A stretch of DNA of 59,330 bases, from IMG/VR virus record IMGVR_UViG_3300010400_000023, positions 1 to 59,330 of that record; one strand, written 5' to 3'. Within the stretch, counting starts at the first letter, position 1, and each line of letters begins with the position of its first letter. The DNA is from a virus. A model generated the notes under the pieces. That model ran no database searches. It was not told where the DNA came from and saw nothing but the letters and a program-made list of their open reading frames with translations. Below, piece after piece: positions 1 through 59,330 of this stretch. The position numbers were made by a program, and so were the translations under genes.

Positions 1-18
1 CACCCACCCCCGTCGCCG
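1..18. repeat. Left copy of 18-nt terminal direct repeat
   Basis: The first 18 bases, CACCCACCCCCGTCGCCG, are identical to the last 18 bases of the window. This fits a circular or cohesive-ended genome opened at this point. The sequence alone cannot say whether it is a cos overhang present at both ends or an assembly overlap. Confidence 0.85.
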
Positions 19-49
19 GCGTGCGGCGGCGTCAGTGAGTTTTTGTCAT

Positions 50-113
50 GTTTTCCTACGACTTAGCTAGTAAACAGACCGAGTTGTCTGGTTTTTCCAG
101 GTTTTCCTACGAC
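50..113 (+). repeat. Two copies of GTTTTCCTACGAC upstream of the first gene
   Basis: GTTTTCCTACGAC occurs at 50-62 and again at 101-113, 51 bp apart, in an AT-richer leader between the window end and the first gene. The reading frame through here has AT-rich third positions, unlike the coding regions, so I treat it as non-coding. It could hold terminase recognition sites or activator sites for the rightward operon. Function is not shown by the sequence. Confidence 0.5.
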
Positions 114-164
114 CGTGGCGCTGAATACGTTAGCTTGCGGTTCTGCAACCCGGCCTACAGTGAG

Positions 165-527
165 ATGAGCCCCGTGAAAGAGTACGGACCGCCGCCGAAC
201 GACCTCGAAGGGTCGTCCATGACCCAGTTCGACCGCGCCGAATGGCTGCTGGGAATGATGCTCGATCGCTTCGAGCGAGCCATTGCGAAGCACGGTGTTA
301 CGGACGGACTGACGGTTGCCCACGCCAAGGAGGCGGCCAACCTGGCTCGCGCCGCGGCCACCATGGCGAGCGAGCGGAGACAGTTGGATAAGCAGGCTCG
401 CCGCGATGCCGCCGAGCTGCAGCTACCCCAGGTGATGGCGTACCTGCGGACCCTGCCGCCGGACAAGCGCCGACACGTCATCCGCGAGCTCCAGGACTTG
501 GACTCCGGTGGGAGCGTGCTGCGATGA
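165..527 (+). CDS. Hypothetical helical protein, first gene of rightward operon (small terminase candidate)
   Basis: This encodes 120 residues, mostly charged helices. The middle is Ala/Arg-rich (about residues 45-80) and the C-terminus resembles a DNA-binding or oligomerisation tail. The open frame continues up to an ATG at 48, but codons 48-164 have AT-rich third positions unlike the rest of the genome, so the ATG at 165 is preferred. The stop overlaps the next gene by ATGA. Position and size would suit a small terminase subunit, but the large subunit is 6 kb away and I recognise no diagnostic motif. Confidence 0.6.
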   Translation: MSPVKEYGPPPNDLEGSSMTQFDRAEWLLGMMLDRFERAIAKHGVTDGLTVAHAKEAANLARAAATMASERRQLDKQARRDAAELQLPQVMAYLRTLPPDKRRHVIRELQDLDSGGSVLR

Positions 528-832
528 TCATCAACGAGGCCACGATTGCCTACGTATTGAATCAGTTCGGCGTGGAGTCGCGCCCGGTTAAGTCGATCGG
601 CAACGTCGTGTTGATGCTTCCGATGCGGACTCAGGCGGTTGACCTCGGTAACGTTATTACTGCGGAGCAGGTCGTCGACCGGATCCAGGACGGCCGAGAC
701 CGGCTGTTCTCCGCGACGCTGCGGTACATGGCCGAGCACGACGACGACATCAGGGCTGTGCTCGATCGGATCGCGAAGGCGGCCGAGCGACGCGCCGAGA
801 TCGTCGACGTCGTCAAGGGGTTGCTGCGGTGA
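524..832 (+). CDS. Hypothetical protein, 102 aa
   Basis: The start ATG overlaps the previous stop (ATGA) and the stop overlaps the next GTG, so it sits in a translationally coupled run. The C-terminal half (residues 45-100) is charged and amphipathic, likely helical and possibly self-associating. I recognise no family. Confidence 0.75.
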   Translation: MIINEATIAYVLNQFGVESRPVKSIGNVVLMLPMRTQAVDLGNVITAEQVVDRIQDGRDRLFSATLRYMAEHDDDIRAVLDRIAKAAERRAEIVDVVKGLLR

Positions 833-1086
833 CCGACGGTGAGTCAGACGACAATGGCGGTCGATGGTGTGCTGGGCATGGCCGCAGCCACGGCAACCTA
901 TACATCTGTCCGCTGTACAGCGAAGAGATCAAGACGAAGCTCGAGGGCTACAACGCCCAGTTTCGTAACGACCTTCGCGATCCGGCATGGTGTGCTGAGC
1001 AGCGTGCTAAGGGCGTCCCGGAGTGGGGCATCAGGGCCATGGGCGCATTCGCCGGTGTCACTCTGCGATCGGGCAAGCCGTCATGA
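829..1086 (+). CDS. Hypothetical protein, 85 aa
   Basis: GTG start coupled to the previous stop (GTGA). The protein is polar with Cys/His near the N-terminus (WCAGHGRSH and a CPLY segment) that might bind a metal. Its last bases overlap the start of the SLOG-like gene. Family not recognised. Confidence 0.7.
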   Translation: MTDGESDDNGGRWCAGHGRSHGNLYICPLYSEEIKTKLEGYNAQFRNDLRDPAWCAEQRAKGVPEWGIRAMGAFAGVTLRSGKPS

Positions 1087-1634
1087 CCTGGCGCGTAACC
1101 ACGATCATGAGCGGAGGCCAGACCGGCGCTGACCGCGGCGGCATGGACGCGGCGATCCTGCTCGACCTTGACTGGGGCGGCTGGATGCCGAAGGGGCGAC
1201 TCGCGGAGGACGGCATCATCCCGGAGATCTACGCTGCGCGGATGCACGAGGCGGCGCAGCCGAGCATGGCGCTGCGCACCCGGCTCAATATCCAGGACAG
1301 CGACGGGACGCTGCTGCTGTCGTTTCGCAGCGAGTTGGATGGCGGATCGGCGTTCACGGCCGAGGTCGCCGAGCGTACGAAGCGCCCGTACCTGCACCTC
1401 GTGCTGGCCGATGGCGCGCTGGTTCCGCCTGCCGTGCGCGACTCCGTGCTCGAGTGGATCGAGACGGCTCACATCAGCGTGCTCAACGTTGCCGGTCCGC
1501 GCGAGTCGAAGGAGCCGGGCATCCAGGCGGCGGTGCGCGATGCGCTGATTGCGATACTCGAGCCGGTGGTGGTCGAGGCGGAGCGAGCGGTGGTGGTGAC
1601 AGAACCGGAACCCGACGAACACGAGGCCACATGA
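1083..1634 (+). CDS. SLOG/YpsA-like nucleotide-binding protein (putative molybdenum carrier family)
   Basis: The 183-residue protein opens with SGGQTGADRGGMDAA (about residues 9-23). It continues with GWMPKGRLAEDG, a DGTLLLS strand-turn and a GGSAFTAEVA segment. This is the layout of the PF12694 'putative molybdenum carrier' or cpYpsA branch of the SLOG Rossmannoid superfamily, and the length is typical. SLOG domains bind nucleotides or nucleotide-derived signals; many sit in defence or counter-defence contexts, so a phage role in sensing or consuming a signalling nucleotide is possible but inferred. The last ~25 residues are acidic and probably disordered. It overlaps both neighbours by 4 nt. 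Confidence 0.85.
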   Translation: MTWRVTTIMSGGQTGADRGGMDAAILLDLDWGGWMPKGRLAEDGIIPEIYAARMHEAAQPSMALRTRLNIQDSDGTLLLSFRSELDGGSAFTAEVAERTKRPYLHLVLADGALVPPAVRDSVLEWIETAHISVLNVAGPRESKEPGIQAAVRDALIAILEPVVVEAERAVVVTEPEPDEHEAT

Positions 1635-2581
1635 ACGCGATCCCGATTCCGAGGTGTCCGGCGTGTCAGCAGCAGATGCGCGAGAGCCGCGCGACTGACG
1701 TCGTCGAGTGTCGCTGCGGCTTCGAAGTCGACCACGAAACGCTGTACGCCGTAGCTCCGTGTCGTGCACTTGCCGTTGCAGACGGTCGCATGTCAGCGCC
1801 GCGTCCGCGTGGCGCGCGAGGCATCCGCATCTCGGAGAACTTCGGCGAATTGGTCGAACACGCGTGGGATCAGCGATCGGTGAAGCCATCGGAGATGGGG
1901 TTGCCGGCGCGGCAAACGCTGCACGAGGCTGCGCGTAATATCGGTGCACGACTGGGACTCGAGTATCAGGGCGAGGGGAAGGGTCAGTATCTCGTGGTTC
2001 CGGTCACCGGCACGGCGCGTGGTCGGCGCCAACTCCAACGCCAGAAGATCTACGCGTGCGCGCCGCTGAGCTTGGCTCTCGCTGCCGTCGAGCAGATGGT
2101 GCAGGTGATCGCCATGACGCGCGGCCCCGGTAGCTGGTGGAGTACGGGTGGATGCGCCGGCTACTGCGGCGATGGCGATGCGCGAATCGGCTACCTCGAC
2201 GGTGTGCCGCATGTGTTCCTAGCGGCGTACTACTTCCATGACCCGGTTGCGCAGACGCCAGCCGGCCGCATGGAGGCCGTTCTCGAGATGGCGCAGCGTG
2301 GGATGATCAGCACAGAGGAAGCGAAGGCGCTACTCGAGGTGCCGGAGGTGCCCGCCGCCGACCCGCTCGATGCGGTTATCGACGGGGTAACGCTGCGTGC
2401 GTTGCTGGCGTACGACGAATGCGATCGACGTGAGACCATGAGCACCATCGTCCAGCGCAACCACACTCCCGCTCAGCGCGCTGCAGTCAGCGCCCACTGG
2501 TCCGCCGAACTGCGGCTCCGCGTGAAGGCTGATGCGGCGAAGGAGCGGAACCAGGTGACCTACTGCGAGGAGGACGATTGA
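1631..2581 (+). CDS. Mosaic zinc-finger protein with portal-like motif and shared C-terminal module
   Basis: The start ATG overlaps the preceding stop; 316 residues. The N-terminus has a CPAC...ECRC zinc-ribbon arrangement (residues 8-33). Residues about 208-240 carry TPAGRMEAVLEMAQRGMIS followed by an EAxxLL segment, closely resembling part of this phage's portal protein. The last ~75 residues (ADPLDxVIDG, then TPAQRAAVSAHWSA) match the C-terminus of the minus-strand gene at 32451-33689. The molecular role is unknown. The mosaic build suggests a DNA- or virion-associated protein assembled from phage modules. Confidence 0.8.
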   Translation: MNAIPIPRCPACQQQMRESRATDVVECRCGFEVDHETLYAVAPCRALAVADGRMSAPRPRGARGIRISENFGELVEHAWDQRSVKPSEMGLPARQTLHEAARNIGARLGLEYQGEGKGQYLVVPVTGTARGRRQLQRQKIYACAPLSLALAAVEQMVQVIAMTRGPGSWWSTGGCAGYCGDGDARIGYLDGVPHVFLAAYYFHDPVAQTPAGRMEAVLEMAQRGMISTEEAKALLEVPEVPAADPLDAVIDGVTLRALLAYDECDRRETMSTIVQRNHTPAQRAAVSAHWSAELRLRVKADAAKERNQVTYCEEDD

Positions 2582-3126
2582 TGTCCGATCCGTACAGGGA
2601 GCTGTTCGTCGAGACGCCGGCGTCCGAACCGCGGACAGTCGATGACTTGTTCGAGGAAATCGCAAAGCACCCCAGGCCGAAGCCGATCCGCGTCTACATG
2701 CACCCGGCTACGTTCCGGCGGATCGTGATGTACACCAATGCTCGAGTCGATGGTGACGCTGGGTCGGAATCGATATGCTTGCACACCCCATACGGCGTGG
2801 CGCGGCTACATCCCGATCCGGACATCGGAGACCGCGACTACCTGCACTTTGAAGAGGCACCCATGAGCGAACTTGCTGCACTCAGCGCAGAATCTGGACT
2901 CACCGATCTGGAACGGATCCAGCTCCATTGCATCGCACGCCGTAGGCTGAACCAGCCGCAGCCGATGTACCGAATCAGCGACACGGAGTTTGACCTTCAT
3001 GTGTTTCGCTACCCCGCGGTCATTGAGCACGATGCTCGCGGAGCGCACGTTTATTACAGTTTCGGCGCGCTCATGGCAGCGATCTACTCCGGTGGCATCG
3101 GGGGTCTCGAGGTCATCGAGCCGTGA
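2581..3126 (+). CDS. Hypothetical protein with RELFVE N-terminal tag
   Basis: ATG at 2581 shares its A with the preceding TGA. The 181-residue protein begins MSDPYRELFVETP, nearly the same tag as the gene at 4963 (MNPFRELFVEVP), while the rest differs. The remainder looks globular, with no membrane segment and no motif I recognise. An in-frame TTG at 2578 would add one residue. Confidence 0.75.
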   Translation: MSDPYRELFVETPASEPRTVDDLFEEIAKHPRPKPIRVYMHPATFRRIVMYTNARVDGDAGSESICLHTPYGVARLHPDPDIGDRDYLHFEEAPMSELAALSAESGLTDLERIQLHCIARRRLNQPQPMYRISDTEFDLHVFRYPAVIEHDARGAHVYYSFGALMAAIYSGGIGGLEVIEP

Positions 3127-3578
3127 CCTCACCGGCCGACAACATCTCCGACGCTGAGCGCCGCTGCGCCGAGCTCGACGAGTGTCGCGCCGAGCGCTCG
3201 TGGGTCGTCAGGGTCCGCGGCGCCACTGGCGGCATGGTGCTCCATGACTATCGGTGCCCGGCTCATGGCGTCTTCGAGGCCGAGGTGTCGCGTGACGACG
3301 TGCCCGACGAAACGCCGTGCCCGGTAGAGCTCGACGCCGCCCCCGACGACCGCGAGCCGATGTATTGCGGTCTGCCCTCGCCATGGTCGCCGTCCGTCGT
3401 CTCCTGCCGCGTCCGCGCCGTCGAGACGACCCGCGGCAAGTCCGACAAGCCGCCGACCTCGATGGCGCTCACGACGCGTGACCTCGCCGAGGGCATGCCG
3501 ATGGCCGAGTGGAAGGCGAAGCGGGCGAAGCTGCATCGGGAACGGCGACGCGAGCAGATCAAGGCGGTGATGCGATGA
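3123..3578 (+). CDS. FmdB-like zinc-ribbon protein
   Basis: GTG start coupled to the previous stop; 151 residues. Around residues 41-45 there is YRCPAHG, with further cysteines at PCPVE and MYCGLPS; the 'YxC..HG...CP..' layout resembles FmdB-type or phage zinc ribbons. The C-terminus (about 125-151) is basic and helical. A nucleic-acid-binding role is inferred. Confidence 0.75.
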   Translation: MTSPADNISDAERRCAELDECRAERSWVVRVRGATGGMVLHDYRCPAHGVFEAEVSRDDVPDETPCPVELDAAPDDREPMYCGLPSPWSPSVVSCRVRAVETTRGKSDKPPTSMALTTRDLAEGMPMAEWKAKRAKLHRERRREQIKAVMR

Positions 3579-3931
3579 GCGTATACGACGCGGTATCAAC
3601 CGAGCTCCTCAAGCTGCGCATAGATACGCGCACCGACCAGATGACGCCCTCCGAGGTCAAGGCTTTCAACGCCGGCCGCAGCATCTCGTTCGCGCTGCCG
3701 TCGCGCGTTACAGTGTTGATCTACAAGTCGTCGCAACACGACGGGTGGAACACGCACGCCATGCTGGATGCGGTCGATGTCGTGACTGGTGAGCCGGGAT
3801 CGTTCGGTGCGATATATCAGCATCCGAGCGAGCCGACCCCGCGGGAGATCGCCGAGCACGTGATCGAGCAGCTCCGGCACGAGGTCGAGGAGCAGCTGGG
3901 CCTTGATCCGCATGGGAGGACGGAGCGATGA
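3575..3931 (+). CDS. Hypothetical protein, 118 aa
   Basis: The ATG at 3575 overlaps the previous stop. The frame is open further upstream, but the coupled ATG fits the operon pattern. The protein looks like a small mixed alpha/beta fold with a charged C-terminal helix. Family not recognised. Confidence 0.75.
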   Translation: MSVYDAVSTELLKLRIDTRTDQMTPSEVKAFNAGRSISFALPSRVTVLIYKSSQHDGWNTHAMLDAVDVVTGEPGSFGAIYQHPSEPTPREIAEHVIEQLRHEVEEQLGLDPHGRTER

Positions 3932-4395
3932 GCGACCTCGGCAAGCTATTCGACCTCGAGTGCAACGCGGCGAATGAGTTGTTCGACCGCCGCGAGCGTG
4001 AGATGCTTGAGCACGGATACCGAAAGCCGGGCGTGGAGTCGGAGCGGATGACCGGCTTGGACGTCTGCGTCCACTCACCGCGCTGTCGCGTCATCGAGCG
4101 CTACCTCCGCGCGACCATCACCATCCCCGGCGGCTCCATCGAGGCCGGCATGCAGCGCACGCGCGGTGAGCCGCTGACACTGCTGCGCGCCGAACTGGCC
4201 AGGATTATCGCCGACGAGGTGCTGACGTTGAATGGCGATGACGTCGACGACGAATCAGCCGGTCGGCTCATCGACGCCATCGAGGAGCGCATCAGCGAGA
4301 CGTGGCCGGCGCGCGCGTGGTTCGTTGAGGTCTGGCAGGCAGACGAAGCCGTGTGCCAGGTCTACGCGCCGTACGGGATGCCGAGGCGCAGGTGA
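3928..4395 (+). CDS. Hypothetical protein, 155 aa
   Basis: ATGA-coupled to the gene before. The protein is acidic, with helical stretches at residues 1-35 and 80-125 and no transmembrane segment. It starts MSDLGKLFDLECNAANELFDRRE. No family recognised. Confidence 0.75.
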   Translation: MSDLGKLFDLECNAANELFDRREREMLEHGYRKPGVESERMTGLDVCVHSPRCRVIERYLRATITIPGGSIEAGMQRTRGEPLTLLRAELARIIADEVLTLNGDDVDDESAGRLIDAIEERISETWPARAWFVEVWQADEAVCQVYAPYGMPRRR

Positions 4396-4580
4396 AGCTC
4401 GACGATGTATTCTGTTTTGACTGCGCGCTGTATCAGACGACGTACGGTGTCGGATGTTTGCGCTGTACGCCCGCCGCGGCGCGAGTAGCGCGTGATGAGC
4501 AGATCCAGAAGGTCATTCGCGATGCCCAGCGCAATGCAGTCATGTGCGAGGCACAGCAACGGAAGCGTGGCCAGTCATGA
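4392..4580 (+). CDS. Small cysteine-rich zinc-ribbon-like protein, 62 aa
   Basis: The coupled GTG at 4392 overlaps the previous stop; a longer open frame upstream is not preferred. It carries CFDC near residue 8 and CLRC near residue 21, the four-cysteine pattern of a minimal zinc ribbon, then a basic helix. Role unknown, probably nucleic-acid or protein binding. Confidence 0.7.
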   Translation: MKLDDVFCFDCALYQTTYGVGCLRCTPAAARVARDEQIQKVIRDAQRNAVMCEAQQRKRGQS

Positions 4581-4966
4581 CCTCCGACACCGTTACCGTC
4601 AACGCGCTCTACAAGGACCTCTACCCCGCGGCTGGCACGCGCATCAAGCAATGGGTCGTCGAGATGGGGCGCGAATCTGCCTGGGAGCGTGAGACGTGCC
4701 CGCGCGTCGATGTACCCTCGCACAACGACAACTGCGGCGGCGGATGCCGCAACGTCGGCTCCACGCAGTGGATGCACCTCAACCATGATAGCTGCTACGA
4801 CTGCAACGATCTTCAGGATGCTACGCGTGAGCGCCCGGACGTCGTCGCATGGCTTGCTGAACGCGCGAAGCGACCGCCGATCACCACTGACCGCGAAGCG
4901 CTGAGCGAAGAGATTGCGCCGGACTGGTCGCTGACCGAGCATCCGATGTTCCGGAGGCTGCGATGA
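4577..4966 (+). CDS. Hypothetical Cys/His-rich protein, 129 aa
   Basis: ATGA-coupled start. The central part contains HNDNCGGGCRN and HDSCYDCND (about residues 49-78), a likely metal-binding core. The C-terminus is helical. Family not recognised. Confidence 0.75.
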   Translation: MTSDTVTVNALYKDLYPAAGTRIKQWVVEMGRESAWERETCPRVDVPSHNDNCGGGCRNVGSTQWMHLNHDSCYDCNDLQDATRERPDVVAWLAERAKRPPITTDREALSEEIAPDWSLTEHPMFRRLR

Positions 4967-5343
4967 ACCCGTTCCGCGAGCTGTTCGTCGAGGTGCCGCG
5001 TCAGTTGCTTGAGGCTGCCGTCGCGGAAGCGAAGTCGCGCCGCAGGCCGACTGGCGCGTCGTATACGTACGGTCCCAGTTCAGTCATCGAGCGGCTTCGC
5101 AAGCTGCCGTGGGCCATCATCGCGGCTGATTTGTTCGGATGGACCAGTTGTTCGGTCACTCGATCTGCCTACACCGACGACATCATCATCGAAGGCATGT
5201 CGGCATGTCGGCATCGTCAGCGCGTCGAGGTATCGGAGATTGCGGTCATGGCGGCACGAGAGATCCGCGAGATCGTCGACGCGATCGTGCGCGAGGTCGA
5301 TGCGCAGCGCGCGTGCTACTGCGTCCAGGCGGCGCGCCCATGA
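4963..5343 (+). CDS. Hypothetical protein with RELFVE N-terminal tag, 126 aa
   Basis: ATGA-coupled. It opens MNPFRELFVEVP, matching the tag of the gene at 2581; 15 nt (GAGCTGTTCGTCGAG) are identical between them. The rest is helical and basic with two late cysteines (CYCVQ) and no known motif. Confidence 0.75.
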   Translation: MNPFRELFVEVPRQLLEAAVAEAKSRRRPTGASYTYGPSSVIERLRKLPWAIIAADLFGWTSCSVTRSAYTDDIIIEGMSACRHRQRVEVSEIAVMAAREIREIVDAIVREVDAQRACYCVQAARP

Positions 5344-5888
5344 CTCTCGCCATCCGGCCCGCGAACCTCACCGATCCGACTGAGCGGCCGTTCATCGTCG
5401 ACGGCTGGATCAACTCGTTCCGCACCGCGCATGCCGCGGGCATCGTGTCTATGCGCCGGTGGCGCAGCGTCATGTGGGAGACGGTCGAAGACATCCTCGG
5501 TCAGCCTTACGTGTCGACCCTTGTCGCAGCCGACGACGCAGACCCGACGGCGCTCTATGGCTTCCTGGCGTACGAAGGCCCGAACCCGAACAACCGACCG
5601 AGCTGGCGACCGAACTCGAGCGCCTCACCCGACAGCTTGCCGTACGTGCACTACGCGTACACGAAGGAGTACCGGCGGCGTGGGCGCAAGACGTTTGGCG
5701 GCGCCGGCGTGATGACGTCGCTCCTTGCCGCGGCAGGCATCGATCCGGATCTGCCGTTCGGCTTCGCCTGCAAGACACCGCCGGTGGTCCACATGATGGA
5801 CGCCGGCAAGCTCCGCGGCGCCCGATGGGACCCGCTGCGCATCCGCTACGAACGCGACTACCGAGAATACGAGAGGAAACAGGTATGA
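5340..5888 (+). CDS. GNAT-like N-acetyltransferase
   Basis: The ATG at 5340 overlaps the previous stop; 182 residues, normal for a single-domain GNAT. The N-terminus MTLAIRPANLTD is the usual first strand. A central strand (YVHYAYTKEYRRRGRKTFGG, about residues 102-121) places an R/K-R-x-G-R-type acetyl-CoA pyrophosphate loop at the right spot, and a YERDYREYER helix ends the protein. The substrate is unknown. Phage GNATs of this type lie in packaging or early clusters. Confidence 0.7.
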   Translation: MTLAIRPANLTDPTERPFIVDGWINSFRTAHAAGIVSMRRWRSVMWETVEDILGQPYVSTLVAADDADPTALYGFLAYEGPNPNNRPSWRPNSSASPDSLPYVHYAYTKEYRRRGRKTFGGAGVMTSLLAAAGIDPDLPFGFACKTPPVVHMMDAGKLRGARWDPLRIRYERDYREYERKQV

Positions 5889-6211
5889 GCGAAGAGAAGA
5901 AAGTCCCGGCATGGATGATCGGACCCGGCGGCGCGAAGCCGATCCGCGTCCAGAAGCTCCGGTTCCGCACCGGCATCACGGTCGACCTTCCGAAGAGCGC
6001 CGCGGCGAAGTACGTCGCTGACGACTCGCTGCCGCAGGATGGTCAGCCCGCGCCCGAGGTGGAGCGGACCAACATCCCGCGCTACAAGATCTACTACCTG
6101 CCGTGGCTCGGACAGTATGCCGTGGCGTACTACCCGGCCGCGTCGAAGGAGCAGTTCGGACGGTCGGCTTGGATTCCGCGCGAATGGGCGCAGGCGGATC
6201 CAGCGGAATGA
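5885..6211 (+). CDS. Hypothetical protein, 108 aa
   Basis: ATGA-coupled. A basic N-terminal half is followed by a Tyr/Trp-rich C-terminal segment (YKIYYLPWLGQYAVAYYPAA). It is likely a small beta-rich domain. Not recognised. Confidence 0.75.
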   Translation: MSEEKKVPAWMIGPGGAKPIRVQKLRFRTGITVDLPKSAAAKYVADDSLPQDGQPAPEVERTNIPRYKIYYLPWLGQYAVAYYPAASKEQFGRSAWIPREWAQADPAE

Positions 6212-6480
6212 ACCTGCCGCGGCACATCAGCTTGACGATCCAGCACAACCCGCACCGGGGCGTCTACGTGCCGATCGATAAGTGGATCGAGGACTACCTG
6301 CTCTCGGCGACCAGTGGTACCGGATTCACCGCCGACGAGGTCATTGCGCCCGCCGACCATGCGGCCATCCTCGCGACGGGCGAGGTCTGGATTATCAGCT
6401 GGTGTCCCGATACGCCAGTCGGCTCGTGCTGCGTCGTCGCCGCAACGCTCGATCGCGCGCTGGAGTTCGCGAACCAATGA
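6208..6480 (+). CDS. Hypothetical protein, 90 aa
   Basis: ATGA-coupled to the previous gene. Its stop overlaps an ATG at 6477 that opens a 12-codon frame ahead of the terminase. The protein is a mixed fold with a late CCVVAATLD strand. Not recognised. Confidence 0.75.
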   Translation: MNLPRHISLTIQHNPHRGVYVPIDKWIEDYLLSATSGTGFTADEVIAPADHAAILATGEVWIISWCPDTPVGSCCVVAATLDRALEFANQ

Positions 6481-6515
6481 CCCTGCATGCCTCAGGCACC
6501 CCTATGCCGCCCTGA
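6477..6515 (+). other. 12-codon ORF at the terminase start, frame-offset from terminase
   Basis: An ATGA-coupled ATG at 6477, the start architecture used by almost every gene here, reads only 12 codons (MTLHASGTPMPP) to TGA at 6513. The terminase frame is offset by -1 and has no ATG between 6360 and 6596. Either ribosomes shift -1 near CCG-CCC-TGA, or the sequence has a one-base error or a real lesion. Confidence 0.45.
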
Positions 6516-8194
6516 CCGCTCCATGGGACAGGGAGAAATCCGAGCGCCGCGTCCTCTCACCGGATGCGGCGTGGGCGGCTGAGATCCGCGAGGCGGTGCT
6601 TGCCGACTGTCATCCGTTTCAGCGGGACGCCGTCTCGGCGCCACACCGCTATTTCACGTGGCTCGTGGGGCGCGGCGGCGGCAAGACCACCTCCTACAAG
6701 GCGAAGTACCTCATCGGTCTGTCGTCGATCCCCAAGGGCAAGTTCCTGTTTGCCGCGCCGACGCGCGAGATGGCCGCTGACCTGCTCTGGGACCCGCTCA
6801 AGGACAGCTGCGAGCGCCTCGGCATCGAGGCCAGCTGGAACGAGACGCGCAAGGTCTGCACGTTCAAGCGCACCGGAGCGAAGCTCAAGCTCGTCGGCGC
6901 CGACGACAAGAAGGAGATGGGCAAGCAACGCGGTCAGCCGTTTGACGGCGTTGGCGTTGACGAGGTCGCCGAGTTCTTGCCGCACCTGATCGAGTGGTTC
7001 GTGGACCGCATCATCGCACCGCGTCTCGGCGAGCGCGGCGGATGGCTCGGCCTCGCCAGTACCCCGGGTCACGTGCTCCGCGGGTTGTTCTACGAGGCCA
7101 CGCGCCCCGGCTCGGGGCTGCATGTCCCGTTCTCCGAGGCCAGCAAGCACCCGGGATGGGGCGGCTGGGTGTCGCATTCGTGGGGGCTACGGCAAGTCGT
7201 CGAGCTCCCCGACGCGACTCGGAAGTACCCCGCCATCGTGGCGAACTGGCTCGAAGCGCTGCGCATCAAGGCGCTGCGCCAGTGGGGCGACGATAACCCC
7301 ATTTGGCTCCGCGAGTACGAGGGCCGGTGGGCGGCGGATAACGCGCTCATGGTGTTCCGGTACCTGCCGCACCGGGACGGCGCGCCGTGGAACCAGTGGG
7401 ACCCGCCGCGACGCGGGACGATGCAGATCGCTGTGCTGCCGGCCGGTCGCTCGGACTGGCTGTACGTCATCGCGATCGACGAGGGCTTTGCCGATCCATT
7501 TGCTTGCAATGCGTTTGCATTTAGCCCGACGGATCCGACGAGGACGATCTATCACATCTACGGCATGGAGCAGGGCAAGCGTCGCGGCGATGACGTCGAC
7601 AAGCGCCCCGAGGCGGAGCGCGAGAAGATGTACGCGCGCCCGGTGGCGCAGTTGCTCATCGGTGACGCGCTTGACCCGTCGAAGCCCAGTGGGCTCATCG
7701 GCGCGATCGGCACGTGGCCGATCGGCATGGAGGGCGACTGCGGTGAGGCGTTGCTCCTTGAGCTCGCCAACGTCTACGGCATCCGCGTCGAGCGGTTCGA
7801 CCGAACGACGAAGTACAAACTCACGGCGATCGAGGTGGTAAACGGAGACCTCGCCGACGGCAGGATCAAGATCCTGAAAGGCTCCGCTCTCGAGGTGCAG
7901 CTCGGCGAACTGCAGTATGCCGAGGACGACTTCGGCAACCTGAAAGAGAATAAGGCGCAGGCGAACCACTCGAGTGATACTCTTGTAATTGCTCGTAAAA
8001 TCATTGGTAAGCTGCTATCCGCCGGGACTGTCGACGAGCCGTCCGATCCAGCAGCGGCGAAGCGTGTGGCGACGGAACTGGCGCGGCTCAAGGCGATCGA
8101 AGATCCGCCCGATCCCGAGGACAGCTCGCACTCACCCGGATTCGCAGGTATGCTCGTCGGAGGAGACTACTCGGACCCATGGAGTCAGATATGA
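6512..8194 (+). CDS. terL: Terminase large subunit
   Basis: This ATP-driven DNA-packaging motor and nuclease docks on the portal. A Walker A (VGRGGGKTT, near 6662) and a Walker B (GVDEVAEF, near 6952) form the ATPase. A C-terminal RNase H-like nuclease follows, with acidic residues in VIAIDEGFADPF (near 7468) and a final NHSSDTLVIARK strand. Coding-type third positions begin about 6480, yet the frame has no good start: GTG at 6596 is late, and ATG 6359 and GTG 6314 would run over the previous gene. The start given is nominal; the protein may be made by frameshifting from the ATG at 6477. Length (~560 aa) is normal. Confidence 0.9.
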   Translation: MTAPWDREKSERRVLSPDAAWAAEIREAVLADCHPFQRDAVSAPHRYFTWLVGRGGGKTTSYKAKYLIGLSSIPKGKFLFAAPTREMAADLLWDPLKDSCERLGIEASWNETRKVCTFKRTGAKLKLVGADDKKEMGKQRGQPFDGVGVDEVAEFLPHLIEWFVDRIIAPRLGERGGWLGLASTPGHVLRGLFYEATRPGSGLHVPFSEASKHPGWGGWVSHSWGLRQVVELPDATRKYPAIVANWLEALRIKALRQWGDDNPIWLREYEGRWAADNALMVFRYLPHRDGAPWNQWDPPRRGTMQIAVLPAGRSDWLYVIAIDEGFADPFACNAFAFSPTDPTRTIYHIYGMEQGKRRGDDVDKRPEAEREKMYARPVAQLLIGDALDPSKPSGLIGAIGTWPIGMEGDCGEALLLELANVYGIRVERFDRTTKYKLTAIEVVNGDLADGRIKILKGSALEVQLGELQYAEDDFGNLKENKAQANHSSDTLVIARKIIGKLLSAGTVDEPSDPAAAKRVATELARLKAIEDPPDPEDSSHSPGFAGMLVGGDYSDPWSQI

Positions 8195-8538
8195 TGAAGC
8201 CGGCGCTGGACGCCAACGAGCTACTTGTTCCGGCTCCGGCGGACATCACGCCAGCTGCCGTCGCGCAGTTGATGCTCTGGCGGATCGCCGACTGCATCAA
8301 GATGCATCAGTTCGACATCGCCGTGATGCTGACGAATTCATATTGCGCGTTGCTGGGAACCGGAGCGATCGGTGCTACCGCAAGAGAGATCTCGATAGCC
8401 GAACTCTGGCATTGGTGCAGGCTTGCGTTGGAAGGTGGCCGGGCCGGGGTTCGAGACATCGAGAGTTGGTGGGAAGAGCAAGGCTTCAACAACGACGCAG
8501 CGGCTGTCATTCGCGCTTACCGTACGAAGACCCGATGA
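8179..8538 (+). CDS. Hypothetical protein, 119 aa
   Basis: It overlaps the end of terL. A strong GGAGGAG lies at 8159-8165, favouring the ATG at 8179; ATGs at 8191 and 8194 are alternatives, and 8191 gives an ATGA overlap. The protein is largely helical (IADCIKMHQFDIAVMLTNSYCALL). It could be a packaging accessory by position, but no motif supports that. Confidence 0.75.
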   Translation: MESDMMKPALDANELLVPAPADITPAAVAQLMLWRIADCIKMHQFDIAVMLTNSYCALLGTGAIGATAREISIAELWHWCRLALEGGRAGVRDIESWWEEQGFNNDAAAVIRAYRTKTR

Positions 8539-8846
8539 CCCTCAAGCCCTCCGATCTCTTGACCATGATCGCTACGCACGCGCCCAAGCTGCGTGCGTCC
8601 GGCGTCAAGTCGCTGACCATCGAGGGCATCTCAATGGAACTCCTGCCGGCCGAGCCGCCTCCGGCTCCGCGGCCGACAGCCAAGGAGATCGCCGCAGCGC
8701 AGGCGGCGTCCACAATCCCGCTTGATCCGCTCGACGACCCGATGAGCTACCCCGGCGGCGTGGTACCGCGCTTCGCCGCAGAGACGCCCGAGCCGCGCAC
8801 TCGTGGCCGGCGCAAGCCTCCAACCGATGAACACGAAGATGACTAA
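8535..8846 (+). CDS. Hypothetical proline-rich protein, 103 aa
   Basis: ATGA-coupled to the previous gene. A short N-terminal domain (residues 1-40) is followed by a Pro/Ala-rich and then charged, probably disordered tail. It lies just before the portal with a 48-nt gap. Not recognised. Confidence 0.7.
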   Translation: MTLKPSDLLTMIATHAPKLRASGVKSLTIEGISMELLPAEPPPAPRPTAKEIAAAQAASTIPLDPLDDPMSYPGGVVPRFAAETPEPRTRGRRKPPTDEHEDD

Positions 8847-8894
8847 CCAACCCTGCACAGCCGGAGAGATCAATCGGCACCCAAGTGGTGTCCG

Positions 8895-10739
8895 ATGGCG
8901 ACCGACCGCGAGAAACGTCTCTGGTACAACCTACCCAAGAACGAAGCGCACGCTGCGATTCTGGCGTACGTGCAGGGCGTCTCGTCGCGCCAGTCGAGGC
9001 TGTACGAGAAGTTCCTGCGCCTCGACGGGATGTATGACCCAAACTCGGTCCGCACCGAGCTGTACGGTCGGCCGGGCACCGACACCCTCGGGCTCGTCAC
9101 TGAAAACGTAGTCGCGTCCAACGTCGATACGGTGACCGCGGCGATCGCCGCGACCGACGTGCGCGCGCGCTTCATGACCGACGACGGCGACTGGTCAACG
9201 CAACGGACCGCGCGTCACCTCGAGTGGTATGCGGAGGCGCTGTCGAAACAGCTCGACATGGACACGCTATGCCAGCGGGCGTTCAAGTCAGCGGCGATCA
9301 AGGGCACCGGGCTGATTCACGTCTACGCCGACGGCGGAAACAACGTGCGTGCCGAGCAGGTTCCGGTTGACGAGTGCATCGTCGACGAGTCCGAGTCGCA
9401 CAGCGCCCGGCCGCGCCAGATGCACCGCGTGCACCTCGTCGACCGTGATGAATTGAAGATGATGTACCCCGGGCACGACGAGGACATCGACGGCGCGCAG
9501 TACGGCGGTCGTGGTCTGATGAGGCTCTGGAACATCAACAGCCGCAGCGACAACAACGAAGTCGTCGTGATCCACAGCTGGCGGTTGCCGGTTGGTAAGC
9601 GCCCGGGCCGCGAAGTCGTTTCGCTCGACGGCACGACGCTCCTCGATCGGAAGTACGAGAAGACGTTCTTCCCGTTCGCCCGCTTCGTGTGGAGCGAGCC
9701 AGATCAGGGCTGGTACGGCATCGGCGGCGCCGAACGCATCGCCGGTCATCAGCGCGCGCTCAACCGGCGCAACTGGCAGATCGATCGGCTGCTACAGCAA
9801 AACGCCGTGCCGACGACGTACGTCCGGCGCGCGGACGCGAACCTCCGTGCGCAGGTCACCAACGAACTCGGGACAATCGCCGTGGTCAACGGGGAGATCC
9901 CGGTGACCGTGCATCAGCCGGTCGTGAACAAGGAGACGTACTCGTCTCGTGATCAGCTCAAGGCGTCGGCGTTTCAGGAGTTTGGCGTCTCAATGCTGGC
10001 CGCGCAGTCGACGAAGCCTGCAGGCCTCGACTCCGGCGTGGCGCTCCGCGAGTACCGCGACAGCACGACGCAACGGTTTGCGATGCAAGAGAAGGGCTAC
10101 GAAAAGCTCAAGCTTGACGCGATTTGGTTGGCGATCGACGTCTGCAAGGACCTCGGCGCCAAGGCGCCGCAGATGATGCGGCGCACGAAGTTCGGAGCGC
10201 GTAAGCTGCCGTGGTCCAAGGTGGATATGGGCGATGTCCGCGTGCAGATCGCCGCGGCGTCGACGATGTCACGCACACCGGCCGGTCGCATGCAGACCGT
10301 GCTCGAGTGGGCACAGGCCGGAGTGATTTCGCAGGACGAGGCTCGACGCCTGATGCGGCATCCAGACCTTGAGCGGTCGATGTCCATCTACACCGCGGCG
10401 CTCGAAGCGGTGGAGCACGCCATCGAAGAGATCGAGGACGGCGCAGTCCTGATGCCGGAGCCGTTTGACAACCTGCAGATGATCGTCTGGCGCGGCCAGA
10501 TGGAGTACCTGAAGATCTCCACCGAGGACGCCCCCGAAGAGGTTCTTGAGGCGTTGCGCCAGTATGTCGTGCAGGCAGCCTGGATGATCGCGCAGCAGGA
10601 CGCACCCGCCGCGAACGAGAACGCCGGCGCAGCGGCCCCAGCGCAGCCTGAGATGCCGCCGCTGCCCGGCGCTCCACCCGTCAACATGCCCGCCGTTGCC
10701 GCGCTGTCACCGCAGTCGATGCAGCTCCGGGCTGTCTAG
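8895..10739 (+). CDS. Portal protein
   Basis: A 614-residue protein directly after the terminase and before scaffold and capsid, the usual portal position and size. It forms the dodecameric DNA channel at one capsid vertex. The N-terminal half is helical and beta (e.g. LVTENVVASNVDTVTAAIAA), the middle has an NRRNWQIDRLLQQN helix typical of the wing/stem region, and residues about 455-478 hold TPAGRMQTVLEWAQAGVIS with a following helix. The C-terminal ~50 residues are Ala/Pro-rich and probably disordered. Confidence 0.9.
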   Translation: MATDREKRLWYNLPKNEAHAAILAYVQGVSSRQSRLYEKFLRLDGMYDPNSVRTELYGRPGTDTLGLVTENVVASNVDTVTAAIAATDVRARFMTDDGDWSTQRTARHLEWYAEALSKQLDMDTLCQRAFKSAAIKGTGLIHVYADGGNNVRAEQVPVDECIVDESESHSARPRQMHRVHLVDRDELKMMYPGHDEDIDGAQYGGRGLMRLWNINSRSDNNEVVVIHSWRLPVGKRPGREVVSLDGTTLLDRKYEKTFFPFARFVWSEPDQGWYGIGGAERIAGHQRALNRRNWQIDRLLQQNAVPTTYVRRADANLRAQVTNELGTIAVVNGEIPVTVHQPVVNKETYSSRDQLKASAFQEFGVSMLAAQSTKPAGLDSGVALREYRDSTTQRFAMQEKGYEKLKLDAIWLAIDVCKDLGAKAPQMMRRTKFGARKLPWSKVDMGDVRVQIAAASTMSRTPAGRMQTVLEWAQAGVISQDEARRLMRHPDLERSMSIYTAALEAVEHAIEEIEDGAVLMPEPFDNLQMIVWRGQMEYLKISTEDAPEEVLEALRQYVVQAAWMIAQQDAPAANENAGAAAPAQPEMPPLPGAPPVNMPAVAALSPQSMQLRAV

Positions 10740-10788
10740 CTACAAACAGTTTGCACCAGTAACCCCGATACTGTAAGGATCACAACAC

Positions 10789-11985
10789 ATGGCTGACGAC
10801 GTCGCAGGCGACCATGGGACCGAGACGGAGGGTCGACCGACCCCCGGCCGGTCGCGCCCGGACAAGGAAAGCGTGCTCGCGGCATTGGCGCGGCACAAGT
10901 CGGGCGCTGCGGAGTCGGTGCCCGACGCTCACGAGGACGAGCCGGATCTACCCAGCGGAGACGTTCACGAGGACGATGAAGTCGAGGACGCTCCGAAGCC
11001 GAAGACCAAAAAGCCGAAGGAGCCGGAGCCCGACGAGGATGAGCCCGCCGACCCGGATCCGGACGCTGAAGAGCCGGACGAGGATGTCGACGTCGACGCC
11101 GACGCCGATGAGCCCGAGCCCGAACCTGAGCCGGAGGCGAAGCCCGATCCAGAACTCGAGCGGCGTGCCGCGCAGCTGCGCCGGCAGGAGACCCGGCTCC
11201 GCGCCAAGATCGAATCGGAGCGCACCAAGCTTGAGCGCGAGCGCGCCGAGCTGGCCGCCGACCGCGCCAAGGTCGACGAGTTCGCCAAGCTCCGCTCGCG
11301 AGCGAGGTTCGACCCTACCGGCGTCCTCCGTGCGCTCGGCCTGTCCGACGACGACCTGGAACCAGCCGCGAGGCACATTTACGCGCAGACCAAGGAAGCG
11401 GCCAAGGATCCCAAGAACCGTGATGCCGCCGATCGGCTCATGAGGGAGCGCGAGCTGCAGCATCGCATCGACGAGCAGCAGAAGCGCCTCGACGAGCGCG
11501 ACGCGCGCGACAAGCAGGCGGCCGAGCGCGAAGCCGAGCAGCGTGCGGCGGTGAAGTACATCACTACTGTCAGCAAGGCAGCGAAGCCGGGCACGCTCGC
11601 GGCGCACTACCTCGCCAAGGGCGGCAAGGTGGCCGACAAGACGATGATGCGATTCGCGTCGATCGCGCAGGACCTTGCCGAAGACGGCGAACTGCCCGAT
11701 CACTCCGACGTACTCGAGGAGTACGAACGCCAGCGGCGCGAGGAGCTCGAAGACGACGGCATCGACATCGCCGCGCTGCTCAAGAGGCCCGCAGCGAAGC
11801 CCGCAGCTGCGAAGCCTGTCGCCGGCAAGCCCGTAACGGCGCCGGCAAAGCCCGCGGTCCCGAAGCCCAAGGCACCTGCCGCAGCCGCACCGGTGGCCCC
11901 CAAGCCCAAGTTCAAGGACGCCGACGAGCGCAACTCGTCGATCGTCGACATGCTCGCTGCCCAACGCGCGAAGGGCAAGCTGTAA
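10789..11985 (+). CDS. Capsid scaffolding protein
   Basis: It lies between portal and major capsid. The 398-residue protein has a very acidic low-complexity N-terminus (Asp/Glu/Pro runs, about residues 40-120), a long charged coiled coil (about 120-250), a helical segment, and an Ala-Pro-Lys-rich linker before a basic, helical C-terminal tail (residues 375-398) of the kind that binds capsid. It is expected in the procapsid interior and lost before packaging. AAGGA upstream of the ATG serves as ribosome site. Confidence 0.85.
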   Translation: MADDVAGDHGTETEGRPTPGRSRPDKESVLAALARHKSGAAESVPDAHEDEPDLPSGDVHEDDEVEDAPKPKTKKPKEPEPDEDEPADPDPDAEEPDEDVDVDADADEPEPEPEPEAKPDPELERRAAQLRRQETRLRAKIESERTKLERERAELAADRAKVDEFAKLRSRARFDPTGVLRALGLSDDDLEPAARHIYAQTKEAAKDPKNRDAADRLMRERELQHRIDEQQKRLDERDARDKQAAEREAEQRAAVKYITTVSKAAKPGTLAAHYLAKGGKVADKTMMRFASIAQDLAEDGELPDHSDVLEEYERQRREELEDDGIDIAALLKRPAAKPAAAKPVAGKPVTAPAKPAVPKPKAPAAAAPVAPKPKFKDADERNSSIVDMLAAQRAKGKL

Positions 11986-12096
11986 CCGATACACGACCGA
12001 AGGTACACCCCGCTACTACGACTGCTACCTGCGACGACCGAAGACAGACCCCAGTCCGCCGATAAGACGAGTCGGCACACAACGAGACGTTTCGTG

Positions 12097-12114
12097 CGCG
12101 CCGACAGCGGCGCG
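12097..12114 (+). promoter_or_regulatory. Stable hairpin just upstream of the major capsid gene
   Basis: CGCGCCG pairs perfectly with CGGCGCG across an ACAG loop, 14 nt before the capsid GTG, inside a 143-nt non-coding gap that is unusual for this tightly packed genome. There is no U-tract, so it is not a classic terminator. mRNA stabilisation or translational control of capsid synthesis is inferred. GAGGA just after it may be the ribosome site. Confidence 0.55.
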
Positions 12115-12128
12115 AGGACTGGTGTTCC

Positions 12129-13325
12129 GTGGCTTCAGCTTCAACTCTCACTACAGTCGCATTCATTTTCAAGAAGACGTACGGCGACGGCATCGGCGAT
12201 GCCGCGTCGCGCGACCATCCGTTCTTCTACAACATCCGCAAGGTCAACAAGTTCCGCGGCGAGAGCTTCAAGTACAGCGTCAAGTACGGCAATCCGCAGG
12301 GCATCGGCGCGACGATCGCGCTCGCTCAGGCCGGCGCCGCATCGAGCAAGGGTCTGCAGTTCGAGGCGGTCCGCTTCAAGAAGTTCGGCCTCATCACGCT
12401 CGACGGTGAGTCGCTCATGGCCAGCGATGGCGATGACGGCGCGCTCGTCGAGCTGGTCACGACCGAGTCCGACGGCATCCTCGCGGAGCTCGTCGACTCG
12501 CTGGCGTACGACCTGTACCGCGACGGCACGGGCAAGCGTGGCAAGCGCCTCAGCGCATCGACGAACGTCATCACCCTGACGGTCGCCGACGACGCCCGTA
12601 ACTTCAAGGTCGGCATGACCGTGATGGCGTCTCCGAACGCCAACGGCTCATCGCCCCGCGCCGGTACCACCACGGTGGCCGGCGTCGACGAAGACGCGGG
12701 TACGGTCACGCTGACCTCGGCAGCGGCGATCACGTCGTTCGCCGATGCCGACTTCTTGTTCCGCAGCGGCGACCCGACGACCTGCGTTGAGGGTCTCGAG
12801 GTCTGCACGCCGCTCACCGCCCCGACGCCCGGCGACTCGTTCCGCACCAAAGATCGCAGCGTCGATGCGCCTCGCCTCGCCGGGTCGCGCGTCAACAACC
12901 TCAACAACGTCATCGAGGAGAACGCCGGTGATGTCGCGGTCAAGCTGAACCAGCGCGGCCGGAAGGCGCGTGAATACTACCTGAACCCCGTCAACTTCTT
13001 CCAGGTCGTCAAGCGCCAGGGCGCCAAGGTCGAGTACCAGGGCGGCGGCGGTACGGCGGATATCTTCTTCGAGACGTTCAGCCTCCACACGTCAGTCGGG
13101 ACCCTCAAGGTCTACTCCGATCCGGACTGCCCCATCGACCGCGGTCGCGTGGTCAACCCCGATGACCAGTACCTCCGCATCCTCGGAGAGTACCCGCACG
13201 TGATCATGGACGATGGTCAGCGCTCGCTGCGCCAGACCGCCGACGACGGCATCGAAGTTCGATGCCGTGCCATGGGCAATCTCATCCAGAAAAACACGGC
13301 GTCGCAGGGCGTCCACTCGATCTGA
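12129..13325 (+). CDS. Major capsid protein
   Basis: A 398-residue protein after the scaffold. Its N-arm, a long helix (LVELVTTESDGILAELVDSLAYDLYRDG) and the ending segment around NPVNFFQVVKRQ fit an HK97-like fold. Residues about 140-225 look like a beta-rich insertion (LSASTNVITLTVADD to SGDPTT), probably a surface domain. The start is GTG. It should be the most abundant virion protein. Confidence 0.9.
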   Translation: MASASTLTTVAFIFKKTYGDGIGDAASRDHPFFYNIRKVNKFRGESFKYSVKYGNPQGIGATIALAQAGAASSKGLQFEAVRFKKFGLITLDGESLMASDGDDGALVELVTTESDGILAELVDSLAYDLYRDGTGKRGKRLSASTNVITLTVADDARNFKVGMTVMASPNANGSSPRAGTTTVAGVDEDAGTVTLTSAAAITSFADADFLFRSGDPTTCVEGLEVCTPLTAPTPGDSFRTKDRSVDAPRLAGSRVNNLNNVIEENAGDVAVKLNQRGRKAREYYLNPVNFFQVVKRQGAKVEYQGGGGTADIFFETFSLHTSVGTLKVYSDPDCPIDRGRVVNPDDQYLRILGEYPHVIMDDGQRSLRQTADDGIEVRCRAMGNLIQKNTASQGVHSI

Positions 13326-13334
13326 GGTGATGCC

Positions 13335-13709
13335 ATGGCGGAGTCAAATTTCTCACAGCTACTGGCATCAGAGCCGACGACCCGGGCGGTCATCGTCCGG
13401 GCACAGGGCAACACCACGAGCACGCCGGTCAAGGTGCTCGGAAACGGCATCACGATCACGCGGACCGGCGTGGGAGTGTGGCGTCTGACGTTCGGCTACT
13501 TCAACGGCCGCCCGGTCGGCGTCGTCGGTTGGAACTTCGAGGACGCGACGATGAGCGTGCCCAAGGGGTTCACGCTTACGTCGCAGGCATGGGCGTCGGC
13601 GACGAACTCGATCGACTTGTCGATCTGGAACTCGTCGTTCGCGGCGGCAGACCTCGCGGTGACGACGTTTCTGAACCTCGTGATCTTGTTCAAGGCAACT
13701 GGAGTCTGA
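13335..13709 (+). CDS. Small head protein, 124 aa (decoration or connector candidate)
   Basis: It follows the capsid gene by 9 nt, with AGGTGA as ribosome site. The protein is beta-rich with many Thr/Val strands. In podovirus-like clusters this position often holds a head decoration or head-closure protein. No motif decides between these. Confidence 0.65.
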   Translation: MAESNFSQLLASEPTTRAVIVRAQGNTTSTPVKVLGNGITITRTGVGVWRLTFGYFNGRPVGVVGWNFEDATMSVPKGFTLTSQAWASATNSIDLSIWNSSFAAADLAVTTFLNLVILFKATGV

Positions 13710-14426
13710 GTGCCTCGAATCTACCGACTCGACGACCTCCGACTGCGCTGTCAGCGCCGGTCCAACAAGGAGGGAGATCCGTCGATCTCCATCCCGGAGT
13801 GGAACGCGTTGATCAGCGAGCAGTACGGAGATCTGTATTCCGAGGTCGAGAAGACCGGGCTGCGGTACTTCGAGTCGGCTTTTGCTTTTTCTGCGAACGG
13901 CGCCGCGAGCTACGCGGTTCCGGTCGACCATCTCGCGACGCTCGGCATCGATCGGATCACTGATTCGGTCGGCAGCCGAGTGACACTGGACGAGATGATG
14001 AGCCCGGAGCGTACGCGCTGGGCGGGACAGGTCGGCGACGCGCAGAGCTACGCGATCGTCGGTCAGCTCATCTATCTGTTCCCCAAGCCGTCGTCGGGCA
14101 ACTACGAGATGCTGTACATGCCGCAAGCGCCGGATCTGTCAACGGCCGCTGACAGCACGAGCGTCGATGTCGTGCAGGCCGACGGCGAAGCGTTCCTGAT
14201 CTGGGGCGTCGTTGTCAAGGCACTGTCGAAGTCGGAGTCTGATGTCCGCACGGCGATGGCCGAGCGCGAAGCAGCGCGCGTGCGCTTCGTCGACTGGGCA
14301 ATCCTGCGCGCGTTCGTGCAGCCGCGCCGGCCGATCTATCGGTTGTCCCGGAACGAAGATGACGGCAGTGGCGGGTGCGGCGGCGTCGACGACCCCGGCG
14401 GCTGGTGGAGCGGCAACCGCTCATGA
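13710..14426 (+). CDS. Head-tail adaptor-like protein
   Basis: The GTG start immediately follows the previous stop. The protein has 238 residues; an N-terminal helical part (LDDLRLRCQRRSNKEGDPSISIPEWNALI) and a SEQYGDLYSEVEKTG segment resemble podoviral adaptor (gp4-type) head-completion proteins that bind the portal's lower rim. The C-terminal ~40 residues are Gly-rich. Assignment rests on position and the N-terminal helices. Confidence 0.65.
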   Translation: MPRIYRLDDLRLRCQRRSNKEGDPSISIPEWNALISEQYGDLYSEVEKTGLRYFESAFAFSANGAASYAVPVDHLATLGIDRITDSVGSRVTLDEMMSPERTRWAGQVGDAQSYAIVGQLIYLFPKPSSGNYEMLYMPQAPDLSTAADSTSVDVVQADGEAFLIWGVVVKALSKSESDVRTAMAEREAARVRFVDWAILRAFVQPRRPIYRLSRNEDDGSGGCGGVDDPGGWWSGNRS

Positions 14427-14791
14427 CGCTGCTCGCTCGCATTCGGCTCGAGGGCGACGCGGAGCGCGTGCGGCAGTCGCATGCGCAGGCGATCACGGAA
14501 CTGCAAAGCGGAGTCGCCGTAGACGCCAAGGTCATCAGAGAGGTGACGGTTCCCGGAACGGCTGTCGCTGGCGGTCCCATCATCTCTCACGGTCTGGGCC
14601 GTCCGCCCGTGTTCGTCGGCATTTCGGCAATTCGGGTCAAGCCTGCCGACCTCGCGAGCATGACGTCCGGGACGGTGATGGAGTCCGGCGCCACCACATT
14701 CACCGGGGGTGCGCTCAACCGGTCTGAGTCAATTCAGATCGGCGCCTTCGGATTCACCGTTCCGATCATCGTCGACTTGCTGGTGATGTGA
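14423..14791 (+). CDS. Hypothetical tail/head-completion protein, 122 aa
   Basis: ATGA-coupled. An N-terminal helix (residues 8-32) leads to a beta-rich C-terminal domain ending IVDLLVM. It lies between the adaptor and the large tail protein, so it is probably part of the connector. No family recognised. Confidence 0.65.
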   Translation: MTLLARIRLEGDAERVRQSHAQAITELQSGVAVDAKVIREVTVPGTAVAGGPIISHGLGRPPVFVGISAIRVKPADLASMTSGTVMESGATTFTGGALNRSESIQIGAFGFTVPIIVDLLVM

Positions 14792-17700
14792 TGCCGCTCA
14801 ACTGGCAAACCGTCACGTTGCCGCTCGCCGCTGGTCTCGATACCAAGGGCGACGCCCGTGCGTCCGATCCGCCCAAGCTCGATATCTGCCGCGATGTCCA
14901 GTTCGACGAGCTCGGCGGCGTGCAGACGCGTTACCCGTTCGCCGCGATGAGCAATAGCATCTTCGGCGGCGGCACGCTATCGGGCTGCCGACGACTCGCG
15001 GTGGTCAACGATGAGCTGTGCGTGTTCACCGCCGACTCGATGTACAGCTGGAACGCGCAGATCTCTGCGTGGGTGCTGCGCGGCACGCACCTCGCGGTGA
15101 ACGTTACCGAGACGCCGCGATTCGCTACCACGGGCGATCAGCTCGACGGTGACCGCGCCGAGCTCAACGGCACGATCGTTTACGCATGGAGCGAGGGGGG
15201 CATCCTGTTTGTCGCCGCCTCCGACAAGGCGACTGGCGCGGTGCTGATGTCGCCGTTCTCGATGATCGCGATCAGCGGCCGTCCGCGGCTCGTGGCGCTC
15301 AACACGAAGATCATGCTGTTCTTCGAGAACATCGGCGCGCTGACCGCGATTGCTCTCGATCCGGCCAATCCAGCTACGGCACTTTCTGGTGGACCCACCG
15401 TTACTGTAGCCGCGGCGGCTGTCTTCAATTCCTTCTATGACGTCGTCAAGGTCGACGGCCAGGACCTCGCCATCGGTGTCTATCGACGCGATGTGACCAC
15501 GAGTTACTCGGTGTTCACCTGCACTCCGGCGCTCGCGGTAACGACGTCGACGAAGGCTCGCACCGCCGATGGACCGGTCGCGATCGCGACGACTCCAGGC
15601 GGCGGGCTGCAGACGCAGGTTATCCGGCATGACACCGGGGTCGCGGTGCGCGGCGACTTCTTGACGACGTCATCGCTCGCCGATCTGACGATCAACCAGA
15701 CGATCGTCAACGGAGCATTTACGGCAGCGAACCAGATCGCCGCTGCATATCGGTCAGTCACGACGGGCGGCGCCTTCCGCTGCTACGTCTACGTGTCCAG
15801 CGAGGCGCCGACGAGCGGGCTCGGTACGATCGTCCAGAACTTCGTCGACACCGCCGGGACGATCGGCACGGCCACGACGCTCATGCGCATTCTCGGCGTG
15901 GCGTCGAGGGCGTTCGACTACAACGGATCGGTCTACGTATGGTTCGCGTTCGCCGGTCAGTCGACCGTCGCCACGCTGGGGCCGTTCAAGACGCCGCCCT
16001 TTGCGCTGCAGAACACGTACTTCCTGTACCGCGATGACGGTCTGCTCGTCGCCAAGTGCGTCGCCACGCGCGGCGGCGGCTTCTTGCCGGCACAGGGTCG
16101 GCTGCCTGGCGTCACGCTGACGTCTGGCACGACGGAGTTCTCGTGGTGCGCCACGCTGCGCCGCAAGATTCAGCTCGGCACCGGTGATGTCGACTTCGCC
16201 GCTCGTGAGCCCGTTGACGTCGTGTTCGCATTCGATTCGAACGCAGCTCGGCGTGTCGACCGCATCGGCCGAACGCTCTACATCGCCGCTGGCGAAGTGC
16301 TGCAATACGATGGCGTCCGCCTCGTCGAAACAGGCTTCCACATCTACCCGTGGATCCTCGGCATCATCGACGCCGGCGGCGGCTCGGTCGCGACAGGCAC
16401 GTACAGTTACAAGCAGACCTACCGCTATCTCAACGCGCAAGGCGAGACAGAGCGGTCGACGACAGCGACGATCGCATCGATCACCAATACCGGTAGCTCG
16501 CTGTCGATCCTGACCTCGACGCCTCTCACCGCCACGCACAAGACCTCCGTGGTCCCTGCCGCCGAGTTCTGGCGTACCGCGGTTGCCCCGACGAGTGAGT
16601 CGCCGTTCTTCCTTGTGAGCTCGCAGGACCCGGCAGTCCTGACGAACCCGAATCGGTACGTCCCGAACTCGACGACGGCAACAACGCTGCCGACGTTCAA
16701 CGATTTTCTCGCCGACGCATCGATCACGATCAGGGAGGCGAATCCCGAGAACGGTGCGATCCTCGAGAGCCTTGCCCCGCCCGGGGCAAGCATCATCATC
16801 GCCAGCGATACGCGGTTGTTTCTCGGCGGTGTCGCCGGAGACCCGGACCGCGTTTGGTATTCGCGGCTCCGAGGCGACGGTGAAATCGCGTCGTTTCACG
16901 ACGGCAACGTGGTGCCGATTCCGCGCACCGGTGGCGACATCACCGCGCTCGTCTTCAACGCGGAGACGCTCACGGTGTTCCGTTCGACGGCGATCTACGC
17001 GCTACTCGGCCAGGGCGTCGACAACGCCGGCGGCGGCCAGAACTTCGAGTCTCGGACCATCTCGGTCGATGTCGGCGCGGTGAGTCAGGAGTCGGTTGCG
17101 TTCACGCCGAAGGGGGTGATTTTCAAGAGCCGCAAGGGCTGGTATCTGCTCTCGCCAAGCTGGCAGGTGCAGTACATCGGCGGTCAGGTCAACGCGTTCG
17201 ACGCGGATACCGTGTACTCGATCGACGTCGTCGAGACGCAGCACCACGTGCGCATCCTGACGAACGGCCGGACTCTGATCTGGGACTACCTCGTGAACCA
17301 GTGGGGCGAATGGACGATCGCCGATGGACTGCACTCGGTGATCTGGAACGGCTCGCACGTCTACCTGACCGCAACCGGTCCCAAGCTGCAGTCGACAACG
17401 TACTCCTCCCTGACGTACGGCGTCGATGGCGAGACGGCATGGTGGAAGCCGGCCGGCGATCAGCAAGGCGAGGCTACGGTTCGGTGGTTCTCGGTGCTCG
17501 GCGAGTACCGCAGTTCATGTCTGATCCGCGTACGTGTGGCTCGCGACTACCAGTACGACGGAGCCGGCAACGCCGTCTATTACGATGACACTGCGTGGCT
17601 TCCGTCACCCACGGTGGTCGGCTCCGCGTTGCAGGTCAAGCACACGCCGTCGCTGCAGATCGTGCAGTCGATCAAGGTTCGGATCACCGCAGTGGCGCTC

Positions 17701-18231
17701 GGTGCTCGGGCGACGCTATCGACAGGCGCGCTGTCAGGTGCGGTCAACACGAGCGGTACGAATTGGACTGCGGCATTCAATGTGTTCGACTTCGTCAGCG
17801 CCGGCAAGCTGTTCAAGCCGGGGCTGATGGGCAACTCGGTGACGATGTCGCTCGGTTTCCAGACGGGGACTGCCGTGCTCGTCGATGTTCGTGACCACTA
17901 TCGCTATGTCCCGTCGGAGTCGCGCTGGGTCGAAGACCCCGACAACATCGGTGTCCGCATCGTGACGCCGGCAGCGACGTTGACCGTTGGTGCGCTGGAA
18001 ACCGCGATTCAGTCGGGGACCACGCTCGCCCAGCTGCAGACTGCCGACGCGACACCTTCGAAGACGATCAACATCGGTGCGCTTAACGGCTCGCTGATCA
18101 CAGGCTCGTTCTCGGGCGGCACGTACACGACCCCGACGGGCGAGGCGGTCAAGCTGACCGGGATCGCATTCGATTTCGGGATTCATCAAGGCATCAACAA
18201 GCGACTACCCGTCGCGCAGAAAGCTGGATGA
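14791..18231 (+). CDS. Large beta-rich tail protein (stabilisation or tail-tube type)
   Basis: 1,146 residues; the ATG at 14791 shares its A with the preceding TGA (GTG at 14788 is an alternative). It is almost entirely beta strand with repeated short hydrophobic/Gly/Thr segments, suggesting a propeller-like central domain. The stretch with LFLGGVAGDPDRVWYSRL and VFRSTAIYALLGQG (about residues 672-740) resembles podoviral tail-tubular B or 'phage stabilisation' proteins that form the tail nozzle. There is no coiled coil or tape-measure feature. A nozzle role is inferred. Confidence 0.7.
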   Translation: MPLNWQTVTLPLAAGLDTKGDARASDPPKLDICRDVQFDELGGVQTRYPFAAMSNSIFGGGTLSGCRRLAVVNDELCVFTADSMYSWNAQISAWVLRGTHLAVNVTETPRFATTGDQLDGDRAELNGTIVYAWSEGGILFVAASDKATGAVLMSPFSMIAISGRPRLVALNTKIMLFFENIGALTAIALDPANPATALSGGPTVTVAAAAVFNSFYDVVKVDGQDLAIGVYRRDVTTSYSVFTCTPALAVTTSTKARTADGPVAIATTPGGGLQTQVIRHDTGVAVRGDFLTTSSLADLTINQTIVNGAFTAANQIAAAYRSVTTGGAFRCYVYVSSEAPTSGLGTIVQNFVDTAGTIGTATTLMRILGVASRAFDYNGSVYVWFAFAGQSTVATLGPFKTPPFALQNTYFLYRDDGLLVAKCVATRGGGFLPAQGRLPGVTLTSGTTEFSWCATLRRKIQLGTGDVDFAAREPVDVVFAFDSNAARRVDRIGRTLYIAAGEVLQYDGVRLVETGFHIYPWILGIIDAGGGSVATGTYSYKQTYRYLNAQGETERSTTATIASITNTGSSLSILTSTPLTATHKTSVVPAAEFWRTAVAPTSESPFFLVSSQDPAVLTNPNRYVPNSTTATTLPTFNDFLADASITIREANPENGAILESLAPPGASIIIASDTRLFLGGVAGDPDRVWYSRLRGDGEIASFHDGNVVPIPRTGGDITALVFNAETLTVFRSTAIYALLGQGVDNAGGGQNFESRTISVDVGAVSQESVAFTPKGVIFKSRKGWYLLSPSWQVQYIGGQVNAFDADTVYSIDVVETQHHVRILTNGRTLIWDYLVNQWGEWTIADGLHSVIWNGSHVYLTATGPKLQSTTYSSLTYGVDGETAWWKPAGDQQGEATVRWFSVLGEYRSSCLIRVRVARDYQYDGAGNAVYYDDTAWLPSPTVVGSALQVKHTPSLQIVQSIKVRITAVALGARATLSTGALSGAVNTSGTNWTAAFNVFDFVSAGKLFKPGLMGNSVTMSLGFQTGTAVLVDVRDHYRYVPSESRWVEDPDNIGVRIVTPAATLTVGALETAIQSGTTLAQLQTADATPSKTINIGALNGSLITGSFSGGTYTTPTGEAVKLTGIAFDFGIHQGINKRLPVAQKAG

Positions 18232-18232
18232 C

Positions 18233-19378
18233 ATGGGGATTTTCTCCGACTTTTTCAATGGCGGGCAGGATACGTCCAGGGACGACTACGATCCGAGCCG
18301 CGGACGACGGGCCGGCAACATGTCGCCTGATGACCGGTACGGCAATGCCCGCTACGGCGGCGCTGTCACTGCTCCACAGGCATTCGGCGGTAATACCGAC
18401 GGCAGCGCGTTCAGCGGCGGCGTGCCACCGAGTAGTGGCGTTCGGTACGCCACTGGCAGTGCGGTCCCGGCGCCGCCGAGCGGTCCGTACAGTGGCGCAT
18501 CCGGGGCGTTCGGTCCACGGTTGGATGCGTCTGGGAAGCCTGTCGCGAGCTTCACCGATCAGACCGGAGAAGCGGCTCCATGGGAACTGAGCGACAACAC
18601 GCGGAAGAACCTGCTCAACCAACAGGCCGGGCTGGCGAGCAAATCCGCTGGTCAATCGCAGGCCAACTACAACCAACTCGGCCAGCAGGGCCAAGGTGCG
18701 TTGAATGGCCTCGCACGGATCGCCAGCGGCCAGGACTCGGTATCCGCCGAGCAACTGCGGCAGGGCGTGCAGCAACAGCAGGCCGGTCAGATGTCGATGG
18801 CCGCATCGAACCCGCAGAGCCCGATGGCTGCGCGCACAGCGGCGATTCAATACGGACGCGCCGGCTCCGGCCTCTCCGGCCAGCAGGCGGTTGCGGGGCT
18901 GCAGGAGCGGAATCAGGCACAGGGACAGTACGCAGGTCTACTGCAGGGACTGCGCGGTCAGGATGCGCAGGCGATCGGGACTGCACGCGGTCAGGCCATG
19001 TCGGGGTATGGCGGCAACATTCCGCCTCCGCCGCCGGGAAAGTCTGCATTCGAGACGTATGGCCCGGCGGTGATCGGCGGGATCGCAGCTGCGTCCGATC
19101 GTCGTCTCAAGAAGGACATCGAGGACGGCGATGCGGATAGCGCCAAGGTCCTCAAGGGTCTCAAGTCGTACTCGTTCAAGTACAAGGACGGCAAGCTCGG
19201 CGAGGGCAAGCGGGTCGGCATCATGGCGCAGGACCTCGAACGCGCCGGCCTCAAGCACGCAGTGATCGACACACCGCGCGGCAAGATGGTTCACGGCGCC
19301 CATCTCGCGACGAGTCTCGCCGCGATGATGCCGGGGATCGCCAAGCGGCTCGACAAGCTCGAGGGCGCTAGGAAGTAA
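18233..19378 (+). CDS. Tail protein with S74 intramolecular chaperone domain
   Basis: 381 residues. The first ~280 are Gly/Gln/Asn/Ser-rich and partly helical (QQQ and AGL repeats). From about residue 285 comes SDRRLKKDI followed by VGIMAQDLE, the hallmark of the peptidase S74 endosialidase-type chaperone, which helps the upstream part trimerise and then cuts itself off before the Ser-Asp. No receptor-binding or enzymatic domain precedes it, which is unusual; it may be a tail or ejection protein that borrowed the chaperone. Confidence 0.8.
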   Translation: MGIFSDFFNGGQDTSRDDYDPSRGRRAGNMSPDDRYGNARYGGAVTAPQAFGGNTDGSAFSGGVPPSSGVRYATGSAVPAPPSGPYSGASGAFGPRLDASGKPVASFTDQTGEAAPWELSDNTRKNLLNQQAGLASKSAGQSQANYNQLGQQGQGALNGLARIASGQDSVSAEQLRQGVQQQQAGQMSMAASNPQSPMAARTAAIQYGRAGSGLSGQQAVAGLQERNQAQGQYAGLLQGLRGQDAQAIGTARGQAMSGYGGNIPPPPPGKSAFETYGPAVIGGIAAASDRRLKKDIEDGDADSAKVLKGLKSYSFKYKDGKLGEGKRVGIMAQDLERAGLKHAVIDTPRGKMVHGAHLATSLAAMMPGIAKRLDKLEGARK

Positions 19379-21852
19379 TGGCGCTCGACGATCCATATAG
19401 CGATCCGTCGCTTGGAGCGCCGCAGCCCTACAACGCGTGGGACTGGGTACCGCCGAGCTGGAACTCCGACGGCGGAGCGGACGACGAGGAGATGCGTCGG
19501 CAGCTGGCCATCGAGCCATCGCCGGACGCGCCGGTCACGGCGCCCGAGCAGGCACCGGCGCCGGAGTTCGTGCCGCCGCCGCCCGAGCCGACACCCGCAC
19601 CCGAGCCCGAGCCCGCGCAACCGGCCACGCCCCCCGAGCCGCTGCCCCAGGACGCGGCGGTAACGACGTCGACGCCCGAGCCGACTCCGGCGCCCGAGGC
19701 CGCTCCGCCGCCGCCTCCGGTTGATGTGCTCGCAACACCCGCTCCGGCGGACGTCGCTCCGATGGCGCCGCCACTGGCGGACGTCGCCCCGGCGCCGGCG
19801 CCGGCACTGGCCGCGCCGGTCGAACCCGCGCAGCCGATCGCCCCAGTGACGCCGCAGACGGCCGAGCCGCAGATCGACGCACTTAGCGGCGCCGGCAACA
19901 CGCAGCAGCCGACCCCGCCGACGCTCCTGCCAGAGCAGCACTACGCGCAGACGGCGCAGGAATATGCGGCGCATCCGCTCGACATCCCGGATCCGGCCGA
20001 GCGGCAGAAGTTCCTCAATGACCTGCGACAGCGCGATCCGGCCGCCTTCGCCGAGCTGGACTACCAAAACAAGCTCGCCAACGAGCGGGCGCTCGGGGCT
20101 CGCAGGGCCGAGATCGCGACCAAGGACCACGACCAGCAGATCAAGAACCTCGACGCGTACGTCGAAGCCGACAAGCTGACGCGCGCGAAGTCTGAGCAGG
20201 TCTGGTCAGACGCGCAGAAGATCTCCGACACCAAGATCGACCCATCGGGCGGGATCACGACGGGCGAGCGCATCGCCGGCATCTTGATGGCCGTCATCGG
20301 CGGCTACCTTCAAGGCAAGACCGGCTCTGCGCGCAACATCGGCCTCGACGCGCTCAACGACAAAATCAACCGCGGCATCGAAGCGCAGAAAGCCGAGCTC
20401 GCCAACAAGCGTGAGTCGGTCGGCATTCGCAAGGGTGCACTCGCCGAAGAGTACGCGCGACACGGCGACATGTACCGCGCGCAGGAGACTGTGCGTCTCG
20501 CGGCGCTCAAGTACGCCGACAACGAGCTGGCGACACAGCAGCAAAACTACGCTGTTGGCGGCACGACCGAATTGCGGATTGCCGGTCTGCGCGGCGATGT
20601 GCAGGGGCAGATGGCGACGACCCGTCGGGCGATGGAGCGCCAGGACTTCGACGACAACCTCAAGCGGATCAAGGTCAACCAAGAGCAGCAGCAGATCAAC
20701 GAGACAATGCGCCAACACCGCGACGAGAGTGCGCGCGGTTGGGCCGGACTCGCGAGCGCGAAGGCCGATCGCCAGGCGGCTGCAGACGCGCGGCTCGCCG
20801 ACAAGGCCACCGAGCGCGCTGACAAGGAGCAGGAGCGGCAGCGGCAATTCGCGCTGGGTGCGCCCGGTCGAATCGAGATTACGCCCGACGGCAAGCCTGT
20901 CGTTGGTCCCGACGGCAAGCCGGTCGTCAAGTACGGCGACTTCATCAACGCCGACGGCAAGCCGTGGCTGGTATCGGATCCGCAAGAGCGCGCGAAGATC
21001 GGGAATCAGATCGAGGTCACTACCGAACTGAACCAGATCTACGGACGGATCAGGGATATCCGAGACCGGTCCGGCGGCGCATCGGCAACGCTCAATTCCG
21101 ACGACTTCCAGGAGTTGGAGCAGCTCGGCAAGCGCGCGCAGGTGCTCACCAAGAAGGGCACCCAGGGAATGTCCTCGGACGAGGACATGAAAGCCCTCGA
21201 GACGGTCGCAGGCGTCAAGGACATCACCTCATTCCGCGACCAGACCAAGCGCCTCGAAGTGGCGCAGAGCCGCACGAACGCCGCGATGGACGCCGCGATG
21301 CGGACGGCTCGTTACACCGGTCCGACGGTGCTGTTTGCCGGCTCCGGTCCGACAACGAAGAACACGCCCGAGGAAGACAAACAGCAGTCTCTGTTGCAGC
21401 GCTCCGGCGTCTCGCGCGATCAGGCCATCGCGCAGGAGTTCCAGCGCCGGACTGCCGGATGGGGCAGCGCCGTCGAGGCTCCGCGTGCGCCCGACGGTTC
21501 CTACGTCGGCGGCAGTCCGCTGTCCGAATCCGCCAAGCAGGCGTACCGCGATGCCGTGGCGGCAGTGGATGCAGGGTGGAGCCCCGGCGCCGACCTCGAT
21601 CAGCGCGCGGAGATCATGCGCCTCGGTAGCGTCGCTCGGGGTACCGGACCGGAGGCGACTGCCGCGAAGGAAACGCTCGCCAAGATCGCCAGTGACGCAC
21701 ACGTCCACAAGCTGGCCGAGCTCGCGAAGCAGCAGCTCGCCCCACCGGCGGCGGAGCCGGGAACATACGGACAGTCGAGGCCGGACCAGGGGCAACCGGC
21801 GATCGATCCATTGCTGCAGTCAGAGCCCGGCGTGTCGCGGAGAGGTCCGTAG
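19378..21852 (+). CDS. Internal virion / ejection-type protein with Pro-rich N-terminus
   Basis: 824 residues; ATG overlaps the previous stop (TAATG). Residues ~45-180 are a Pro/Glu/Ala/Thr low-complexity tract. The rest is long charged helices (e.g. KNLDAYVEADKLTRAKSEQV and QEQQQINETMRQH), with a short amphipathic Gly/Ile-rich segment near residue 300 (ERIAGILMAVIGGYLQG) that might insert in membrane. Size, helicity and place after the tail genes match podoviral internal proteins that exit with DNA. No catalytic motif seen. Confidence 0.65.
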   Translation: MALDDPYSDPSLGAPQPYNAWDWVPPSWNSDGGADDEEMRRQLAIEPSPDAPVTAPEQAPAPEFVPPPPEPTPAPEPEPAQPATPPEPLPQDAAVTTSTPEPTPAPEAAPPPPPVDVLATPAPADVAPMAPPLADVAPAPAPALAAPVEPAQPIAPVTPQTAEPQIDALSGAGNTQQPTPPTLLPEQHYAQTAQEYAAHPLDIPDPAERQKFLNDLRQRDPAAFAELDYQNKLANERALGARRAEIATKDHDQQIKNLDAYVEADKLTRAKSEQVWSDAQKISDTKIDPSGGITTGERIAGILMAVIGGYLQGKTGSARNIGLDALNDKINRGIEAQKAELANKRESVGIRKGALAEEYARHGDMYRAQETVRLAALKYADNELATQQQNYAVGGTTELRIAGLRGDVQGQMATTRRAMERQDFDDNLKRIKVNQEQQQINETMRQHRDESARGWAGLASAKADRQAAADARLADKATERADKEQERQRQFALGAPGRIEITPDGKPVVGPDGKPVVKYGDFINADGKPWLVSDPQERAKIGNQIEVTTELNQIYGRIRDIRDRSGGASATLNSDDFQELEQLGKRAQVLTKKGTQGMSSDEDMKALETVAGVKDITSFRDQTKRLEVAQSRTNAAMDAAMRTARYTGPTVLFAGSGPTTKNTPEEDKQQSLLQRSGVSRDQAIAQEFQRRTAGWGSAVEAPRAPDGSYVGGSPLSESAKQAYRDAVAAVDAGWSPGADLDQRAEIMRLGSVARGTGPEATAAKETLAKIASDAHVHKLAELAKQQLAPPAAEPGTYGQSRPDQGQPAIDPLLQSEPGVSRRGP

Positions 21853-24800
21853 ATGCCGGGTACCGTCCGCCTCCTCGATCCCGATGGAGCGATTCGCGAT
21901 GTCCCATCGGAGAGCGCCGCGGGGTTACTCGGTCCGGGATCGGGCTGGAGACTGCCCACGCACGTCGACGAGCTCAGCCGTCTGTCCGAGCAGGCCACCG
22001 AGGCTGACTACGGTGGCGTGGCGAGTACCGTCGGCGCCGCAGCCGAAGGCTTCGCTCGCGGCGCCACGCTGGGCGGCTACGACCTCGGGGCGCGGCTCCT
22101 TGGCGACGAGGATACGGTCTACGACATCGATCAGCGCGCGAAGGCGCACCCCGTCGCGGCGATCGGCGGCGAGATCGCTGGCACGCTCGCACCGGCGCTG
22201 CTCACGGCGGGTGCATCGCTGCCGGCTTCGCTCGCCACACGAGCCGGCGCAAGGATCGGCGAACGTGTCGCGGAGCGTGTCGGCGAAGGGCTGATCTCCA
22301 AGGGCGTTGGCGCCGCAGCCGAAGGTGCGCTGTACGGCGCCGGCTCTGCGGTCAGCGAACTGTCGCTGTCGCCCGACCCGCTGACCTGGGAGCACGCGAC
22401 GTCGGCGCTGTCAAGCAACATGCTCTACGGCGGGGCGATCGGCGGCGCCACGGGCGCGGCGTTCCATGCGGCCGAGCGCGGACTCCTGAAGGCCAAGGGG
22501 GCGATCGACACACGGCTCGCTCGACCGTCGTTCGAGGCACCGGTCGTGTCTCCGGAGATAGCGGCACTCGACGATGCCGGCGCCCGTGCAGCGTATGACG
22601 CCGAGCACGCGTCGCTGTCCGAGGCCCGGCATGCTGAGCGGCAACAGTTCGTTGACGACCTGGCAACGCAACGAGCGGAGGTCGGAACGCCTGAGCCAGT
22701 CACACCAGTACCTCCACCGGCCGCAGAAACGCAACCGTTCTCTGTCTCGCGAGTCGGCCGTCCCAGCGAGGGACGCTACGAAGCGACGTTTGCGGACGGA
22801 ACAAAAGCGCCGATCGGCAAGGGTAAGCTTGACGACTTCCTAGATCGGAACCTCCCCGACGGCTGGCGTGCTGGCGAGGCGTTCGATGCGCGTGGCGCAA
22901 ACGTCGTGCACGGTCTGCCGGCGAGCGCCAGTGACATCGCGGACAACACCGTGTATGTCGTTCGGCCGAGCGAGCTCGCTGAGCGTGACGTCTGGGGAGC
23001 GGAGCTGAAGACGGCGAATCGAGATGCCGTGCTCAAGCGTTGGTCTGAGGGCGAGCGACTACAGCCGGTGTCCTCATATCTGAGATCTGACGGTCGACTG
23101 TATATCGAGGACGGCAACCACCGTATTCAGGCAGCGGCGCAGTCGGATCGGCCTGTCGTGTTGCGCATCCGCAAGGGCGACGGATACGGAGCTCGTGCCG
23201 ATGATTTCAATATTTCGGGTCGCATTCGGAGCGAACTTCCGACCGTAGGCGCCCCAACGCTGCCCGATTCGGCATCCGTCTCGATCGCCCGCAAGCAGAT
23301 CGACGAGACTAATGCGCTCATCGACAAGGCGCTCGCCGATCCGGAGGGGCTAGCCAGGAACCCCGCGGCGATAATGCGGCACCTGGAACACCAGGAATCG
23401 ACCTACGACAGAATGGTCACGTCGCTGCAGGACGAAGGGCGTGACGCCACGCAGGCCGAAGCGGCGCTTGCGCAGATCCGCGCGCAGCAAGCGCGCATCC
23501 GCCAGCTGCACGAACCAGTAACATCACAGCGGCTACAGGAACTCCGTACAGCTCGGCAGATTGACCCGTCGACGCTCGATCGCACAGGCATCAAGCAAGC
23601 CGAGGAGTTCGAGCTCGCGGCGATTCATGCCGAGCAGAAGCCAGAACGCGAAGCGTTCGTTCAGCAACTCAGGGATTCGTATCAGCAGACGCAGCAAGAG
23701 AAGGTCTGGAACTTCACGAAGGGTCACAGCGACAGCACCATGCGCGGCCTGGGGGCCGAAGCGCTGGACGCTGATAAGACGATCCGTCGAGCGCTCCGCA
23801 ATGAGACCGGTCTCGCTCGTGAGCCGCAGCGCGTGCTCGACGCGCTGGAGCGTCAGGCCCAAGCGCTCGAGAAAATCAATTCGCTCGGTAACGCCGAGTA
23901 CGCGCAGTTTATGCGCGACTTCAATCGCGCCCCCGCGACGATTCGCGCGGAGATGAAGGCCGGGAAGATCGACGGCTACAAGATCGATCCCGAGCTCGCC
24001 GATGCCGCGCTTGTCAGCAAGGGCATCAACGAGGAGATGATCAAACGCTTCGGTGGCGTGAATCGTCCAGTGCTGCCGCCACGCCTGAAAGCATGGGAGA
24101 AGGCGCCGGCAGCACTTGAGCGAAACCGTGCACTGCAGGCGAAGATCCAGCAACTCAAGGCCGAGCCGACCTCGCCGTATCTCGAGGCGCTCCGAGCGGC
24201 GAAAGAGGAGCTGGGCACGCCCAAGGAAAAGTCACTCGGCGAGGCGATGCTTCACGCGATCCCGTTCGCGGGTCGCTTCGCTGAGGTTGCGTCGATCGGC
24301 AGCAAGGCGGTCAACGGCCTCAAGGCTGTGAGCGCCAAGGCGGCCCGCCGCGCTGGCGAAGCCGTCTCGTCGTTCCTTGACGTCTCGGGCAAGGCGACCA
24401 AGGGCGTCGCCCCGTACGCCCCGGTCGTCGCGACGAAGGTGCTATCCGCGCTGCGGTACGCTCCCGAGGCGGCCGTTGCGCGCGCCGCGCCGGAGGCTCC
24501 CAAGACGCTCGCCGGGCTGTTTGCGGCACGCACCGAAGAGATCAAGAGCCAGACCGAATACGACCAGACGGGTGCGCCGCGCATGCGGCAGTCCGCACGG
24601 CAAGCCCTCGCCGACCGGCTCCGAGCTATTGCGGCGATTGATCCGATCCTCGCCGACCGGATGGAGACGATCGCCGTGCGGCGTATCGAGTTCCTGTCGT
24701 CGATCATCCCGCGTCGCCCTGACTTCGGGACGTTGGCGCTCGGCGGCCACGACCTCTGGCATCCGAGCGACATGGAGATGCGTTCGTGGGCGCGCTCTGC

Positions 24801-25179
24801 CGCAGCGGTCGAGAATCCGCACGCGGTATTCGAGCGGGCGTCGCACGGCGCAGTGACGCCCGAGGACGCGGTCGCGATGCGCGCGGTCTACCCGGAAGAC
24901 CTCGACAACTTCGTGAACAGCGTCTCGGTCAAGATGTCGGCGCTCGATCGCCCGTTGCCGTTCAAGCGACGCCTGGCGCTGTCGATCTTGTCGGGCAAGC
25001 CGATCGATCCGGCGATGCACCCGCAGGTGCTTTCGATTCTTCAGGGGCAGTTCACCGCCGACGGCGGTGCGCCCATGACGTCGGCGCCCGTTGCCGCTCC
25101 GCAATTCGGCAGCGTCAAGAAATCAGTTCCGCAACCGACGCCGGCGGACGCACGCGCTCAAGGAGGACAGCAGATATGA
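21853..25179 (+). CDS. Giant internal virion protein with ParB-like domain
   Basis: 1,108 residues. An Ala/Gly-rich, potentially membrane-active segment (about residues 55-210: GEIAGTLAPALLTAGASLPASLATRAG and similar) is followed by a compact domain at about 295-450 with PVSSYLRSDGRLYIEDGNHR and a VVLRI strand, the fold signature of ParB-like/sulfiredoxin nucleotide-binding domains. Long helices and a further Ala-rich region follow. It likely ejects with DNA. The ParB-like domain may cut or modify something on entry; that is inference. ATG directly follows the previous stop. Confidence 0.7.
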   Translation: MPGTVRLLDPDGAIRDVPSESAAGLLGPGSGWRLPTHVDELSRLSEQATEADYGGVASTVGAAAEGFARGATLGGYDLGARLLGDEDTVYDIDQRAKAHPVAAIGGEIAGTLAPALLTAGASLPASLATRAGARIGERVAERVGEGLISKGVGAAAEGALYGAGSAVSELSLSPDPLTWEHATSALSSNMLYGGAIGGATGAAFHAAERGLLKAKGAIDTRLARPSFEAPVVSPEIAALDDAGARAAYDAEHASLSEARHAERQQFVDDLATQRAEVGTPEPVTPVPPPAAETQPFSVSRVGRPSEGRYEATFADGTKAPIGKGKLDDFLDRNLPDGWRAGEAFDARGANVVHGLPASASDIADNTVYVVRPSELAERDVWGAELKTANRDAVLKRWSEGERLQPVSSYLRSDGRLYIEDGNHRIQAAAQSDRPVVLRIRKGDGYGARADDFNISGRIRSELPTVGAPTLPDSASVSIARKQIDETNALIDKALADPEGLARNPAAIMRHLEHQESTYDRMVTSLQDEGRDATQAEAALAQIRAQQARIRQLHEPVTSQRLQELRTARQIDPSTLDRTGIKQAEEFELAAIHAEQKPEREAFVQQLRDSYQQTQQEKVWNFTKGHSDSTMRGLGAEALDADKTIRRALRNETGLAREPQRVLDALERQAQALEKINSLGNAEYAQFMRDFNRAPATIRAEMKAGKIDGYKIDPELADAALVSKGINEEMIKRFGGVNRPVLPPRLKAWEKAPAALERNRALQAKIQQLKAEPTSPYLEALRAAKEELGTPKEKSLGEAMLHAIPFAGRFAEVASIGSKAVNGLKAVSAKAARRAGEAVSSFLDVSGKATKGVAPYAPVVATKVLSALRYAPEAAVARAAPEAPKTLAGLFAARTEEIKSQTEYDQTGAPRMRQSARQALADRLRAIAAIDPILADRMETIAVRRIEFLSSIIPRRPDFGTLALGGHDLWHPSDMEMRSWARSAAAVENPHAVFERASHGAVTPEDAVAMRAVYPEDLDNFVNSVSVKMSALDRPLPFKRRLALSILSGKPIDPAMHPQVLSILQGQFTADGGAPMTSAPVAAPQFGSVKKSVPQPTPADARAQGGQQI

Positions 25180-25700
25180 AATACGCACCACCAGGAGGCG
25201 GCGATCTCGCCGCGATCAAGGCAGACGGAACCCTCGCGCCGGTCACGGTCAGCGCCGCTGCCGGTGTTGGCTGCACGCTGACCTCTGGCACTTGGTACTT
25301 TCCTGTCGGAGGCAACGACTCGCCCACTCCGGGTGAGACGCCGTACATCGGGATTCAGCTGCAATGGACAGCTGCGACCGCTGGAACGATCACCTTCGAG
25401 ACTTGCAACTATCCGCGGTATCTCGGCGGCGCCCGTAGCGGCCCTGACGACATCACCGACAACGACGGCAACGCGACGAAGACGAACTGGGTCCAACAGA
25501 ACCCGACGACGCTGTACGTGCCGACCCCGACCGGTGCCGGCAACTCGGTCGCGAACCTGACGATCACCGCAGGCGGAACCAACGCCGGAGGGACATTCGT
25601 CGACGTCGGCAACACCGGAGCCAAGCGCTGGCGGGTGAAGATGGTGCTCAGCGTCGGCGGGTTCGTCCGCGTGAACGCAAACGGTAAAGGCGGCGGGTGA
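25176..25700 (+). CDS. Beta-rich virion protein, 174 aa
   Basis: An AGGAGGA ribosome site lies ten bases upstream and the ATG overlaps the previous stop. The protein is beta-rich with Gly/Thr/Asn strands and no helix (GTITFETCNYP, TTLYVPTPTGAGNS). Its place before the esterase spike suggests a tail-fibre attachment or decoration protein. The strong ribosome site suggests abundant synthesis. Not recognised beyond that. Confidence 0.65.
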   Translation: MKYAPPGGGDLAAIKADGTLAPVTVSAAAGVGCTLTSGTWYFPVGGNDSPTPGETPYIGIQLQWTAATAGTITFETCNYPRYLGGARSGPDDITDNDGNATKTNWVQQNPTTLYVPTPTGAGNSVANLTITAGGTNAGGTFVDVGNTGAKRWRVKMVLSVGGFVRVNANGKGGG

Positions 25701-27601
25701 TCGGCATCCGGGTCGGCATCTCGGTTGGCGTCCGCGTGGGCGTGGCCGTTGGCGTGTCCAGCGATCCGATCGGCGCCGGTGCGGCACTCGATCTCACCGG
25801 TCGGTTCATCGTCGGACACTTCGGTCAATCGAATAACCAGGGCTTCAATTCGCCGTTGACGCCGACGGGCATCAGGATGGACAGCGCCATCACGCTCGCG
25901 ACTGGCTTCGCGACTCCGTTCACCGGCTGCTACGAATTCCGCAAGTTCGGCAGCACGCCGCCTGACCCGCCCACATGGCTCACGACCGGCGGCGTCACAC
26001 AGGGACCGGTCCCACTTGCGCCGCGGGCAATCAATGCTGATGAGCAGGCCGGCAACTTCGGCATTGGGCTCAGCCTCGGGCGTTATCTCGACCACTCGTT
26101 GCCGAACAAGTGGATCGTGGCCGGGTTCGCGCTCGGTGGTTCGATGCTGGCGACCAACTGGAAGGCCCCGGGCGGCTCGTATCCGACGACGCCACCGCGA
26201 CTCGCCGACCAGTTCATCGCGTACCTGCAGGGCATCGCGACGCAGACCGGCGCCACGGTCAAGGCCATCATCATGTCGCTCGGCACCAGCGACGCAGGCA
26301 TCACCGCCAACGCCAACGCGTACCTGACGAACCTGACCAACTTCTACGGCGCGGTCGCTCCGTCGTTTCCGGGCATTCCATGGATCATCGAGCAAATCAG
26401 CTCGGCATCAGCGGGTGGCGCTGACCTGACGACCGTCCGGAACGCTCAGGCGTCATTCGTGGCCACGCAGAACGGACTCGTGCCCGGGTCGGCGTTCCTG
26501 GTCAACGCCGAGTCGCTGCCGATTCCCGGTGTCGCCGCGAACCTCACGCACTACACCGCCGACGGCTATATCGTGATGGGTCGGCGTTTCGCTGTGTCGG
26601 TACTCAGCGCGACGAGTACCGACGAGGTGCCGACGGCCGAGTTTCGCTACTTCGGCTCGGGCACATCGGTGCAGCTCACCGACATGTCGATCAACGCGAA
26701 CTCCGCGGTGAACGCGTGGTCTTGGAGCGTCGTCGGTATCGGCGTCATCTCGACGAGTCAGAACCCGGTGTGGGCGGCGCCGGGAACCGGGACGTTCAGC
26801 GTCTCGCTCACGGCGACATCGGCGAACGGCAAGAGCGACACCGTCACCCACTCAGTCATCGTCGCGACCAACGCGTGGACCGTCGACGCGACGGCCGGGA
26901 TTGCGTGTCCAGCGACGCTGGCCGAGGAGAATGCGTTCCTCGCCGCCGCCGGCTCGACGAGCGGACCGTGCTCGCACCTCTGGCTCATGCAAGCGAACTG
27001 TCAGGGGTCGCCGTTTACCGATCCGGACGTCATCGGCGGTGTGCCACTCGGCGCCAACGGGGCGTTCACGTCGCAATCTGCGAGCGCGGCGTGGACTCGT
27101 GTCGGCAATCTCTGGGCGGACGGAGTAGCAAATCGCCACCTGTCGAGTACGGCAGCCGGTCTGCCCGACTGCTCAGTAACAGCCACGTTGCTGATCGGGT
27201 ACTGGGACATGCCTGCAGCGGCGCCCGCTGCGACGCGTGGCTTCATGTCGATCGGATTGACCGGCAACGGCGATGTCCGTATCGGCGTGACGACCGGCAA
27301 ATTGCAACTCAACGCCGTGGCGAACACGCCAATGGTCTACAGCGTCTGCAACAGCGGTCGGCAGTTCTGCGCGATTCAGGACACGTTGAGCGAGGTCATC
27401 ATCTACACGGAGCAAGAGCGCTTCGTGATGCCTCGTCGTACGCCGGCGAGCGGTAAGAGCGTCGGCGTCGGCGGGTTCACCGCTAGTAGCCCGGCTGCGC
27501 GATGCGTGTACCTGAAGCTCTACCGCGACGCGGCTGCGCTCAAGACCGTCGACGAGATGCGCGCGATCTTCCGCTGCGCAGGATGGAATCCAGCATGGTG
27601 A
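25697..27601 (+). CDS. Tail spike with SASA/SGNH carbohydrate esterase and PKD domains
   Basis: GTG start coupled to the previous stop; 634 residues. Residues 1-20 are an unusual alternating Val/Gly tract. Residues ~35-300 are an SGNH/SASA esterase: the nucleophile block is GHFGQSN (Ser45), and the late block is NLTHYTADGY. The usual catalytic Asp three residues before His is Asn here. A PKD-like beta domain (about 312-392, WSWSVVGIGV) follows, then a concanavalin-like beta sandwich to the C-terminus. It probably deacetylates host surface glycan during adsorption. Confidence 0.8.
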   Translation: MIGIRVGISVGVRVGVAVGVSSDPIGAGAALDLTGRFIVGHFGQSNNQGFNSPLTPTGIRMDSAITLATGFATPFTGCYEFRKFGSTPPDPPTWLTTGGVTQGPVPLAPRAINADEQAGNFGIGLSLGRYLDHSLPNKWIVAGFALGGSMLATNWKAPGGSYPTTPPRLADQFIAYLQGIATQTGATVKAIIMSLGTSDAGITANANAYLTNLTNFYGAVAPSFPGIPWIIEQISSASAGGADLTTVRNAQASFVATQNGLVPGSAFLVNAESLPIPGVAANLTHYTADGYIVMGRRFAVSVLSATSTDEVPTAEFRYFGSGTSVQLTDMSINANSAVNAWSWSVVGIGVISTSQNPVWAAPGTGTFSVSLTATSANGKSDTVTHSVIVATNAWTVDATAGIACPATLAEENAFLAAAGSTSGPCSHLWLMQANCQGSPFTDPDVIGGVPLGANGAFTSQSASAAWTRVGNLWADGVANRHLSSTAAGLPDCSVTATLLIGYWDMPAAAPAATRGFMSIGLTGNGDVRIGVTTGKLQLNAVANTPMVYSVCNSGRQFCAIQDTLSEVIIYTEQERFVMPRRTPASGKSVGVGGFTASSPAARCVYLKLYRDAAALKTVDEMRAIFRCAGWNPAW

Positions 27602-28851
27602 GAGACGAGTTTCAGGCGGCGCTCAATACCGGCGTGCTCGATCTGCGCGGCCGGCTCGGGCCGCACTACATCGACATCCCACCGTATCCGCGACCGATCG
27701 CGACGCTCACTATGCCCGACGGCGCATCGATCATCGGCGATGGCGCGACCATCGTCTTTCGCGGCGACCCGATGGGTCACGACTGGGCGGGTATCCGCGT
27801 CGGTAACGACTGGCGCATCACCGGCGTCAACTTCGTCGTCGACGAGGCGGCCGGTACGTGGGACGAGCAATCACACGTGCTGGAGATCGTCGGTCCGGTG
27901 TCCGGCGGCGAGCTGAGTCACTGCAGCTTCGATCACCCGGTCGTGCCGGGGTCAAGCCGCGGCGACTGCGTCCGCTTCCGCGGCTACCCGGATAAGCAGA
28001 TCTGGGGCCAGCACATCCATCACGTCGCGTTCGCTCGCTCGGCGCGGTCGGGCGTTGCGGTGTATGGCGGGCTGCACGCGTCGCAGTTCCATCACCTGAC
28101 GTTTCTCGACGTTGCGGATCAAGATCTCGACTGCGAGACTGCGGTGGCTGGTGGCGTCGACTTCGAGTGGTCGCGCTGCACGCATCGACTCGGGCCGTCG
28201 GCGCAGTCGGCGATCGCCGTCTCGCTGTACCCCGGTAGCGTGCACTTCCACCACAACACGCTCATCGGTCGCGGCCTCGACCTCATGGGCGGTTCGCATG
28301 ACGTCCACGACAACAGCATCACGCAGACCATGCGCAGCGACGATCCGGTGGTCTATCTGCGCAAAGCCGGCTCGTCGAGTTTTTCCAACGAGACATGGAC
28401 GCGCGCGGTATCGGCCGGTCCCGGTGCCGTCTTCGCGGCGTCGCAGAAGCTCACCGCGCCCAGCGACGTCGTGCTCGAGGACGTCCGGCTCATCCAGCTG
28501 ACTCCGGCCACGACCATCGCTGTCTCCGGCGTCCAGGGAATCGCGATGCGTGGGCTCACCATCTCCGACTTCGGCTCTCCAGCGAAGCGAGACGCTATCC
28601 GCATCGAGGGCACGGCGCTCACGCGGACGACCCCGGTGGTCGTCTCGGACTGCGTGTTCACCGGCCTGTTTCGAGCCGCTGTCTCGGTAAGCGGCTCGTA
28701 CCTGGGCGGTGTCGGCTCCGTCGAGGTGCGCGACTGCTTGGCGCCAGGAGCGGCGGCGATGGTGCGCCAGGAGAACGTTGAGGCGACCGCGCGGAACGGC
28801 GGGATCTCGGGGCCAGTGACGACGACAGACAACACGATCGGAGACGCATGA
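27595..28851 (+). CDS. Beta-helix (pectin-lyase-like) tail spike protein
   Basis: 418 residues; the ATG at 27595 overlaps the esterase stop by 7 nt. Repeating short strands such as GASIIGDGATIVF, WRITGVNFVV, LSHCSFDHPV and IHHVAFARSARSGVAV stack as rungs of a right-handed parallel beta-helix, like phage polysaccharide depolymerases. No catalytic pair can be named. With the adjacent esterase it likely recognises or trims host polysaccharide. Confidence 0.75.
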   Translation: MVRDEFQAALNTGVLDLRGRLGPHYIDIPPYPRPIATLTMPDGASIIGDGATIVFRGDPMGHDWAGIRVGNDWRITGVNFVVDEAAGTWDEQSHVLEIVGPVSGGELSHCSFDHPVVPGSSRGDCVRFRGYPDKQIWGQHIHHVAFARSARSGVAVYGGLHASQFHHLTFLDVADQDLDCETAVAGGVDFEWSRCTHRLGPSAQSAIAVSLYPGSVHFHHNTLIGRGLDLMGGSHDVHDNSITQTMRSDDPVVYLRKAGSSSFSNETWTRAVSAGPGAVFAASQKLTAPSDVVLEDVRLIQLTPATTIAVSGVQGIAMRGLTISDFGSPAKRDAIRIEGTALTRTTPVVVSDCVFTGLFRAAVSVSGSYLGGVGSVEVRDCLAPGAAAMVRQENVEATARNGGISGPVTTTDNTIGDA

Positions 28852-29411
28852 GCGACGAGGACGACACCGAGCGGGGGCGGCGGCGAATCAGCACGCAGGA
28901 TCGGCTCATGCTCGAGTCGGCGCGGCGGAAGTCGTACGTGCATCCGGTGCTTGAGGCTGTGCCGGAATTCGAGGAGCGGAACAACACCGCACCGTGGGAC
29001 TTGATCGACCGCGAAGAGCTGACGCCGCGCGAGCAGGAAGTGATCCATCGCAGCCGACGCAAGTCCAGCGACCCGGCCACGGTGGCAGATATCGTCAAGG
29101 TCGCGGTGCGAGCGGTCAAAGCCGACGACCGAGAGCGGTCAGCTGAAGCGCAGAACAACGCCGGGATGACCGAGTTGCGCACGACTGTCCACGATCTCAA
29201 GCGCGACGCCTCGAATGCCAAATGGATTGCTCGCGGCCTACTCGCCGCGGCGCTCACCGTCTTTCTGTACGTCGCTGATCGGATCCTCGTGCGCGTCGAG
29301 CACGAGGGCGAGACCACCATCGAAATGCAGCACCTCAAGACGACCGTCGAGGAGTTGCGACAGGACCTACGTCAATTGCGGTCGTCACTGATCAAAGGAT
29401 ACCAACCATGA
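28848..29411 (+). CDS. Single-pass membrane protein with coiled coil (holin candidate)
   Basis: 187 residues, ATGA-coupled. An acidic, soluble N-terminal ~120 residues is followed by one membrane helix (WIARGLLAAALTVFLYVADRIL, about residues 125-146) and a C-terminal coiled coil. It lies between spikes and endolysin, so a lysis role (holin or spanin-like) is plausible. The large soluble domain is unusual for a holin. Confidence 0.55.
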   Translation: MSDEDDTERGRRRISTQDRLMLESARRKSYVHPVLEAVPEFEERNNTAPWDLIDREELTPREQEVIHRSRRKSSDPATVADIVKVAVRAVKADDRERSAEAQNNAGMTELRTTVHDLKRDASNAKWIARGLLAAALTVFLYVADRILVRVEHEGETTIEMQHLKTTVEELRQDLRQLRSSLIKGYQP

Positions 29412-30220
29412 CTTTCTCTCGCGTTCCTCGGGCTGTGTTGTTTCTTGCCGCGGCTGCCGCGGTCTATCTGTTGTTCGCACTCGTGCATATCACCGTCGCG
29501 CATGCCGCGGATGCTCCGCCGCTGCCGCCGGTTCCGGGCGTCGACTGGACGATCGTCCTGCTTGGCGTGATCGCCGGCCTGTCCGCGGTCCGCACGTTCC
29601 TGGCGTTCCTCGCGCCGCGGACCTCGACCACGGTCGACGACAAGGCGCTTGCGGTCATCAACGCCGCGCTGAGCGTGCTCAGCACGCGCACCCCAGGCCC
29701 CATCGATCCGGGTACCACTATTGCGACTACGACCGTCACGACCCGCGACCCTCAAGCCGGCAAGGTCAACGTCGGGGCGCTCGCCACGTTGGCCCTCGGC
29801 TCGATTCTGGTCGGCACGCTCGTCGGCTTCGCCGCGGTCGGCATCTCCAGCGGATGCGCCACGGTTCGCCCGGTTGCCGGGCAGGTGGTGACGGCCGAAC
29901 TCGACTGCAGCTCGGCGGCGATCGTCGATGTAGCCAAGTCGCTGGGCAACGCGGCGCAGGCGTACCTCGCCGGCAAGGTCGCCGGTGACGGCCGCACGGT
30001 CGACACCGCGGCCATCAAGACCGACCTCCGCGCGCTGGGCTCCAAGGCTTGGAGCTGCGCGGTCGCCGTGGCGTTGAACGTGGTACTCGGCCAGCCGACG
30101 GCGCGCACGTCGATCGCCCACGCCGCCGGACCGGCGCCCGACTGGCGCTCGGTGCTGATCGAGGTCAAGAGCGAGTTGGGCGTCAGCGCGGTGAGGCTGC
30201 CGACCGGCGAGGTCCTGTAG
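29408..30220 (+). CDS. Membrane protein with signal peptide, lysis-region candidate
   Basis: 270 residues. A cleavable signal (residues ~8-34, ending AHAAD) is followed by a hydrophobic helix (IVLLGVIAGLSAVRTFLAF) and another near residue 125-145 (LATLALGSILVGTLVGFAAVGI) that ends in SSGC, which resembles a lipobox but is too far in to be processed normally. It lies 300 nt upstream of the endolysin. A holin or regulator of lysis is inferred. Confidence 0.55.
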   Translation: MTFSRVPRAVLFLAAAAAVYLLFALVHITVAHAADAPPLPPVPGVDWTIVLLGVIAGLSAVRTFLAFLAPRTSTTVDDKALAVINAALSVLSTRTPGPIDPGTTIATTTVTTRDPQAGKVNVGALATLALGSILVGTLVGFAAVGISSGCATVRPVAGQVVTAELDCSSAAIVDVAKSLGNAAQAYLAGKVAGDGRTVDTAAIKTDLRALGSKAWSCAVAVALNVVLGQPTARTSIAHAAGPAPDWRSVLIEVKSELGVSAVRLPTGEVL

Positions 30221-30226
30221 GCGGCC

Positions 30227-30529
30227 ATGGTTCGCGTCGGCTCCCTGGCCCTTGAGCTCGAGTGTGCGGTCGACGACTTGTCGATTGCGCATCAGAAGGT
30301 CGACGCGTTCCTCGAGTCGTTGTTCGTAGGATGGCGACCCCGATTCCCGGTAAGCCTCGGGTGGCGTCGAACCGGGCCATGGGAGATCGAGGTCTGGGAT
30401 GCGATCGACTCACCAGCCGCGCGTGATGCGCTGGCTCGTGCCGGGTGGTCGACGGTGACGCTGCACCCGCATCAGGCAGCGAAGTTCCTGACCTGTGACT
30501 GCCTGCCGCAGCGAACGGAGATTACGTGA
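30227..30529 (+). CDS. Hypothetical protein, 100 aa
   Basis: ATG six bases after the previous stop; its stop overlaps the endolysin GTG. The protein is a small alpha/beta domain (VRVGSLALELECAVDDL, then WEIEVWDAIDS) with two late cysteines (CDC). It may be a lysis accessory. Not recognised. Confidence 0.6.
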   Translation: MVRVGSLALELECAVDDLSIAHQKVDAFLESLFVGWRPRFPVSLGWRRTGPWEIEVWDAIDSPAARDALARAGWSTVTLHPHQAAKFLTCDCLPQRTEIT

Positions 30530-31257
30530 TCTCACCGGTGATCGTAGATGTGTACCCCCGCGACAAGCCCGTCGACTGGACTGCGTATATCGCCGCTGGC
30601 CATCCCTTCGTCGGCGCGGTGTTCAAGCTCTCGCAGGGGCTACACTACGAGTACGCGGGCTGGGCGTATCAACAGCGGCAGCCGTTCGTGCGCTCACCGC
30701 GCTACGGAGTCGACTTGCTTGACGGCTTCTACCACTACCTGGATTTCGGCTCCGACGGCACCCGCCAAGCCGATTGGTTCTGGGGGCTCATGGAGAGGAT
30801 CGGCGGCGAGCAGATCGGCACCCTATGGGCCATGGTCGACGCCGAGCGCGGCGGGCAGACGGTCGCGCTCACCAAATCCCGCGTGGAGGGCTGCATCGGC
30901 GCGTTCGCCGAGCGCTACCAGCAGCTCAGCGGGCGGACCGCCACGCTGTACGGTGGCGAGTTGCTGCGCGCGATCGGTGCGCACGGCAGGTACGGATGCG
31001 GCCGGTCGTCGGTCGCGCTGTACGCCAGCGAGCTCCACGGACTGCGAGAGACCACGGCGCAGTTCCTGGCGCGCACGGGGACCGACCTCGCACACCTGCT
31101 CAGCTGGCAGTACCAGGGCACCGAGGCGCCGAGCGGGCCGGCCGGGTATCCGCGGCTGATCCCGGGCGGCGGTGCAGTGACGTACGACATCAGCGCGCTG
31201 ACGCTGCCCGGCGGACTCGAGGCGCTGAGGTCACAGCTGTGGGCGGAGCGACCGTAG
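30526..31257 (+). CDS. Endolysin, GH25 muramidase
   Basis: 243 residues, GTG start coupled to the previous gene. It has the GH25 barrel: VDVYP at the N-terminus (Asp8), a GFYHYLDF strand (about 67-74), the catalytic AMVDAERG with Asp105 and Glu107, and LYGGELL later. These enzymes cut the MurNAc-GlcNAc bond of peptidoglycan. No separate cell-wall binding domain or signal peptide is seen, so release needs a holin. The stop abuts the convergent gene at 31258 with no spacing. Confidence 0.9.
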   Translation: MISPVIVDVYPRDKPVDWTAYIAAGHPFVGAVFKLSQGLHYEYAGWAYQQRQPFVRSPRYGVDLLDGFYHYLDFGSDGTRQADWFWGLMERIGGEQIGTLWAMVDAERGGQTVALTKSRVEGCIGAFAERYQQLSGRTATLYGGELLRAIGAHGRYGCGRSSVALYASELHGLRETTAQFLARTGTDLAHLLSWQYQGTEAPSGPAGYPRLIPGGGAVTYDISALTLPGGLEALRSQLWAERP

Positions 31258-31425
31258 TTACTCGTGGCGTTCCAGGACCTCGCCGCACCCGTCGCGCTCC
31301 GGATACGCCGTCGCGCACTCTCCGCATAGGCGCCGGCTCGGGGTGCCGTCGCTGTAGCGCCGCATGATGTCGCCGCACTCTACGCGGCCGTTGTCGTGAA
31401 TTTCTCGCTCGCTCTCGTTCTTCAT
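31258..31425 (-). CDS. Small cysteine-rich protein, 55 aa
   Basis: Minus-strand ATG at 31425 with AAAGGGAA just upstream. It has Cys at VECGD and the pair LCGEC plus GCGEV, a likely zinc site, in a charged protein. Its stop abuts the endolysin stop, so this is the last gene of the leftward block. Not recognised. Confidence 0.7.
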   Translation of the reverse strand: MKNESEREIHDNGRVECGDIMRRYSDGTPSRRLCGECATAYPERDGCGEVLERHE

Positions 31426-31466
31426 GGGTTCCCTTTGGACGCTCGGCGGCGTCCGGATCGAACAGG

Positions 31467-31664
31467 TTATCGCGTCGACCCTCTCGCAACGGCTAGCCCG
31501 AGCGCCTCACGCGCGAGGTCGCTCCAGGTCTGCCCCTGCTTGTCGGCGAGAGCGAGCTGGTCGGCGAGCTCTTCGGCGGTGATACGCACCCGCTTCGTCA
31601 CCGTCCGCGGCTTGGCCGCGCGGGGCTGGGCGAGACCGGCGATGGGGTTGCGGCGGCGGGTCAT
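31467..31664 (-). CDS. Putative ribbon-helix-helix-like DNA-binding protein, 65 aa
   Basis: A basic N-terminus (MTRRRNPIAGLAQPRAAKP) precedes a KRVRITAEELADQLALADK strand-helix and a second helix (SDLAREALGLAV), the size and layout of a short RHH or CopG-type regulator. It ends the leftward operon. Target unknown. Confidence 0.6.
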   Translation of the reverse strand: MTRRRNPIAGLAQPRAAKPRTVTKRVRITAEELADQLALADKQGQTWSDLAREALGLAVARGSTR

Positions 31665-31680
31665 GGACTTCCGCCGGTCA

Positions 31681-31896
31681 TCACGACCGCACCGCCTCGA
31701 CGTCGTCGGTCACGTCGACAATCGACCCGTCGGGGTCGATGCGACCGATGCCGAGGCATACGAGCTTGCCGTCGCGGAGCGCGATCCGGTTGCGCTCGCG
31801 CTCGGTCTTGTCGCGGCTCGTTGAGCTGGTGGTCGAGTACCGCTCGCCGGTGTCGCGGTCGATCACGGTGTAGTGGGTCTCGATGTTCGTATTCAC
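31681..31896 (-). CDS. Hypothetical protein, 71 aa
   Basis: Polar and charged, with a TVIDRDTGERYSTTS beta-hairpin-like N-terminus. Its start overlaps the end of the membrane protein gene at 31893. Not recognised. Confidence 0.65.
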   Translation of the reverse strand: MNTNIETHYTVIDRDTGERYSTTSSTSRDKTERERNRIALRDGKLVCLGIGRIDPDGSIVDVTDDVEAVRS

Positions 31897-32081
31897 GACC
31901 GCACCGCCGTTCCGCGGCGAACCAGACGGGCCTGCGGGATGGCCGGCGTGGTGCGGCGGAGAACCTTCGCGATTGCCTGGAAGGGATGGCCGTCGGTCAT
32001 GATCATGATGAGCGTGAACGCGGCGATCAGGATCACGACTGACCAGGCGATGATGTGCTGCCAGACGGGCGGGCTATTCAT
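31893..32081 (-). CDS. Small membrane protein from a leaderless-type promoter, 62 aa
   Basis: One membrane helix (WSVVILIAAFTLIMIM, about residues 13-28), then a basic cytoplasmic tail. The ATG lies exactly 6 nt after the -10 of the strong promoter at 32082-32116 and has no Shine-Dalgarno. It is the first gene of a short leftward operon. Function unknown. Confidence 0.75.
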   Translation of the reverse strand: MNSPPVWQHIIAWSVVILIAAFTLIMIMTDGHPFQAIAKVLRRTTPAIPQARLVRRGTAVRS

Positions 32082-32116
32082 GTCCAGACTGTAGCCACAA
32101 CTGTAGCCACAGTCAA
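32082..32116 (-). promoter_or_regulatory. Leaderless-type early promoter with tandem 12-mer repeat
   Basis: On the minus strand TTGACT (32116-32111), a 17-nt spacer, TACAGT (32093-32088), then CTGGAC and ATG at 32081. The spacer and -10 carry two tandem copies of ACTGTAGCCACA (plus-strand 32088-32099 and 32100-32111), a probable operator overlapping the promoter. Confidence 0.75.
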
Positions 32117-32144
32117 GGGTCGTCGCTCGCGCTACGCTCCGCCC

Positions 32145-32450
32145 GTGGCCTGCCTCGACGCCTCACCCGCCTGTCGGCCTGCCGCGCTCTGCGACGGGTG
32201 CCTCGGCCGGGCCATCGCCAGCGGTCGAGGCCAGGCTCGCGTGCTCGGCGAATGCTGGGCTGAGCGGGTTGCGCGCCGGCCGGAGTTCCGGGTCCGAGAC
32301 AGCTGGCCGACGGACGAGCGGACCGCGGGGATGGCGCGCCGGAAGGTGGCCGGGCTGTCGGCCGATCCGCGGGTCGCCGACGAGCTCGCCGGGGCGTGCC
32401 TGCGGGGCGCAGCGGCGTGGTGGGCGAGGCGGCCGGAGCGTTATCGGTGA
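32145..32450 (+). CDS. Small Cys-rich plus-strand protein, 101 aa
   Basis: Starts at GTG 32145 (a longer frame from 32055 would overlap the divergent gene). Cysteines cluster at VACLDASPACRPAALCDGC (residues 2-20), a likely zinc site. A charged helical C-terminus follows. It is transcribed opposite to its neighbours, abutting the minus-strand gene at 32451 stop to stop. Not recognised. Confidence 0.6.
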   Translation: MACLDASPACRPAALCDGCLGRAIASGRGQARVLGECWAERVARRPEFRVRDSWPTDERTAGMARRKVAGLSADPRVADELAGACLRGAAAWWARRPERYR

Positions 32451-33689
32451 TCAGTCATCGTCCACCTGTACCATCACGGTCAGCTTTGGCTTGGCCGTCT
32501 CGGCTACGCGAGCGCGGAGTTGCGCCGACCAGTGAGCCGACACCGCGGCACGCTGGGCCGGAGTGAATTCTGAAGACATGCGCGGAAACCACGAATCGCA
32601 TCCCTCTCGACGACAGACCTCATCGCGAAAAATCAGCGCCTTTAACACCTCGCCGTCGATGACTACGTCGAGCGGGTCAGCCGGCACCGCGCACGCCGCG
32701 CATCTCCACGGATGCCGGATCACGCCATCGACCGGCGTGGTCGCCGAGCACTGCGCTCCGTCGCGGATGCCCTGGCAGCGGAGTCTGGACAGGGGCGGCC
32801 CCATCTCGTCCATCAGCTTGCGCAGCCGTTGCCCGTATTCTGTCGCCTGGCTCTCGGTGATGCGGTCGTCGGTGAAGGGGATCATCTGGGCCGGAGGCGG
32901 CATCGGTGCCTTGAGCATCGCTTCGGCGCGGGAAACGCCGAACACTTCGTAAGCCTCGCGTTTGAGTAGGTCACACTCCGCCAGTAACGACGATGGAATC
33001 GGCTCCATGGTGCGAAACAGTTCGCGAGCCTGATCGTCGCATCGCTTCAGCATCGTGTCGACCGCGGCCTCGGTCTTCTCGCGCAGCTGCGCCACGAACG
33101 CGTCGCTTTGCCGCAGCGCCTCGCGGTCGACCTGCACCGGCTGGTAGCGCTTGGGATTCCGGGCTGTAGGCTCCACAAACGGCACCCACGTCCCGAGGTG
33201 CTCGCGCTGGAAGTCGGGCCGATTACGTACCTGCCAAGTCGATGCGTCGCTGTCGTTCGCCACATGGTCCGTGTAGACCACGCAGACCTTCCCACGCTCG
33301 ATGCCGTTCCGATATAGAACGATCTTCTGCTTGAGACCGAGATGATCGCGGACGTCGGAAGCCATGTCACGGCAGTAACTACTCAAAACCGACGGCCCGC
33401 CGTCGATGTAGAGCGTAACGCCTCCCATCAACTGGCATTGCGCGAGCGCTTCGAGTAGCCCGCGCATTGTCCGGCCGGTACGGCGCGGCGGCGCAGGCGA
33501 CAGCGCGGCGTACTCTGCCCACGGCCGCAGCCCCATGCGCTGGCGGTAGGACTCGGCGATGGCGATCACGTCGGTCGGCGGCGAGTCCTCGGGGAAGTAG
33601 TTCCCGATCGTTACGCCGCACCCGTGGCAGTTGTAGAGGTCGTTCGCGCTCGGTCGGATGTCAGCGCTCTGGCAGTGGGGGCAGTTCAT
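32451..33689 (-). CDS. Zinc-ribbon protein with C-terminal module shared with the 1631-2581 gene
   Basis: 412 residues. The N-terminus is a zinc ribbon (CPHC...CHGCG, residues 3-24). The middle is a predicted alpha/beta domain with VTLYIDGGPSVL and KVCVVYTDHV. A second Cys group (CQG...CAAC) precedes the last ~75 residues, which contain ADPLDVVIDG and TPAQRAAVSAHWSA and match the C-terminus of the plus-strand gene 30 kb away. The function is unknown. It lies beside attP, so lateral acquisition is possible. Confidence 0.75.
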   Translation of the reverse strand: MNCPHCQSADIRPSANDLYNCHGCGVTIGNYFPEDSPPTDVIAIAESYRQRMGLRPWAEYAALSPAPPRRTGRTMRGLLEALAQCQLMGGVTLYIDGGPSVLSSYCRDMASDVRDHLGLKQKIVLYRNGIERGKVCVVYTDHVANDSDASTWQVRNRPDFQREHLGTWVPFVEPTARNPKRYQPVQVDREALRQSDAFVAQLREKTEAAVDTMLKRCDDQARELFRTMEPIPSSLLAECDLLKREAYEVFGVSRAEAMLKAPMPPPAQMIPFTDDRITESQATEYGQRLRKLMDEMGPPLSRLRCQGIRDGAQCSATTPVDGVIRHPWRCAACAVPADPLDVVIDGEVLKALIFRDEVCRREGCDSWFPRMSSEFTPAQRAAVSAHWSAQLRARVAETAKPKLTVMVQVDDD

Positions 33690-33806
33690 CGGGTCTCCTG
33701 TAGTTGTAGCTTCTGTGCCGACGGGGCGGCAGAAATACTGAGGTCAGCGGGCGCGGCACACCGGTTGCACGAGATCGACCCATCTGTGCGCAGTTCCACG
33801 GTTCCA

Positions 33807-33854
33807 CGCGGACTGAAAATCCGCGTGTCGTTGGTTCAATTCCGACCCTGGGCA
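33807..33854 (+). other. attP: Probable attP core: 3' half of tRNA-Phe(GAA)
   Basis: Plus strand: anticodon stem CGCGGA/TCCGCG around loop CTGAAAA (anticodon GAA), then a T stem GTTGG/CCGAC around TTCAATT, then CCTGGGC-A, the 3' acceptor strand. The 5' acceptor and D-arm are absent from the upstream sequence, so this is not a working tRNA. A 3' tRNA fragment directly beside an integrase is the usual structure of an attachment core that restores the host tRNA on integration. The exact core limits cannot be fixed without the host site. Confidence 0.85.
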
Positions 33855-34952
33855 CTATCGTTTCGATATCTTGCGACGAGTTTCGGTCGCTGTCGGAGCG
33901 TCATTCGTCTCATTGGTATCTCGTGATCCACGGTCGTCTTGCACACGGGCTGCACACGGCTTCCCGCCGGGCAATCGGCTCACGGCTTCGGCGAGCGTGT
34001 CCTCGGACAGGCGACCGTAGACGAGATCGACCATCTTGGTGCTCGTGTGGCCGAGCAGGCGTGCCACCACGGCGCTGTCCGTCTTCTGGTTCTTGAGCCA
34101 ACTGGCGAACGTCCGGCGCAAGTCGTTGGGCGTCACCCTGGGGACCTTGGCGAGATCGGCTGCACGCGCCAGATCGCGGCGGACGTTGCGCCATCGAGTG
34201 ACGATCGGCCCGAGCAAGCGCTTCGGCGCCCCCGCGGCCAGGGCTTCGAGTAGGCGGGGCGCGATCGGTACGATACGCCACCGCGATGTGCGCTTGGTAC
34301 CTGGGACGCGCATCTTGGCCCGTCCAAAGTCGATATGCTCCCACCTGATGCGCTCGACCTCGCCGAGCGACAGACCGCCGAACATCGCAAGCATCACCCA
34401 CAGGCGGCGGCGAACGGCGATCTTCGCGAGGAAGCGCTCGGCCTGATGCTCGTCGAGCCAGACCTCCTTAGGCCGGTAGACCACGCGAACCTTGGGCACC
34501 ATGTCCTCGATCGACCCAGACCACAGACCACGCTTGCGGGCTTCGGCAAGCGCCCGACGCAGCACCACCAGCTCCTTGTGGATGGTGCCGTTGGCGGCGG
34601 TTTCGCTCTGGCGTGTCGCGATGTAGCGCATCACGGCATCGCGGGTGAGCGTGCCGACCTCGGTGTCGCCGCCGATCAGCCGGGTGAGGTGATGCCCCTT
34701 TTGGGCGTACGCTGTTGCGGTGGCTGCGGCGCGCTCGATGGCCACTACCGCGAGCATGTTGCCGATCGCATCCCTCAGCGTGTGGTGCGAATGCGTGGCC
34801 GGATCGGCCGATCCCAGTTCGAGCTTGCGGAGCTTGGCGCGAGCGACTTGCTGATCGCGCGTGCGGAGCGACTGCCGCCGAGCACGGCCTCGGATGTCAG
34901 TCCAGTAGCCGTGCCACGTGCCGCCTGGCTTGCGTTGATAGATTCTTCCCAC
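33855..34952 (-). CDS. int: Tyrosine recombinase integrase
   Basis: 365 residues from GTG 34952, with AGAGG just upstream; longer frames overlap the excisionase. The N-terminal arm domain (GRIYQRKPGGTWHGYW) precedes a core-binding domain (about 55-150) and the catalytic domain. Visible residues: Lys220 in KRTSR, NDLR at 276-279, His302 in LGHTS, Tyr312 in VYGRL. The box I Arg position reads GLSLGEV with Ser195, and the usual His of HxxR is Asn. The gene ends at attP, as typical. It integrates and excises the phage at a tRNA-Phe gene. Confidence 0.9.
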   Translation of the reverse strand: MGRIYQRKPGGTWHGYWTDIRGRARRQSLRTRDQQVARAKLRKLELGSADPATHSHHTLRDAIGNMLAVVAIERAAATATAYAQKGHHLTRLIGGDTEVGTLTRDAVMRYIATRQSETAANGTIHKELVVLRRALAEARKRGLWSGSIEDMVPKVRVVYRPKEVWLDEHQAERFLAKIAVRRRLWVMLAMFGGLSLGEVERIRWEHIDFGRAKMRVPGTKRTSRWRIVPIAPRLLEALAAGAPKRLLGPIVTRWRNVRRDLARAADLAKVPRVTPNDLRRTFASWLKNQKTDSAVVARLLGHTSTKMVDLVYGRLSEDTLAEAVSRLPGGKPCAARVQDDRGSRDTNETNDAPTATETRRKISKR

Positions 34953-35128
34953 GGTGCCTCTGTTCTGGATGCGAGATATCGAGCAAGCGCCTCCTCGGGG
35001 ACCCGCAACAGGCTGCCGACGCGCACGTGAACACACGAGCGGGCCACGCGGTACGCGGTCGCACGCGAACATCCGAGACGCGCGGCGATGTCTGCGGCGG
35101 TGAGGTAGACGATGTGCGGACGGGTCAC
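34775..35128 (-). CDS. xis: Excisionase / MerR-type HTH protein
   Basis: 117 residues; the GTG overlaps the end of the previous gene. Residues 8-50 form a HTH_17 excisionase-like domain (YLTAADIAARLGCSRATAYR, then a wing around VGSLLRVPEEAL). It would direct integrase toward excision. The frame overlaps the 5' end of int by 178 nt in another frame; the last ~55 residues may be only a shadow of int or a true long overlap, common for xis/int pairs. Confidence 0.75.
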   Translation of the reverse strand: MTRPHIVYLTAADIAARLGCSRATAYRVARSCVHVRVGSLLRVPEEALARYLASRTEAPWEESINASQAARGTATGLTSEAVLGGSRSARAISKSLAPSSASSNWDRPIRPRIRTTR

Positions 35129-35280
35129 GTCGCCTTCGCCCTCTCCAGCAACACCGCCAGCAGCTTCGCCTCCTCGTCGCTGCCCTTGCGCGCGCAGCCA
35201 TAGGCCCAAGCGATCCGCTTGAGGCTAGCGTTGGATGGGTCGGCGAGGATGCCGGCAATGCCGGTGGCTGTGGAGGTCAT
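35125..35280 (-). CDS. Hypothetical protein, 51 aa
   Basis: ATG at 35280, overlapping the previous gene and ending on the xis GTG. A small helical protein (IAGILADPSNASLKRIAWAYG, then a Glu/Ala-rich helix). Not recognised; its place before xis suggests a regulatory or structural role in the int-xis operon. Confidence 0.65.
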   Translation of the reverse strand: MTSTATGIAGILADPSNASLKRIAWAYGCARKGSDEEAKLLAVLLERAKAT

Positions 35281-35444
35281 GGCTTGTTCTTCTCCTTCGC
35301 CCAGTCCCGGGCGTCGCTCCGCCTGGCGAACACGGCGATCGGCCACTCGTCGTCGCGCTCGGTGTCGTAGACGGCGTGGTCCGGCTTGCCGTTGAGGGCG
35401 AGGCCGATGTGATGGTCGGGGCGGACGACGTAGCGGCGGGTCAT
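35277..35444 (-). CDS. Hypothetical protein, 55 aa
   Basis: ATG 35444, stop coupled to the next gene. Small, with TRRYVVRPDHHIGLAL and WPIAVFARRSDAR stretches. Likely a compact alpha/beta fold. Not recognised. Confidence 0.65.
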   Translation of the reverse strand: MTRRYVVRPDHHIGLALNGKPDHAVYDTERDDEWPIAVFARRSDARDWAKEKNKP

Positions 35445-35743
35445 GACGCCGCCACCGGCGATCGCAGGATGACGTAGAACTCCGTGTTGCCGCACTCGTT
35501 TTCGCCGCACGCAGGCTCGGGCTCGTTCGGCTCAACGGCGCGAGCAAAGAACATCCGCCGGTTGCAGTCGCATCCGGCGTTGCCATCGGTCCACCAGAAC
35601 TCGTCTTTCCACGTGTTGCAGGGCTTCCAGCCGGGGCGGTCGATGCGTTGCACACCGTCGGAGACACGCACGATGACGACCTGCATCTCGTCGGTGTCGG
35701 CGGTTCCGGGCGGGCGCTGGATGATGTCGCGGGTTCGGGTCAT
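35441..35743 (-). CDS. Hypothetical Cys/Trp-rich protein, 100 aa
   Basis: ATG 35743 with coupled overlaps on both sides. Contains CNTWKDEFWW, a NAGCDCNRRM pair and CGENECG (possible zinc site), with a beta-rich N-terminal part (MQVVIVRVSDG). Function unknown. Confidence 0.65.
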   Translation of the reverse strand: MTRTRDIIQRPPGTADTDEMQVVIVRVSDGVQRIDRPGWKPCNTWKDEFWWTDGNAGCDCNRRMFFARAVEPNEPEPACGENECGNTEFYVILRSPVAAS

Positions 35744-35895
35744 AGGGGCCGATCGCTTTCCGGCGGCATGGGCTCGACCTCGTACTGTGTTGCCGCCGCA
35801 GCTCGGAGCAGCAGCCACATGCACACAGCGCGTGGCAGGTGCAGACGCTCGGCGACATCATGCGTGGTGAGCCAGAGGCGGAGGCGGATGGTCAT
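35740..35895 (-). CDS. Small helix-turn-helix-like protein, 51 aa
   Basis: ATG 35895 to TGA at 35740, coupled to both neighbours. It reads WLTTHDVAERLHLPRAVCMW, a helix-turn-helix pattern like excisionase or MerR-type short regulators, then a hydrophobic helix and an acidic tail. Confidence 0.6.
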   Translation of the reverse strand: MTIRLRLWLTTHDVAERLHLPRAVCMWLLLRAAAATQYEVEPMPPESDRPL

Positions 35896-36080
35896 GGTTT
35901 CATCCTTCGGTACTCATCGATCAGCCGGCGGCGCTCGTCGAGCGTGGCCGACAGTTTGATCTCGGCTTCCTGGCCGATCTGATCGTTGAGTCCGGTGTGC
36001 TGCAGGCACATCGTGTCGAGGTCCTCGATGACGATCGTGAGGTCGGCGATGCGTACGGCGACTATGGCGCGGTCGGTCAT
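35892..36080 (-). CDS. Hypothetical coiled-coil protein, 62 aa
   Basis: ATG 36080, ATGA-coupled. Helical and acidic (IADLTIVIEDLDTMCL, then EAEIKLSATLDERRRLIDEY). Probably dimeric. Not recognised. Confidence 0.6.
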   Translation of the reverse strand: MTDRAIVAVRIADLTIVIEDLDTMCLQHTGLNDQIGQEAEIKLSATLDERRRLIDEYRRMKP

Positions 36081-36277
36081 GGCAACGTCTCCAGATCCAC
36101 GAGCGTCTGATGCATGACGTCGAAATCACGCTCGCTGTCGCCCGCACGACTGTCCACGTACGCCCGCACTGCCCGCTGCAGCTTGAGCATCGCGCGAATC
36201 GTCTCGAGGTCGACGAACGCTCGCGGTACGGTGCTCTCAGGGCCGAGGCGGTAGCGGAGGCGGTCGAGGGCGGTCAC
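36077..36277 (-). CDS. Hypothetical protein, 66 aa
   Basis: GTG start at 36277 overlapping the previous stop; a longer frame exists but is not needed. Helical and charged throughout (TIRAMLKLQRAVRAYVDSRA). Not recognised. Confidence 0.6.
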   Translation of the reverse strand: MTALDRLRYRLGPESTVPRAFVDLETIRAMLKLQRAVRAYVDSRAGDSERDFDVMHQTLVDLETLP

Positions 36278-36519
36278 GTGAACCACTCCGCGCGCAGCGC
36301 CGGGTGTGACTCGATCAGGCGGTACGCGGCTTCGACGCAAGACTCCCCGTAGCCGTACGGGTCGACAGAATCGCAGAGCACGGCATGGCGCAGTTCGAGG
36401 GCAACACGCAGCGGCTCACCGGTTCTCTGTCCGATCAGGTCATCGACGTACGTCAAATTCCGCGCATCGCTCACGCACATGAGCACCTCGATCACCTGGC
36501 GTTTCTCGGCGAGCGTCAT
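36274..36519 (-). CDS. Hypothetical protein, 81 aa
   Basis: ATG 36519, coupled. A helical, slightly acidic protein with two cysteines (MCVSD; LCDSVD). Not recognised. Confidence 0.65.
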   Translation of the reverse strand: MTLAEKRQVIEVLMCVSDARNLTYVDDLIGQRTGEPLRVALELRHAVLCDSVDPYGYGESCVEAAYRLIESHPALRAEWFT

Positions 36520-37088
36520 GATTCACCTCCAAGGTCCGCATGCCGCGCCACGCTAGCTGCGACGTCGTGGCGGGTGTTGTCGTCGGAGGCGTGCTCGGTG
36601 GCGGCGATGGCGGCGCGCAGATGATCCTCCACGCGATCCGCCTCCGCCTGCCGCTCGCGTACCTGCCGCGGTGTCAGACCGATGACCTCGGGTGCGCCGG
36701 CGCGGATGATGCGGTCGTCGGGGTTCGCGTGCACGAGCTTGAGCTCGTCGGCCAGATCATCGTGCTCCACGATCGCCCGAGCCAGCCAACCGGAGTACCA
36801 ATGTGACGACATGAGAGCGGAGTCATCTTCATCGACCCGCTCGAAGTCCTCCCACCCCCAGCGCTCCGCTGTCATGGCCGAACCCGGACAACCGCCCAGC
36901 CATGCCTCGATCGAGTGGACGGCCAGTTCAGCGGCGCGCAGCTCGTCGTACGAGTTGTATGTGTCTGCGGCTGGCCCCATCCCCACGGTCTCCTTGCACC
37001 GGCGACATCGCCAGCGCTCGACGACGCAGCCGCGGAACCGATCGTCGTAGGAATCAGGCTCGATCATCTTGTGGCGGCAGGTCCCCAT
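36516..37088 (-). CDS. Zinc-ribbon N-terminal hypothetical protein, 190 aa
   Basis: N-terminal CRHKM... and CRRCKETV (residues 4-33) make a Cys-His zinc site. The following part is helical with TAERWGWEDFERVDEDDS and a C-terminal coiled region (QVRERQAEADRVEDHLRAAI). It might bind DNA or protein; family unknown. Confidence 0.7.
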   Translation of the reverse strand: MGTCRHKMIEPDSYDDRFRGCVVERWRCRRCKETVGMGPAADTYNSYDELRAAELAVHSIEAWLGGCPGSAMTAERWGWEDFERVDEDDSALMSSHWYSGWLARAIVEHDDLADELKLVHANPDDRIIRAGAPEVIGLTPRQVRERQAEADRVEDHLRAAIAATEHASDDNTRHDVAASVARHADLGGES

Positions 37089-37249
37089 CAGCTCTCTCCT
37101 TGCTTCGCGCCAGTAGCGGCGTACGTGGTTAGCTGCCCGATGTATCCAGCGGCCCAGTCAGCGCGGCCGACGGCCGTGTACCAACTGGCCATCCAGGCCA
37201 CGACGACATGGTGCGGGAGCATCTGGCGCTCGGCGGGTTCGACGGTCAC
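37088..37249 (-). CDS. Hypothetical protein, 53 aa
   Basis: GTG 37249 (MVTVEPAERQM-like start) to TGA at 37088, overlapping both neighbours by a few bases. Trp/Ala-rich small protein (VVVAWMASWYTAVGRADWAAG). Possibly interacts with membrane or another protein. Confidence 0.6.
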   Translation of the reverse strand: MTVEPAERQMLPHHVVVAWMASWYTAVGRADWAAGYIGQLTTYAATGAKQGES

Positions 37250-37746
37250 GACGGCACCCCATCAATCGCAGCTTCGACCGCATCGGCCAGCTTCGCAGCC
37301 TCATCAGCCGCAACGTCGATCTCCCTGCAGGTCAGCAGGTCTGCAGCCGCGGCTGTCAGCGCCCGCAGCCGGATCATCGTCGTGTCGTGGCGGCGCTCTG
37401 TCGCGGTCAGCTGGCGTGCGAGGTCGGCGGCTCGGTCGGACATGGACTGGAAGTCGCGGCGGTACTGGGCGAGCTGCCGACGTGCGGTGGCGAGCGTGTC
37501 GGTGGCCTCGCGGAGGTCGGCTTTGAGGCGGTCGTTGGTGGCCTCGAAGCGCTGGCGGTCGCTGATGTTCAGGCCGGTGGCGACGTCGAGACGGTCCATG
37601 TACAGCCGCATGTCCTCGCACATTGCGGAGATGTGGCCGAGGAGATCGTCCGCCACCGCCCAGTTACATGTGGCCGAGCGCTGGTCGACTCGGCGGCGAA
37701 TGCCAGACAGTTCCTCGGGGCTGAGAAGCTTGGGTTCGGGCTTCAT
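37246..37746 (-). CDS. Coiled-coil protein, 166 aa
   Basis: ATG 37746. A long heptad-rich stretch (about residues 50-130: SDRQRFEATNDRLKADLREA and similar) should form a coiled coil. No catalytic motif. Similar coiled-coil genes recur through this leftward block. Confidence 0.7.
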   Translation of the reverse strand: MKPEPKLLSPEELSGIRRRVDQRSATCNWAVADDLLGHISAMCEDMRLYMDRLDVATGLNISDRQRFEATNDRLKADLREATDTLATARRQLAQYRRDFQSMSDRAADLARQLTATERRHDTTMIRLRALTAAAADLLTCREIDVAADEAAKLADAVEAAIDGVPS

Positions 37747-38048
37747 GGGATACCTTTCTCGAGGATCGCCTCAAGATCGTTGGCCAACTCTGGACTCCGG
37801 TCGCGCAGCGAGCCTTCGGCCACGCCGAGCGCGTTCTCTAGCTCGCGGATTCGGGCGACGAGCTTGATGGTGACGTTGGGGTTGTTCGCGTACCGGTGCT
37901 CGGTGAGCGCGTCAATCCATCGCTCGACGCTCCTAGCAGGCGGCAATCCGTTGCTGTTCGAGACGAACTCGGCGTGCGTCGAGATGAACTCGGCGTGCGC
38001 CGTGACTGCCGCTGTCGCCTTGCGCTCTAGCTCGTCGAGGTCGATCAC
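37743..38048 (-). CDS. Hypothetical helical protein, 101 aa
   Basis: GTG start at 38048. Helical, with a repeated small motif (AEFISTHAEFVS) in the N-terminal quarter and an amphipathic C-terminus. Not recognised. Confidence 0.65.
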   Translation of the reverse strand: MIDLDELERKATAAVTAHAEFISTHAEFVSNSNGLPPARSVERWIDALTEHRYANNPNVTIKLVARIRELENALGVAEGSLRDRSPELANDLEAILEKGIP

Positions 38049-38052
38049 GGCT

Positions 38053-38562
38053 TCACCTTCCCACTGGCGATACGCAGTTCGCTTTCTCTGTGGTTGACGT
38101 AGGCGACGGCACGACTAGTCGAGTCGATGCTTTGGTCAACCAAGCGCGCTTGCGTTCAAACATCCCATCGGGGTCGCGGTTGGCGTGGTACGCGACCTGC
38201 GCGGCGTGCTCATTCCGCAACGCGACTTCGTGAGCGGCAGTCGCCCACGCCCACGCCAGCGCCGCTTTTGCGATCTCGAGGAGCACCGGCATGGCGTTGC
38301 GGGCGGCGCAGATGCCGGTAGCGTCGGCGTCGCTCGCGTCGGGCGATCCGCAGCAACCACATCCAGTGATTACGCTAGCGTCCTGCTGGACCGATGACAC
38401 GATGTGTCCTGTCATCCCGGTGGCTTCGCGAATCGCTTTGGGCTGATCAGTTGCGAGCGATCCATCCGGACGTGTGGCGAAGTACCACTCTCCGCGTAAC
38501 CACTTGCCAGGCGTCATCGCCTGCTCAAGCGCTGAGAGTTCGCTGATACTGATGTCACTCAT
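38053..38562 (-). CDS. Ea22-like phage protein, 169 aa
   Basis: From ATG 38562. ALEQAMTPGKW near residue 15 and GICAARNAMPVLLEIAKAAL (about 90-115) follow the 'TPGPW ... RN..P.LL' pattern of the Ea22/Ead-like phage early family, whose role is unknown. A second member lies at 49582. Confidence 0.6.
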   Translation of the reverse strand: MSDISISELSALEQAMTPGKWLRGEWYFATRPDGSLATDQPKAIREATGMTGHIVSSVQQDASVITGCGCCGSPDASDADATGICAARNAMPVLLEIAKAALAWAWATAAHEVALRNEHAAQVAYHANRDPDGMFERKRAWLTKASTRLVVPSPTSTTEKANCVSPVGR

Positions 38563-39110
38563 ACCCGCACCGGCATCACGACGAAGCGAATCCCGTCGGT
38601 GTTCGTGAACATCATCGAGTCCAACGAACCGCCCCAAGCGGCAATCCGCACACCGTTTGTGCTGCCGGGTCGCGATGCTTGGTCGACCTCGTGGATGGCG
38701 TCCAGGTATCGCGGATTGAAACCATACCGCTCAGGCAGCTTGTCGGGCTTGCCCTGGGGCATCACCTGCTCGTAAGGTGGATAGGCCGATGCGTCGCGCT
38801 TGGGCACGGTCAGGATGACGCTAGGCGGGGCGACTGTCAGCACGACCTTAGCGTCGTCAGCGGCGATCTGGATCTCCTTGATAGCGACGCTCATCTCACG
38901 CTGCGCCGCCACTGCCGCAAGCAGATGCGAACGGTCGACGCCGAACGACGGGCCGCTGTAGTCGAGCGGAACACGCACGAGGCGATGGCCATCGCAGGCG
39001 ACGTATTCGCCAAGGGTGAACAGCACCATCGACAGGTGCGGCTTGTCCGTGTCTGGATACGCCCACTTGGCGACCGCGGCGAGAAGGTTGGTCTGGATGG
39101 AGATGGTCAT
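38559..39110 (-). CDS. Sliding-clamp-like protein (DnaN C-terminal half type)
   Basis: 183 residues from ATG 39110. The end MMFTNTDGIRFVVMPVRV strongly recalls the last strand of DnaN (…VMPMR). Middle elements such as KRDASAYPPYEQVMP and YGFNPRYLDAIHEV match the clamp domain 2-3 arrangement. It is about half the length of DnaN, so it could form an unusual ring or act as a decoy. Recombination and replication proteins (SSB, Sak4, nuclease) follow in the same operon. Confidence 0.65.
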   Translation of the reverse strand: MTISIQTNLLAAVAKWAYPDTDKPHLSMVLFTLGEYVACDGHRLVRVPLDYSGPSFGVDRSHLLAAVAAQREMSVAIKEIQIAADDAKVVLTVAPPSVILTVPKRDASAYPPYEQVMPQGKPDKLPERYGFNPRYLDAIHEVDQASRPGSTNGVRIAAWGGSLDSMMFTNTDGIRFVVMPVRV

Positions 39111-39120
39111 AGAAAGTCCT

Positions 39121-39138
39121 GCTCGCACGGCTGCGAGC
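39121..39138 (-). promoter_or_regulatory. Hairpin between clamp-like and SSB-like genes
   Basis: GCTCGCA pairs with TGCGAGC over a four-base loop, in the 77-nt gap ahead of the clamp-like gene. There is no U-tract, so it is not a clear terminator. AGGACT lies between the hairpin and the ATG. It may tune expression of the clamp gene relative to SSB. Confidence 0.4.
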
Positions 39139-39187
39139 GCTGAAGGGAGGGAAGGCGCCCTGCGACGCCGTGTGAGCAGGGGAACGG

Positions 39188-39736
39188 TCAAAAAGGTATG
39201 TCTTTGTCCACGCCCGGCGCGTTCGGATGCGGCGGAGTCGTCGGCCGGCTCGGCGTGGTCGTCTGCCTCGGAGCCGCGGCGCGTGCCGCTCCGCCCATGC
39301 TGCGGATCGTGCCGCGCATCTGAGCCGCGAAGGCCTTGAGGTCGGCGCCGCCGAGAGCGTGCTTCGTCATGCGCTGTCCGCCGGGCTTGTTGACCCACTT
39401 CACCTTGAGTCGAGTCTCGTCGTTGTAGGTGTCCATGTCGCAGGACAGCTCGACGATCGATGGCAGTAGGCGCTCGGCGGCGGCCTGGTCCAATTCATCC
39501 AGCTCGGACAGGTCATCGCCGTACCAGCCGCAGTTCTTGAGGGCGTCTAGCGTGAATCCGGTGCTCTTGCCTTCGCCGAACGTTCCGGCGTAGGTGATGC
39601 GTTCACCATGAAATTCACCGTCAATGATCTCGAATGGGATGAAGACCTGGACGTTGCCGTCGCCGTCGGATCCGGCGCGACCGAAGTAGCAGCCAACGGC
39701 CTTGGCGTAGTAGCGGGCTTTGATTTCAGGTAGCAT
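39188..39736 (-). CDS. Single-strand DNA-binding protein-like (DUF669-type)
   Basis: 182 residues. The N-terminal ~130 residues fit an OB-like domain (GNVQVFIPFEIIDGEFHG, WYGDDLSELDE). A Pro/Thr-rich linker then leads to DKDIPF, the acidic C-terminal tail of SSB proteins. It would coat ssDNA and recruit the recombinase; the neighbouring Sak4-type ATPase supports this. It overlaps that gene by 11 nt. Confidence 0.75.
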   Translation of the reverse strand: MLPEIKARYYAKAVGCYFGRAGSDGDGNVQVFIPFEIIDGEFHGERITYAGTFGEGKSTGFTLDALKNCGWYGDDLSELDELDQAAAERLLPSIVELSCDMDTYNDETRLKVKWVNKPGGQRMTKHALGGADLKAFAAQMRGTIRSMGGAARAAAPRQTTTPSRPTTPPHPNAPGVDKDIPF

Positions 39737-40814
39737 TTGCGGTCTCCTGTGTGGCAGTGACGGGTGAGGTTGCCTTGAGGCCAGCGAGCACTCGAGTCAG
39801 CGACCCGACGTCTCCCTTGGCGATGATGGCGTTGACTTCAGAGAACGAAGTGGCGCGACCGGCGGCCGTGACGAACCCGACCGAGCGATCTCCAGCGGTG
39901 ATCCGGTCGACCTCCGCGAGCACAGCCGAGATGAGCGACTCGACCGTCGCGTCGCGGGCCACGTCGCGAGCCTCCGCGAACGGTGCCCACGGGGACGCCA
40001 CGGCCAGCTCGACTTCGGCCGGCAGGGACAGCCGGGACTTGGCGTCCCACGCAGCCTCGCGGGCCAGGTGGATCAGGCGACGTCCGCTCGACCAGCCACG
40101 AGCGCGCGGAGCTTGCGCTGCGTCCCCTTGGAGCTTTGATGCCCCGCCGTCGAACCGCATGAATCCGACGACGTCACACCAGTCCTTGACCTGCGCTGCG
40201 GCGAGGTCGTGCATGCACAGCTGATAGCGGTCGAAGTCCTCGCCCTCGGGGTTTTTGAACGTCTTCACCCAGCTGTGTCCAATCAGGACGATCGACATGC
40301 CGCGCGACCTGAGGGCGTCGAGTCGGTTGAGCAGCTCGCGTACCGCGGTCAGCGCGACCTTGTAGCCCTTGCCGTAGCCGAACGCTTCGATGTTGGCCTT
40401 CGATGCGGCCTTGCAGACGTGTATATGGATGAGTGCTTCGAGAGAGTCGATGGTGTCGACCACGAGCGTCTGATACTCGTGCTGTGCGCTCATCAGGTCG
40501 TCGATGCCGGCGAGAACCTCGTCATAGTTGGCCGGTACGTGACCGCCATCTCCGTCGCGGAACGGGTAGCGCGCCACGTCCAGTTCCGGAGAGCCGCCCT
40601 CGATGTCGAAGAAGATCGGAGCGGGCGCATCCGCCGCGAGGCTGGATTTGCCGATGCCCTCCGGTCCGTAGAACAGATGCCGTAGTGGCACACGGAGCCG
40701 GCCGCGTTGCACGGCGCCAAGCCGTGATGCCTTCGGCTTGGCCGGCGTAGCAGCTGGCCGGATCGGAGTGGGTGTCGGCGCTGAGCCGACGGGTCTGGGT
40801 GTGGGAGTTGCCAT
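39726..40814 (-). CDS. Sak4-like RecA-type recombination ATPase
   Basis: 362 residues. An N-terminal Pro-rich tail leads to GPEGIGKSS (Walker A, residues 50-58), then TLVVDTIDS (Walker B), and a RecA-like ATPase that ends about residue 250. The C-terminal part is predicted helical. Sak4 proteins are annealing or recombination ATPases acting with the phage SSB, which is the neighbour here. Confidence 0.8.
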   Translation of the reverse strand: MATPTPRPVGSAPTPTPIRPAATPAKPKASRLGAVQRGRLRVPLRHLFYGPEGIGKSSLAADAPAPIFFDIEGGSPELDVARYPFRDGDGGHVPANYDEVLAGIDDLMSAQHEYQTLVVDTIDSLEALIHIHVCKAASKANIEAFGYGKGYKVALTAVRELLNRLDALRSRGMSIVLIGHSWVKTFKNPEGEDFDRYQLCMHDLAAAQVKDWCDVVGFMRFDGGASKLQGDAAQAPRARGWSSGRRLIHLAREAAWDAKSRLSLPAEVELAVASPWAPFAEARDVARDATVESLISAVLAEVDRITAGDRSVGFVTAAGRATSFSEVNAIIAKGDVGSLTRVLAGLKATSPVTATQETANAT

Positions 40815-40840
40815 TGTCGTTGAGCCTCTCTCGCTCTAGG

Positions 40841-41908
40841 TCAGGTCGCGGCGTCGAGCTCGGGATGAGCTGGGCCGCTGGTGAAGGTGTCAGCGGAGAC
40901 CGTGCCGTTGCAGAGCCCCCAGTAGCCGCACATCTCGCCACCGCGGACGCATGCGTCGGGGTTTCTCGGAATCAGCCCGGTCTCAACGCGGTCGATGTCG
41001 TCGCAGACGTCCTGACGCATCGCTGGTAGCTCGTGCTCGAGGCGCACGACCGTGCCGCGTTGCAGGAACGAGTCGGGGTTCTCGGCGATCGCCTCGATCA
41101 GCCGTGTCTCGAACTCGCCTGGCGTCTCGTCTTCAGGGCGCTGGTTCGCGTAGAGCTTCGGCTCCTCTTTCCAGCCGGTGCCTCCGCACTCGTGGCAGTT
41201 CGGACAGTGCTGCGTGCCATCGGGCATCTGCGTGATCGCGTGCCCACGGCCGCGGAGGATGCCGACCTTGCCACCGGCGCTTCCGCCGCAAGCCTTGCAT
41301 CCCTTGCCCTGGGTGTACTTGCGACTCTCGGCGGGCGTCGCCTGCAACACCTCATGCGCCGGCCGCTTGAGCACGTCGTAGATGCAGCCGCTGACCTGGT
41401 AGCCGAGGATTGCCGCGCCATCGATGTAGATGCTCACCTGCGAGTCGAGTGTCAAGCGCTCCCAATACACGCCGCCAATCGAGGTGTCGGAGCCGGTCGT
41501 CTTGTGCTCGATTACCCAGACGCGTCCGTCCTTGCGGTCACGGATGATTGCGTCGATCTTGCCGCCGATGAGGCGGTCGCCGAGCATGAACCGGAACTCG
41601 ACCTCGACGGCCAGCACTTCCCAGTCCTCAGCGCCCCACCGGTGATGGTACGCCGTGGCGAGAACGCGTAGCTTGATGGTGTCGACGTGGGATAGTCCGG
41701 TGATAGCGTCGAGCGCGGCGTCGAGACGGGCAGTAGTGTAACCATCCATCCACGCTCGATACCAAGCCTCAAGGGCCTTGTGTCCGACCGTGCCAAAGCG
41801 CATGCGGTCGTTCGCGTCGAGCTGCAGCCCGAGGTTATACCGGTAGTGATGTTGCCGCAGACAGCTGCGGATCACGCGGAGTCTCGAGGGTGTGTACAAA
41901 TTACTCAC
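40841..41908 (-). CDS. PD-(D/E)XK nuclease with Fe-S-type cysteines (Cas4/RecB-like)
   Basis: 355 residues from GTG 41908. The catalytic core is GGKIDAII...VWVIEHKTTG (Asp119, Glu134, Lys136). Cys16 lies in the early SCLRQHHYRYN helix. A C-terminal cluster (ACVRGGEMCGYWGLC) provides three more cysteines, as in 4Fe-4S Cas4/AddB-type exonucleases. Between them, CKACGGSAGG and CPNCHECGGTGW form a DnaJ-like zinc knuckle, an unusual insert. It probably resects DNA ends for the SSB/Sak4 pathway. Confidence 0.8.
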   Translation of the reverse strand: MSNLYTPSRLRVIRSCLRQHHYRYNLGLQLDANDRMRFGTVGHKALEAWYRAWMDGYTTARLDAALDAITGLSHVDTIKLRVLATAYHHRWGAEDWEVLAVEVEFRFMLGDRLIGGKIDAIIRDRKDGRVWVIEHKTTGSDTSIGGVYWERLTLDSQVSIYIDGAAILGYQVSGCIYDVLKRPAHEVLQATPAESRKYTQGKGCKACGGSAGGKVGILRGRGHAITQMPDGTQHCPNCHECGGTGWKEEPKLYANQRPEDETPGEFETRLIEAIAENPDSFLQRGTVVRLEHELPAMRQDVCDDIDRVETGLIPRNPDACVRGGEMCGYWGLCNGTVSADTFTSGPAHPELDAAT

Positions 41909-42383
41909 CCGACAACTCCAAGATAAGTGTGTCAATCGCGTTCGCACCGCTGCGCTTGGATGCGACAGCTCTGCATGTATCAATTCTAACTCCGAACGCA
42001 TTCGCGATTCCGGACTTCTGTCCACTGCGATCCGCAGCACGGATCCACATCTGACGCATGAGGATCACGTCCAATGACGAAAGCTTAGTGCTTCTTGTTT
42101 TCCTTGCTTGCTGTCCATGTGTCGCCCATCGGCAATTGCCCGGCTCGTAGTTTCCGTTGTTGTCAATGCGGTCAAGCGTCTTGCCGGCCGGTCTAGCCCC
42201 CATGTCGGCGAGGAAGTTCTCGAAAATGAGCCAATCCCTGCATAGCAGGATTCCTCGTCCTCCGTAGTCCTTGTATCGCAAGGCGTTTGGATTAACGCAT
42301 CTAGTCTTCATCGCATACCATGACCGGTATGTCGGAGACGGCTTCCTGTACGGACAATGTCCATGCTTGATTGTGGTGAACAT
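41901..42383 (-). CDS. HNH endonuclease (homing-type)
   Basis: 160 residues. TYRSWYAMKTRCVNPNALRY and DRIDNNGNYEPGNCRWAT match the phage HNH/AP2-associated homing endonuclease pattern (RxWxxMKxRC...LDRIDNNGxYxPxNCRWAT). Its 3' end overlaps the nuclease gene by 8 nt. Base composition is more AT-rich than its neighbours, consistent with mobile insertion. Confidence 0.85.
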   Translation of the reverse strand: MFTTIKHGHCPYRKPSPTYRSWYAMKTRCVNPNALRYKDYGGRGILLCRDWLIFENFLADMGARPAGKTLDRIDNNGNYEPGNCRWATHGQQARKTRSTKLSSLDVILMRQMWIRAADRSGQKSGIANAFGVRIDTCRAVASKRSGANAIDTLILELSGE

Positions 42384-42410
42384 TTTCGTTTCCTTCGTCT
42401 GTCTCGTCTC

Positions 42411-42509
42411 GGTGCCCCTGCCTGAATCGCACAGGCCTCTCCGTCATGTCGTGCCCAACCCGACGGAGATGAGCTATCAGGGGCAGGTGCTGGTCAGCGG
42501 CTGACCAGC
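42411..42509 (-). other. Structured RNA-like region (multi-stem, partly tRNA-like)
   Basis: In a 137-nt gap between genes, nested perfect pairings occur: GCCCCTG (42414-42420) with CAGGGGC (42478-42484); GCCTG/CAGGC (42420-42436); CTCCGTC/GACGGAG (42439-42468); then GCTGGTCAG/CTGACCAGC (42489-42509, loop CGG). Read on the minus strand the first set resembles a broken cloverleaf: a TAGCTCA box, a T-arm-like GCCTG-TGCGATT-CAGGC, and an acceptor-like stem ending ACC. No full anticodon arm fits. The last hairpin could be a terminator for the gene at 42521. Confidence 0.5.
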
Positions 42510-42520
42510 GGAATAGCCGT

Positions 42521-43051
42521 CTACCACTTGGGCTCACTGAGGTCACGCATGTACTTGGGCTCGGTGCGCACGCGCCGAGCGATCTGCGGCGCGCCCGGGG
42601 TCGGCGGGACACCACTGTCGGCGCGCACCAGACCAGCATGCTCGATGAGCGGCGTGCTGCGCTTCGCGGCGGTCTTCGACTTCGAGCGACGCTTCTTACG
42701 GTCGTACTGGCGCAACGATTCGAGCTTCTGTGACTTCGGAATCGGAGCGAGCCGGTACTCGCCAGGCGCCATCACCCCAGCGCGATCGAACGAGACGATC
42801 TCCGTGCGCGCGTCTGCGGGGAGCGCGTACCGGACCATGCGATCCGGATACTCGAGGAAGGCCATCGAGCGGAAGAAGTACGCGGCAACTACGCCGGGCT
42901 CATGTTGGGCCGCTCGCGCGAACGCGCAGCACTTGCTGTTCTTGGCCTTGGCCTTCTTGATGTCGTCAACCGCGACGCCGATGATGATCGGAGCGGTTGC
43001 GTCTACAACGGGGATCCTCTTCTGTCTGGCGATGTCGTGTACGTAGCTCAT
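42521..43051 (-). CDS. Hypothetical protein, 176 aa
   Basis: ATG 43051, ATGA-coupled to the gene upstream. The N-terminal half is a compact fold (DATAPIIIGVAVDDIKKA), with CCAFARAAQ. The C-terminal ~80 residues are very basic (RKKRRSKSKTAAKR) and likely disordered. Nucleic-acid binding is plausible. Not recognised. Confidence 0.65.
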   Translation of the reverse strand: MSYVHDIARQKRIPVVDATAPIIIGVAVDDIKKAKAKNSKCCAFARAAQHEPGVVAAYFFRSMAFLEYPDRMVRYALPADARTEIVSFDRAGVMAPGEYRLAPIPKSQKLESLRQYDRKKRRSKSKTAAKRSTPLIEHAGLVRADSGVPPTPGAPQIARRVRTEPKYMRDLSEPKW

Positions 43052-43221
43052 TTGTTGTTCCTCATCTTGTGCTTGTGCTTGAGCCATTCCGTGTTGAGTC
43101 TCTGGCGCTCTCGCGCCTCGGCGTCGATACGCCGGAACATCTGGCGGCGGGCGTAGCGGTGTCGCAGCGAGCGGATCGCGAGGCCGATGATCAGGCCGAT
43201 GACGAATCCGATGAACGTCAT
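43048..43221 (-). CDS. Small membrane protein, 57 aa
   Basis: ATG 43221. The N-terminal helix FIGFVIGLIIGLAI (residues 3-16) spans the membrane; a basic helical tail follows. It lies at the end of a run of coupled genes. Not recognised. Confidence 0.65.
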   Translation of the reverse strand: MTFIGFVIGLIIGLAIRSLRHRYARRQMFRRIDAEARERQRLNTEWLKHKHKMRNNK

Positions 43222-43727
43222 GGCGTCCTCCGGTGAGCGGCGATCAGTCGCTCGATGATCTCGCAGCTGTACGCGGACGTCGCGCGGTAGTCGAGGATGT
43301 GGTGCTGGAGCTGGCGGACTTCGTCGTCGTTGAGCGTGAGTGCGGGCGTGCCAGCGAGGAGGCGGTCGATGAGCGCTAGCGCTACGAGTCGCATCGGCTC
43401 GACGCGGTAGGCGATCGACCCCATCAGCCCGCGGAGCCATGTGAGCGCAGCGCGGTCTGACTCAGATGGAGGTACTGACGTGGCCAACTGCTCCGCGGCG
43501 CGGGTAGCGATTTCCGCTGCGACATCGAAAGAGCGCAGTTCCTTGAATTCCGGGTGGTCGAGCACGGCCCATGCGGCATCTGTTACGACGTGACGCACCC
43601 GCTCCTTGTCAGCGGCGATGGCGGAGCGGTGAGCGAGTAGCTCCTCCGCCATCTCGCCGCAGAACCCCTGCAAGTCCTCGTGAGCGCCGAAGCGCAGCTG
43701 TTCGTCGGTGAGTTCGCATCGAGCCAT
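43218..43727 (-). CDS. Hypothetical helical protein, 169 aa
   Basis: ATG 43727 shares its A with the preceding TGA. All-helical and acidic, with repeated Glu/Ala/Arg helices. A longer frame upstream exists but the coupled ATG is preferred. No family recognised. Confidence 0.7.
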   Translation of the reverse strand: MARCELTDEQLRFGAHEDLQGFCGEMAEELLAHRSAIAADKERVRHVVTDAAWAVLDHPEFKELRSFDVAAEIATRAAEQLATSVPPSESDRAALTWLRGLMGSIAYRVEPMRLVALALIDRLLAGTPALTLNDDEVRQLQHHILDYRATSAYSCEIIERLIAAHRRTP

Positions 43728-43963
43728 CACACGACTCCCTTCATGCGCTTGCGCAGTTCTCGGATCACAGATTCCGAGTTGATCAAGCATCCGCCTATGT
43801 CCCACTCCGACATCTCCACCGCCCACTCCTCGAGTCGTTTCATCGTGTCGCGGTGGACGCGGATCTCGGCTACCATCGCCCTGGTGGAGTGCACCGTGGC
43901 GCCGAGCCCGCCGCGCGTGACATGCTCAATTGTGTCGAGCATTTCCTCGCTGAGCCTCTCCAT
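43727..43963 (-). CDS. Hypothetical protein, 78 aa
   Basis: ATG 43963 overlaps the previous stop. Helical (MERLSEEMLDTIEHVTRG, then VHRDTMKRLEEWAVEM). Not recognised. Confidence 0.65.
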   Translation of the reverse strand: MERLSEEMLDTIEHVTRGGLGATVHSTRAMVAEIRVHRDTMKRLEEWAVEMSEWDIGGCLINSESVIRELRKRMKGVV

Positions 43964-44370
43964 CACGCCACCCTCCGTCCGCACCCGCACATGACTTCCG
44001 ACGGCCCCAGCACACAGACGTAGTCACCGGTTTCCCAGTCTCCACCCTCCGACACATGCCACTGACGCTCACCGTTGTTCACGAGCGTCGGCGCCCCGAG
44101 CCCCAGCATGACCGCGACGTCGGTCGCCGCGCTGACCGACGAGCACACCAGCCTCGCGTTGTAGTGGCCGCCCGGTCGGACCGCGACGCTGACATCCGAC
44201 ACGCCGATGGCGCGGACCATCTCAACCCAAGCGGGCACCGGATCGCCGCGCAACGCCTGTGCGGCGTTGGCGGCGGCAGCGCGCGATACGAGGTCGACGT
44301 TGCACGACGGTGCGACTTGCTCGAGGGCAGCGCGGACGGAGGCGGCGATGATGGCGGTGATGGTGGTCAT
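43963..44370 (-). CDS. Hypothetical protein, 135 aa
   Basis: ATG 44370. A likely alpha/beta fold; the C-terminus ends CVLGPSEVMCGCGRRVA, with clustered cysteines. Not recognised. Confidence 0.65.
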   Translation of the reverse strand: MTTITAIIAASVRAALEQVAPSCNVDLVSRAAAANAAQALRGDPVPAWVEMVRAIGVSDVSVAVRPGGHYNARLVCSSVSAATDVAVMLGLGAPTLVNNGERQWHVSEGGDWETGDYVCVLGPSEVMCGCGRRVA

Positions 44371-44636
44371 GCCGCCCTCCGTCGGTGCTTTGCCGTTGGC
44401 TCGTCGTTCACCCGACGCGGCGCTGCGGCGGCTTCCGTTTGCATCATCCGCATCAGCACGTCTTCGAGGTCGGCGATCTGTCGATCGCGGTGGGCGATTA
44501 CAGCCTGCAGTTCAGAGATGTAGACGTCACGCTCCCTGTTTGACGCTGTCGCCTTGTCGAGGGCGCGACGCAGCTCGACGACCTGATCGGTCGTGAGCTT
44601 TCGTGCCTCGTGGCGCTCGCGGTCGAGGTCAGTCAC
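44367..44636 (-). CDS. Coiled-coil protein, 89 aa
   Basis: GTG 44636 coupled to the gene upstream. Heptad-like (RKLTTDQVVELRRALDKA, then DRQIADLEDVLMRMM). A small dimeric coiled coil, one of several in this block. Confidence 0.6.
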   Translation of the reverse strand: MTDLDRERHEARKLTTDQVVELRRALDKATASNRERDVYISELQAVIAHRDRQIADLEDVLMRMMQTEAAAAPRRVNDEPTAKHRRRAA

Positions 44637-44992
44637 GAGTACACCTCGACGACGTACTCGCCGTCGTCCGCCCATCTGTCGAGTAGGGCGAGCTGGTCGG
44701 CGACGGTCTGGCGGATCGCCTCGTTGGCGTCCGACAGTAGCGCGCGCATGCGCGTGAACTCCGCGCGGTCGAGAGCGTGCTGCTGGGTGAGATCGGAGGC
44801 CAGCTGATGTGCCGCCTGCAGTTCGTGCTGCAGGTCGGCGAGGTCTTGCCGGGCTTGCTCGAGTAGCCGAGCCGTGACCTCATGGGCCTGGCGCTCGACC
44901 TCGAGATCGGCTTCGGCGCCGATGTCGGGGAGCGCCGGGCGACGGGGGTCGAGCCGGAGGCCGATCAGTGTGTTGTTGTCGGTCAGGATCAT
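44633..44992 (-). CDS. Coiled-coil protein, 119 aa
   Basis: ATG 44992. Alpha-helical with a long coiled coil (about residues 28-100: EVERQAHEVTARLLEQARQD and onward). The C-terminus DDGEYVVEVYS may be a short strand. Not recognised. Confidence 0.65.
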   Translation of the reverse strand: MILTDNNTLIGLRLDPRRPALPDIGAEADLEVERQAHEVTARLLEQARQDLADLQHELQAAHQLASDLTQQHALDRAEFTRMRALLSDANEAIRQTVADQLALLDRWADDGEYVVEVYS

Positions 44993-45126
44993 GGGTGTTC
45001 CGGGATGTCGGCCGTGAGGGCCTCGATCAGCTGGGGCATGGAGATCTGGTGTTTGCGGCAGTACGCCGCGAGGCGGGCGTAGGTTGCGCCGCTGATGGAG
45101 ATGGAGCGTGGTGGATTGCGCGGCAT
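44989..45126 (-). CDS. Putative ribbon-helix-helix protein, 45 aa
   Basis: ATG 45126. PRSISISGATYARLAAYCRK (strand then helix) and a second helix (MPQLIEALTADI) match a minimal RHH/CopG-type DNA-binding fold. Likely a tiny transcription regulator inside the early operon. Confidence 0.6.
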   Translation of the reverse strand: MPRNPPRSISISGATYARLAAYCRKHQISMPQLIEALTADIPEHP

Positions 45127-45227
45127 CAGACGTCTCCGGCATGCGGCCGTTTGTGGGCTCGGCGGTAACGGCCGACGAGATAGGCCGCGATGGTGATTGC
45201 GAGCCAGAGGAGGGTGAGGCGGTACAT
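45126..45227 (-). CDS. Tiny membrane peptide, 33 aa
   Basis: ATG 45227 to TGA sharing bases with the next gene's ATG (45126). A single membrane helix (LTLLWLAITIAAYLVG) and a short basic tail. Coding supported by perfect coupling on both sides. Confidence 0.55.
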   Translation of the reverse strand: MYRLTLLWLAITIAAYLVGRYRRAHKRPHAGDV

Positions 45228-45466
45228 CAGCGGGCTTTCTTAACGCGAGCGGCGCGCCACAGGTCACAGGCCTCGTCCAGGTCGCCGGGTGTTACTCGTT
45301 CTGCGAGGAAGCGTGCGGCCGTCAGTCGCAGATGCTTCGCGGCCTCGCGTGCGTCGGATTCGGGATAGTACGGGACCGCTGGCCCACCGGTGGTCGACCG
45401 GCCTCGGTTGTTGGGCGCTGACCTGGCGAGCGCTCGGAGGAACGCCTTGGATGCTGGACGTGGCAT
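45227..45466 (-). CDS. Hypothetical protein, 79 aa
   Basis: ATG 45466. Basic N-terminus (MPRPASKAFLRALARSAPNN), then a helical part with EAAKHLRLTAARFLAERV. Possibly nucleic-acid binding. Not recognised. Confidence 0.6.
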   Translation of the reverse strand: MPRPASKAFLRALARSAPNNRGRSTTGGPAVPYYPESDAREAAKHLRLTAARFLAERVTPGDLDEACDLWRAARVKKAR

Positions 45467-45470
45467 CGCC

Positions 45471-45779
45471 CTACTCCTCTCCCCGCTCACGGCGGAGGCG
45501 GAGCAACTCGAGCCCGTACTCGGTCGGCACGATGTACATGTCGGTCCACTCGCATGGACGCGAGTCGTGCACGCTCCGGGTGCCGCTGCTCTGGCGGACC
45601 TCTCGATATGTCGCCGCTCCACCCTCGACGAGTTCGCCGGGCTCCGAATCAGCGACCAGGCCAACGTACGCTCCACCTTCGGTGTCACGTGCGTCACTGA
45701 GCCACCGGGCCTGTCGCTGCGTCAGAGAGTACAGCCTGCCGGGCTTCGGTTGTTCTACGCGTACCTTGCGCTTGCCCAC
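45471..45779 (-). CDS. Hypothetical winged-helix-like protein, 102 aa
   Basis: ATG 45779. RLYSLTQRQARWLSDARDTE opens a helical N-terminal half; the C-terminal part YIVPTEYGLELLRLRRE looks like the strand-helix of a small winged-helix fold. Function unknown. Confidence 0.6.
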   Translation of the reverse strand: MGKRKVRVEQPKPGRLYSLTQRQARWLSDARDTEGGAYVGLVADSEPGELVEGGAATYREVRQSSGTRSVHDSRPCEWTDMYIVPTEYGLELLRLRRERGEE

Positions 45780-45781
45780 GA

Positions 45782-46069
45782 CTACCTCCCTTCCTTGGCA
45801 CGGTCATGGGTTGGGCAACTTCCCTGCGTTCCGTTGCATGGCCATCCATTCTGCAGCGGTCCAGCGCAGCTCTTTACTCCCTTGGCACGGCAAGCGTCGT
45901 CTTCCAGTTTCTCGGCCATCGCTTCAAGCCGGTCAGCGTCGGCCACCAATACAGCGATGCTCTCAGCGTCGTTGGCCTTGTCGGCGCGATATACGTCAGC
46001 CGACCGGTATAGCGCGCCGATCACGGTGTCGACGAGATCGAACGGTATCTCGAGAGTCACGGTACCCAT
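45782..46069 (-). CDS. Hypothetical protein, 95 aa
   Basis: ATG 46069. Helical acidic N-terminal two-thirds (residues 20-65, likely an amphipathic helix pair). The C-terminus has three cysteines (SCAGP, PCNGT, SCPTHD), perhaps a zinc site. Not recognised. Confidence 0.65.
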   Translation of the reverse strand: MGTVTLEIPFDLVDTVIGALYRSADVYRADKANDAESIAVLVADADRLEAMAEKLEDDACRAKGVKSCAGPLQNGWPCNGTQGSCPTHDRAKEGR

Positions 46070-46071
46070 GG

Positions 46072-46254
46072 CTACCTCCCTCCGCCACGGCGGGCGTTGA
46101 TGGCGGCGGCGACCTTCTCGCGCGCCACCGCCACCGCGGCGTCAGATGCGCGGTAACCGATCGCCCCGCGAGCGATGCGGCACTGGTACGTGAGCGGCAT
46201 GTCGGTGCCGTTGATCTCGAGTTCGAGGGCTTCGATCTGCTCGTTCGTCACCAT
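46072..46254 (-). CDS. Hypothetical protein, 60 aa
   Basis: ATG 46254, overlapping the upstream stop (GTG 46257 adds one residue). Helical with IEALELEINGTD and a basic end RRGGGR. Not recognised. Confidence 0.6.
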   Translation of the reverse strand: MVTNEQIEALELEINGTDMPLTYQCRIARGAIGYRASDAAVAVAREKVAAAINARRGGGR

Positions 46255-46553
46255 CACGCGCCCCTCGCCGCGCGGTACTCAGCGACCCATGCGGTCGCTT
46301 CGTCCTCGAGGTTCACGTACGGCAGCTTGATCGTCGTCGTCCGGCTCCTCGACGTCCACGGACGGTAGTCGACGTACGTCGGTAGGTCGTCGAAGTCGGT
46401 GACGTCTTCCTGGCGAGCCGCAGCGAGCACGCCCAGGACGAGCCCCTCGTCCGAGTCGCCTGCCAGGACGCTGTCGCACATGTCTTCGAGCTCCGTGTGG
46501 CCGAACTCGGCGGCGAAGCAGGCGATGTGCTCGATGAGCTGGGCGTTGATCAT
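46254..46553 (-). CDS. Hypothetical protein, 99 aa
   Basis: ATG 46553. An acidic helical protein (LIEHIACFAAEFGHTELEDM) with a later Tyr/Trp strand (TYVDYRPWTS). Not recognised. Confidence 0.65.
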   Translation of the reverse strand: MINAQLIEHIACFAAEFGHTELEDMCDSVLAGDSDEGLVLGVLAAARQEDVTDFDDLPTYVDYRPWTSRSRTTTIKLPYVNLEDEATAWVAEYRAARGA

Positions 46554-46810
46554 GACAGCCCTCCGTACGCGTGGACCTTGGCGGCCGATTCGGCAGCGCG
46601 CATCCTGTCGCTCATCTCGACAAGGAGGACGTCGCGCTCGATGCCGGAGCTGAACTGCCGGCAGCGAGCCGCGTCTCCGTAGCAGTAGACGGTTCGGTGG
46701 CGGCGCCCGATGACGGCGTGGGTAGACGAGTCAATCTCGCGCAGAGCCTGAGCCAGTAGGCGGCGCTTGATCTCGCGCGCCACGACGCGATGGATCGCTG
46801 CGTGGCTCAC
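46550..46810 (-). CDS. Hypothetical basic protein, 86 aa
   Basis: GTG 46810 coupled to the gene upstream. Basic helices (IHRVVAREIKRRLLAQALREI), a strand (HRTVYCYGDAARC), then an acidic helix. Likely nucleic-acid or protein binding. Not recognised. Confidence 0.6.
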   Translation of the reverse strand: MSHAAIHRVVAREIKRRLLAQALREIDSSTHAVIGRRHRTVYCYGDAARCRQFSSGIERDVLLVEMSDRMRAAESAAKVHAYGGLS

Positions 46811-47130
46811 GAGCACACCGCCCTGCGGCCCTCGGTGGCCTGGATGCCGGTGTAGCGGGCGATGGCCGCGTCGAGCCGGCGCGCGCACGCCACGGCTTCG
46901 TGGCCGGCGTCTTTCGCGCGGTCCGCGACGAATGCGACCGCGTCAGCCGACGCGCTGGTCAGCTCGAGTTCGGTGGCGAGTTCGGCCGCGATGTCCGCGA
47001 GCTCTCTCGCGCACGCCGCCCATGCCGTAGGCGTGACACCGTCGCAGGTGTGGAGGTCGTTGTAGACGAGGAGCGCCGCAGCGCGGCGGGCGAGAAGAGC
47101 CGTCGAGACGCGAGGAGTTGGGCTGGGCAT
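46807..47130 (-). CDS. Hypothetical helical protein, first gene of main leftward operon, 107 aa
   Basis: The ATG at 47130 follows the -10 of the early promoter by exactly 6 nt, with no Shine-Dalgarno, so it should be translated from a leaderless mRNA. The protein is Ala-rich and helical (residues 8-105), with a few cysteines. It leads the leftward coupled operon. Function unknown. Confidence 0.7.
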   Translation of the reverse strand: MPSPTPRVSTALLARRAAALLVYNDLHTCDGVTPTAWAACARELADIAAELATELELTSASADAVAFVADRAKDAGHEAVACARRLDAAIARYTGIQATEGRRAVCS

Positions 47131-47165
47131 GAATCCACTCTAAGTGGACTAGCCCGATCGCGCAA
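47131..47165 (-). promoter_or_regulatory. Leftward early promoter with palindromic operator
   Basis: Minus strand: TTGCGC (47165-47160), 17-nt spacer, TAGAGT (47142-47137), GGATTC, then ATG at 47130. The perfect palindrome TCCACT-CTA-AGTGGA (47134-47148) overlies the -10, so binding would block transcription. The same TCCAC half-site recurs in the repressor/Cro-like gap. Confidence 0.75.
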
Positions 47166-47175
47166 GGCCGAAAAT

Positions 47176-47328
47176 CTACTTTTCGTGAACTACGCGCAAC
47201 AACAGGGTGATCAGTGCCTCGTACGCGGCCGGATCAACCTTTGCCAGCGTCTCCAGCAGCTCCACGAACTTCTCATCACGTTCGCAGGCCGGTACTACTA
47301 GCCCGCCGCATTTCGCAGCGATCGCCAT
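47176..47328 (-). CDS. Small protein downstream of the repressor, 50 aa
   Basis: ATG 47328 with AAGGG seven bases upstream; it ends at 47176. Short helical protein (EKFVELLETLAKVDPAAYEALI) with one early Cys. It is likely co-transcribed with the repressor gene, 23 nt upstream. Function unknown. Confidence 0.6.
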   Translation of the reverse strand: MAIAAKCGGLVVPACERDEKFVELLETLAKVDPAAYEALITLLLRVVHEK

Positions 47329-47351
47329 CTGACCCTTGTATCAGGTTTGTG

Positions 47352-47723
47352 TCAGCGCTTCAAAGCCGCTGACAGAAAAGCTATTACGCCATCCTTGAGG
47401 TCGTCCCCGGCATGGCGCACAAGCTCCATGATTCGGCCATCTTTCGTATCGGTTACGGCTGGGTTAGCGACGAGCGGCGGAGGCAAGTCGAGGAGTTCGC
47501 AGATGGTCGGAACGTCCGCCGATCCCGTCTGGACCATATTCCCCTCGCTGTCCACCGCGAACATCTTGTAGCCGGCGCTCCTCGATATCCCGATCTGTTC
47601 GGCGAGCCACGGGATGTCCTTGCCGCGCTTCTCTAATTCGGCCAGCACCAGGGCCTTCCACTCCGGAGTCATCTCCCGCACCGGCCCCTTTGGGTTGTCT
47701 CCGTCATGTCTTGGATCAGCCAC
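47352..47723 (-). CDS. HTH repressor-like protein (CI position)
   Basis: 123 residues from GTG 47723; a second start at the internal Met is possible. Helix-turn-helix region TPEWKALVLAELEKRGKDIP through WLAEQIGISRSAGYKMF (about residues 18-54) resembles XRE/CI-type DNA-binding domains. The C-terminus is helical and may dimerise; no LexA-type protease motif is seen. It is divergent from the Cro-like gene, across a spacer with TCCAC operator sites, as in lambdoid immunity regions. Confidence 0.75.
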   Translation of the reverse strand: MADPRHDGDNPKGPVREMTPEWKALVLAELEKRGKDIPWLAEQIGISRSAGYKMFAVDSEGNMVQTGSADVPTICELLDLPPPLVANPAVTDTKDGRIMELVRHAGDDLKDGVIAFLSAALKR

Positions 47724-47750
47724 GGAAAGTCTCGTTATCACAAAGCTTGA

Positions 47751-47765
47751 TCCACTTCCTGTGGA
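47751..47765. promoter_or_regulatory. Immunity-region operator candidate TCCAC-N5-GTGGA
   Basis: A dyad TCCAC ttcct GTGGA lies between the divergent repressor and Cro-like genes, just upstream of the rightward -35. A further TCCAC half-site sits at about 47784-47788 inside the rightward spacer. The half-site matches the palindrome over the leftward early promoter at 47134-47148, though with different centre spacing. Confidence 0.6.
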
Positions 47766-47771
47766 ATGGAG

Positions 47772-47806
47772 TTGACGATATCGTCCACAATAAGTAGAAC
47801 AGGTGT
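47772..47806 (+). promoter_or_regulatory. Rightward early promoter (Cro-like gene), leaderless geometry
   Basis: TTGACG (47772-47777), a 17-nt spacer, TAGAAC (47795-47800), AGGTGT, then ATG at 47807. This is the same -10-to-start spacing of 6 nt as the two leftward promoters. Confidence 0.75.
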
Positions 47807-48034
47807 ATGGCTGCACACAGGAAGCGAGGCCCCGAGCCAGGAACGTTCGGATGGCGCCTACGCGAAGCTCGCCAGCGAGCAGGACTGAGCGCCCCGAAGG
47901 TCGCTCGACGGGCCGGGGCCAAGATCAGCACGTATTACTCTTGGGAGTCGGGCGATCGGATGCCGCGCGACATCGTCAAGCTGGCCAAGGCGGCGAAAAC
48001 GACAGTAGGCGCGCTGTTCGGGGAGGCATCATGA
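47807..48034 (+). CDS. Cro-like XRE-family HTH protein, 75 aa
   Basis: 75 residues. WRLREARQRAGLSAPKVARR and AGAKISTYYSWESGDRMP (residues 16-53) form a typical XRE HTH, with helix 3 around ISTYYSWE. It lies opposite the repressor and at the head of the rightward operon, as Cro would. It may repress the repressor gene by binding the TCCAC dyad. Function is inferred from position and fold. Confidence 0.8.
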   Translation: MAAHRKRGPEPGTFGWRLREARQRAGLSAPKVARRAGAKISTYYSWESGDRMPRDIVKLAKAAKTTVGALFGEAS

Positions 48035-48039
48035 CCGCC

Positions 48040-48519
48040 TCACTCGTACTCCTTGTAGTCCTTTATCTTCCGCATCGTGCATTCGATTTGCTGGCTCGAT
48101 CTGCACCATGCGGTTCGCGCCTTGATGCATCGGGATGCCGGAAGAGTGGACCCGTCGGTTGTCATGATCATCTCGAGGAGCTCGACACACTCCTTCCGCG
48201 TCCGACCGCAGAGTGTTTCCGGGTCGCACCACCATCCGCGCGCTCCGTCGGAGAACGCAGAAAGCAACCCTTCGATTCTAAGCAACCGGAAGGTCTGTTG
48301 CTGATCGGCGTCCCACAGGTTTTTGATAACCGGAGACGCTACCAGCTCATCGAACGCCTCTTGCTTGGTCCGGGTCCGGGTCACAGGCGGTTCGTTCTTT
48401 GTTGCGTACCTCTCGAGCGCGCCGACCTTGATCTCGAGCGCCTCGATTCTCTGACGGTCGTCGGCGCTCGTGCACGCCACGACCGCAGCCACCACGCACA
48501 TCATCCTCAGGTTGGGCAT
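48040..48519 (-). CDS. Lipoprotein with coiled coil, antisense in the early operon (moron candidate)
   Basis: 159 residues. MPNLRMMCVVAAVVAC is a short lipoprotein signal ending in a lipobox VVAC. A helical coiled region follows (RQRIEALEIKVGALERY), then a Cys-bearing C-terminal part (WWCDPETLCGR, SRCIKART). It is read against the early operon and divergent from 48642, so it may be a lysogen-expressed conversion gene. No function recognised. Confidence 0.75.
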   Translation of the reverse strand: MPNLRMMCVVAAVVACTSADDRQRIEALEIKVGALERYATKNEPPVTRTRTKQEAFDELVASPVIKNLWDADQQQTFRLLRIEGLLSAFSDGARGWWCDPETLCGRTRKECVELLEMIMTTDGSTLPASRCIKARTAWCRSSQQIECTMRKIKDYKEYE

Positions 48520-48641
48520 GCCCTCGAGCGTAACGCAGCCCGAGCACAGAAAACTTCTCACGCGCGCCGATGTAGCGACCGGCCGGTAGGGGCGCAAGTC
48601 CTGGAAATTCGGTCAGCACGCCATCCGGAACGGTGTGGGCC

Positions 48642-48887
48642 ATGACGACCGCCGTCATGATGTTGGTGCTCGGAGCCGTCTGGCTCGTCGCGCTCCGCTG
48701 GGTCGTCTACGAGCTGCCGCTGGGCGAGCGGGCCGCGCGAGTTGGCTGCGCGGTCATCGTCGGCGCGAGCGCGGGGCCACTGCTGCCGCTCGAGTGGATC
48801 GTCGTCGGTAGCGTCTGGGCGGTGGTCGTCGCGAGTCAGGCTGACCGGCGCGGAGATGCACCGATGGCGCGGCAGGTGCGGAGGTGA
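48642..48887 (+). CDS. Small two-helix membrane protein, 81 aa
   Basis: ATG 48642 (GTG at 48633 is an alternative). Two hydrophobic segments: MMLVLGAVWLVALRWVVYEL and VGCAVIVGASAGPLLPLEW onward, with a basic tail. A small inner-membrane protein, the first of several here. Not recognised. Confidence 0.65.
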   Translation: MTTAVMMLVLGAVWLVALRWVVYELPLGERAARVGCAVIVGASAGPLLPLEWIVVGSVWAVVVASQADRRGDAPMARQVRR

Positions 48888-49048
48888 GCCGCGCTCTCTC
48901 CGTCTCTCAGCGGCGCACTAACGCGGCCTGGCTCCGCGCCGCGCTGAAAGACCTCGCGTTCGAGCACGCACTGCACGATTTCGATACCTCGCGCGTCGTC
49001 CACGCCCTGACTGCGATTGCAGACGGGCGCGAGTGGCGCAGCGCATAA
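48884..49048 (+). CDS. Hypothetical protein, 54 aa
   Basis: GTG 48884 coupled to the previous stop. A small helical protein (NAAWLRAALKDLAFEHALHD). Coding is supported by coupling and GC-rich third positions. Not recognised. Confidence 0.6.
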   Translation: MSRALSVSQRRTNAAWLRAALKDLAFEHALHDFDTSRVVHALTAIADGREWRSA

Positions 49049-49083
49049 CCCCGGCGCTCGGGGGAGCGCCACACAAGGACCCC

Positions 49084-49188
49084 ATGATCATCGGCATCGC
49101 TACATTCGTCCCGCGTCTACTCCTCGCTCTCATCGTCGTCGCTGTGGCCTTCGTGGTGCGCGCTGCACTGGTTACGAGGCGGATGTGA
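49084..49188 (+). CDS. Tiny membrane peptide, 34 aa
   Basis: ATG 49084 to TGA 49188, its end overlapping the next GTG. Almost all hydrophobic (LLLALIVVAVAFVVRAALV) with a basic end. GGGGGAG lies ~20 nt upstream. Probably a membrane micropeptide. Confidence 0.55.
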   Translation: MIIGIATFVPRLLLALIVVAVAFVVRAALVTRRM

Positions 49189-49352
49189 GCCGTCAGCGTC
49201 TTTGGCTGTATGCAGTAATCGCGGCGTTCGTCACAACGCTCATCAACCTCGGGGCCGCCTCGTACCACGTCGCCAAATCACGCGGCGAAAACGAGCGCCT
49301 GCGCGTTGAGCTGCGGCGCTGCGTCGGCGCGCAGGCGGAGCAGACGCCATGA
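49185..49352 (+). CDS. Membrane-anchored coiled-coil small protein, 55 aa
   Basis: GTG 49185. One membrane helix (LWLYAVIAAFVTTLINLGAA, about residues 6-25) and a charged coiled tail (GENERLRVELRRC). Spanin-like in layout, but far from the endolysin. Function unknown. Confidence 0.6.
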   Translation: MSRQRLWLYAVIAAFVTTLINLGAASYHVAKSRGENERLRVELRRCVGAQAEQTP

Positions 49353-49610
49353 CCGCCGACTACGACCCCACCGAGGCCCCACTTGTACCGCAAATCACCA
49401 TCGACGATCGGCCAGGTCTCACGGTGTGCAATACCTGCGGAACCGATAACGGCACCGTCCGCTGTCTGTCACTTCGGTGGTCTGATCCGAGCTTGAGGCC
49501 ACGCCACGGCGGGGGTACAGCAGTCGCGCTTTGCAGGACGTGCCGCTCCGCGGTGCGCGACCTACTGGCCAAGGAGGCACCATGACCGCCGACTACGACC
49601 CCACCGAGGC
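49347..49610 (+). repeat. Duplicated 31-nt start-codon tag in two adjacent genes
   Basis: The 31 bases around the start (encoding MTADYDPTEA) occur at 49347-49377 and again at 49580-49610, at the 5' ends of two adjacent coupled genes whose remaining sequences differ. This reads as a copied N-terminal segment rather than a gene duplication. Confidence 0.7.
49349..49585 (+). CDS. Zinc-binding-type hypothetical protein, 78 aa
   Basis: ATGA-coupled to the previous gene. It begins MTADYDPTEA and carries CNTCGTDNG and CRTCRSA, the four cysteines of a zinc site. It ends by coupling into the next gene. Role unknown. Confidence 0.65.
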   Translation: MTADYDPTEAPLVPQITIDDRPGLTVCNTCGTDNGTVRCLSLRWSDPSLRPRHGGGTAVALCRTCRSAVRDLLAKEAP

Positions 49611-50808
49611 GCATCGGTTGATTGCAGAGGCGCGCGAGGACGATGCGAGGATGACACCGGCCCCTTGGTCCTGCGACGAGGAAATCGCCGTGGTGTACGG
49701 AAACGCCGATGACCACGACGGCGTAGAGGTCGCCTGCCTCGGCGAGGAAGCGAACAACTACGACGGCGACGGGCTTGGCATCGCCCGTTTCCGCAACAAC
49801 CTGCCAGCCTTCGCCGACCAACTCGAGGCGGCGGGGAGGGAGGTGGAGCGTATTCCAGACCTGCAAGCGGCGATCGGGTACGAGATCGAGAAGCGCGACG
49901 CGTTCGAGCGCCAACGCGACTCCCTGCGCTCGCAAATCCAGAGCGAGATCCATGCTCATGCAGCTAGTTGCGCTAGGGAGCTTGCTGCGATTCGAGAGCG
50001 CGACGCTCTACGCAAGGAGGTGGAGCGGCTGAACGCCGACTATGCGACCAGAGGCGAGCACGTGCTCGAGGTCGAAGATGCGGCGACATCAGCGGAACGC
50101 GAGCGCGACTCCCTGCGTGCTGCCCTCGTCAAGGCCAAGGACGAGCATACCGGCGACGGCTTGGCGTGGTTCGAGCGGGAACACGCGTTGACCATGGAGC
50201 GCGACTCCCTGCGCGCCGAGGTGGAGCGGCTTGAAGCGCTCCGAGACACATGGAGCGAGGGGGCGGTTGCCGTTGCTGCCGAGCGTGACTCCCTGTGTCG
50301 GCAACTCGAGGCGGAGGGGAGTATTCGCGAGTCGCATATCGAGACTGCGACTCGAACCATCTCAGGACTGACCGCCGACCTGACAGCAGCCCAGCAAGCC
50401 GTGGTGCAGGGAGCGGAGTCACTAGCTGCAGCGCAGCGAGAGATCGCTGGCCTCCACGCCCTTCTGAAATCCAACGCTGAGGTCTACGAGGCCACCAAGC
50501 GCGATCACGCCTCCGGTCGAATGCTGCTCAAGGCAACGACGCAGGAGTTGGTTGCCATGCAGCGGAGGATTGCGGAGTTGGAGTTGGATGTCGCAGCGCA
50601 GCGTGACAGCAAGCAATTCTGGACGCAGGATTCCGCTCTGGCGCACGCCGCCCTCCGCGCCATCTTGCCGGTGTACCGGGCGGGGCATGATTGGGTGTAC
50701 AGAGGGCAGGGATTCAGGTCGGCATTGGTCGCTTCGATTCACACTGCCCGCGCCGCCATCACCCCGGAGATCGCCGCCGTGCTGGCGGGACTGGAGCGTG
50801 GCGAGTGA
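49582..50808 (+). CDS. Long coiled-coil Ea22-like phage protein, 408 aa
   Basis: ATG 49582. The N-terminal part (MTPAPWS, then NNLPAFADQLEAAG) follows the Ea22/Ead-like early-phage pattern. Residues ~90-390 are a very long coiled coil with several repeated ERDSLR(A)-type blocks. It is the longest protein in the small-gene cluster. Role unknown; perhaps an early structural or scaffold-like protein. It shares its first ten residues with the previous gene. Confidence 0.7.
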   Translation: MTADYDPTEAHRLIAEAREDDARMTPAPWSCDEEIAVVYGNADDHDGVEVACLGEEANNYDGDGLGIARFRNNLPAFADQLEAAGREVERIPDLQAAIGYEIEKRDAFERQRDSLRSQIQSEIHAHAASCARELAAIRERDALRKEVERLNADYATRGEHVLEVEDAATSAERERDSLRAALVKAKDEHTGDGLAWFEREHALTMERDSLRAEVERLEALRDTWSEGAVAVAAERDSLCRQLEAEGSIRESHIETATRTISGLTADLTAAQQAVVQGAESLAAAQREIAGLHALLKSNAEVYEATKRDHASGRMLLKATTQELVAMQRRIAELELDVAAQRDSKQFWTQDSALAHAALRAILPVYRAGHDWVYRGQGFRSALVASIHTARAAITPEIAAVLAGLERGE

Positions 50809-51104
50809 CCCCCATTAGCCGAACCGTCTCCTGGACCGTCACCGCCACCGTGATGTGCGGCGACGCCGAATGCTCGTGGTGTGGCACACGCACGCCGCCA
50901 CCGCCGAATGACGTCGTCATCGCATGGGTGCGCAAGCATCCGACCGTGCACTGGCTCTGGCCGAATGCCGACGCTCGCGACGGCTGGCAACCGGAAGGAT
51001 GGGACCACAACCGCGGCGAGTGGCTGTGTCCACCGTGCGCCGACGCTGAGAACGAAGCAACGAAGGCCGCGCATGCGAAGCGACGCGCGGAGGTGAAGCC
51101 ATGA
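50805..51104 (+). CDS. Zinc-ribbon-type protein, 99 aa
   Basis: GTG 50805 coupled. Cysteines at MCGDAECSWCGT and LCPPCAD make a likely four-Cys zinc site, with a WVRKHPTVHWLWPN middle. The C-terminus is basic and helical. A nucleic-acid-binding role is inferred. Confidence 0.65.
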   Translation: MTPISRTVSWTVTATVMCGDAECSWCGTRTPPPPNDVVIAWVRKHPTVHWLWPNADARDGWQPEGWDHNRGEWLCPPCADAENEATKAAHAKRRAEVKP

Positions 51105-51259
51105 CCCGCCGCCTCCAACCCGCCTTCCTCTCTGTAGCGATGGTCCTCTTCGCCGTCGAGGACATCACGCTCGGTCATCCCATCCGAGCCGCCATCTGCG
51201 GCGTGTTCGCGTTGCTCAACATCGCCGCGGCGCTGTGGCCCGTGGACGAGGATTACTGA
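51101..51259 (+). CDS. Small membrane protein, 52 aa
   Basis: ATG 51101 coupled to the previous stop. Two hydrophobic stretches (LSVAMVLFAV and AAICGVFALLNIAAALW). Probably a two-helix membrane micropeptide. Not recognised. Confidence 0.6.
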   Translation: MTRRLQPAFLSVAMVLFAVEDITLGHPIRAAICGVFALLNIAAALWPVDEDY

Positions 51260-51260
51260 C

Positions 51261-51665
51261 ATGACCGCCACCATCCTCACCCGCAACCGCGGCGCTTGCC
51301 TGCGCTGCAACTACGACAACTGCCCGCACGGCGTCACCACCGCGCAGATCCAGGCCAAGCTGATCCGCGGCTACGCCGCCTCGGTCGGCTGGATCCGCGG
51401 CCTCGACCCGGGCAGCGGCTCGCCTGACACGGGGGGGCGACCGGCGAATCGCCGCTGGGACATCTGCCCGGAGCACGCCATCATCGAGCGCGAACGAGCG
51501 AAGGCCCGGAAGCTCGCGGCCGACGAGCGCCGCAAGGAGCGGGCGAAGCCGCCGACGCCGGAGGTCATGGCCGAGCGCGCGCTGCGGCGCCGAACGAAGG
51601 CCAACGCAGCGGCGAAGGCGCGACGGGCGAGGCGGGCGGCTGCGGCTGAGCAGGTGTCCACATGA
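51261..51665 (+). CDS. Basic Cys-containing protein, 134 aa
   Basis: ATG two bases after the previous stop. ACLRCNYDNCPHG (residues 12-24) is a likely zinc knuckle and the C-terminal 60 residues are an Arg/Lys/Ala helix, very basic. It looks like a DNA or RNA binder. Family not recognised. Confidence 0.65.
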   Translation: MTATILTRNRGACLRCNYDNCPHGVTTAQIQAKLIRGYAASVGWIRGLDPGSGSPDTGGRPANRRWDICPEHAIIERERAKARKLAADERRKERAKPPTPEVMAERALRRRTKANAAAKARRARRAAAAEQVST

Positions 51666-51958
51666 CCCGCTCGCTGCCTGCCTGGGCGCGAGAGGTTGCG
51701 AAGCGGCTGGCCGCCGAGCCGCCGCCGCTGACACCGCACGAACTCCGAGCCGAAGCCGCCGCGCTCCGGGCCGACATGCTCAAGCACGTAACCCGGCGAC
51801 CCCGCAGCGCGGCACGGCTGTTCGACCTCGTTCGCCAGGAGTGGGGCGAGCTCGGCGAGCGCCGGCTCTGGCGCACCCTGCAGTGGCTGATGGCTCGCGG
51901 AGACATCACGCGCGTCAGCAAGACCGACGGCTACATCCGCGGCCAGGTGTCCGCGTGA
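51662..51958 (+). CDS. Winged-helix-like protein, 98 aa
   Basis: ATGA-coupled. Residues ~45-98 (RPRSAARLFDLVRQEW, ERRLWRTLQWLMARGDI, then a RVSKTDGYI wing) fit a winged-helix DNA-binding fold. Possible transcription regulator in the early rightward operon. Confidence 0.65.
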   Translation: MTRSLPAWAREVAKRLAAEPPPLTPHELRAEAAALRADMLKHVTRRPRSAARLFDLVRQEWGELGERRLWRTLQWLMARGDITRVSKTDGYIRGQVSA

Positions 51959-52191
51959 GTCGGCGGCGGCGAGGGCGGGTACAACGGGCGGTTAACTGGG
52001 CAGCCGCAGCGCCGCCGGTGAGCGAGGACGCGCAGCGGATGGTCGACGACATCATGGCCGAGAGCGTGCCGCTGTCCGATGAGCAACGCGAACGCATCCG
52101 CCAGTTTCGCGAAGCCTACCAACGAGTCAGGGCCGAACGCGAACGATGGGCCGCGGTCTGGGCCGAGCCAGAGGCGGGCGGTGAGGGGTGA
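51955..52191 (+). CDS. Hypothetical basic protein, 78 aa
   Basis: GTG 51955 coupled. Basic N-terminus (SRRRRGRVQRA), then an acidic helix and a charged Arg/Glu helix. Not recognised. Confidence 0.6.
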   Translation: MSRRRRGRVQRAVNWAAAAPPVSEDAQRMVDDIMAESVPLSDEQRERIRQFREAYQRVRAERERWAAVWAEPEAGGEG

Positions 52192-52382
52192 GCGGCTGCG
52201 ACAAGACCACGTACTACAGTCCAGATGATGCCGCTCGGGCCGCTCGGAGTGCATTCGCCGCGCTCGGACAAGCGATGCACACCTACCGATGCCCAATGTG
52301 CAGACGCTGGCACATTGCCCAGGGAACCTCGTCGCGCAAATGGACGCAGCGACGCAGTCGCACAATGCGGAGGGACTCATGA
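52188..52382 (+). CDS. Small zinc-finger-like protein, 64 aa
   Basis: GTG 52188 coupled. TYRCPMCRRWHIAQG (about residues 32-46) resembles a CxxC...H zinc finger, with a basic tail (RKWTQRRSRTMRR). Probably DNA- or RNA-binding. Confidence 0.6.
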   Translation: MSGCDKTTYYSPDDAARAARSAFAALGQAMHTYRCPMCRRWHIAQGTSSRKWTQRRSRTMRRDS

Positions 52383-52639
52383 GGGCCACAGCCATCCGCG
52401 TGCATCCCGAGTTCGCCGAAGTGACTCTCGAGCCGTGCTGGCTGGCACGCTGGTTCGGCGCGCTGACGCTCGTGGTCGAGCTCCAGTGGCGCAAGGACAG
52501 CCTTGGCAACTGGCACTGGTACGCCACTGGGTCTCGCCGCAAGCTGGACGATCTGCCGCATGCGGCTCTCATCCGTAATGCGCTGGACTTCCAGCCGCGA
52601 GCGGTGCTACCCGATGCACGGCTGCGAGGTGTGTCATGA
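52379..52639 (+). CDS. Hypothetical protein, 86 aa
   Basis: ATG 52379 overlaps the previous stop (a longer frame from 52289 is not preferred). Beta-rich (TAIRVHPEFAEVTLEP, then LTLVVELQWRKD). Not recognised. Confidence 0.65.
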   Translation: MRATAIRVHPEFAEVTLEPCWLARWFGALTLVVELQWRKDSLGNWHWYATGSRRKLDDLPHAALIRNALDFQPRAVLPDARLRGVS

Positions 52640-53013
52640 CCGACCGCCGCCGCCGCTACTACCGCGCCATACGGGCCGGCGCACATGCGCTCAACATGGA
52701 GCGATGGACGAAGCTCGTCGACGATGCGGAGACCGCTGTCTCGGCCGCTCACCGGGACCACGTCTTCGATCCGGCGGTGGACTACGCCAAGCGAGAGTGG
52801 CGACACGCCACGTTCCAGCCGACCGACTTCGTCATCTCCGCGCAGACCATCCTCGACATCGAGGCCGCCCTCGCGATCGGCGCTGAGCTGGTCGCGGAGG
52901 CCGAGTCGCTCGCCAAGGATGACCTCGACTCTGCTCGGCGGGCGCGGTTGGTGCTGGCCATCGAGCGAGCGATTGAGAACGTGGGTCGGCGGTTGCGGGG
53001 TGCCAGTACATGA
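52636..53013 (+). CDS. Hypothetical helical protein, 125 aa
   Basis: ATGA-coupled. All-helical (MERWTKLVDDAETAVSAAHR through AIERAIENVGRRLRG), no membrane segment. Not recognised. Confidence 0.65.
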   Translation: MTDRRRRYYRAIRAGAHALNMERWTKLVDDAETAVSAAHRDHVFDPAVDYAKREWRHATFQPTDFVISAQTILDIEAALAIGAELVAEAESLAKDDLDSARRARLVLAIERAIENVGRRLRGAST

Positions 53014-53201
53014 CCACCCCCTGCGCCTCATGCGGCGTGCCCACGCCGGTCCTCGTTGTCATCGTCGGCCGCGGCGGCGAGTCGGCGCTGTGCGTCCGCT
53101 GCTACCGGACCCCACCGGCCGCAATCCTGCCAACAAGGCAGGTCAAGAAACCAGCCGCGCCCACGAGCAAGCAGCTCACGACCGCCGGGGTGAAGCGGTG
53201 A
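53010..53201 (+). CDS. Small zinc-ribbon protein, 63 aa
   Basis: ATGA-coupled. TTPCASCGVP and LCVRCYRTP form a CxxC...CxxC ribbon; a basic Lys/Pro tail follows. Likely a nucleic-acid-binding micro-protein. It precedes another Cys-rich micro-gene. Confidence 0.65.
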   Translation: MTTPCASCGVPTPVLVVIVGRGGESALCVRCYRTPPAAILPTRQVKKPAAPTSKQLTTAGVKR

Positions 53202-53359
53202 GCCTCACGTGTCTCCATTGCGGCGCTCGACTCTCGCGCCCCGATCTCGACGACGAGTACGTCACGTGTCGTCGCTGTGCGGCTGTCAACTATCTGTCCG
53301 TGTCGCCGATCGACGGCCCGTTCATCTGGAACGTCATCGGCTGGGGTGCGCCAAAATGA
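53198..53359 (+). CDS. Small zinc-ribbon protein, 53 aa
   Basis: GTG 53198 coupled to the previous stop and overlapping the helicase ATG. LTCLHCGARLS and VTCRRCAAVN make a four-cysteine ribbon. Function may relate to the adjacent helicase. Confidence 0.65.
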   Translation: MSLTCLHCGARLSRPDLDDEYVTCRRCAAVNYLSVSPIDGPFIWNVIGWGAPK

Positions 53360-54693
53360 TCCTCCGCCCCTATCAGCTCCAGGCGATCGACGCCCTACGC
53401 GCCGCTTATCAGCGCGGCAAACGCGCTCCGCTGCTCGTCGCTCCGACGGGCTCAGGCAAGACCATCATCGCCTCGTCGATCATCCAGTCGGCACACGCGC
53501 GCGGTAACCGCTCGCTGTTCGTCGCTCCGCGCCGCGAGCTCATCGGGCAGACCGTGCGCAAGCTGGCCGACGCTGGGATCTGGGACGTCCGCGTCATCCA
53601 GGCCGCGAACGACACCGGCCGGCCGGATGCGCCGGTGATCGTCGGCAGCATCCAGACGCTCACGCTGCCGCGATGGCTCGGTCACCTGCCGCAAGCCGAC
53701 CTTGTGATTGCCGATGAGGCACACCACATGGCCGCGGACCAATGGGGCCAGCTGGCCACGGCGTACCCGACGGCGCGATGGCTCGGCTTGACAGCCACGC
53801 CAGAGCGAGCCGACGGCAGGCCGCTCGGCGACATCTTCGACGACCTGATCGTGGCCGCATCCGTCGCCGAGCTCACCGCTCTCGGCAACCTGGTTCCGAG
53901 TCGCGTATACGCCCCACCGTCCGAACTCAAGGCCGCGCAGACCGCGCTCGATCCGGTCGACGCCTACCAGCAACACGGCTCGGGCCAGCTGGCCGTCGTG
54001 TTCTGCGTCACCGTCGAGCACGCCGAGCTAACCGTAGCGGAGTTCACCGCCGCTGGCATCCCTGCCGCGGTGATCACCGGCAAGACGCCACCAGCGCAGC
54101 GCGAGGCCACGCTCGCGGCATGGGCGGCCGGCGACATCCGTGTGGTCGCCAACTGCGGCGTCCTTACCGAGGGGTTCGACCTGCCAGCGCTCAGCGTCTG
54201 TATCCTCGCGCGCCGATTCGGTCACGCCGGGCTGTTTCTGCAGTGCGTCGGCCGCGTGCTACGCCCCGCCGAGGGCAAGACCCAGGCGACCGTGGTCGAC
54301 CTGTGCGGCTCGGTACACAAGCACGGGCCACCGGAGATGCCGCGCGAGTACAGCCTCGACGGCAAGGCGATCTCCGGCGTCAAGCGCGATGCGATCCGCC
54401 AGTGCATGAGCTGCGGCTCGGTGTTCATGGCCGGACCCGCAGCCTGTCCGCAGTGCGGCGCCATGCTGCCCCGGCGCGCCGCCGAGTTGCCGTACAGCAC
54501 CGGTGTCGGTGTCGTCGACATCGCCACGCTGCCCAAGGTGCCGACGCGCAGCTACACGCTCTCGATTACTGCCAAGTACGCCGGCAGATGCCGAGCGTGT
54601 GGTGAGCGATTCCCCGTTGGCACGCAGCTCTACTGGACCGAGGGGCAGCGACCACGACACGTCGAATGTCCATCAGCGGAGGCAGTCGCATGA
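53356..54693 (+). CDS. SF2 DNA helicase with C-terminal zinc ribbon
   Basis: 445 residues from ATG 53356. Q-motif-like RPYQLQAIDAL, then APTGSGKT (Walker A, about residues 27-34), DEAHH (motif II), LTATPER (motif III), GVLTEGFDLP and QCVGRVLRP (motifs V-VI). After the helicase core come CMSCGSVF...CPQCG and CRACGERF zinc knuckles that may bind DNA or a partner. It would unwind DNA for replication or recombination, and lies just before the primase-like gene. Confidence 0.9.
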   Translation: MILRPYQLQAIDALRAAYQRGKRAPLLVAPTGSGKTIIASSIIQSAHARGNRSLFVAPRRELIGQTVRKLADAGIWDVRVIQAANDTGRPDAPVIVGSIQTLTLPRWLGHLPQADLVIADEAHHMAADQWGQLATAYPTARWLGLTATPERADGRPLGDIFDDLIVAASVAELTALGNLVPSRVYAPPSELKAAQTALDPVDAYQQHGSGQLAVVFCVTVEHAELTVAEFTAAGIPAAVITGKTPPAQREATLAAWAAGDIRVVANCGVLTEGFDLPALSVCILARRFGHAGLFLQCVGRVLRPAEGKTQATVVDLCGSVHKHGPPEMPREYSLDGKAISGVKRDAIRQCMSCGSVFMAGPAACPQCGAMLPRRAAELPYSTGVGVVDIATLPKVPTRSYTLSITAKYAGRCRACGERFPVGTQLYWTEGQRPRHVECPSAEAVA

Positions 54694-55046
54694 GCAGTCG
54701 CGTGAGCATGACCGAGTCTCAACTACAGGATGCAATCCGTCTGGCGCTCGGCGCCGATCCGGGTGTCCTGACCTTCCGGAACAATATCGGCCACGCCGTC
54801 ATGCAGGGCGGACGGCGCGTGACGTTCGGGGTCGGCGGACCCGGCGGCGCTGACCTGATCGGGATCCTCGATCGACACCCCTTGGCCATCGAGATCAAGA
54901 CGCCCACTGGTCGGCAATCCAAAGAGCAGAAACAGTTTCAGCAGCTATGGGAGGCACGAGGGGGAATCTACATCATGCCGCGATCGGTCGACGAGGCGCT
55001 CGCACTCATCGCTCGAATCCGCGCTGCTACCGGAGCGTGTCAGTGA
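54690..55046 (+). CDS. VRR-NUC-type PD-(D/E)XK nuclease
   Basis: 118 residues from ATG 54690 (ATG 54708 is an alternative). GPGGADLIGILDRHPLAIEI with a following KTPTGRQSKEQ gives the D...ExK catalytic core of a VRR-NUC domain; size matches. VRR-NUC enzymes cut branched or flap DNA. It is coupled between the helicase and the primase, fitting replication-fork processing. Confidence 0.85.
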   Translation: MSSRVSMTESQLQDAIRLALGADPGVLTFRNNIGHAVMQGGRRVTFGVGGPGGADLIGILDRHPLAIEIKTPTGRQSKEQKQFQQLWEARGGIYIMPRSVDEALALIARIRAATGACQ

Positions 55047-57118
55047 TGGTTACCATATCTCACTTCAACGGACTGACTCGTACCACCGCCGAGCCGTTGG
55101 AGATCGATATCGAACGCTGGCTTGACCTGCTCGCCACCGAGCCCGCTGACCAGTACACCGGCCAGATGGAACACCCCGGATGGTCTCCGGTGCTCTACGA
55201 CCCGCCGCGGCGCGAGCTGGCCAATGTCCGGCGCGTGTTCGCCCTCGTCCTTGATCACGACAAGGGCGCCGAGTTCGACCGCCTGACGGAGCTGTGGGCC
55301 GGCTCGTCCGGCGTGGTCTACACGACCAAGTCCCACGCCGACGGCGCGCCGCGATACCGGGTCGTGCTCGCGCTCGCTCGGCCGGTCACGGCCGAGGAGT
55401 ACGCCAAGATCTGGGACTGGGGTGCGGTGCGCTCTCACGCCGCGCAGTGCCCCGCCGACAAGCAGTGCAAGGACGCCTCGCGGTTCTGGTACAGCCCGAC
55501 GCTGCCGCCCGGCGGGTGGCGCGCGCAGCGGCTGACCGGCGCGGCCGTCGACCCCGATGCGATCCTGGCGCTGGCCGCAGCGCAGCAGCCACGGCTCCGT
55601 GTCGTCGCGCCGGCGTCGACTCCGCTCACGCCGGATCGCGTGCGGCGTGCCCGCGCGTACCTGCGCAAGATACCCGGCGCGGTGGCCGGCGCCTCGGGCC
55701 ACACGGCTACGTTCAACGCGGTTGCGCACGTCATGATCGGCTTCGACCTCGGCGAGGACGACACGCTCGCGCTCATCGCCGACGACTACAATCCGCGCTG
55801 CGACCCACCGTGGTCTGAGCGCGAGCTCAGGCACAAGATCGCCAGCGTCTCGGCGCAGTGCAAGCGCGAGCGCGGCTACCTGCTGGCCGATCGTCCACGC
55901 ATCGAGTCGTCGCGTGCAGCGGCCACGTACGCCCCCGAGGCGCCGACCGAGCTCGATGTCGACTGGACGACGCTCCTGCTCACCAAGGCGGACCGCTCAC
56001 CGCGTCGCGCGTATCACAACACCGCGGTGTTCGTGCGGCACCACCCGGAGTTCAGAGGGCGCTGGAGCCTCGACCTGATGACGAACCAGCCGTGGTTCGA
56101 CGGCCGCTCGATGGATCCGTCGCATGTCCACTACATCCGCGCGCAGGCGGACTGCCGTCTCGGCTATACGCCGCCGGCGGCCGATGTCGAGGCGGCGATC
56201 ATCACAGCCGCGGCGGATCGCCCGTTTCACCCGATCCGCCAGTACCTCCGCTCCCTGGACTGGGACGGATCGCCCCGGCTGCAGGCGATGGCGCACGACT
56301 ACCTGGGCTCCGACGGCGAGCTGCACGCGGAGATGGTGCGCAAGTTCATGGTCGGCGCCGCCGCACGCGCCCTCTGGCCCGGCTGTAAACTCGACACGGC
56401 GCTGATGCTGGTCGGCGATCAGGGGCTCGGCAAGTCGACGTTCTTCTCGGTACTCGGCGGAGCCTGGCACGCTGACACGTTCATCGACATCACGAACAAG
56501 GACGCGGCGATCCAACTGCACAGCGCGTGGATCTACGAGCTGTCCGAGCTCGAGAACGTGGTCACCGGCAGCCGCGAGTCCAGGCTCAAAGCCTGGCTCA
56601 CCAGTACCCACGACCTGTACCGCCCGCCATACGGGCGCACTGCCGAGCGCCGAGCGCGAGCGGTCAGCATCTGCGGTACGACGAACCGACGGCAGTTTCT
56701 CACGGACGATACGGGCTCGAGGCGGTTCCACATCGTTCCGGTGGAGCGCCGGGTGCCTCGTGACCTGCTGGCCGAGATGCGAGATCAGCTCTGGGCGGAG
56801 GCCGTGTGTGCCGCGGAATCTGGTGAGCCATGGTGGTTTGACGAGGAGCCGGAACGGCTGAGGGAACTGGCAAACGAGGAGTTTCACGAGGATGACGCTT
56901 GGCTTGATCCAATCGCTGAGCACCTCGCCTCTCCGGGCATCAGGCAGGTCACGATGAGCGACGTGCTCACGGCTGCGCTCAAGCTGGACGTGAGCAAGCA
57001 CGATCGCGCGTCGCAGACCCGCGTCGGACGAATCCTCAAGTTCATTGGGTGGCGAAAGGAACGCGAGAGCACCGGGTCTCGGCGGTGGTTCTACCGTCGT
57101 CAAGGCAGGGAATCCTGA
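55046..57118 (+). CDS. Primase/helicase: VapE-type ATPase with N-terminal primase-like region
   Basis: 690 residues; ATG 55046 shares its A with the previous TGA (GTG 55043 is an alternative). Residues 1-200 resemble a primase/RepB-type polymerase domain (VFALVLDHDKGAEFDRLTEL, RYRVVLALARPV). The C-terminal part is a VapE/SF3-like ATPase with GDQGLGKST (about residues 456-464), IYELSELENV and CGTTNRRQFLTDDTGSRR. It likely initiates phage replication, and the AT-rich region just downstream is a candidate origin. Confidence 0.85.
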   Translation: MVTISHFNGLTRTTAEPLEIDIERWLDLLATEPADQYTGQMEHPGWSPVLYDPPRRELANVRRVFALVLDHDKGAEFDRLTELWAGSSGVVYTTKSHADGAPRYRVVLALARPVTAEEYAKIWDWGAVRSHAAQCPADKQCKDASRFWYSPTLPPGGWRAQRLTGAAVDPDAILALAAAQQPRLRVVAPASTPLTPDRVRRARAYLRKIPGAVAGASGHTATFNAVAHVMIGFDLGEDDTLALIADDYNPRCDPPWSERELRHKIASVSAQCKRERGYLLADRPRIESSRAAATYAPEAPTELDVDWTTLLLTKADRSPRRAYHNTAVFVRHHPEFRGRWSLDLMTNQPWFDGRSMDPSHVHYIRAQADCRLGYTPPAADVEAAIITAAADRPFHPIRQYLRSLDWDGSPRLQAMAHDYLGSDGELHAEMVRKFMVGAAARALWPGCKLDTALMLVGDQGLGKSTFFSVLGGAWHADTFIDITNKDAAIQLHSAWIYELSELENVVTGSRESRLKAWLTSTHDLYRPPYGRTAERRARAVSICGTTNRRQFLTDDTGSRRFHIVPVERRVPRDLLAEMRDQLWAEAVCAAESGEPWWFDEEPERLRELANEEFHEDDAWLDPIAEHLASPGIRQVTMSDVLTAALKLDVSKHDRASQTRVGRILKFIGWRKERESTGSRRWFYRRQGRES

Positions 57119-57474
57119 TGCAATCAGCATGCGAGAAATCTGGTTCATCAAAGTGTCTCACTGCGAGGTCGGACACTTGGCCTACTGTCCTACCTAGGTT
57201 GGACGCACCTAAGTACCCGATTATCACTCGGCAATACTCTGTCTGTCCTACTGTCTTACTACTGAGAGTCTATTCTATTAGATATTATAAATATCTAAGG
57301 GAGAGTGGCGGCCCCCCAAAATCAGACAGACAGTCGGACAATCTCCAAATTGGTCAGTAATACGCTGGTTTTAGGTCGTGTCCGACACCACAAAGACAGG
57401 TTGGACTGAGTAGGCCGAGTATGACGGTGACCGGGCAGAACTGCATTCAATCTGCACCTACATAGGAGTTGCAC
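57119..57474. other. AT-rich intergenic region with repeated TYGGAC motifs: candidate origin
   Basis: 356 nt without a gene, clearly more AT-rich than the genome. It holds about seven copies of TYGGAC or its complement (TCGGACA near 57172, TTGGACG near 57200, TCCTAC near 57188 and 57246, TCGGACA near 57334, TCCGACA near 57381, TTGGACT near 57400), plus a perfect long palindrome at 57278-57298. Lying after the primase/helicase gene, it fits an iteron-type origin, though promoter or operator use is possible. Confidence 0.6.
57278..57298. repeat. Perfect palindrome, two 9-bp arms around ATA
   Basis: TTAGATATT, three bases ATA, and AATATCTAA form a perfect 9-bp-arm inverted repeat made only of A/T except two G/C pairs, in a high-GC genome. 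It could be a replication-initiator or regulator binding site. Confidence 0.75.
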
Positions 57475-57807
57475 ATGCGACAAGATTACACTGACCCTGT
57501 GCCCGCTTCTGGCGAGCGCCAGGACTCAGCCGCGCAGTCATCGGACCCGCTCGCGCCACGCTCACCAGCAGCAAGCCAGACACGAAATCGCCGCGGCCAG
57601 CAGCTATCACCAGGAGCCGTTCGGCGGGCCTCGCCAGCCGACTGGGTCGTGGTGTCGGTGAGTGTCGCACCCGCTGACTTGGCTCAGTGGGATGCCAAGG
57701 TCGCCGCGTGCCGCGCGGCTGGCGTGTCGATGTCCCGCAGCCGCCTGATCGCTATCGCCCTGGCCGCTCTCGACCTCGAGGCGGTCATCCTCGGCGGTGG
57801 GCGATGA
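57475..57807 (+). CDS. Putative RHH-like protein with disordered N-terminus, 110 aa
   Basis: ATG 57475, with AGGAG seven bases upstream, so unlike the leaderless genes it has a normal ribosome site. Residues 1-60 are Pro/Ser/Gln/Arg-rich. The C-terminal part (VSVSVAPADLAQWDAKVAAC, then MSRSRLIAIALAAL) resembles a ribbon-helix-helix fold. Perhaps a DNA-binding regulator. Confidence 0.65.
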   Translation: MRQDYTDPVPASGERQDSAAQSSDPLAPRSPAASQTRNRRGQQLSPGAVRRASPADWVVVSVSVAPADLAQWDAKVAACRAAGVSMSRSRLIAIALAALDLEAVILGGGR

Positions 57808-58310
57808 GGCGACCGCACGTTACGCGCGCTGACCTCAAGCCGCGATCGCTGGTGAGCACGCGCGCAGACGAGACGACTCGAGCCGATCTCTACGCGCTGC
57901 GGGCTGAGACGGCCGCGCTCGTCACGCCTCGGGTCGCCAAGCAGATGGCGAACCGCCCTCGCTTGCGCGCTGACTGCGTCCCGTGCGTGGTCTGTCAGTG
58001 GTACGTCGACCAGGGCGAGCCGCTGGTGGCCGCGCTGCCGCTGTCGTGCGGTCATGCACGGCCAGCGCATCACGCAAGACCGTGTCCGGTCGCGCGGTGT
58101 CGACACAGCCTGCTCGTCGAGATCAACCCCGAGACCGGCTCGGTGAAGATCCTGCCCGAGGCGTCCGAGTCGTGCTCGCTCGACGTGGCCGACCGAGGTG
58201 AGCAGACGCTCGAGGATATCGGGTTGCTCACCAACCTGACCCGAGAGCGCATCCGGCAGATCGAGCAGTACGGGCTGCGTCTGCTCAAGCAGCGGATGCC
58301 GAGGTGGTGA
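57804..58310 (+). CDS. Sigma-70 region-4-like HTH regulator with zinc site
   Basis: 168 residues, ATGA-coupled. Near the middle, CVPCVVCQ, CGHARPAHHARPCPV and RCRHS give a Cys/His zinc cluster. Residues ~132-165 read EQTLEDIGLLTNLTRERIRQ, then a helix of Leu/Arg, matching region 4.2 of sigma-70 factors (…ERIRQIE…). It may recruit RNA polymerase to late promoters. This region lies directly upstream of the late operon across the circle junction. Confidence 0.8.
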   Translation: MRRPHVTRADLKPRSLVSTRADETTRADLYALRAETAALVTPRVAKQMANRPRLRADCVPCVVCQWYVDQGEPLVAALPLSCGHARPAHHARPCPVARCRHSLLVEINPETGSVKILPEASESCSLDVADRGEQTLEDIGLLTNLTRERIRQIEQYGLRLLKQRMPRW

Positions 58311-58567
58311 GCTATGCTCGTGGCGTGCAAATTGTTCTATACCGCCTGACCGATCGCCATGTCCTCGCCGAGCTCCTCGCCATCAACGGTGAGCGCGCCG
58401 ATCTCCGCACGTATGTCATCTACCCGGACGGACATCTCGACACGCTCGAGATCAGCGGTGCGACGCAGGGACCCGGGATTAATCAGTGGCAGAATCCGCT
58501 CGACGTCACCAATCCGGTGCTTCTGGTCGAGGAGCCGCATCTGCCGATCCCGATGCCGGCGCAGTGA
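58307..58567 (+). CDS. Hypothetical protein, 86 aa
   Basis: GTG 58307 overlapping the previous stop (GTG 58325 is an alternative). Beta-rich (IVLYRLTDRHVLAELLAI, then DLRTYVIYPDG) and acidic. Not recognised. Confidence 0.6.
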   Translation: MSYARGVQIVLYRLTDRHVLAELLAINGERADLRTYVIYPDGHLDTLEISGATQGPGINQWQNPLDVTNPVLLVEEPHLPIPMPAQ

Positions 58568-58917
58568 GCGTCCGCGACCCAGTCTTCGGCTGCGACCTCT
58601 CGACCTCGCGGCTCGACGCCCACGGCTACGCGTACCATGGCCACACGCGAGCGCACATCGCTGCGTGGACCGCGGAGAATGGCGCCGTGTCCGACGGCAA
58701 GGTGTTGGATCACATCTGCCGTCGGCGCAACTGCATGGCGACGATTCACCTCGAGCCGGTGACGCAGTCAGAGAACGAGAAGCGCAAGCGCATGGCGTAC
58801 CGCGCGCGCATCAAGCTCTGTCCTCGCGGTCACAGTCTCGACGGTCAGAATCGAGCGGTAACGCCGGAGGGTGGCGTCACCTGCAGGGTCTGCAATCAGG
58901 CGTTCGGCGAGCAGTAA
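58564..58917 (+). CDS. HNH_3-type endonuclease
   Basis: 117 residues, GTG 58564 coupled. YAYHGHTRAHIAAWTAENG, then LDHICRRRNCMATIHLEPVT and a QSENEKRKR helix, is the HNH_3 phage endonuclease pattern with the catalytic His pair. A second Cys cluster follows (LCPRGH, CRVCNQ). It is the last rightward gene of the window; its end overlaps the antisense lipoprotein gene. Confidence 0.85.
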   Translation: MSVRDPVFGCDLSTSRLDAHGYAYHGHTRAHIAAWTAENGAVSDGKVLDHICRRRNCMATIHLEPVTQSENEKRKRMAYRARIKLCPRGHSLDGQNRAVTPEGGVTCRVCNQAFGEQ

Positions 58918-59222
58918 CACAGACCAGACGGAGCGATCTTCGCGTGACCGGCCGCGCACGGCGGATACTGATGCGCGCACGCTGGTCGACAGATGCTGTT
59001 GACACAGACGCCGAGTTCGCCGCGGCAGTGGCTGACCACTTCGGGATTCGGCGACTCGGGCACGCAGACCTCGCCGAAGAAATCAAACGGACCCGATGAG
59101 TCTGGCGGTGGCGGCGGAGATGGCGTTGCCATCGCATCGTCCGGCTCCCGGACATCGCTTGGGATCGTCGTCATTGGATCCGTACAACCGATCATCGCCA
59201 ACACCAGTATCCAAATGCGCAT
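58896..59222 (-). CDS. Cysteine-rich lipoprotein, antisense at end of early arm
   Basis: 108 residues from ATG 59222. MRIWILVLAMIGC is a lipoprotein signal with lipobox AMIGC. After a Pro-rich stretch, eight further cysteines (GEVCVPE, SHCRGELGVCVNSICRP, then ACAHQYPPC and LCYC) suggest a small disulfide-bonded surface domain. Cys-rich short lipoproteins of this style are common in Myxococcota. It has its own promoter and is probably expressed in lysogens. Function unknown. Confidence 0.75.
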   Translation of the reverse strand: MRIWILVLAMIGCTDPMTTIPSDVREPDDAMATPSPPPPPDSSGPFDFFGEVCVPESPNPEVVSHCRGELGVCVNSICRPACAHQYPPCAAGHAKIAPSGLCYCSPNA

Positions 59223-59258
59223 TACCGGCACGATAAACACCCTTGAAGATTGTGTCCA
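59223..59258 (-). promoter_or_regulatory. Lipoprotein promoter, near-leaderless geometry
   Basis: Minus strand: TGGACA (59258-59253), 17-nt spacer, TATCGT (59235-59230), then 7 nt to ATG at 59222. Same layout as the three early promoters except one extra base before the start. No Shine-Dalgarno before the ATG. Confidence 0.7.
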
Positions 59259-59312
59259 GTGCGTCTAAATGCTGCATGATTTCGGCTAGATGGGGAGGGT
59301 ATGACCCGCGAC

Positions 59313-59330
59313 CACCCACCCCCGTCGCCG
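59313..59330. repeat. Right copy of 18-nt terminal direct repeat
   Basis: The last 18 bases repeat the first 18 bases exactly. No gene was found between 59259 and this repeat. Confidence 0.85.

Follow-up and report, generated by a model that had tools for sequence, protein, structure and literature searches.

Introduction

The cI gene of phage lambda is the classical leaderless case. Its transcript from PRM is named as leaderless in the description of the Yersinia phage PY54, in which 5' RACE placed the 5' ends of both the cI and the cro mRNA at the AUG (PMC4488713). For Cluster O mycobacteriophages, the divergent promoters PL1 and PR2 are predicted to be leaderless (PMC4351075), and the same prediction was made for gene 90 of Adephagia (PMC11373665). 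In bacteria, a TANNNT motif about 12 bp upstream of the start codon marks leaderless genes, which make up on average 19% of the genes of Actinobacteria and 16% of those of the delta-proteobacteria in which they occur. Within a transcription unit, leaderless starting is limited to the proximal gene; distal genes need a Shine-Dalgarno (SD) sequence (PMC3160421). Leaderless starting itself is already known from many bacteria and several phages, and the phage described here is a further well-supported case.

The window, i.e. the whole stretch of DNA analyzed, is an entire IMG/VR record (59,330 bp, 65.5% GC). It represents a temperate tailed phage, as its terminase, portal and head genes are accompanied by early genes, which lie on both strands, and by an immunity region in the centre. 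Most of its internal genes have ATGA overlaps, and SD motifs are often present.

The layout shares with the TA-led genes of Actinobacteria, Deinococcus-Thermus and delta-proteobacteria the -10 located about 12 bp upstream of the start codon and the pattern of predicted leaderless proximal and SD-led distal genes; those genes are chromosomal, whereas the present ones belong to a phage clade and have good -35 elements (PMC3160421). PY54 is comparable in its leaderless switch genes and palindromic operators in the intergenic region (PMC4488713), both predicted here from the sequence alone. However, PY54 is a telomere phage of E. coli/Yersinia, and the present case extends to PL, an accessory unit and a lipoprotein gene. 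Cluster O mycobacteriophages and the window phage are both high-GC. The former have a known mycobacterial host, and the latter differs by a repressor gene between its two promoters. In lambda the repressor gene is leaderless, whereas in the window phage the Cro-like and PL genes have the layout and the repressor start (GTG 47723) does not.

Results

Promoter layout in the window

According to the initial annotation, four promoters combine a -35, a spacer of 17 nt, a -10 and an ATG at a fixed distance. All four are present at the proposed coordinates with spacings of 17/6, 17/6, 17/6 and 17/7 (Table 1). Sites 1 to 4 match TTGACA and TATAAT (six positions each) at 5+4, 3+4, 5+4 and 5+4 positions. 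The -35 of PL is weak (3/6), and the -10 of PR fits TANNNT loosely.

Table 1. Features of the window and Cro-like genes of relatives
Feature	Position	Strand	Sequence or layout	Remarks
Site 1, accessory-unit promoter	32116-32079	-	TTGACT-17-TACAGT-6-ATG	ATG 32081; heads 31258-32081, 62-aa membrane-like ORF
Site 1 tandem repeat	32088-32111	-	TGTGGCTACAGT	two copies, each with -10-like TACAGT
Tyrosine integrase	33855-35258			
First gene, leftward early operon	46807-47130	-		107 aa, no family
Site 2, predicted PL	47165-47128	-	TTGCGC (47165-47160)-17-TAGAGT (47142-47137)-6-ATG	ATG 47130
OL1, operator-like palindrome	47134-47148		TCCACTCTAAGTGGA	covers PL -10, centre about -11 from ATG
OL2, operator-like site	47175-47189		TCTACTTTTCGTGAA	top whole-window PWM match outside training set
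Fifth, weaker match	47326-47363	-	TTGAAG-17-TACAAG-6-ATG	ATG 47328; 50-aa ORF 47176-47328; new from all-ATG scan
Probable immunity repressor	47352-47723	-		123 aa, GTG start, HTH-like; between OL and OR
OR1, operator-like palindrome	47751-47765		TCCACTTCCTGTGGA	upstream of PR, near likely repressor promoter
Site 3, predicted PR	47772-47809	+	TTGACG (47772-47777)-17-TAGAAC (47795-47800)-6-ATG	ATG 47807
OR2, operator-like site	47784-47798		TCCACAATAAGTAGA	overlaps PR -10
First gene, rightward early unit	47807-48034	+		75-aa XRE/Cro-like protein; HTH_31, E=2.9e-11
Site 4, lipoprotein promoter	59258-59220	-	TGGACA-17-TATCGT-7-ATG	ATG 59222
Cro-like gene, relative G005			TTGACA-17-CTCAAT-6-GTG	
Cro-like gene, relative G010			TTGACA-17-CTCAAT-5-ATG	
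Cro-like gene, relative G011			TTGACT-16-TAAGGT-6-ATG	
Cro-like gene, relative G017			TTGACA-18-TAACCT-5-ATG	

Two start codons were entered by hand. The codon-based gene caller missed the 75-aa gene at 47807, and its HTH domain supports the addition. ATG 59222 encodes the Met preceding the lipobox (AMIGC) of a 108-aa putative lipoprotein, which had no matches in plasmids and phages. An alternative start of this gene, GTG 59231 with AAGGG upstream, is possible.

The upstream copy of the tandem repeat at site 1 sits inside the perfect palindrome ACTGTGGCTACAGT. Repeat and palindrome are possibly the operator of another regulator. A LexA-type reading of the repeat was dropped, the LexA spacing being a misfit.

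Spacing-specific excess at gene starts

All 1515 ATGs on both strands of the window were scanned for a -35 with at least 3/6 matches, a 17-nt spacer and a -10 starting with TA and matching at least 4/6 positions, at distances d of 0-40 nt between the -10 and the ATG. Four matches were found at d=6 and one at d=7, compared to an average of 0.38 (maximum 2) at other spacings. In 60 dinucleotide shuffles, d=6 yielded 0.55±0.78 matches (maximum 3). With a stricter -35 (at least 4/6), three matches remain at d=6, whereas other spacings yield 0.11 and shuffles 0.08. Gene starts account for 72 of the 1515 ATGs, including the two entered by hand. All five matches at d=6-7 are gene starts, versus none of the 13 matches at the other distances. 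A scan of random spacings had been named beforehand as a possible refutation of the layout; its outcome favours it. A generic 9-of-12 promoter scan of 31-49.5 kb, on the other hand, was uninformative (2 found versus 2.2 expected in shuffles) and was dropped as evidence, since its counts equal those of the shuffles. What carries the signal is how far the promoter lies from the start codon and not promoter-like sequence per se.

SD sequences had been expected to be missing at these starts, and pairing with the anti-SD sequence is indeed at random level. It ranges from -1.5 to -4.3 kcal/mol for the five starts, compared to a random level of -3.1 kcal/mol and an average of -6.1 kcal/mol for the genes of the window. 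None of the five has an SD stronger than random, and the PL start equals the random mean (-3.1 kcal/mol). Leadered unit heads are also present, e.g. 33689 on the minus strand with AGGAG-type pairing (-7.4 kcal/mol). The ATG at 57475, proposed as an SD-led contrast, has AGGAG upstream.

Operator-like sites around the probable repressor gene

Two operator-like sites of 15 bp flank the repressor gene on each side. In each pair one site lies over the -10 of PL or PR and the other is centred 33-41 bp farther from the ATG. A position weight matrix (PWM) built from three of the sites and run over the whole window returned the fourth (47175) as best other match. This pairing and the recovery of the fourth site are independent support that PL and PR are real and controlled by the repressor. 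Divergent early promoters thus surround a repressor gene, each with several related operator-like sites, and sites 2 and 3 are assigned on this sequence pattern as PL and PR of a lambda-like immunity region. PL is predicted to drive the leftward early operon, from 46807-47130 on down to about 35125.

The ORF at 47352-47723 is the probable immunity repressor, in part judging from its position between the operator pairs. Its longer, 154-aa form matches phrog_6223 (E=0.009). The repressor would probably shut off PL and PR by binding the 15-bp operators on the -10s and those about 33-41 bp out. The adjacent ORF starting at 47328 could alternatively be co-transcribed with the repressor gene, and AAGGG is located 4 nt upstream of its ATG. 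DNA and protein searches of viral_contigs and INPHARED found no close relatives of the immunity genes.

The layout in related phages

Contigs with relatives of the large terminase subunit (TerL) were retrieved. The close set comprises 235 non-redundant unit-head genes, with the window excluded and duplicates removed. In 11 of these, the distance between the end of TANNNT and the start is exactly 6 nt, compared to an expectation of 0.89 from the other distances (Poisson P about 3e-9), in agreement with the prediction that related phages have the same spacing. All 11 start with ATG. Only three genes of the close relatives have d=7. The best -35 of the genes at d=6 and d=7 (spacer 16-18 nt), unused in the selection, matches at 3.8/6 positions versus 2.1/6 at other distances (one-sided p=5e-4, both distances pooled). 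With the window included, promoters with at least 9/12 matches at d=5-7 precede 3.9% of unit-head genes and 0.17% of internal genes; at control distances the rate is 0.35%. More distant relatives have no significant TANNNT excess (4 observed versus 2.4 expected). The immunity genes of the relatives are not close to those of the window; thus, the shared layout is not simple DNA identity. Leaderless-type genes are the first genes of their units, 47328 being uncertain, and their -10 ends 5-7 nt before the start codon as in TA-led genes.

The Cro-like genes of four relatives were chosen by protein similarity alone. Together with that of the window, all five have the geometry (Table 1). In G005, the perfect palindrome ATTGAGTGGTTCTCAAT lies over the -10 of the cro-like gene, and in G011 a perfect palindrome is located at the -35. 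The gene divergent from cro in G017 has the same geometry, with ACAAGTCAGACTTGT within the promoter. The best ortholog of the lipoprotein (G014, L089:10552; tblastn 6.6e-13) is preceded by TTGCGG-18-TATGCT-6-ATG. Its start is 9 nt from the aligned Met, i.e. the layout is kept and the start has moved. Lipoprotein-like genes of three other relatives share the layout.

Host

Searching genomes for the portal protein gave no matches. The TerL alignment contains one contig of an Actinomycetota metagenome-assembled genome (MAG) with 39% identity, and no further TerL relatives were found in a 396-genome sample of its phylum. This relative is a weak pointer to the host. The style of the lipoprotein may hint at a myxobacterial host. 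In the MAG, which may not be that of the host, the layout is present at 8 of 137 unit-head genes (0.78 expected). With the same reservation about the MAG, this overall rate is similar to the 11/235 of the related phages, and the phage thus looks like a follower of a host-type convention.

Discussion

Strong support for leaderless initiation (leader of 0-1 nt) at these starts comes from the geometry, the tests against chance, the lack of SD sequences, the operator placement and the conservation in relatives. The first transcribed base would be the A of the ATG, and the resulting mRNAs would be translated as leaderless. The distal genes of leaderless-headed units would rely on SD sequences or ATGA-type overlaps. 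Most likely, the phage uses its host's way of starting many unit-proximal genes, which presupposes a host with leaderless mRNAs. Ordinary leaderless transcription of unit-proximal genes by a host-type convention, with PL and PR under repressor control, rather than a phage-specific control class, is the reading suggested by these data, at a probability of roughly 0.87.

The equal counts of generic promoters in window and shuffles would agree with a fortuitous location of promoter-like hexamers close to start codons. Such chance placement is contradicted by the spacing-specific excess, the exclusivity to gene starts and the independent excess in relatives, and its probability is close to negligible. 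More credit, while still quite unlikely, is due to a transcription start 1-5 nt upstream of the ATG, by which the mRNAs would be leader-poor rather than strictly leaderless. RNA polymerase is flexible in its choice of start, d=5 occurs besides d=6 in relatives and site 4 has d=7, but the sharp peak at d=6 in close relatives is in line with transcription beginning on the A of the ATG.

The initial annotation went further and proposed a deliberate control class, in which leaderless lysogeny and early genes would respond differently from SD-led operon genes, e.g. to stress or ribosome state. Of this, leaderless initiation is strongly supported, and the geometry of all five Cro-like genes stands. 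This geometry exceeds the background, in which about 6% of unit-head genes have a promoter with at least 8/12 matches at the start, and the gene divergent from cro in G017 points the same way. The deliberate class is not demonstrated, as the overall rates of MAG and phages are similar, lipoproteins and unrelated small genes share the geometry, and leaderless proximal with SD-led distal genes are a general rule (PMC3160421). A phage-specific class of this kind is unlikely. The Cro-like genes are nevertheless consistently of the leaderless type, and selection may, with modest probability, act on the leaderless expression of the switch itself. It is doubtful that, throughout the clade, the early switch (Cro-like and PL genes) and moron lipoproteins were selected as a leaderless class, with the operator fused to the -10 and repression and translation start sharing bases.

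In high-GC phages, true promoters that escape hexamer scans can be recognized by statistics on their distance to the start, and start codons missed by gene callers are corrected, as for the Cro-like gene at 47807. The analysis provides an example, based on sequence alone and tested statistically, of conserved, apparently leaderless Cro-like and early genes in a phage group of which the collections searched contain no cultured member.

Sequence elements near the early promoters

The accessory-unit promoter contains two tandem copies of the 12-mer TGTGGCTACAGT, and the -10-like TACAGT is present in both. The hexamers and spacing of this promoter (TTGACT-17-TACAGT-6-ATG) recur in the related phage G014, before a different gene.

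The inverted repeat across the stop codon of the probable repressor gene is a candidate terminator or additional regulatory site. The 50-aa ORF 47176-47328 starts shortly after it. Past position 48034, the end of the Cro-like gene, the 280-aa and 153-aa ORFs are alternative coding candidates.

Features of the window and related sequences
Feature	Position	Remarks
12-mer TGTGGCTACAGT, two tandem copies	32088-32111	inside accessory-unit promoter
Inverted repeat TTTGTGTCAGCG / CGCTGACAGAAA	47346-47378	spans repressor stop codon
280-aa ORF	47803-48645	overlaps Cro-like gene in another frame
153-aa ORF	48040-48501	minus strand; overlapped by 280-aa ORF
168-aa protein	57804-58310	sigma-70 region 4 domain (PF04545, E=2.8e-6)
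Cysteine-rich putative lipoprotein genes	58896-59222 (window); L089:10552-10863; L080 and G011:765-965

AT-rich island and accessory genes

An AT-rich island (57160-57345), a candidate replication origin or regulatory region, is surrounded by a genome of 65% GC. The palindrome AGATATTATAAATATCT and recurrent words CTGTCC/GTCCTAC/GTCGGAC are found within it, and a VapE-like primase/helicase gene lies upstream. From its domain, the sigma-70 region 4 protein is possibly a late regulator.

One putative lipoprotein ortholog is common to the window and G014 (sequence L089). Putative cysteine-rich lipoproteins are accessory genes found repeatedly across this phage group.
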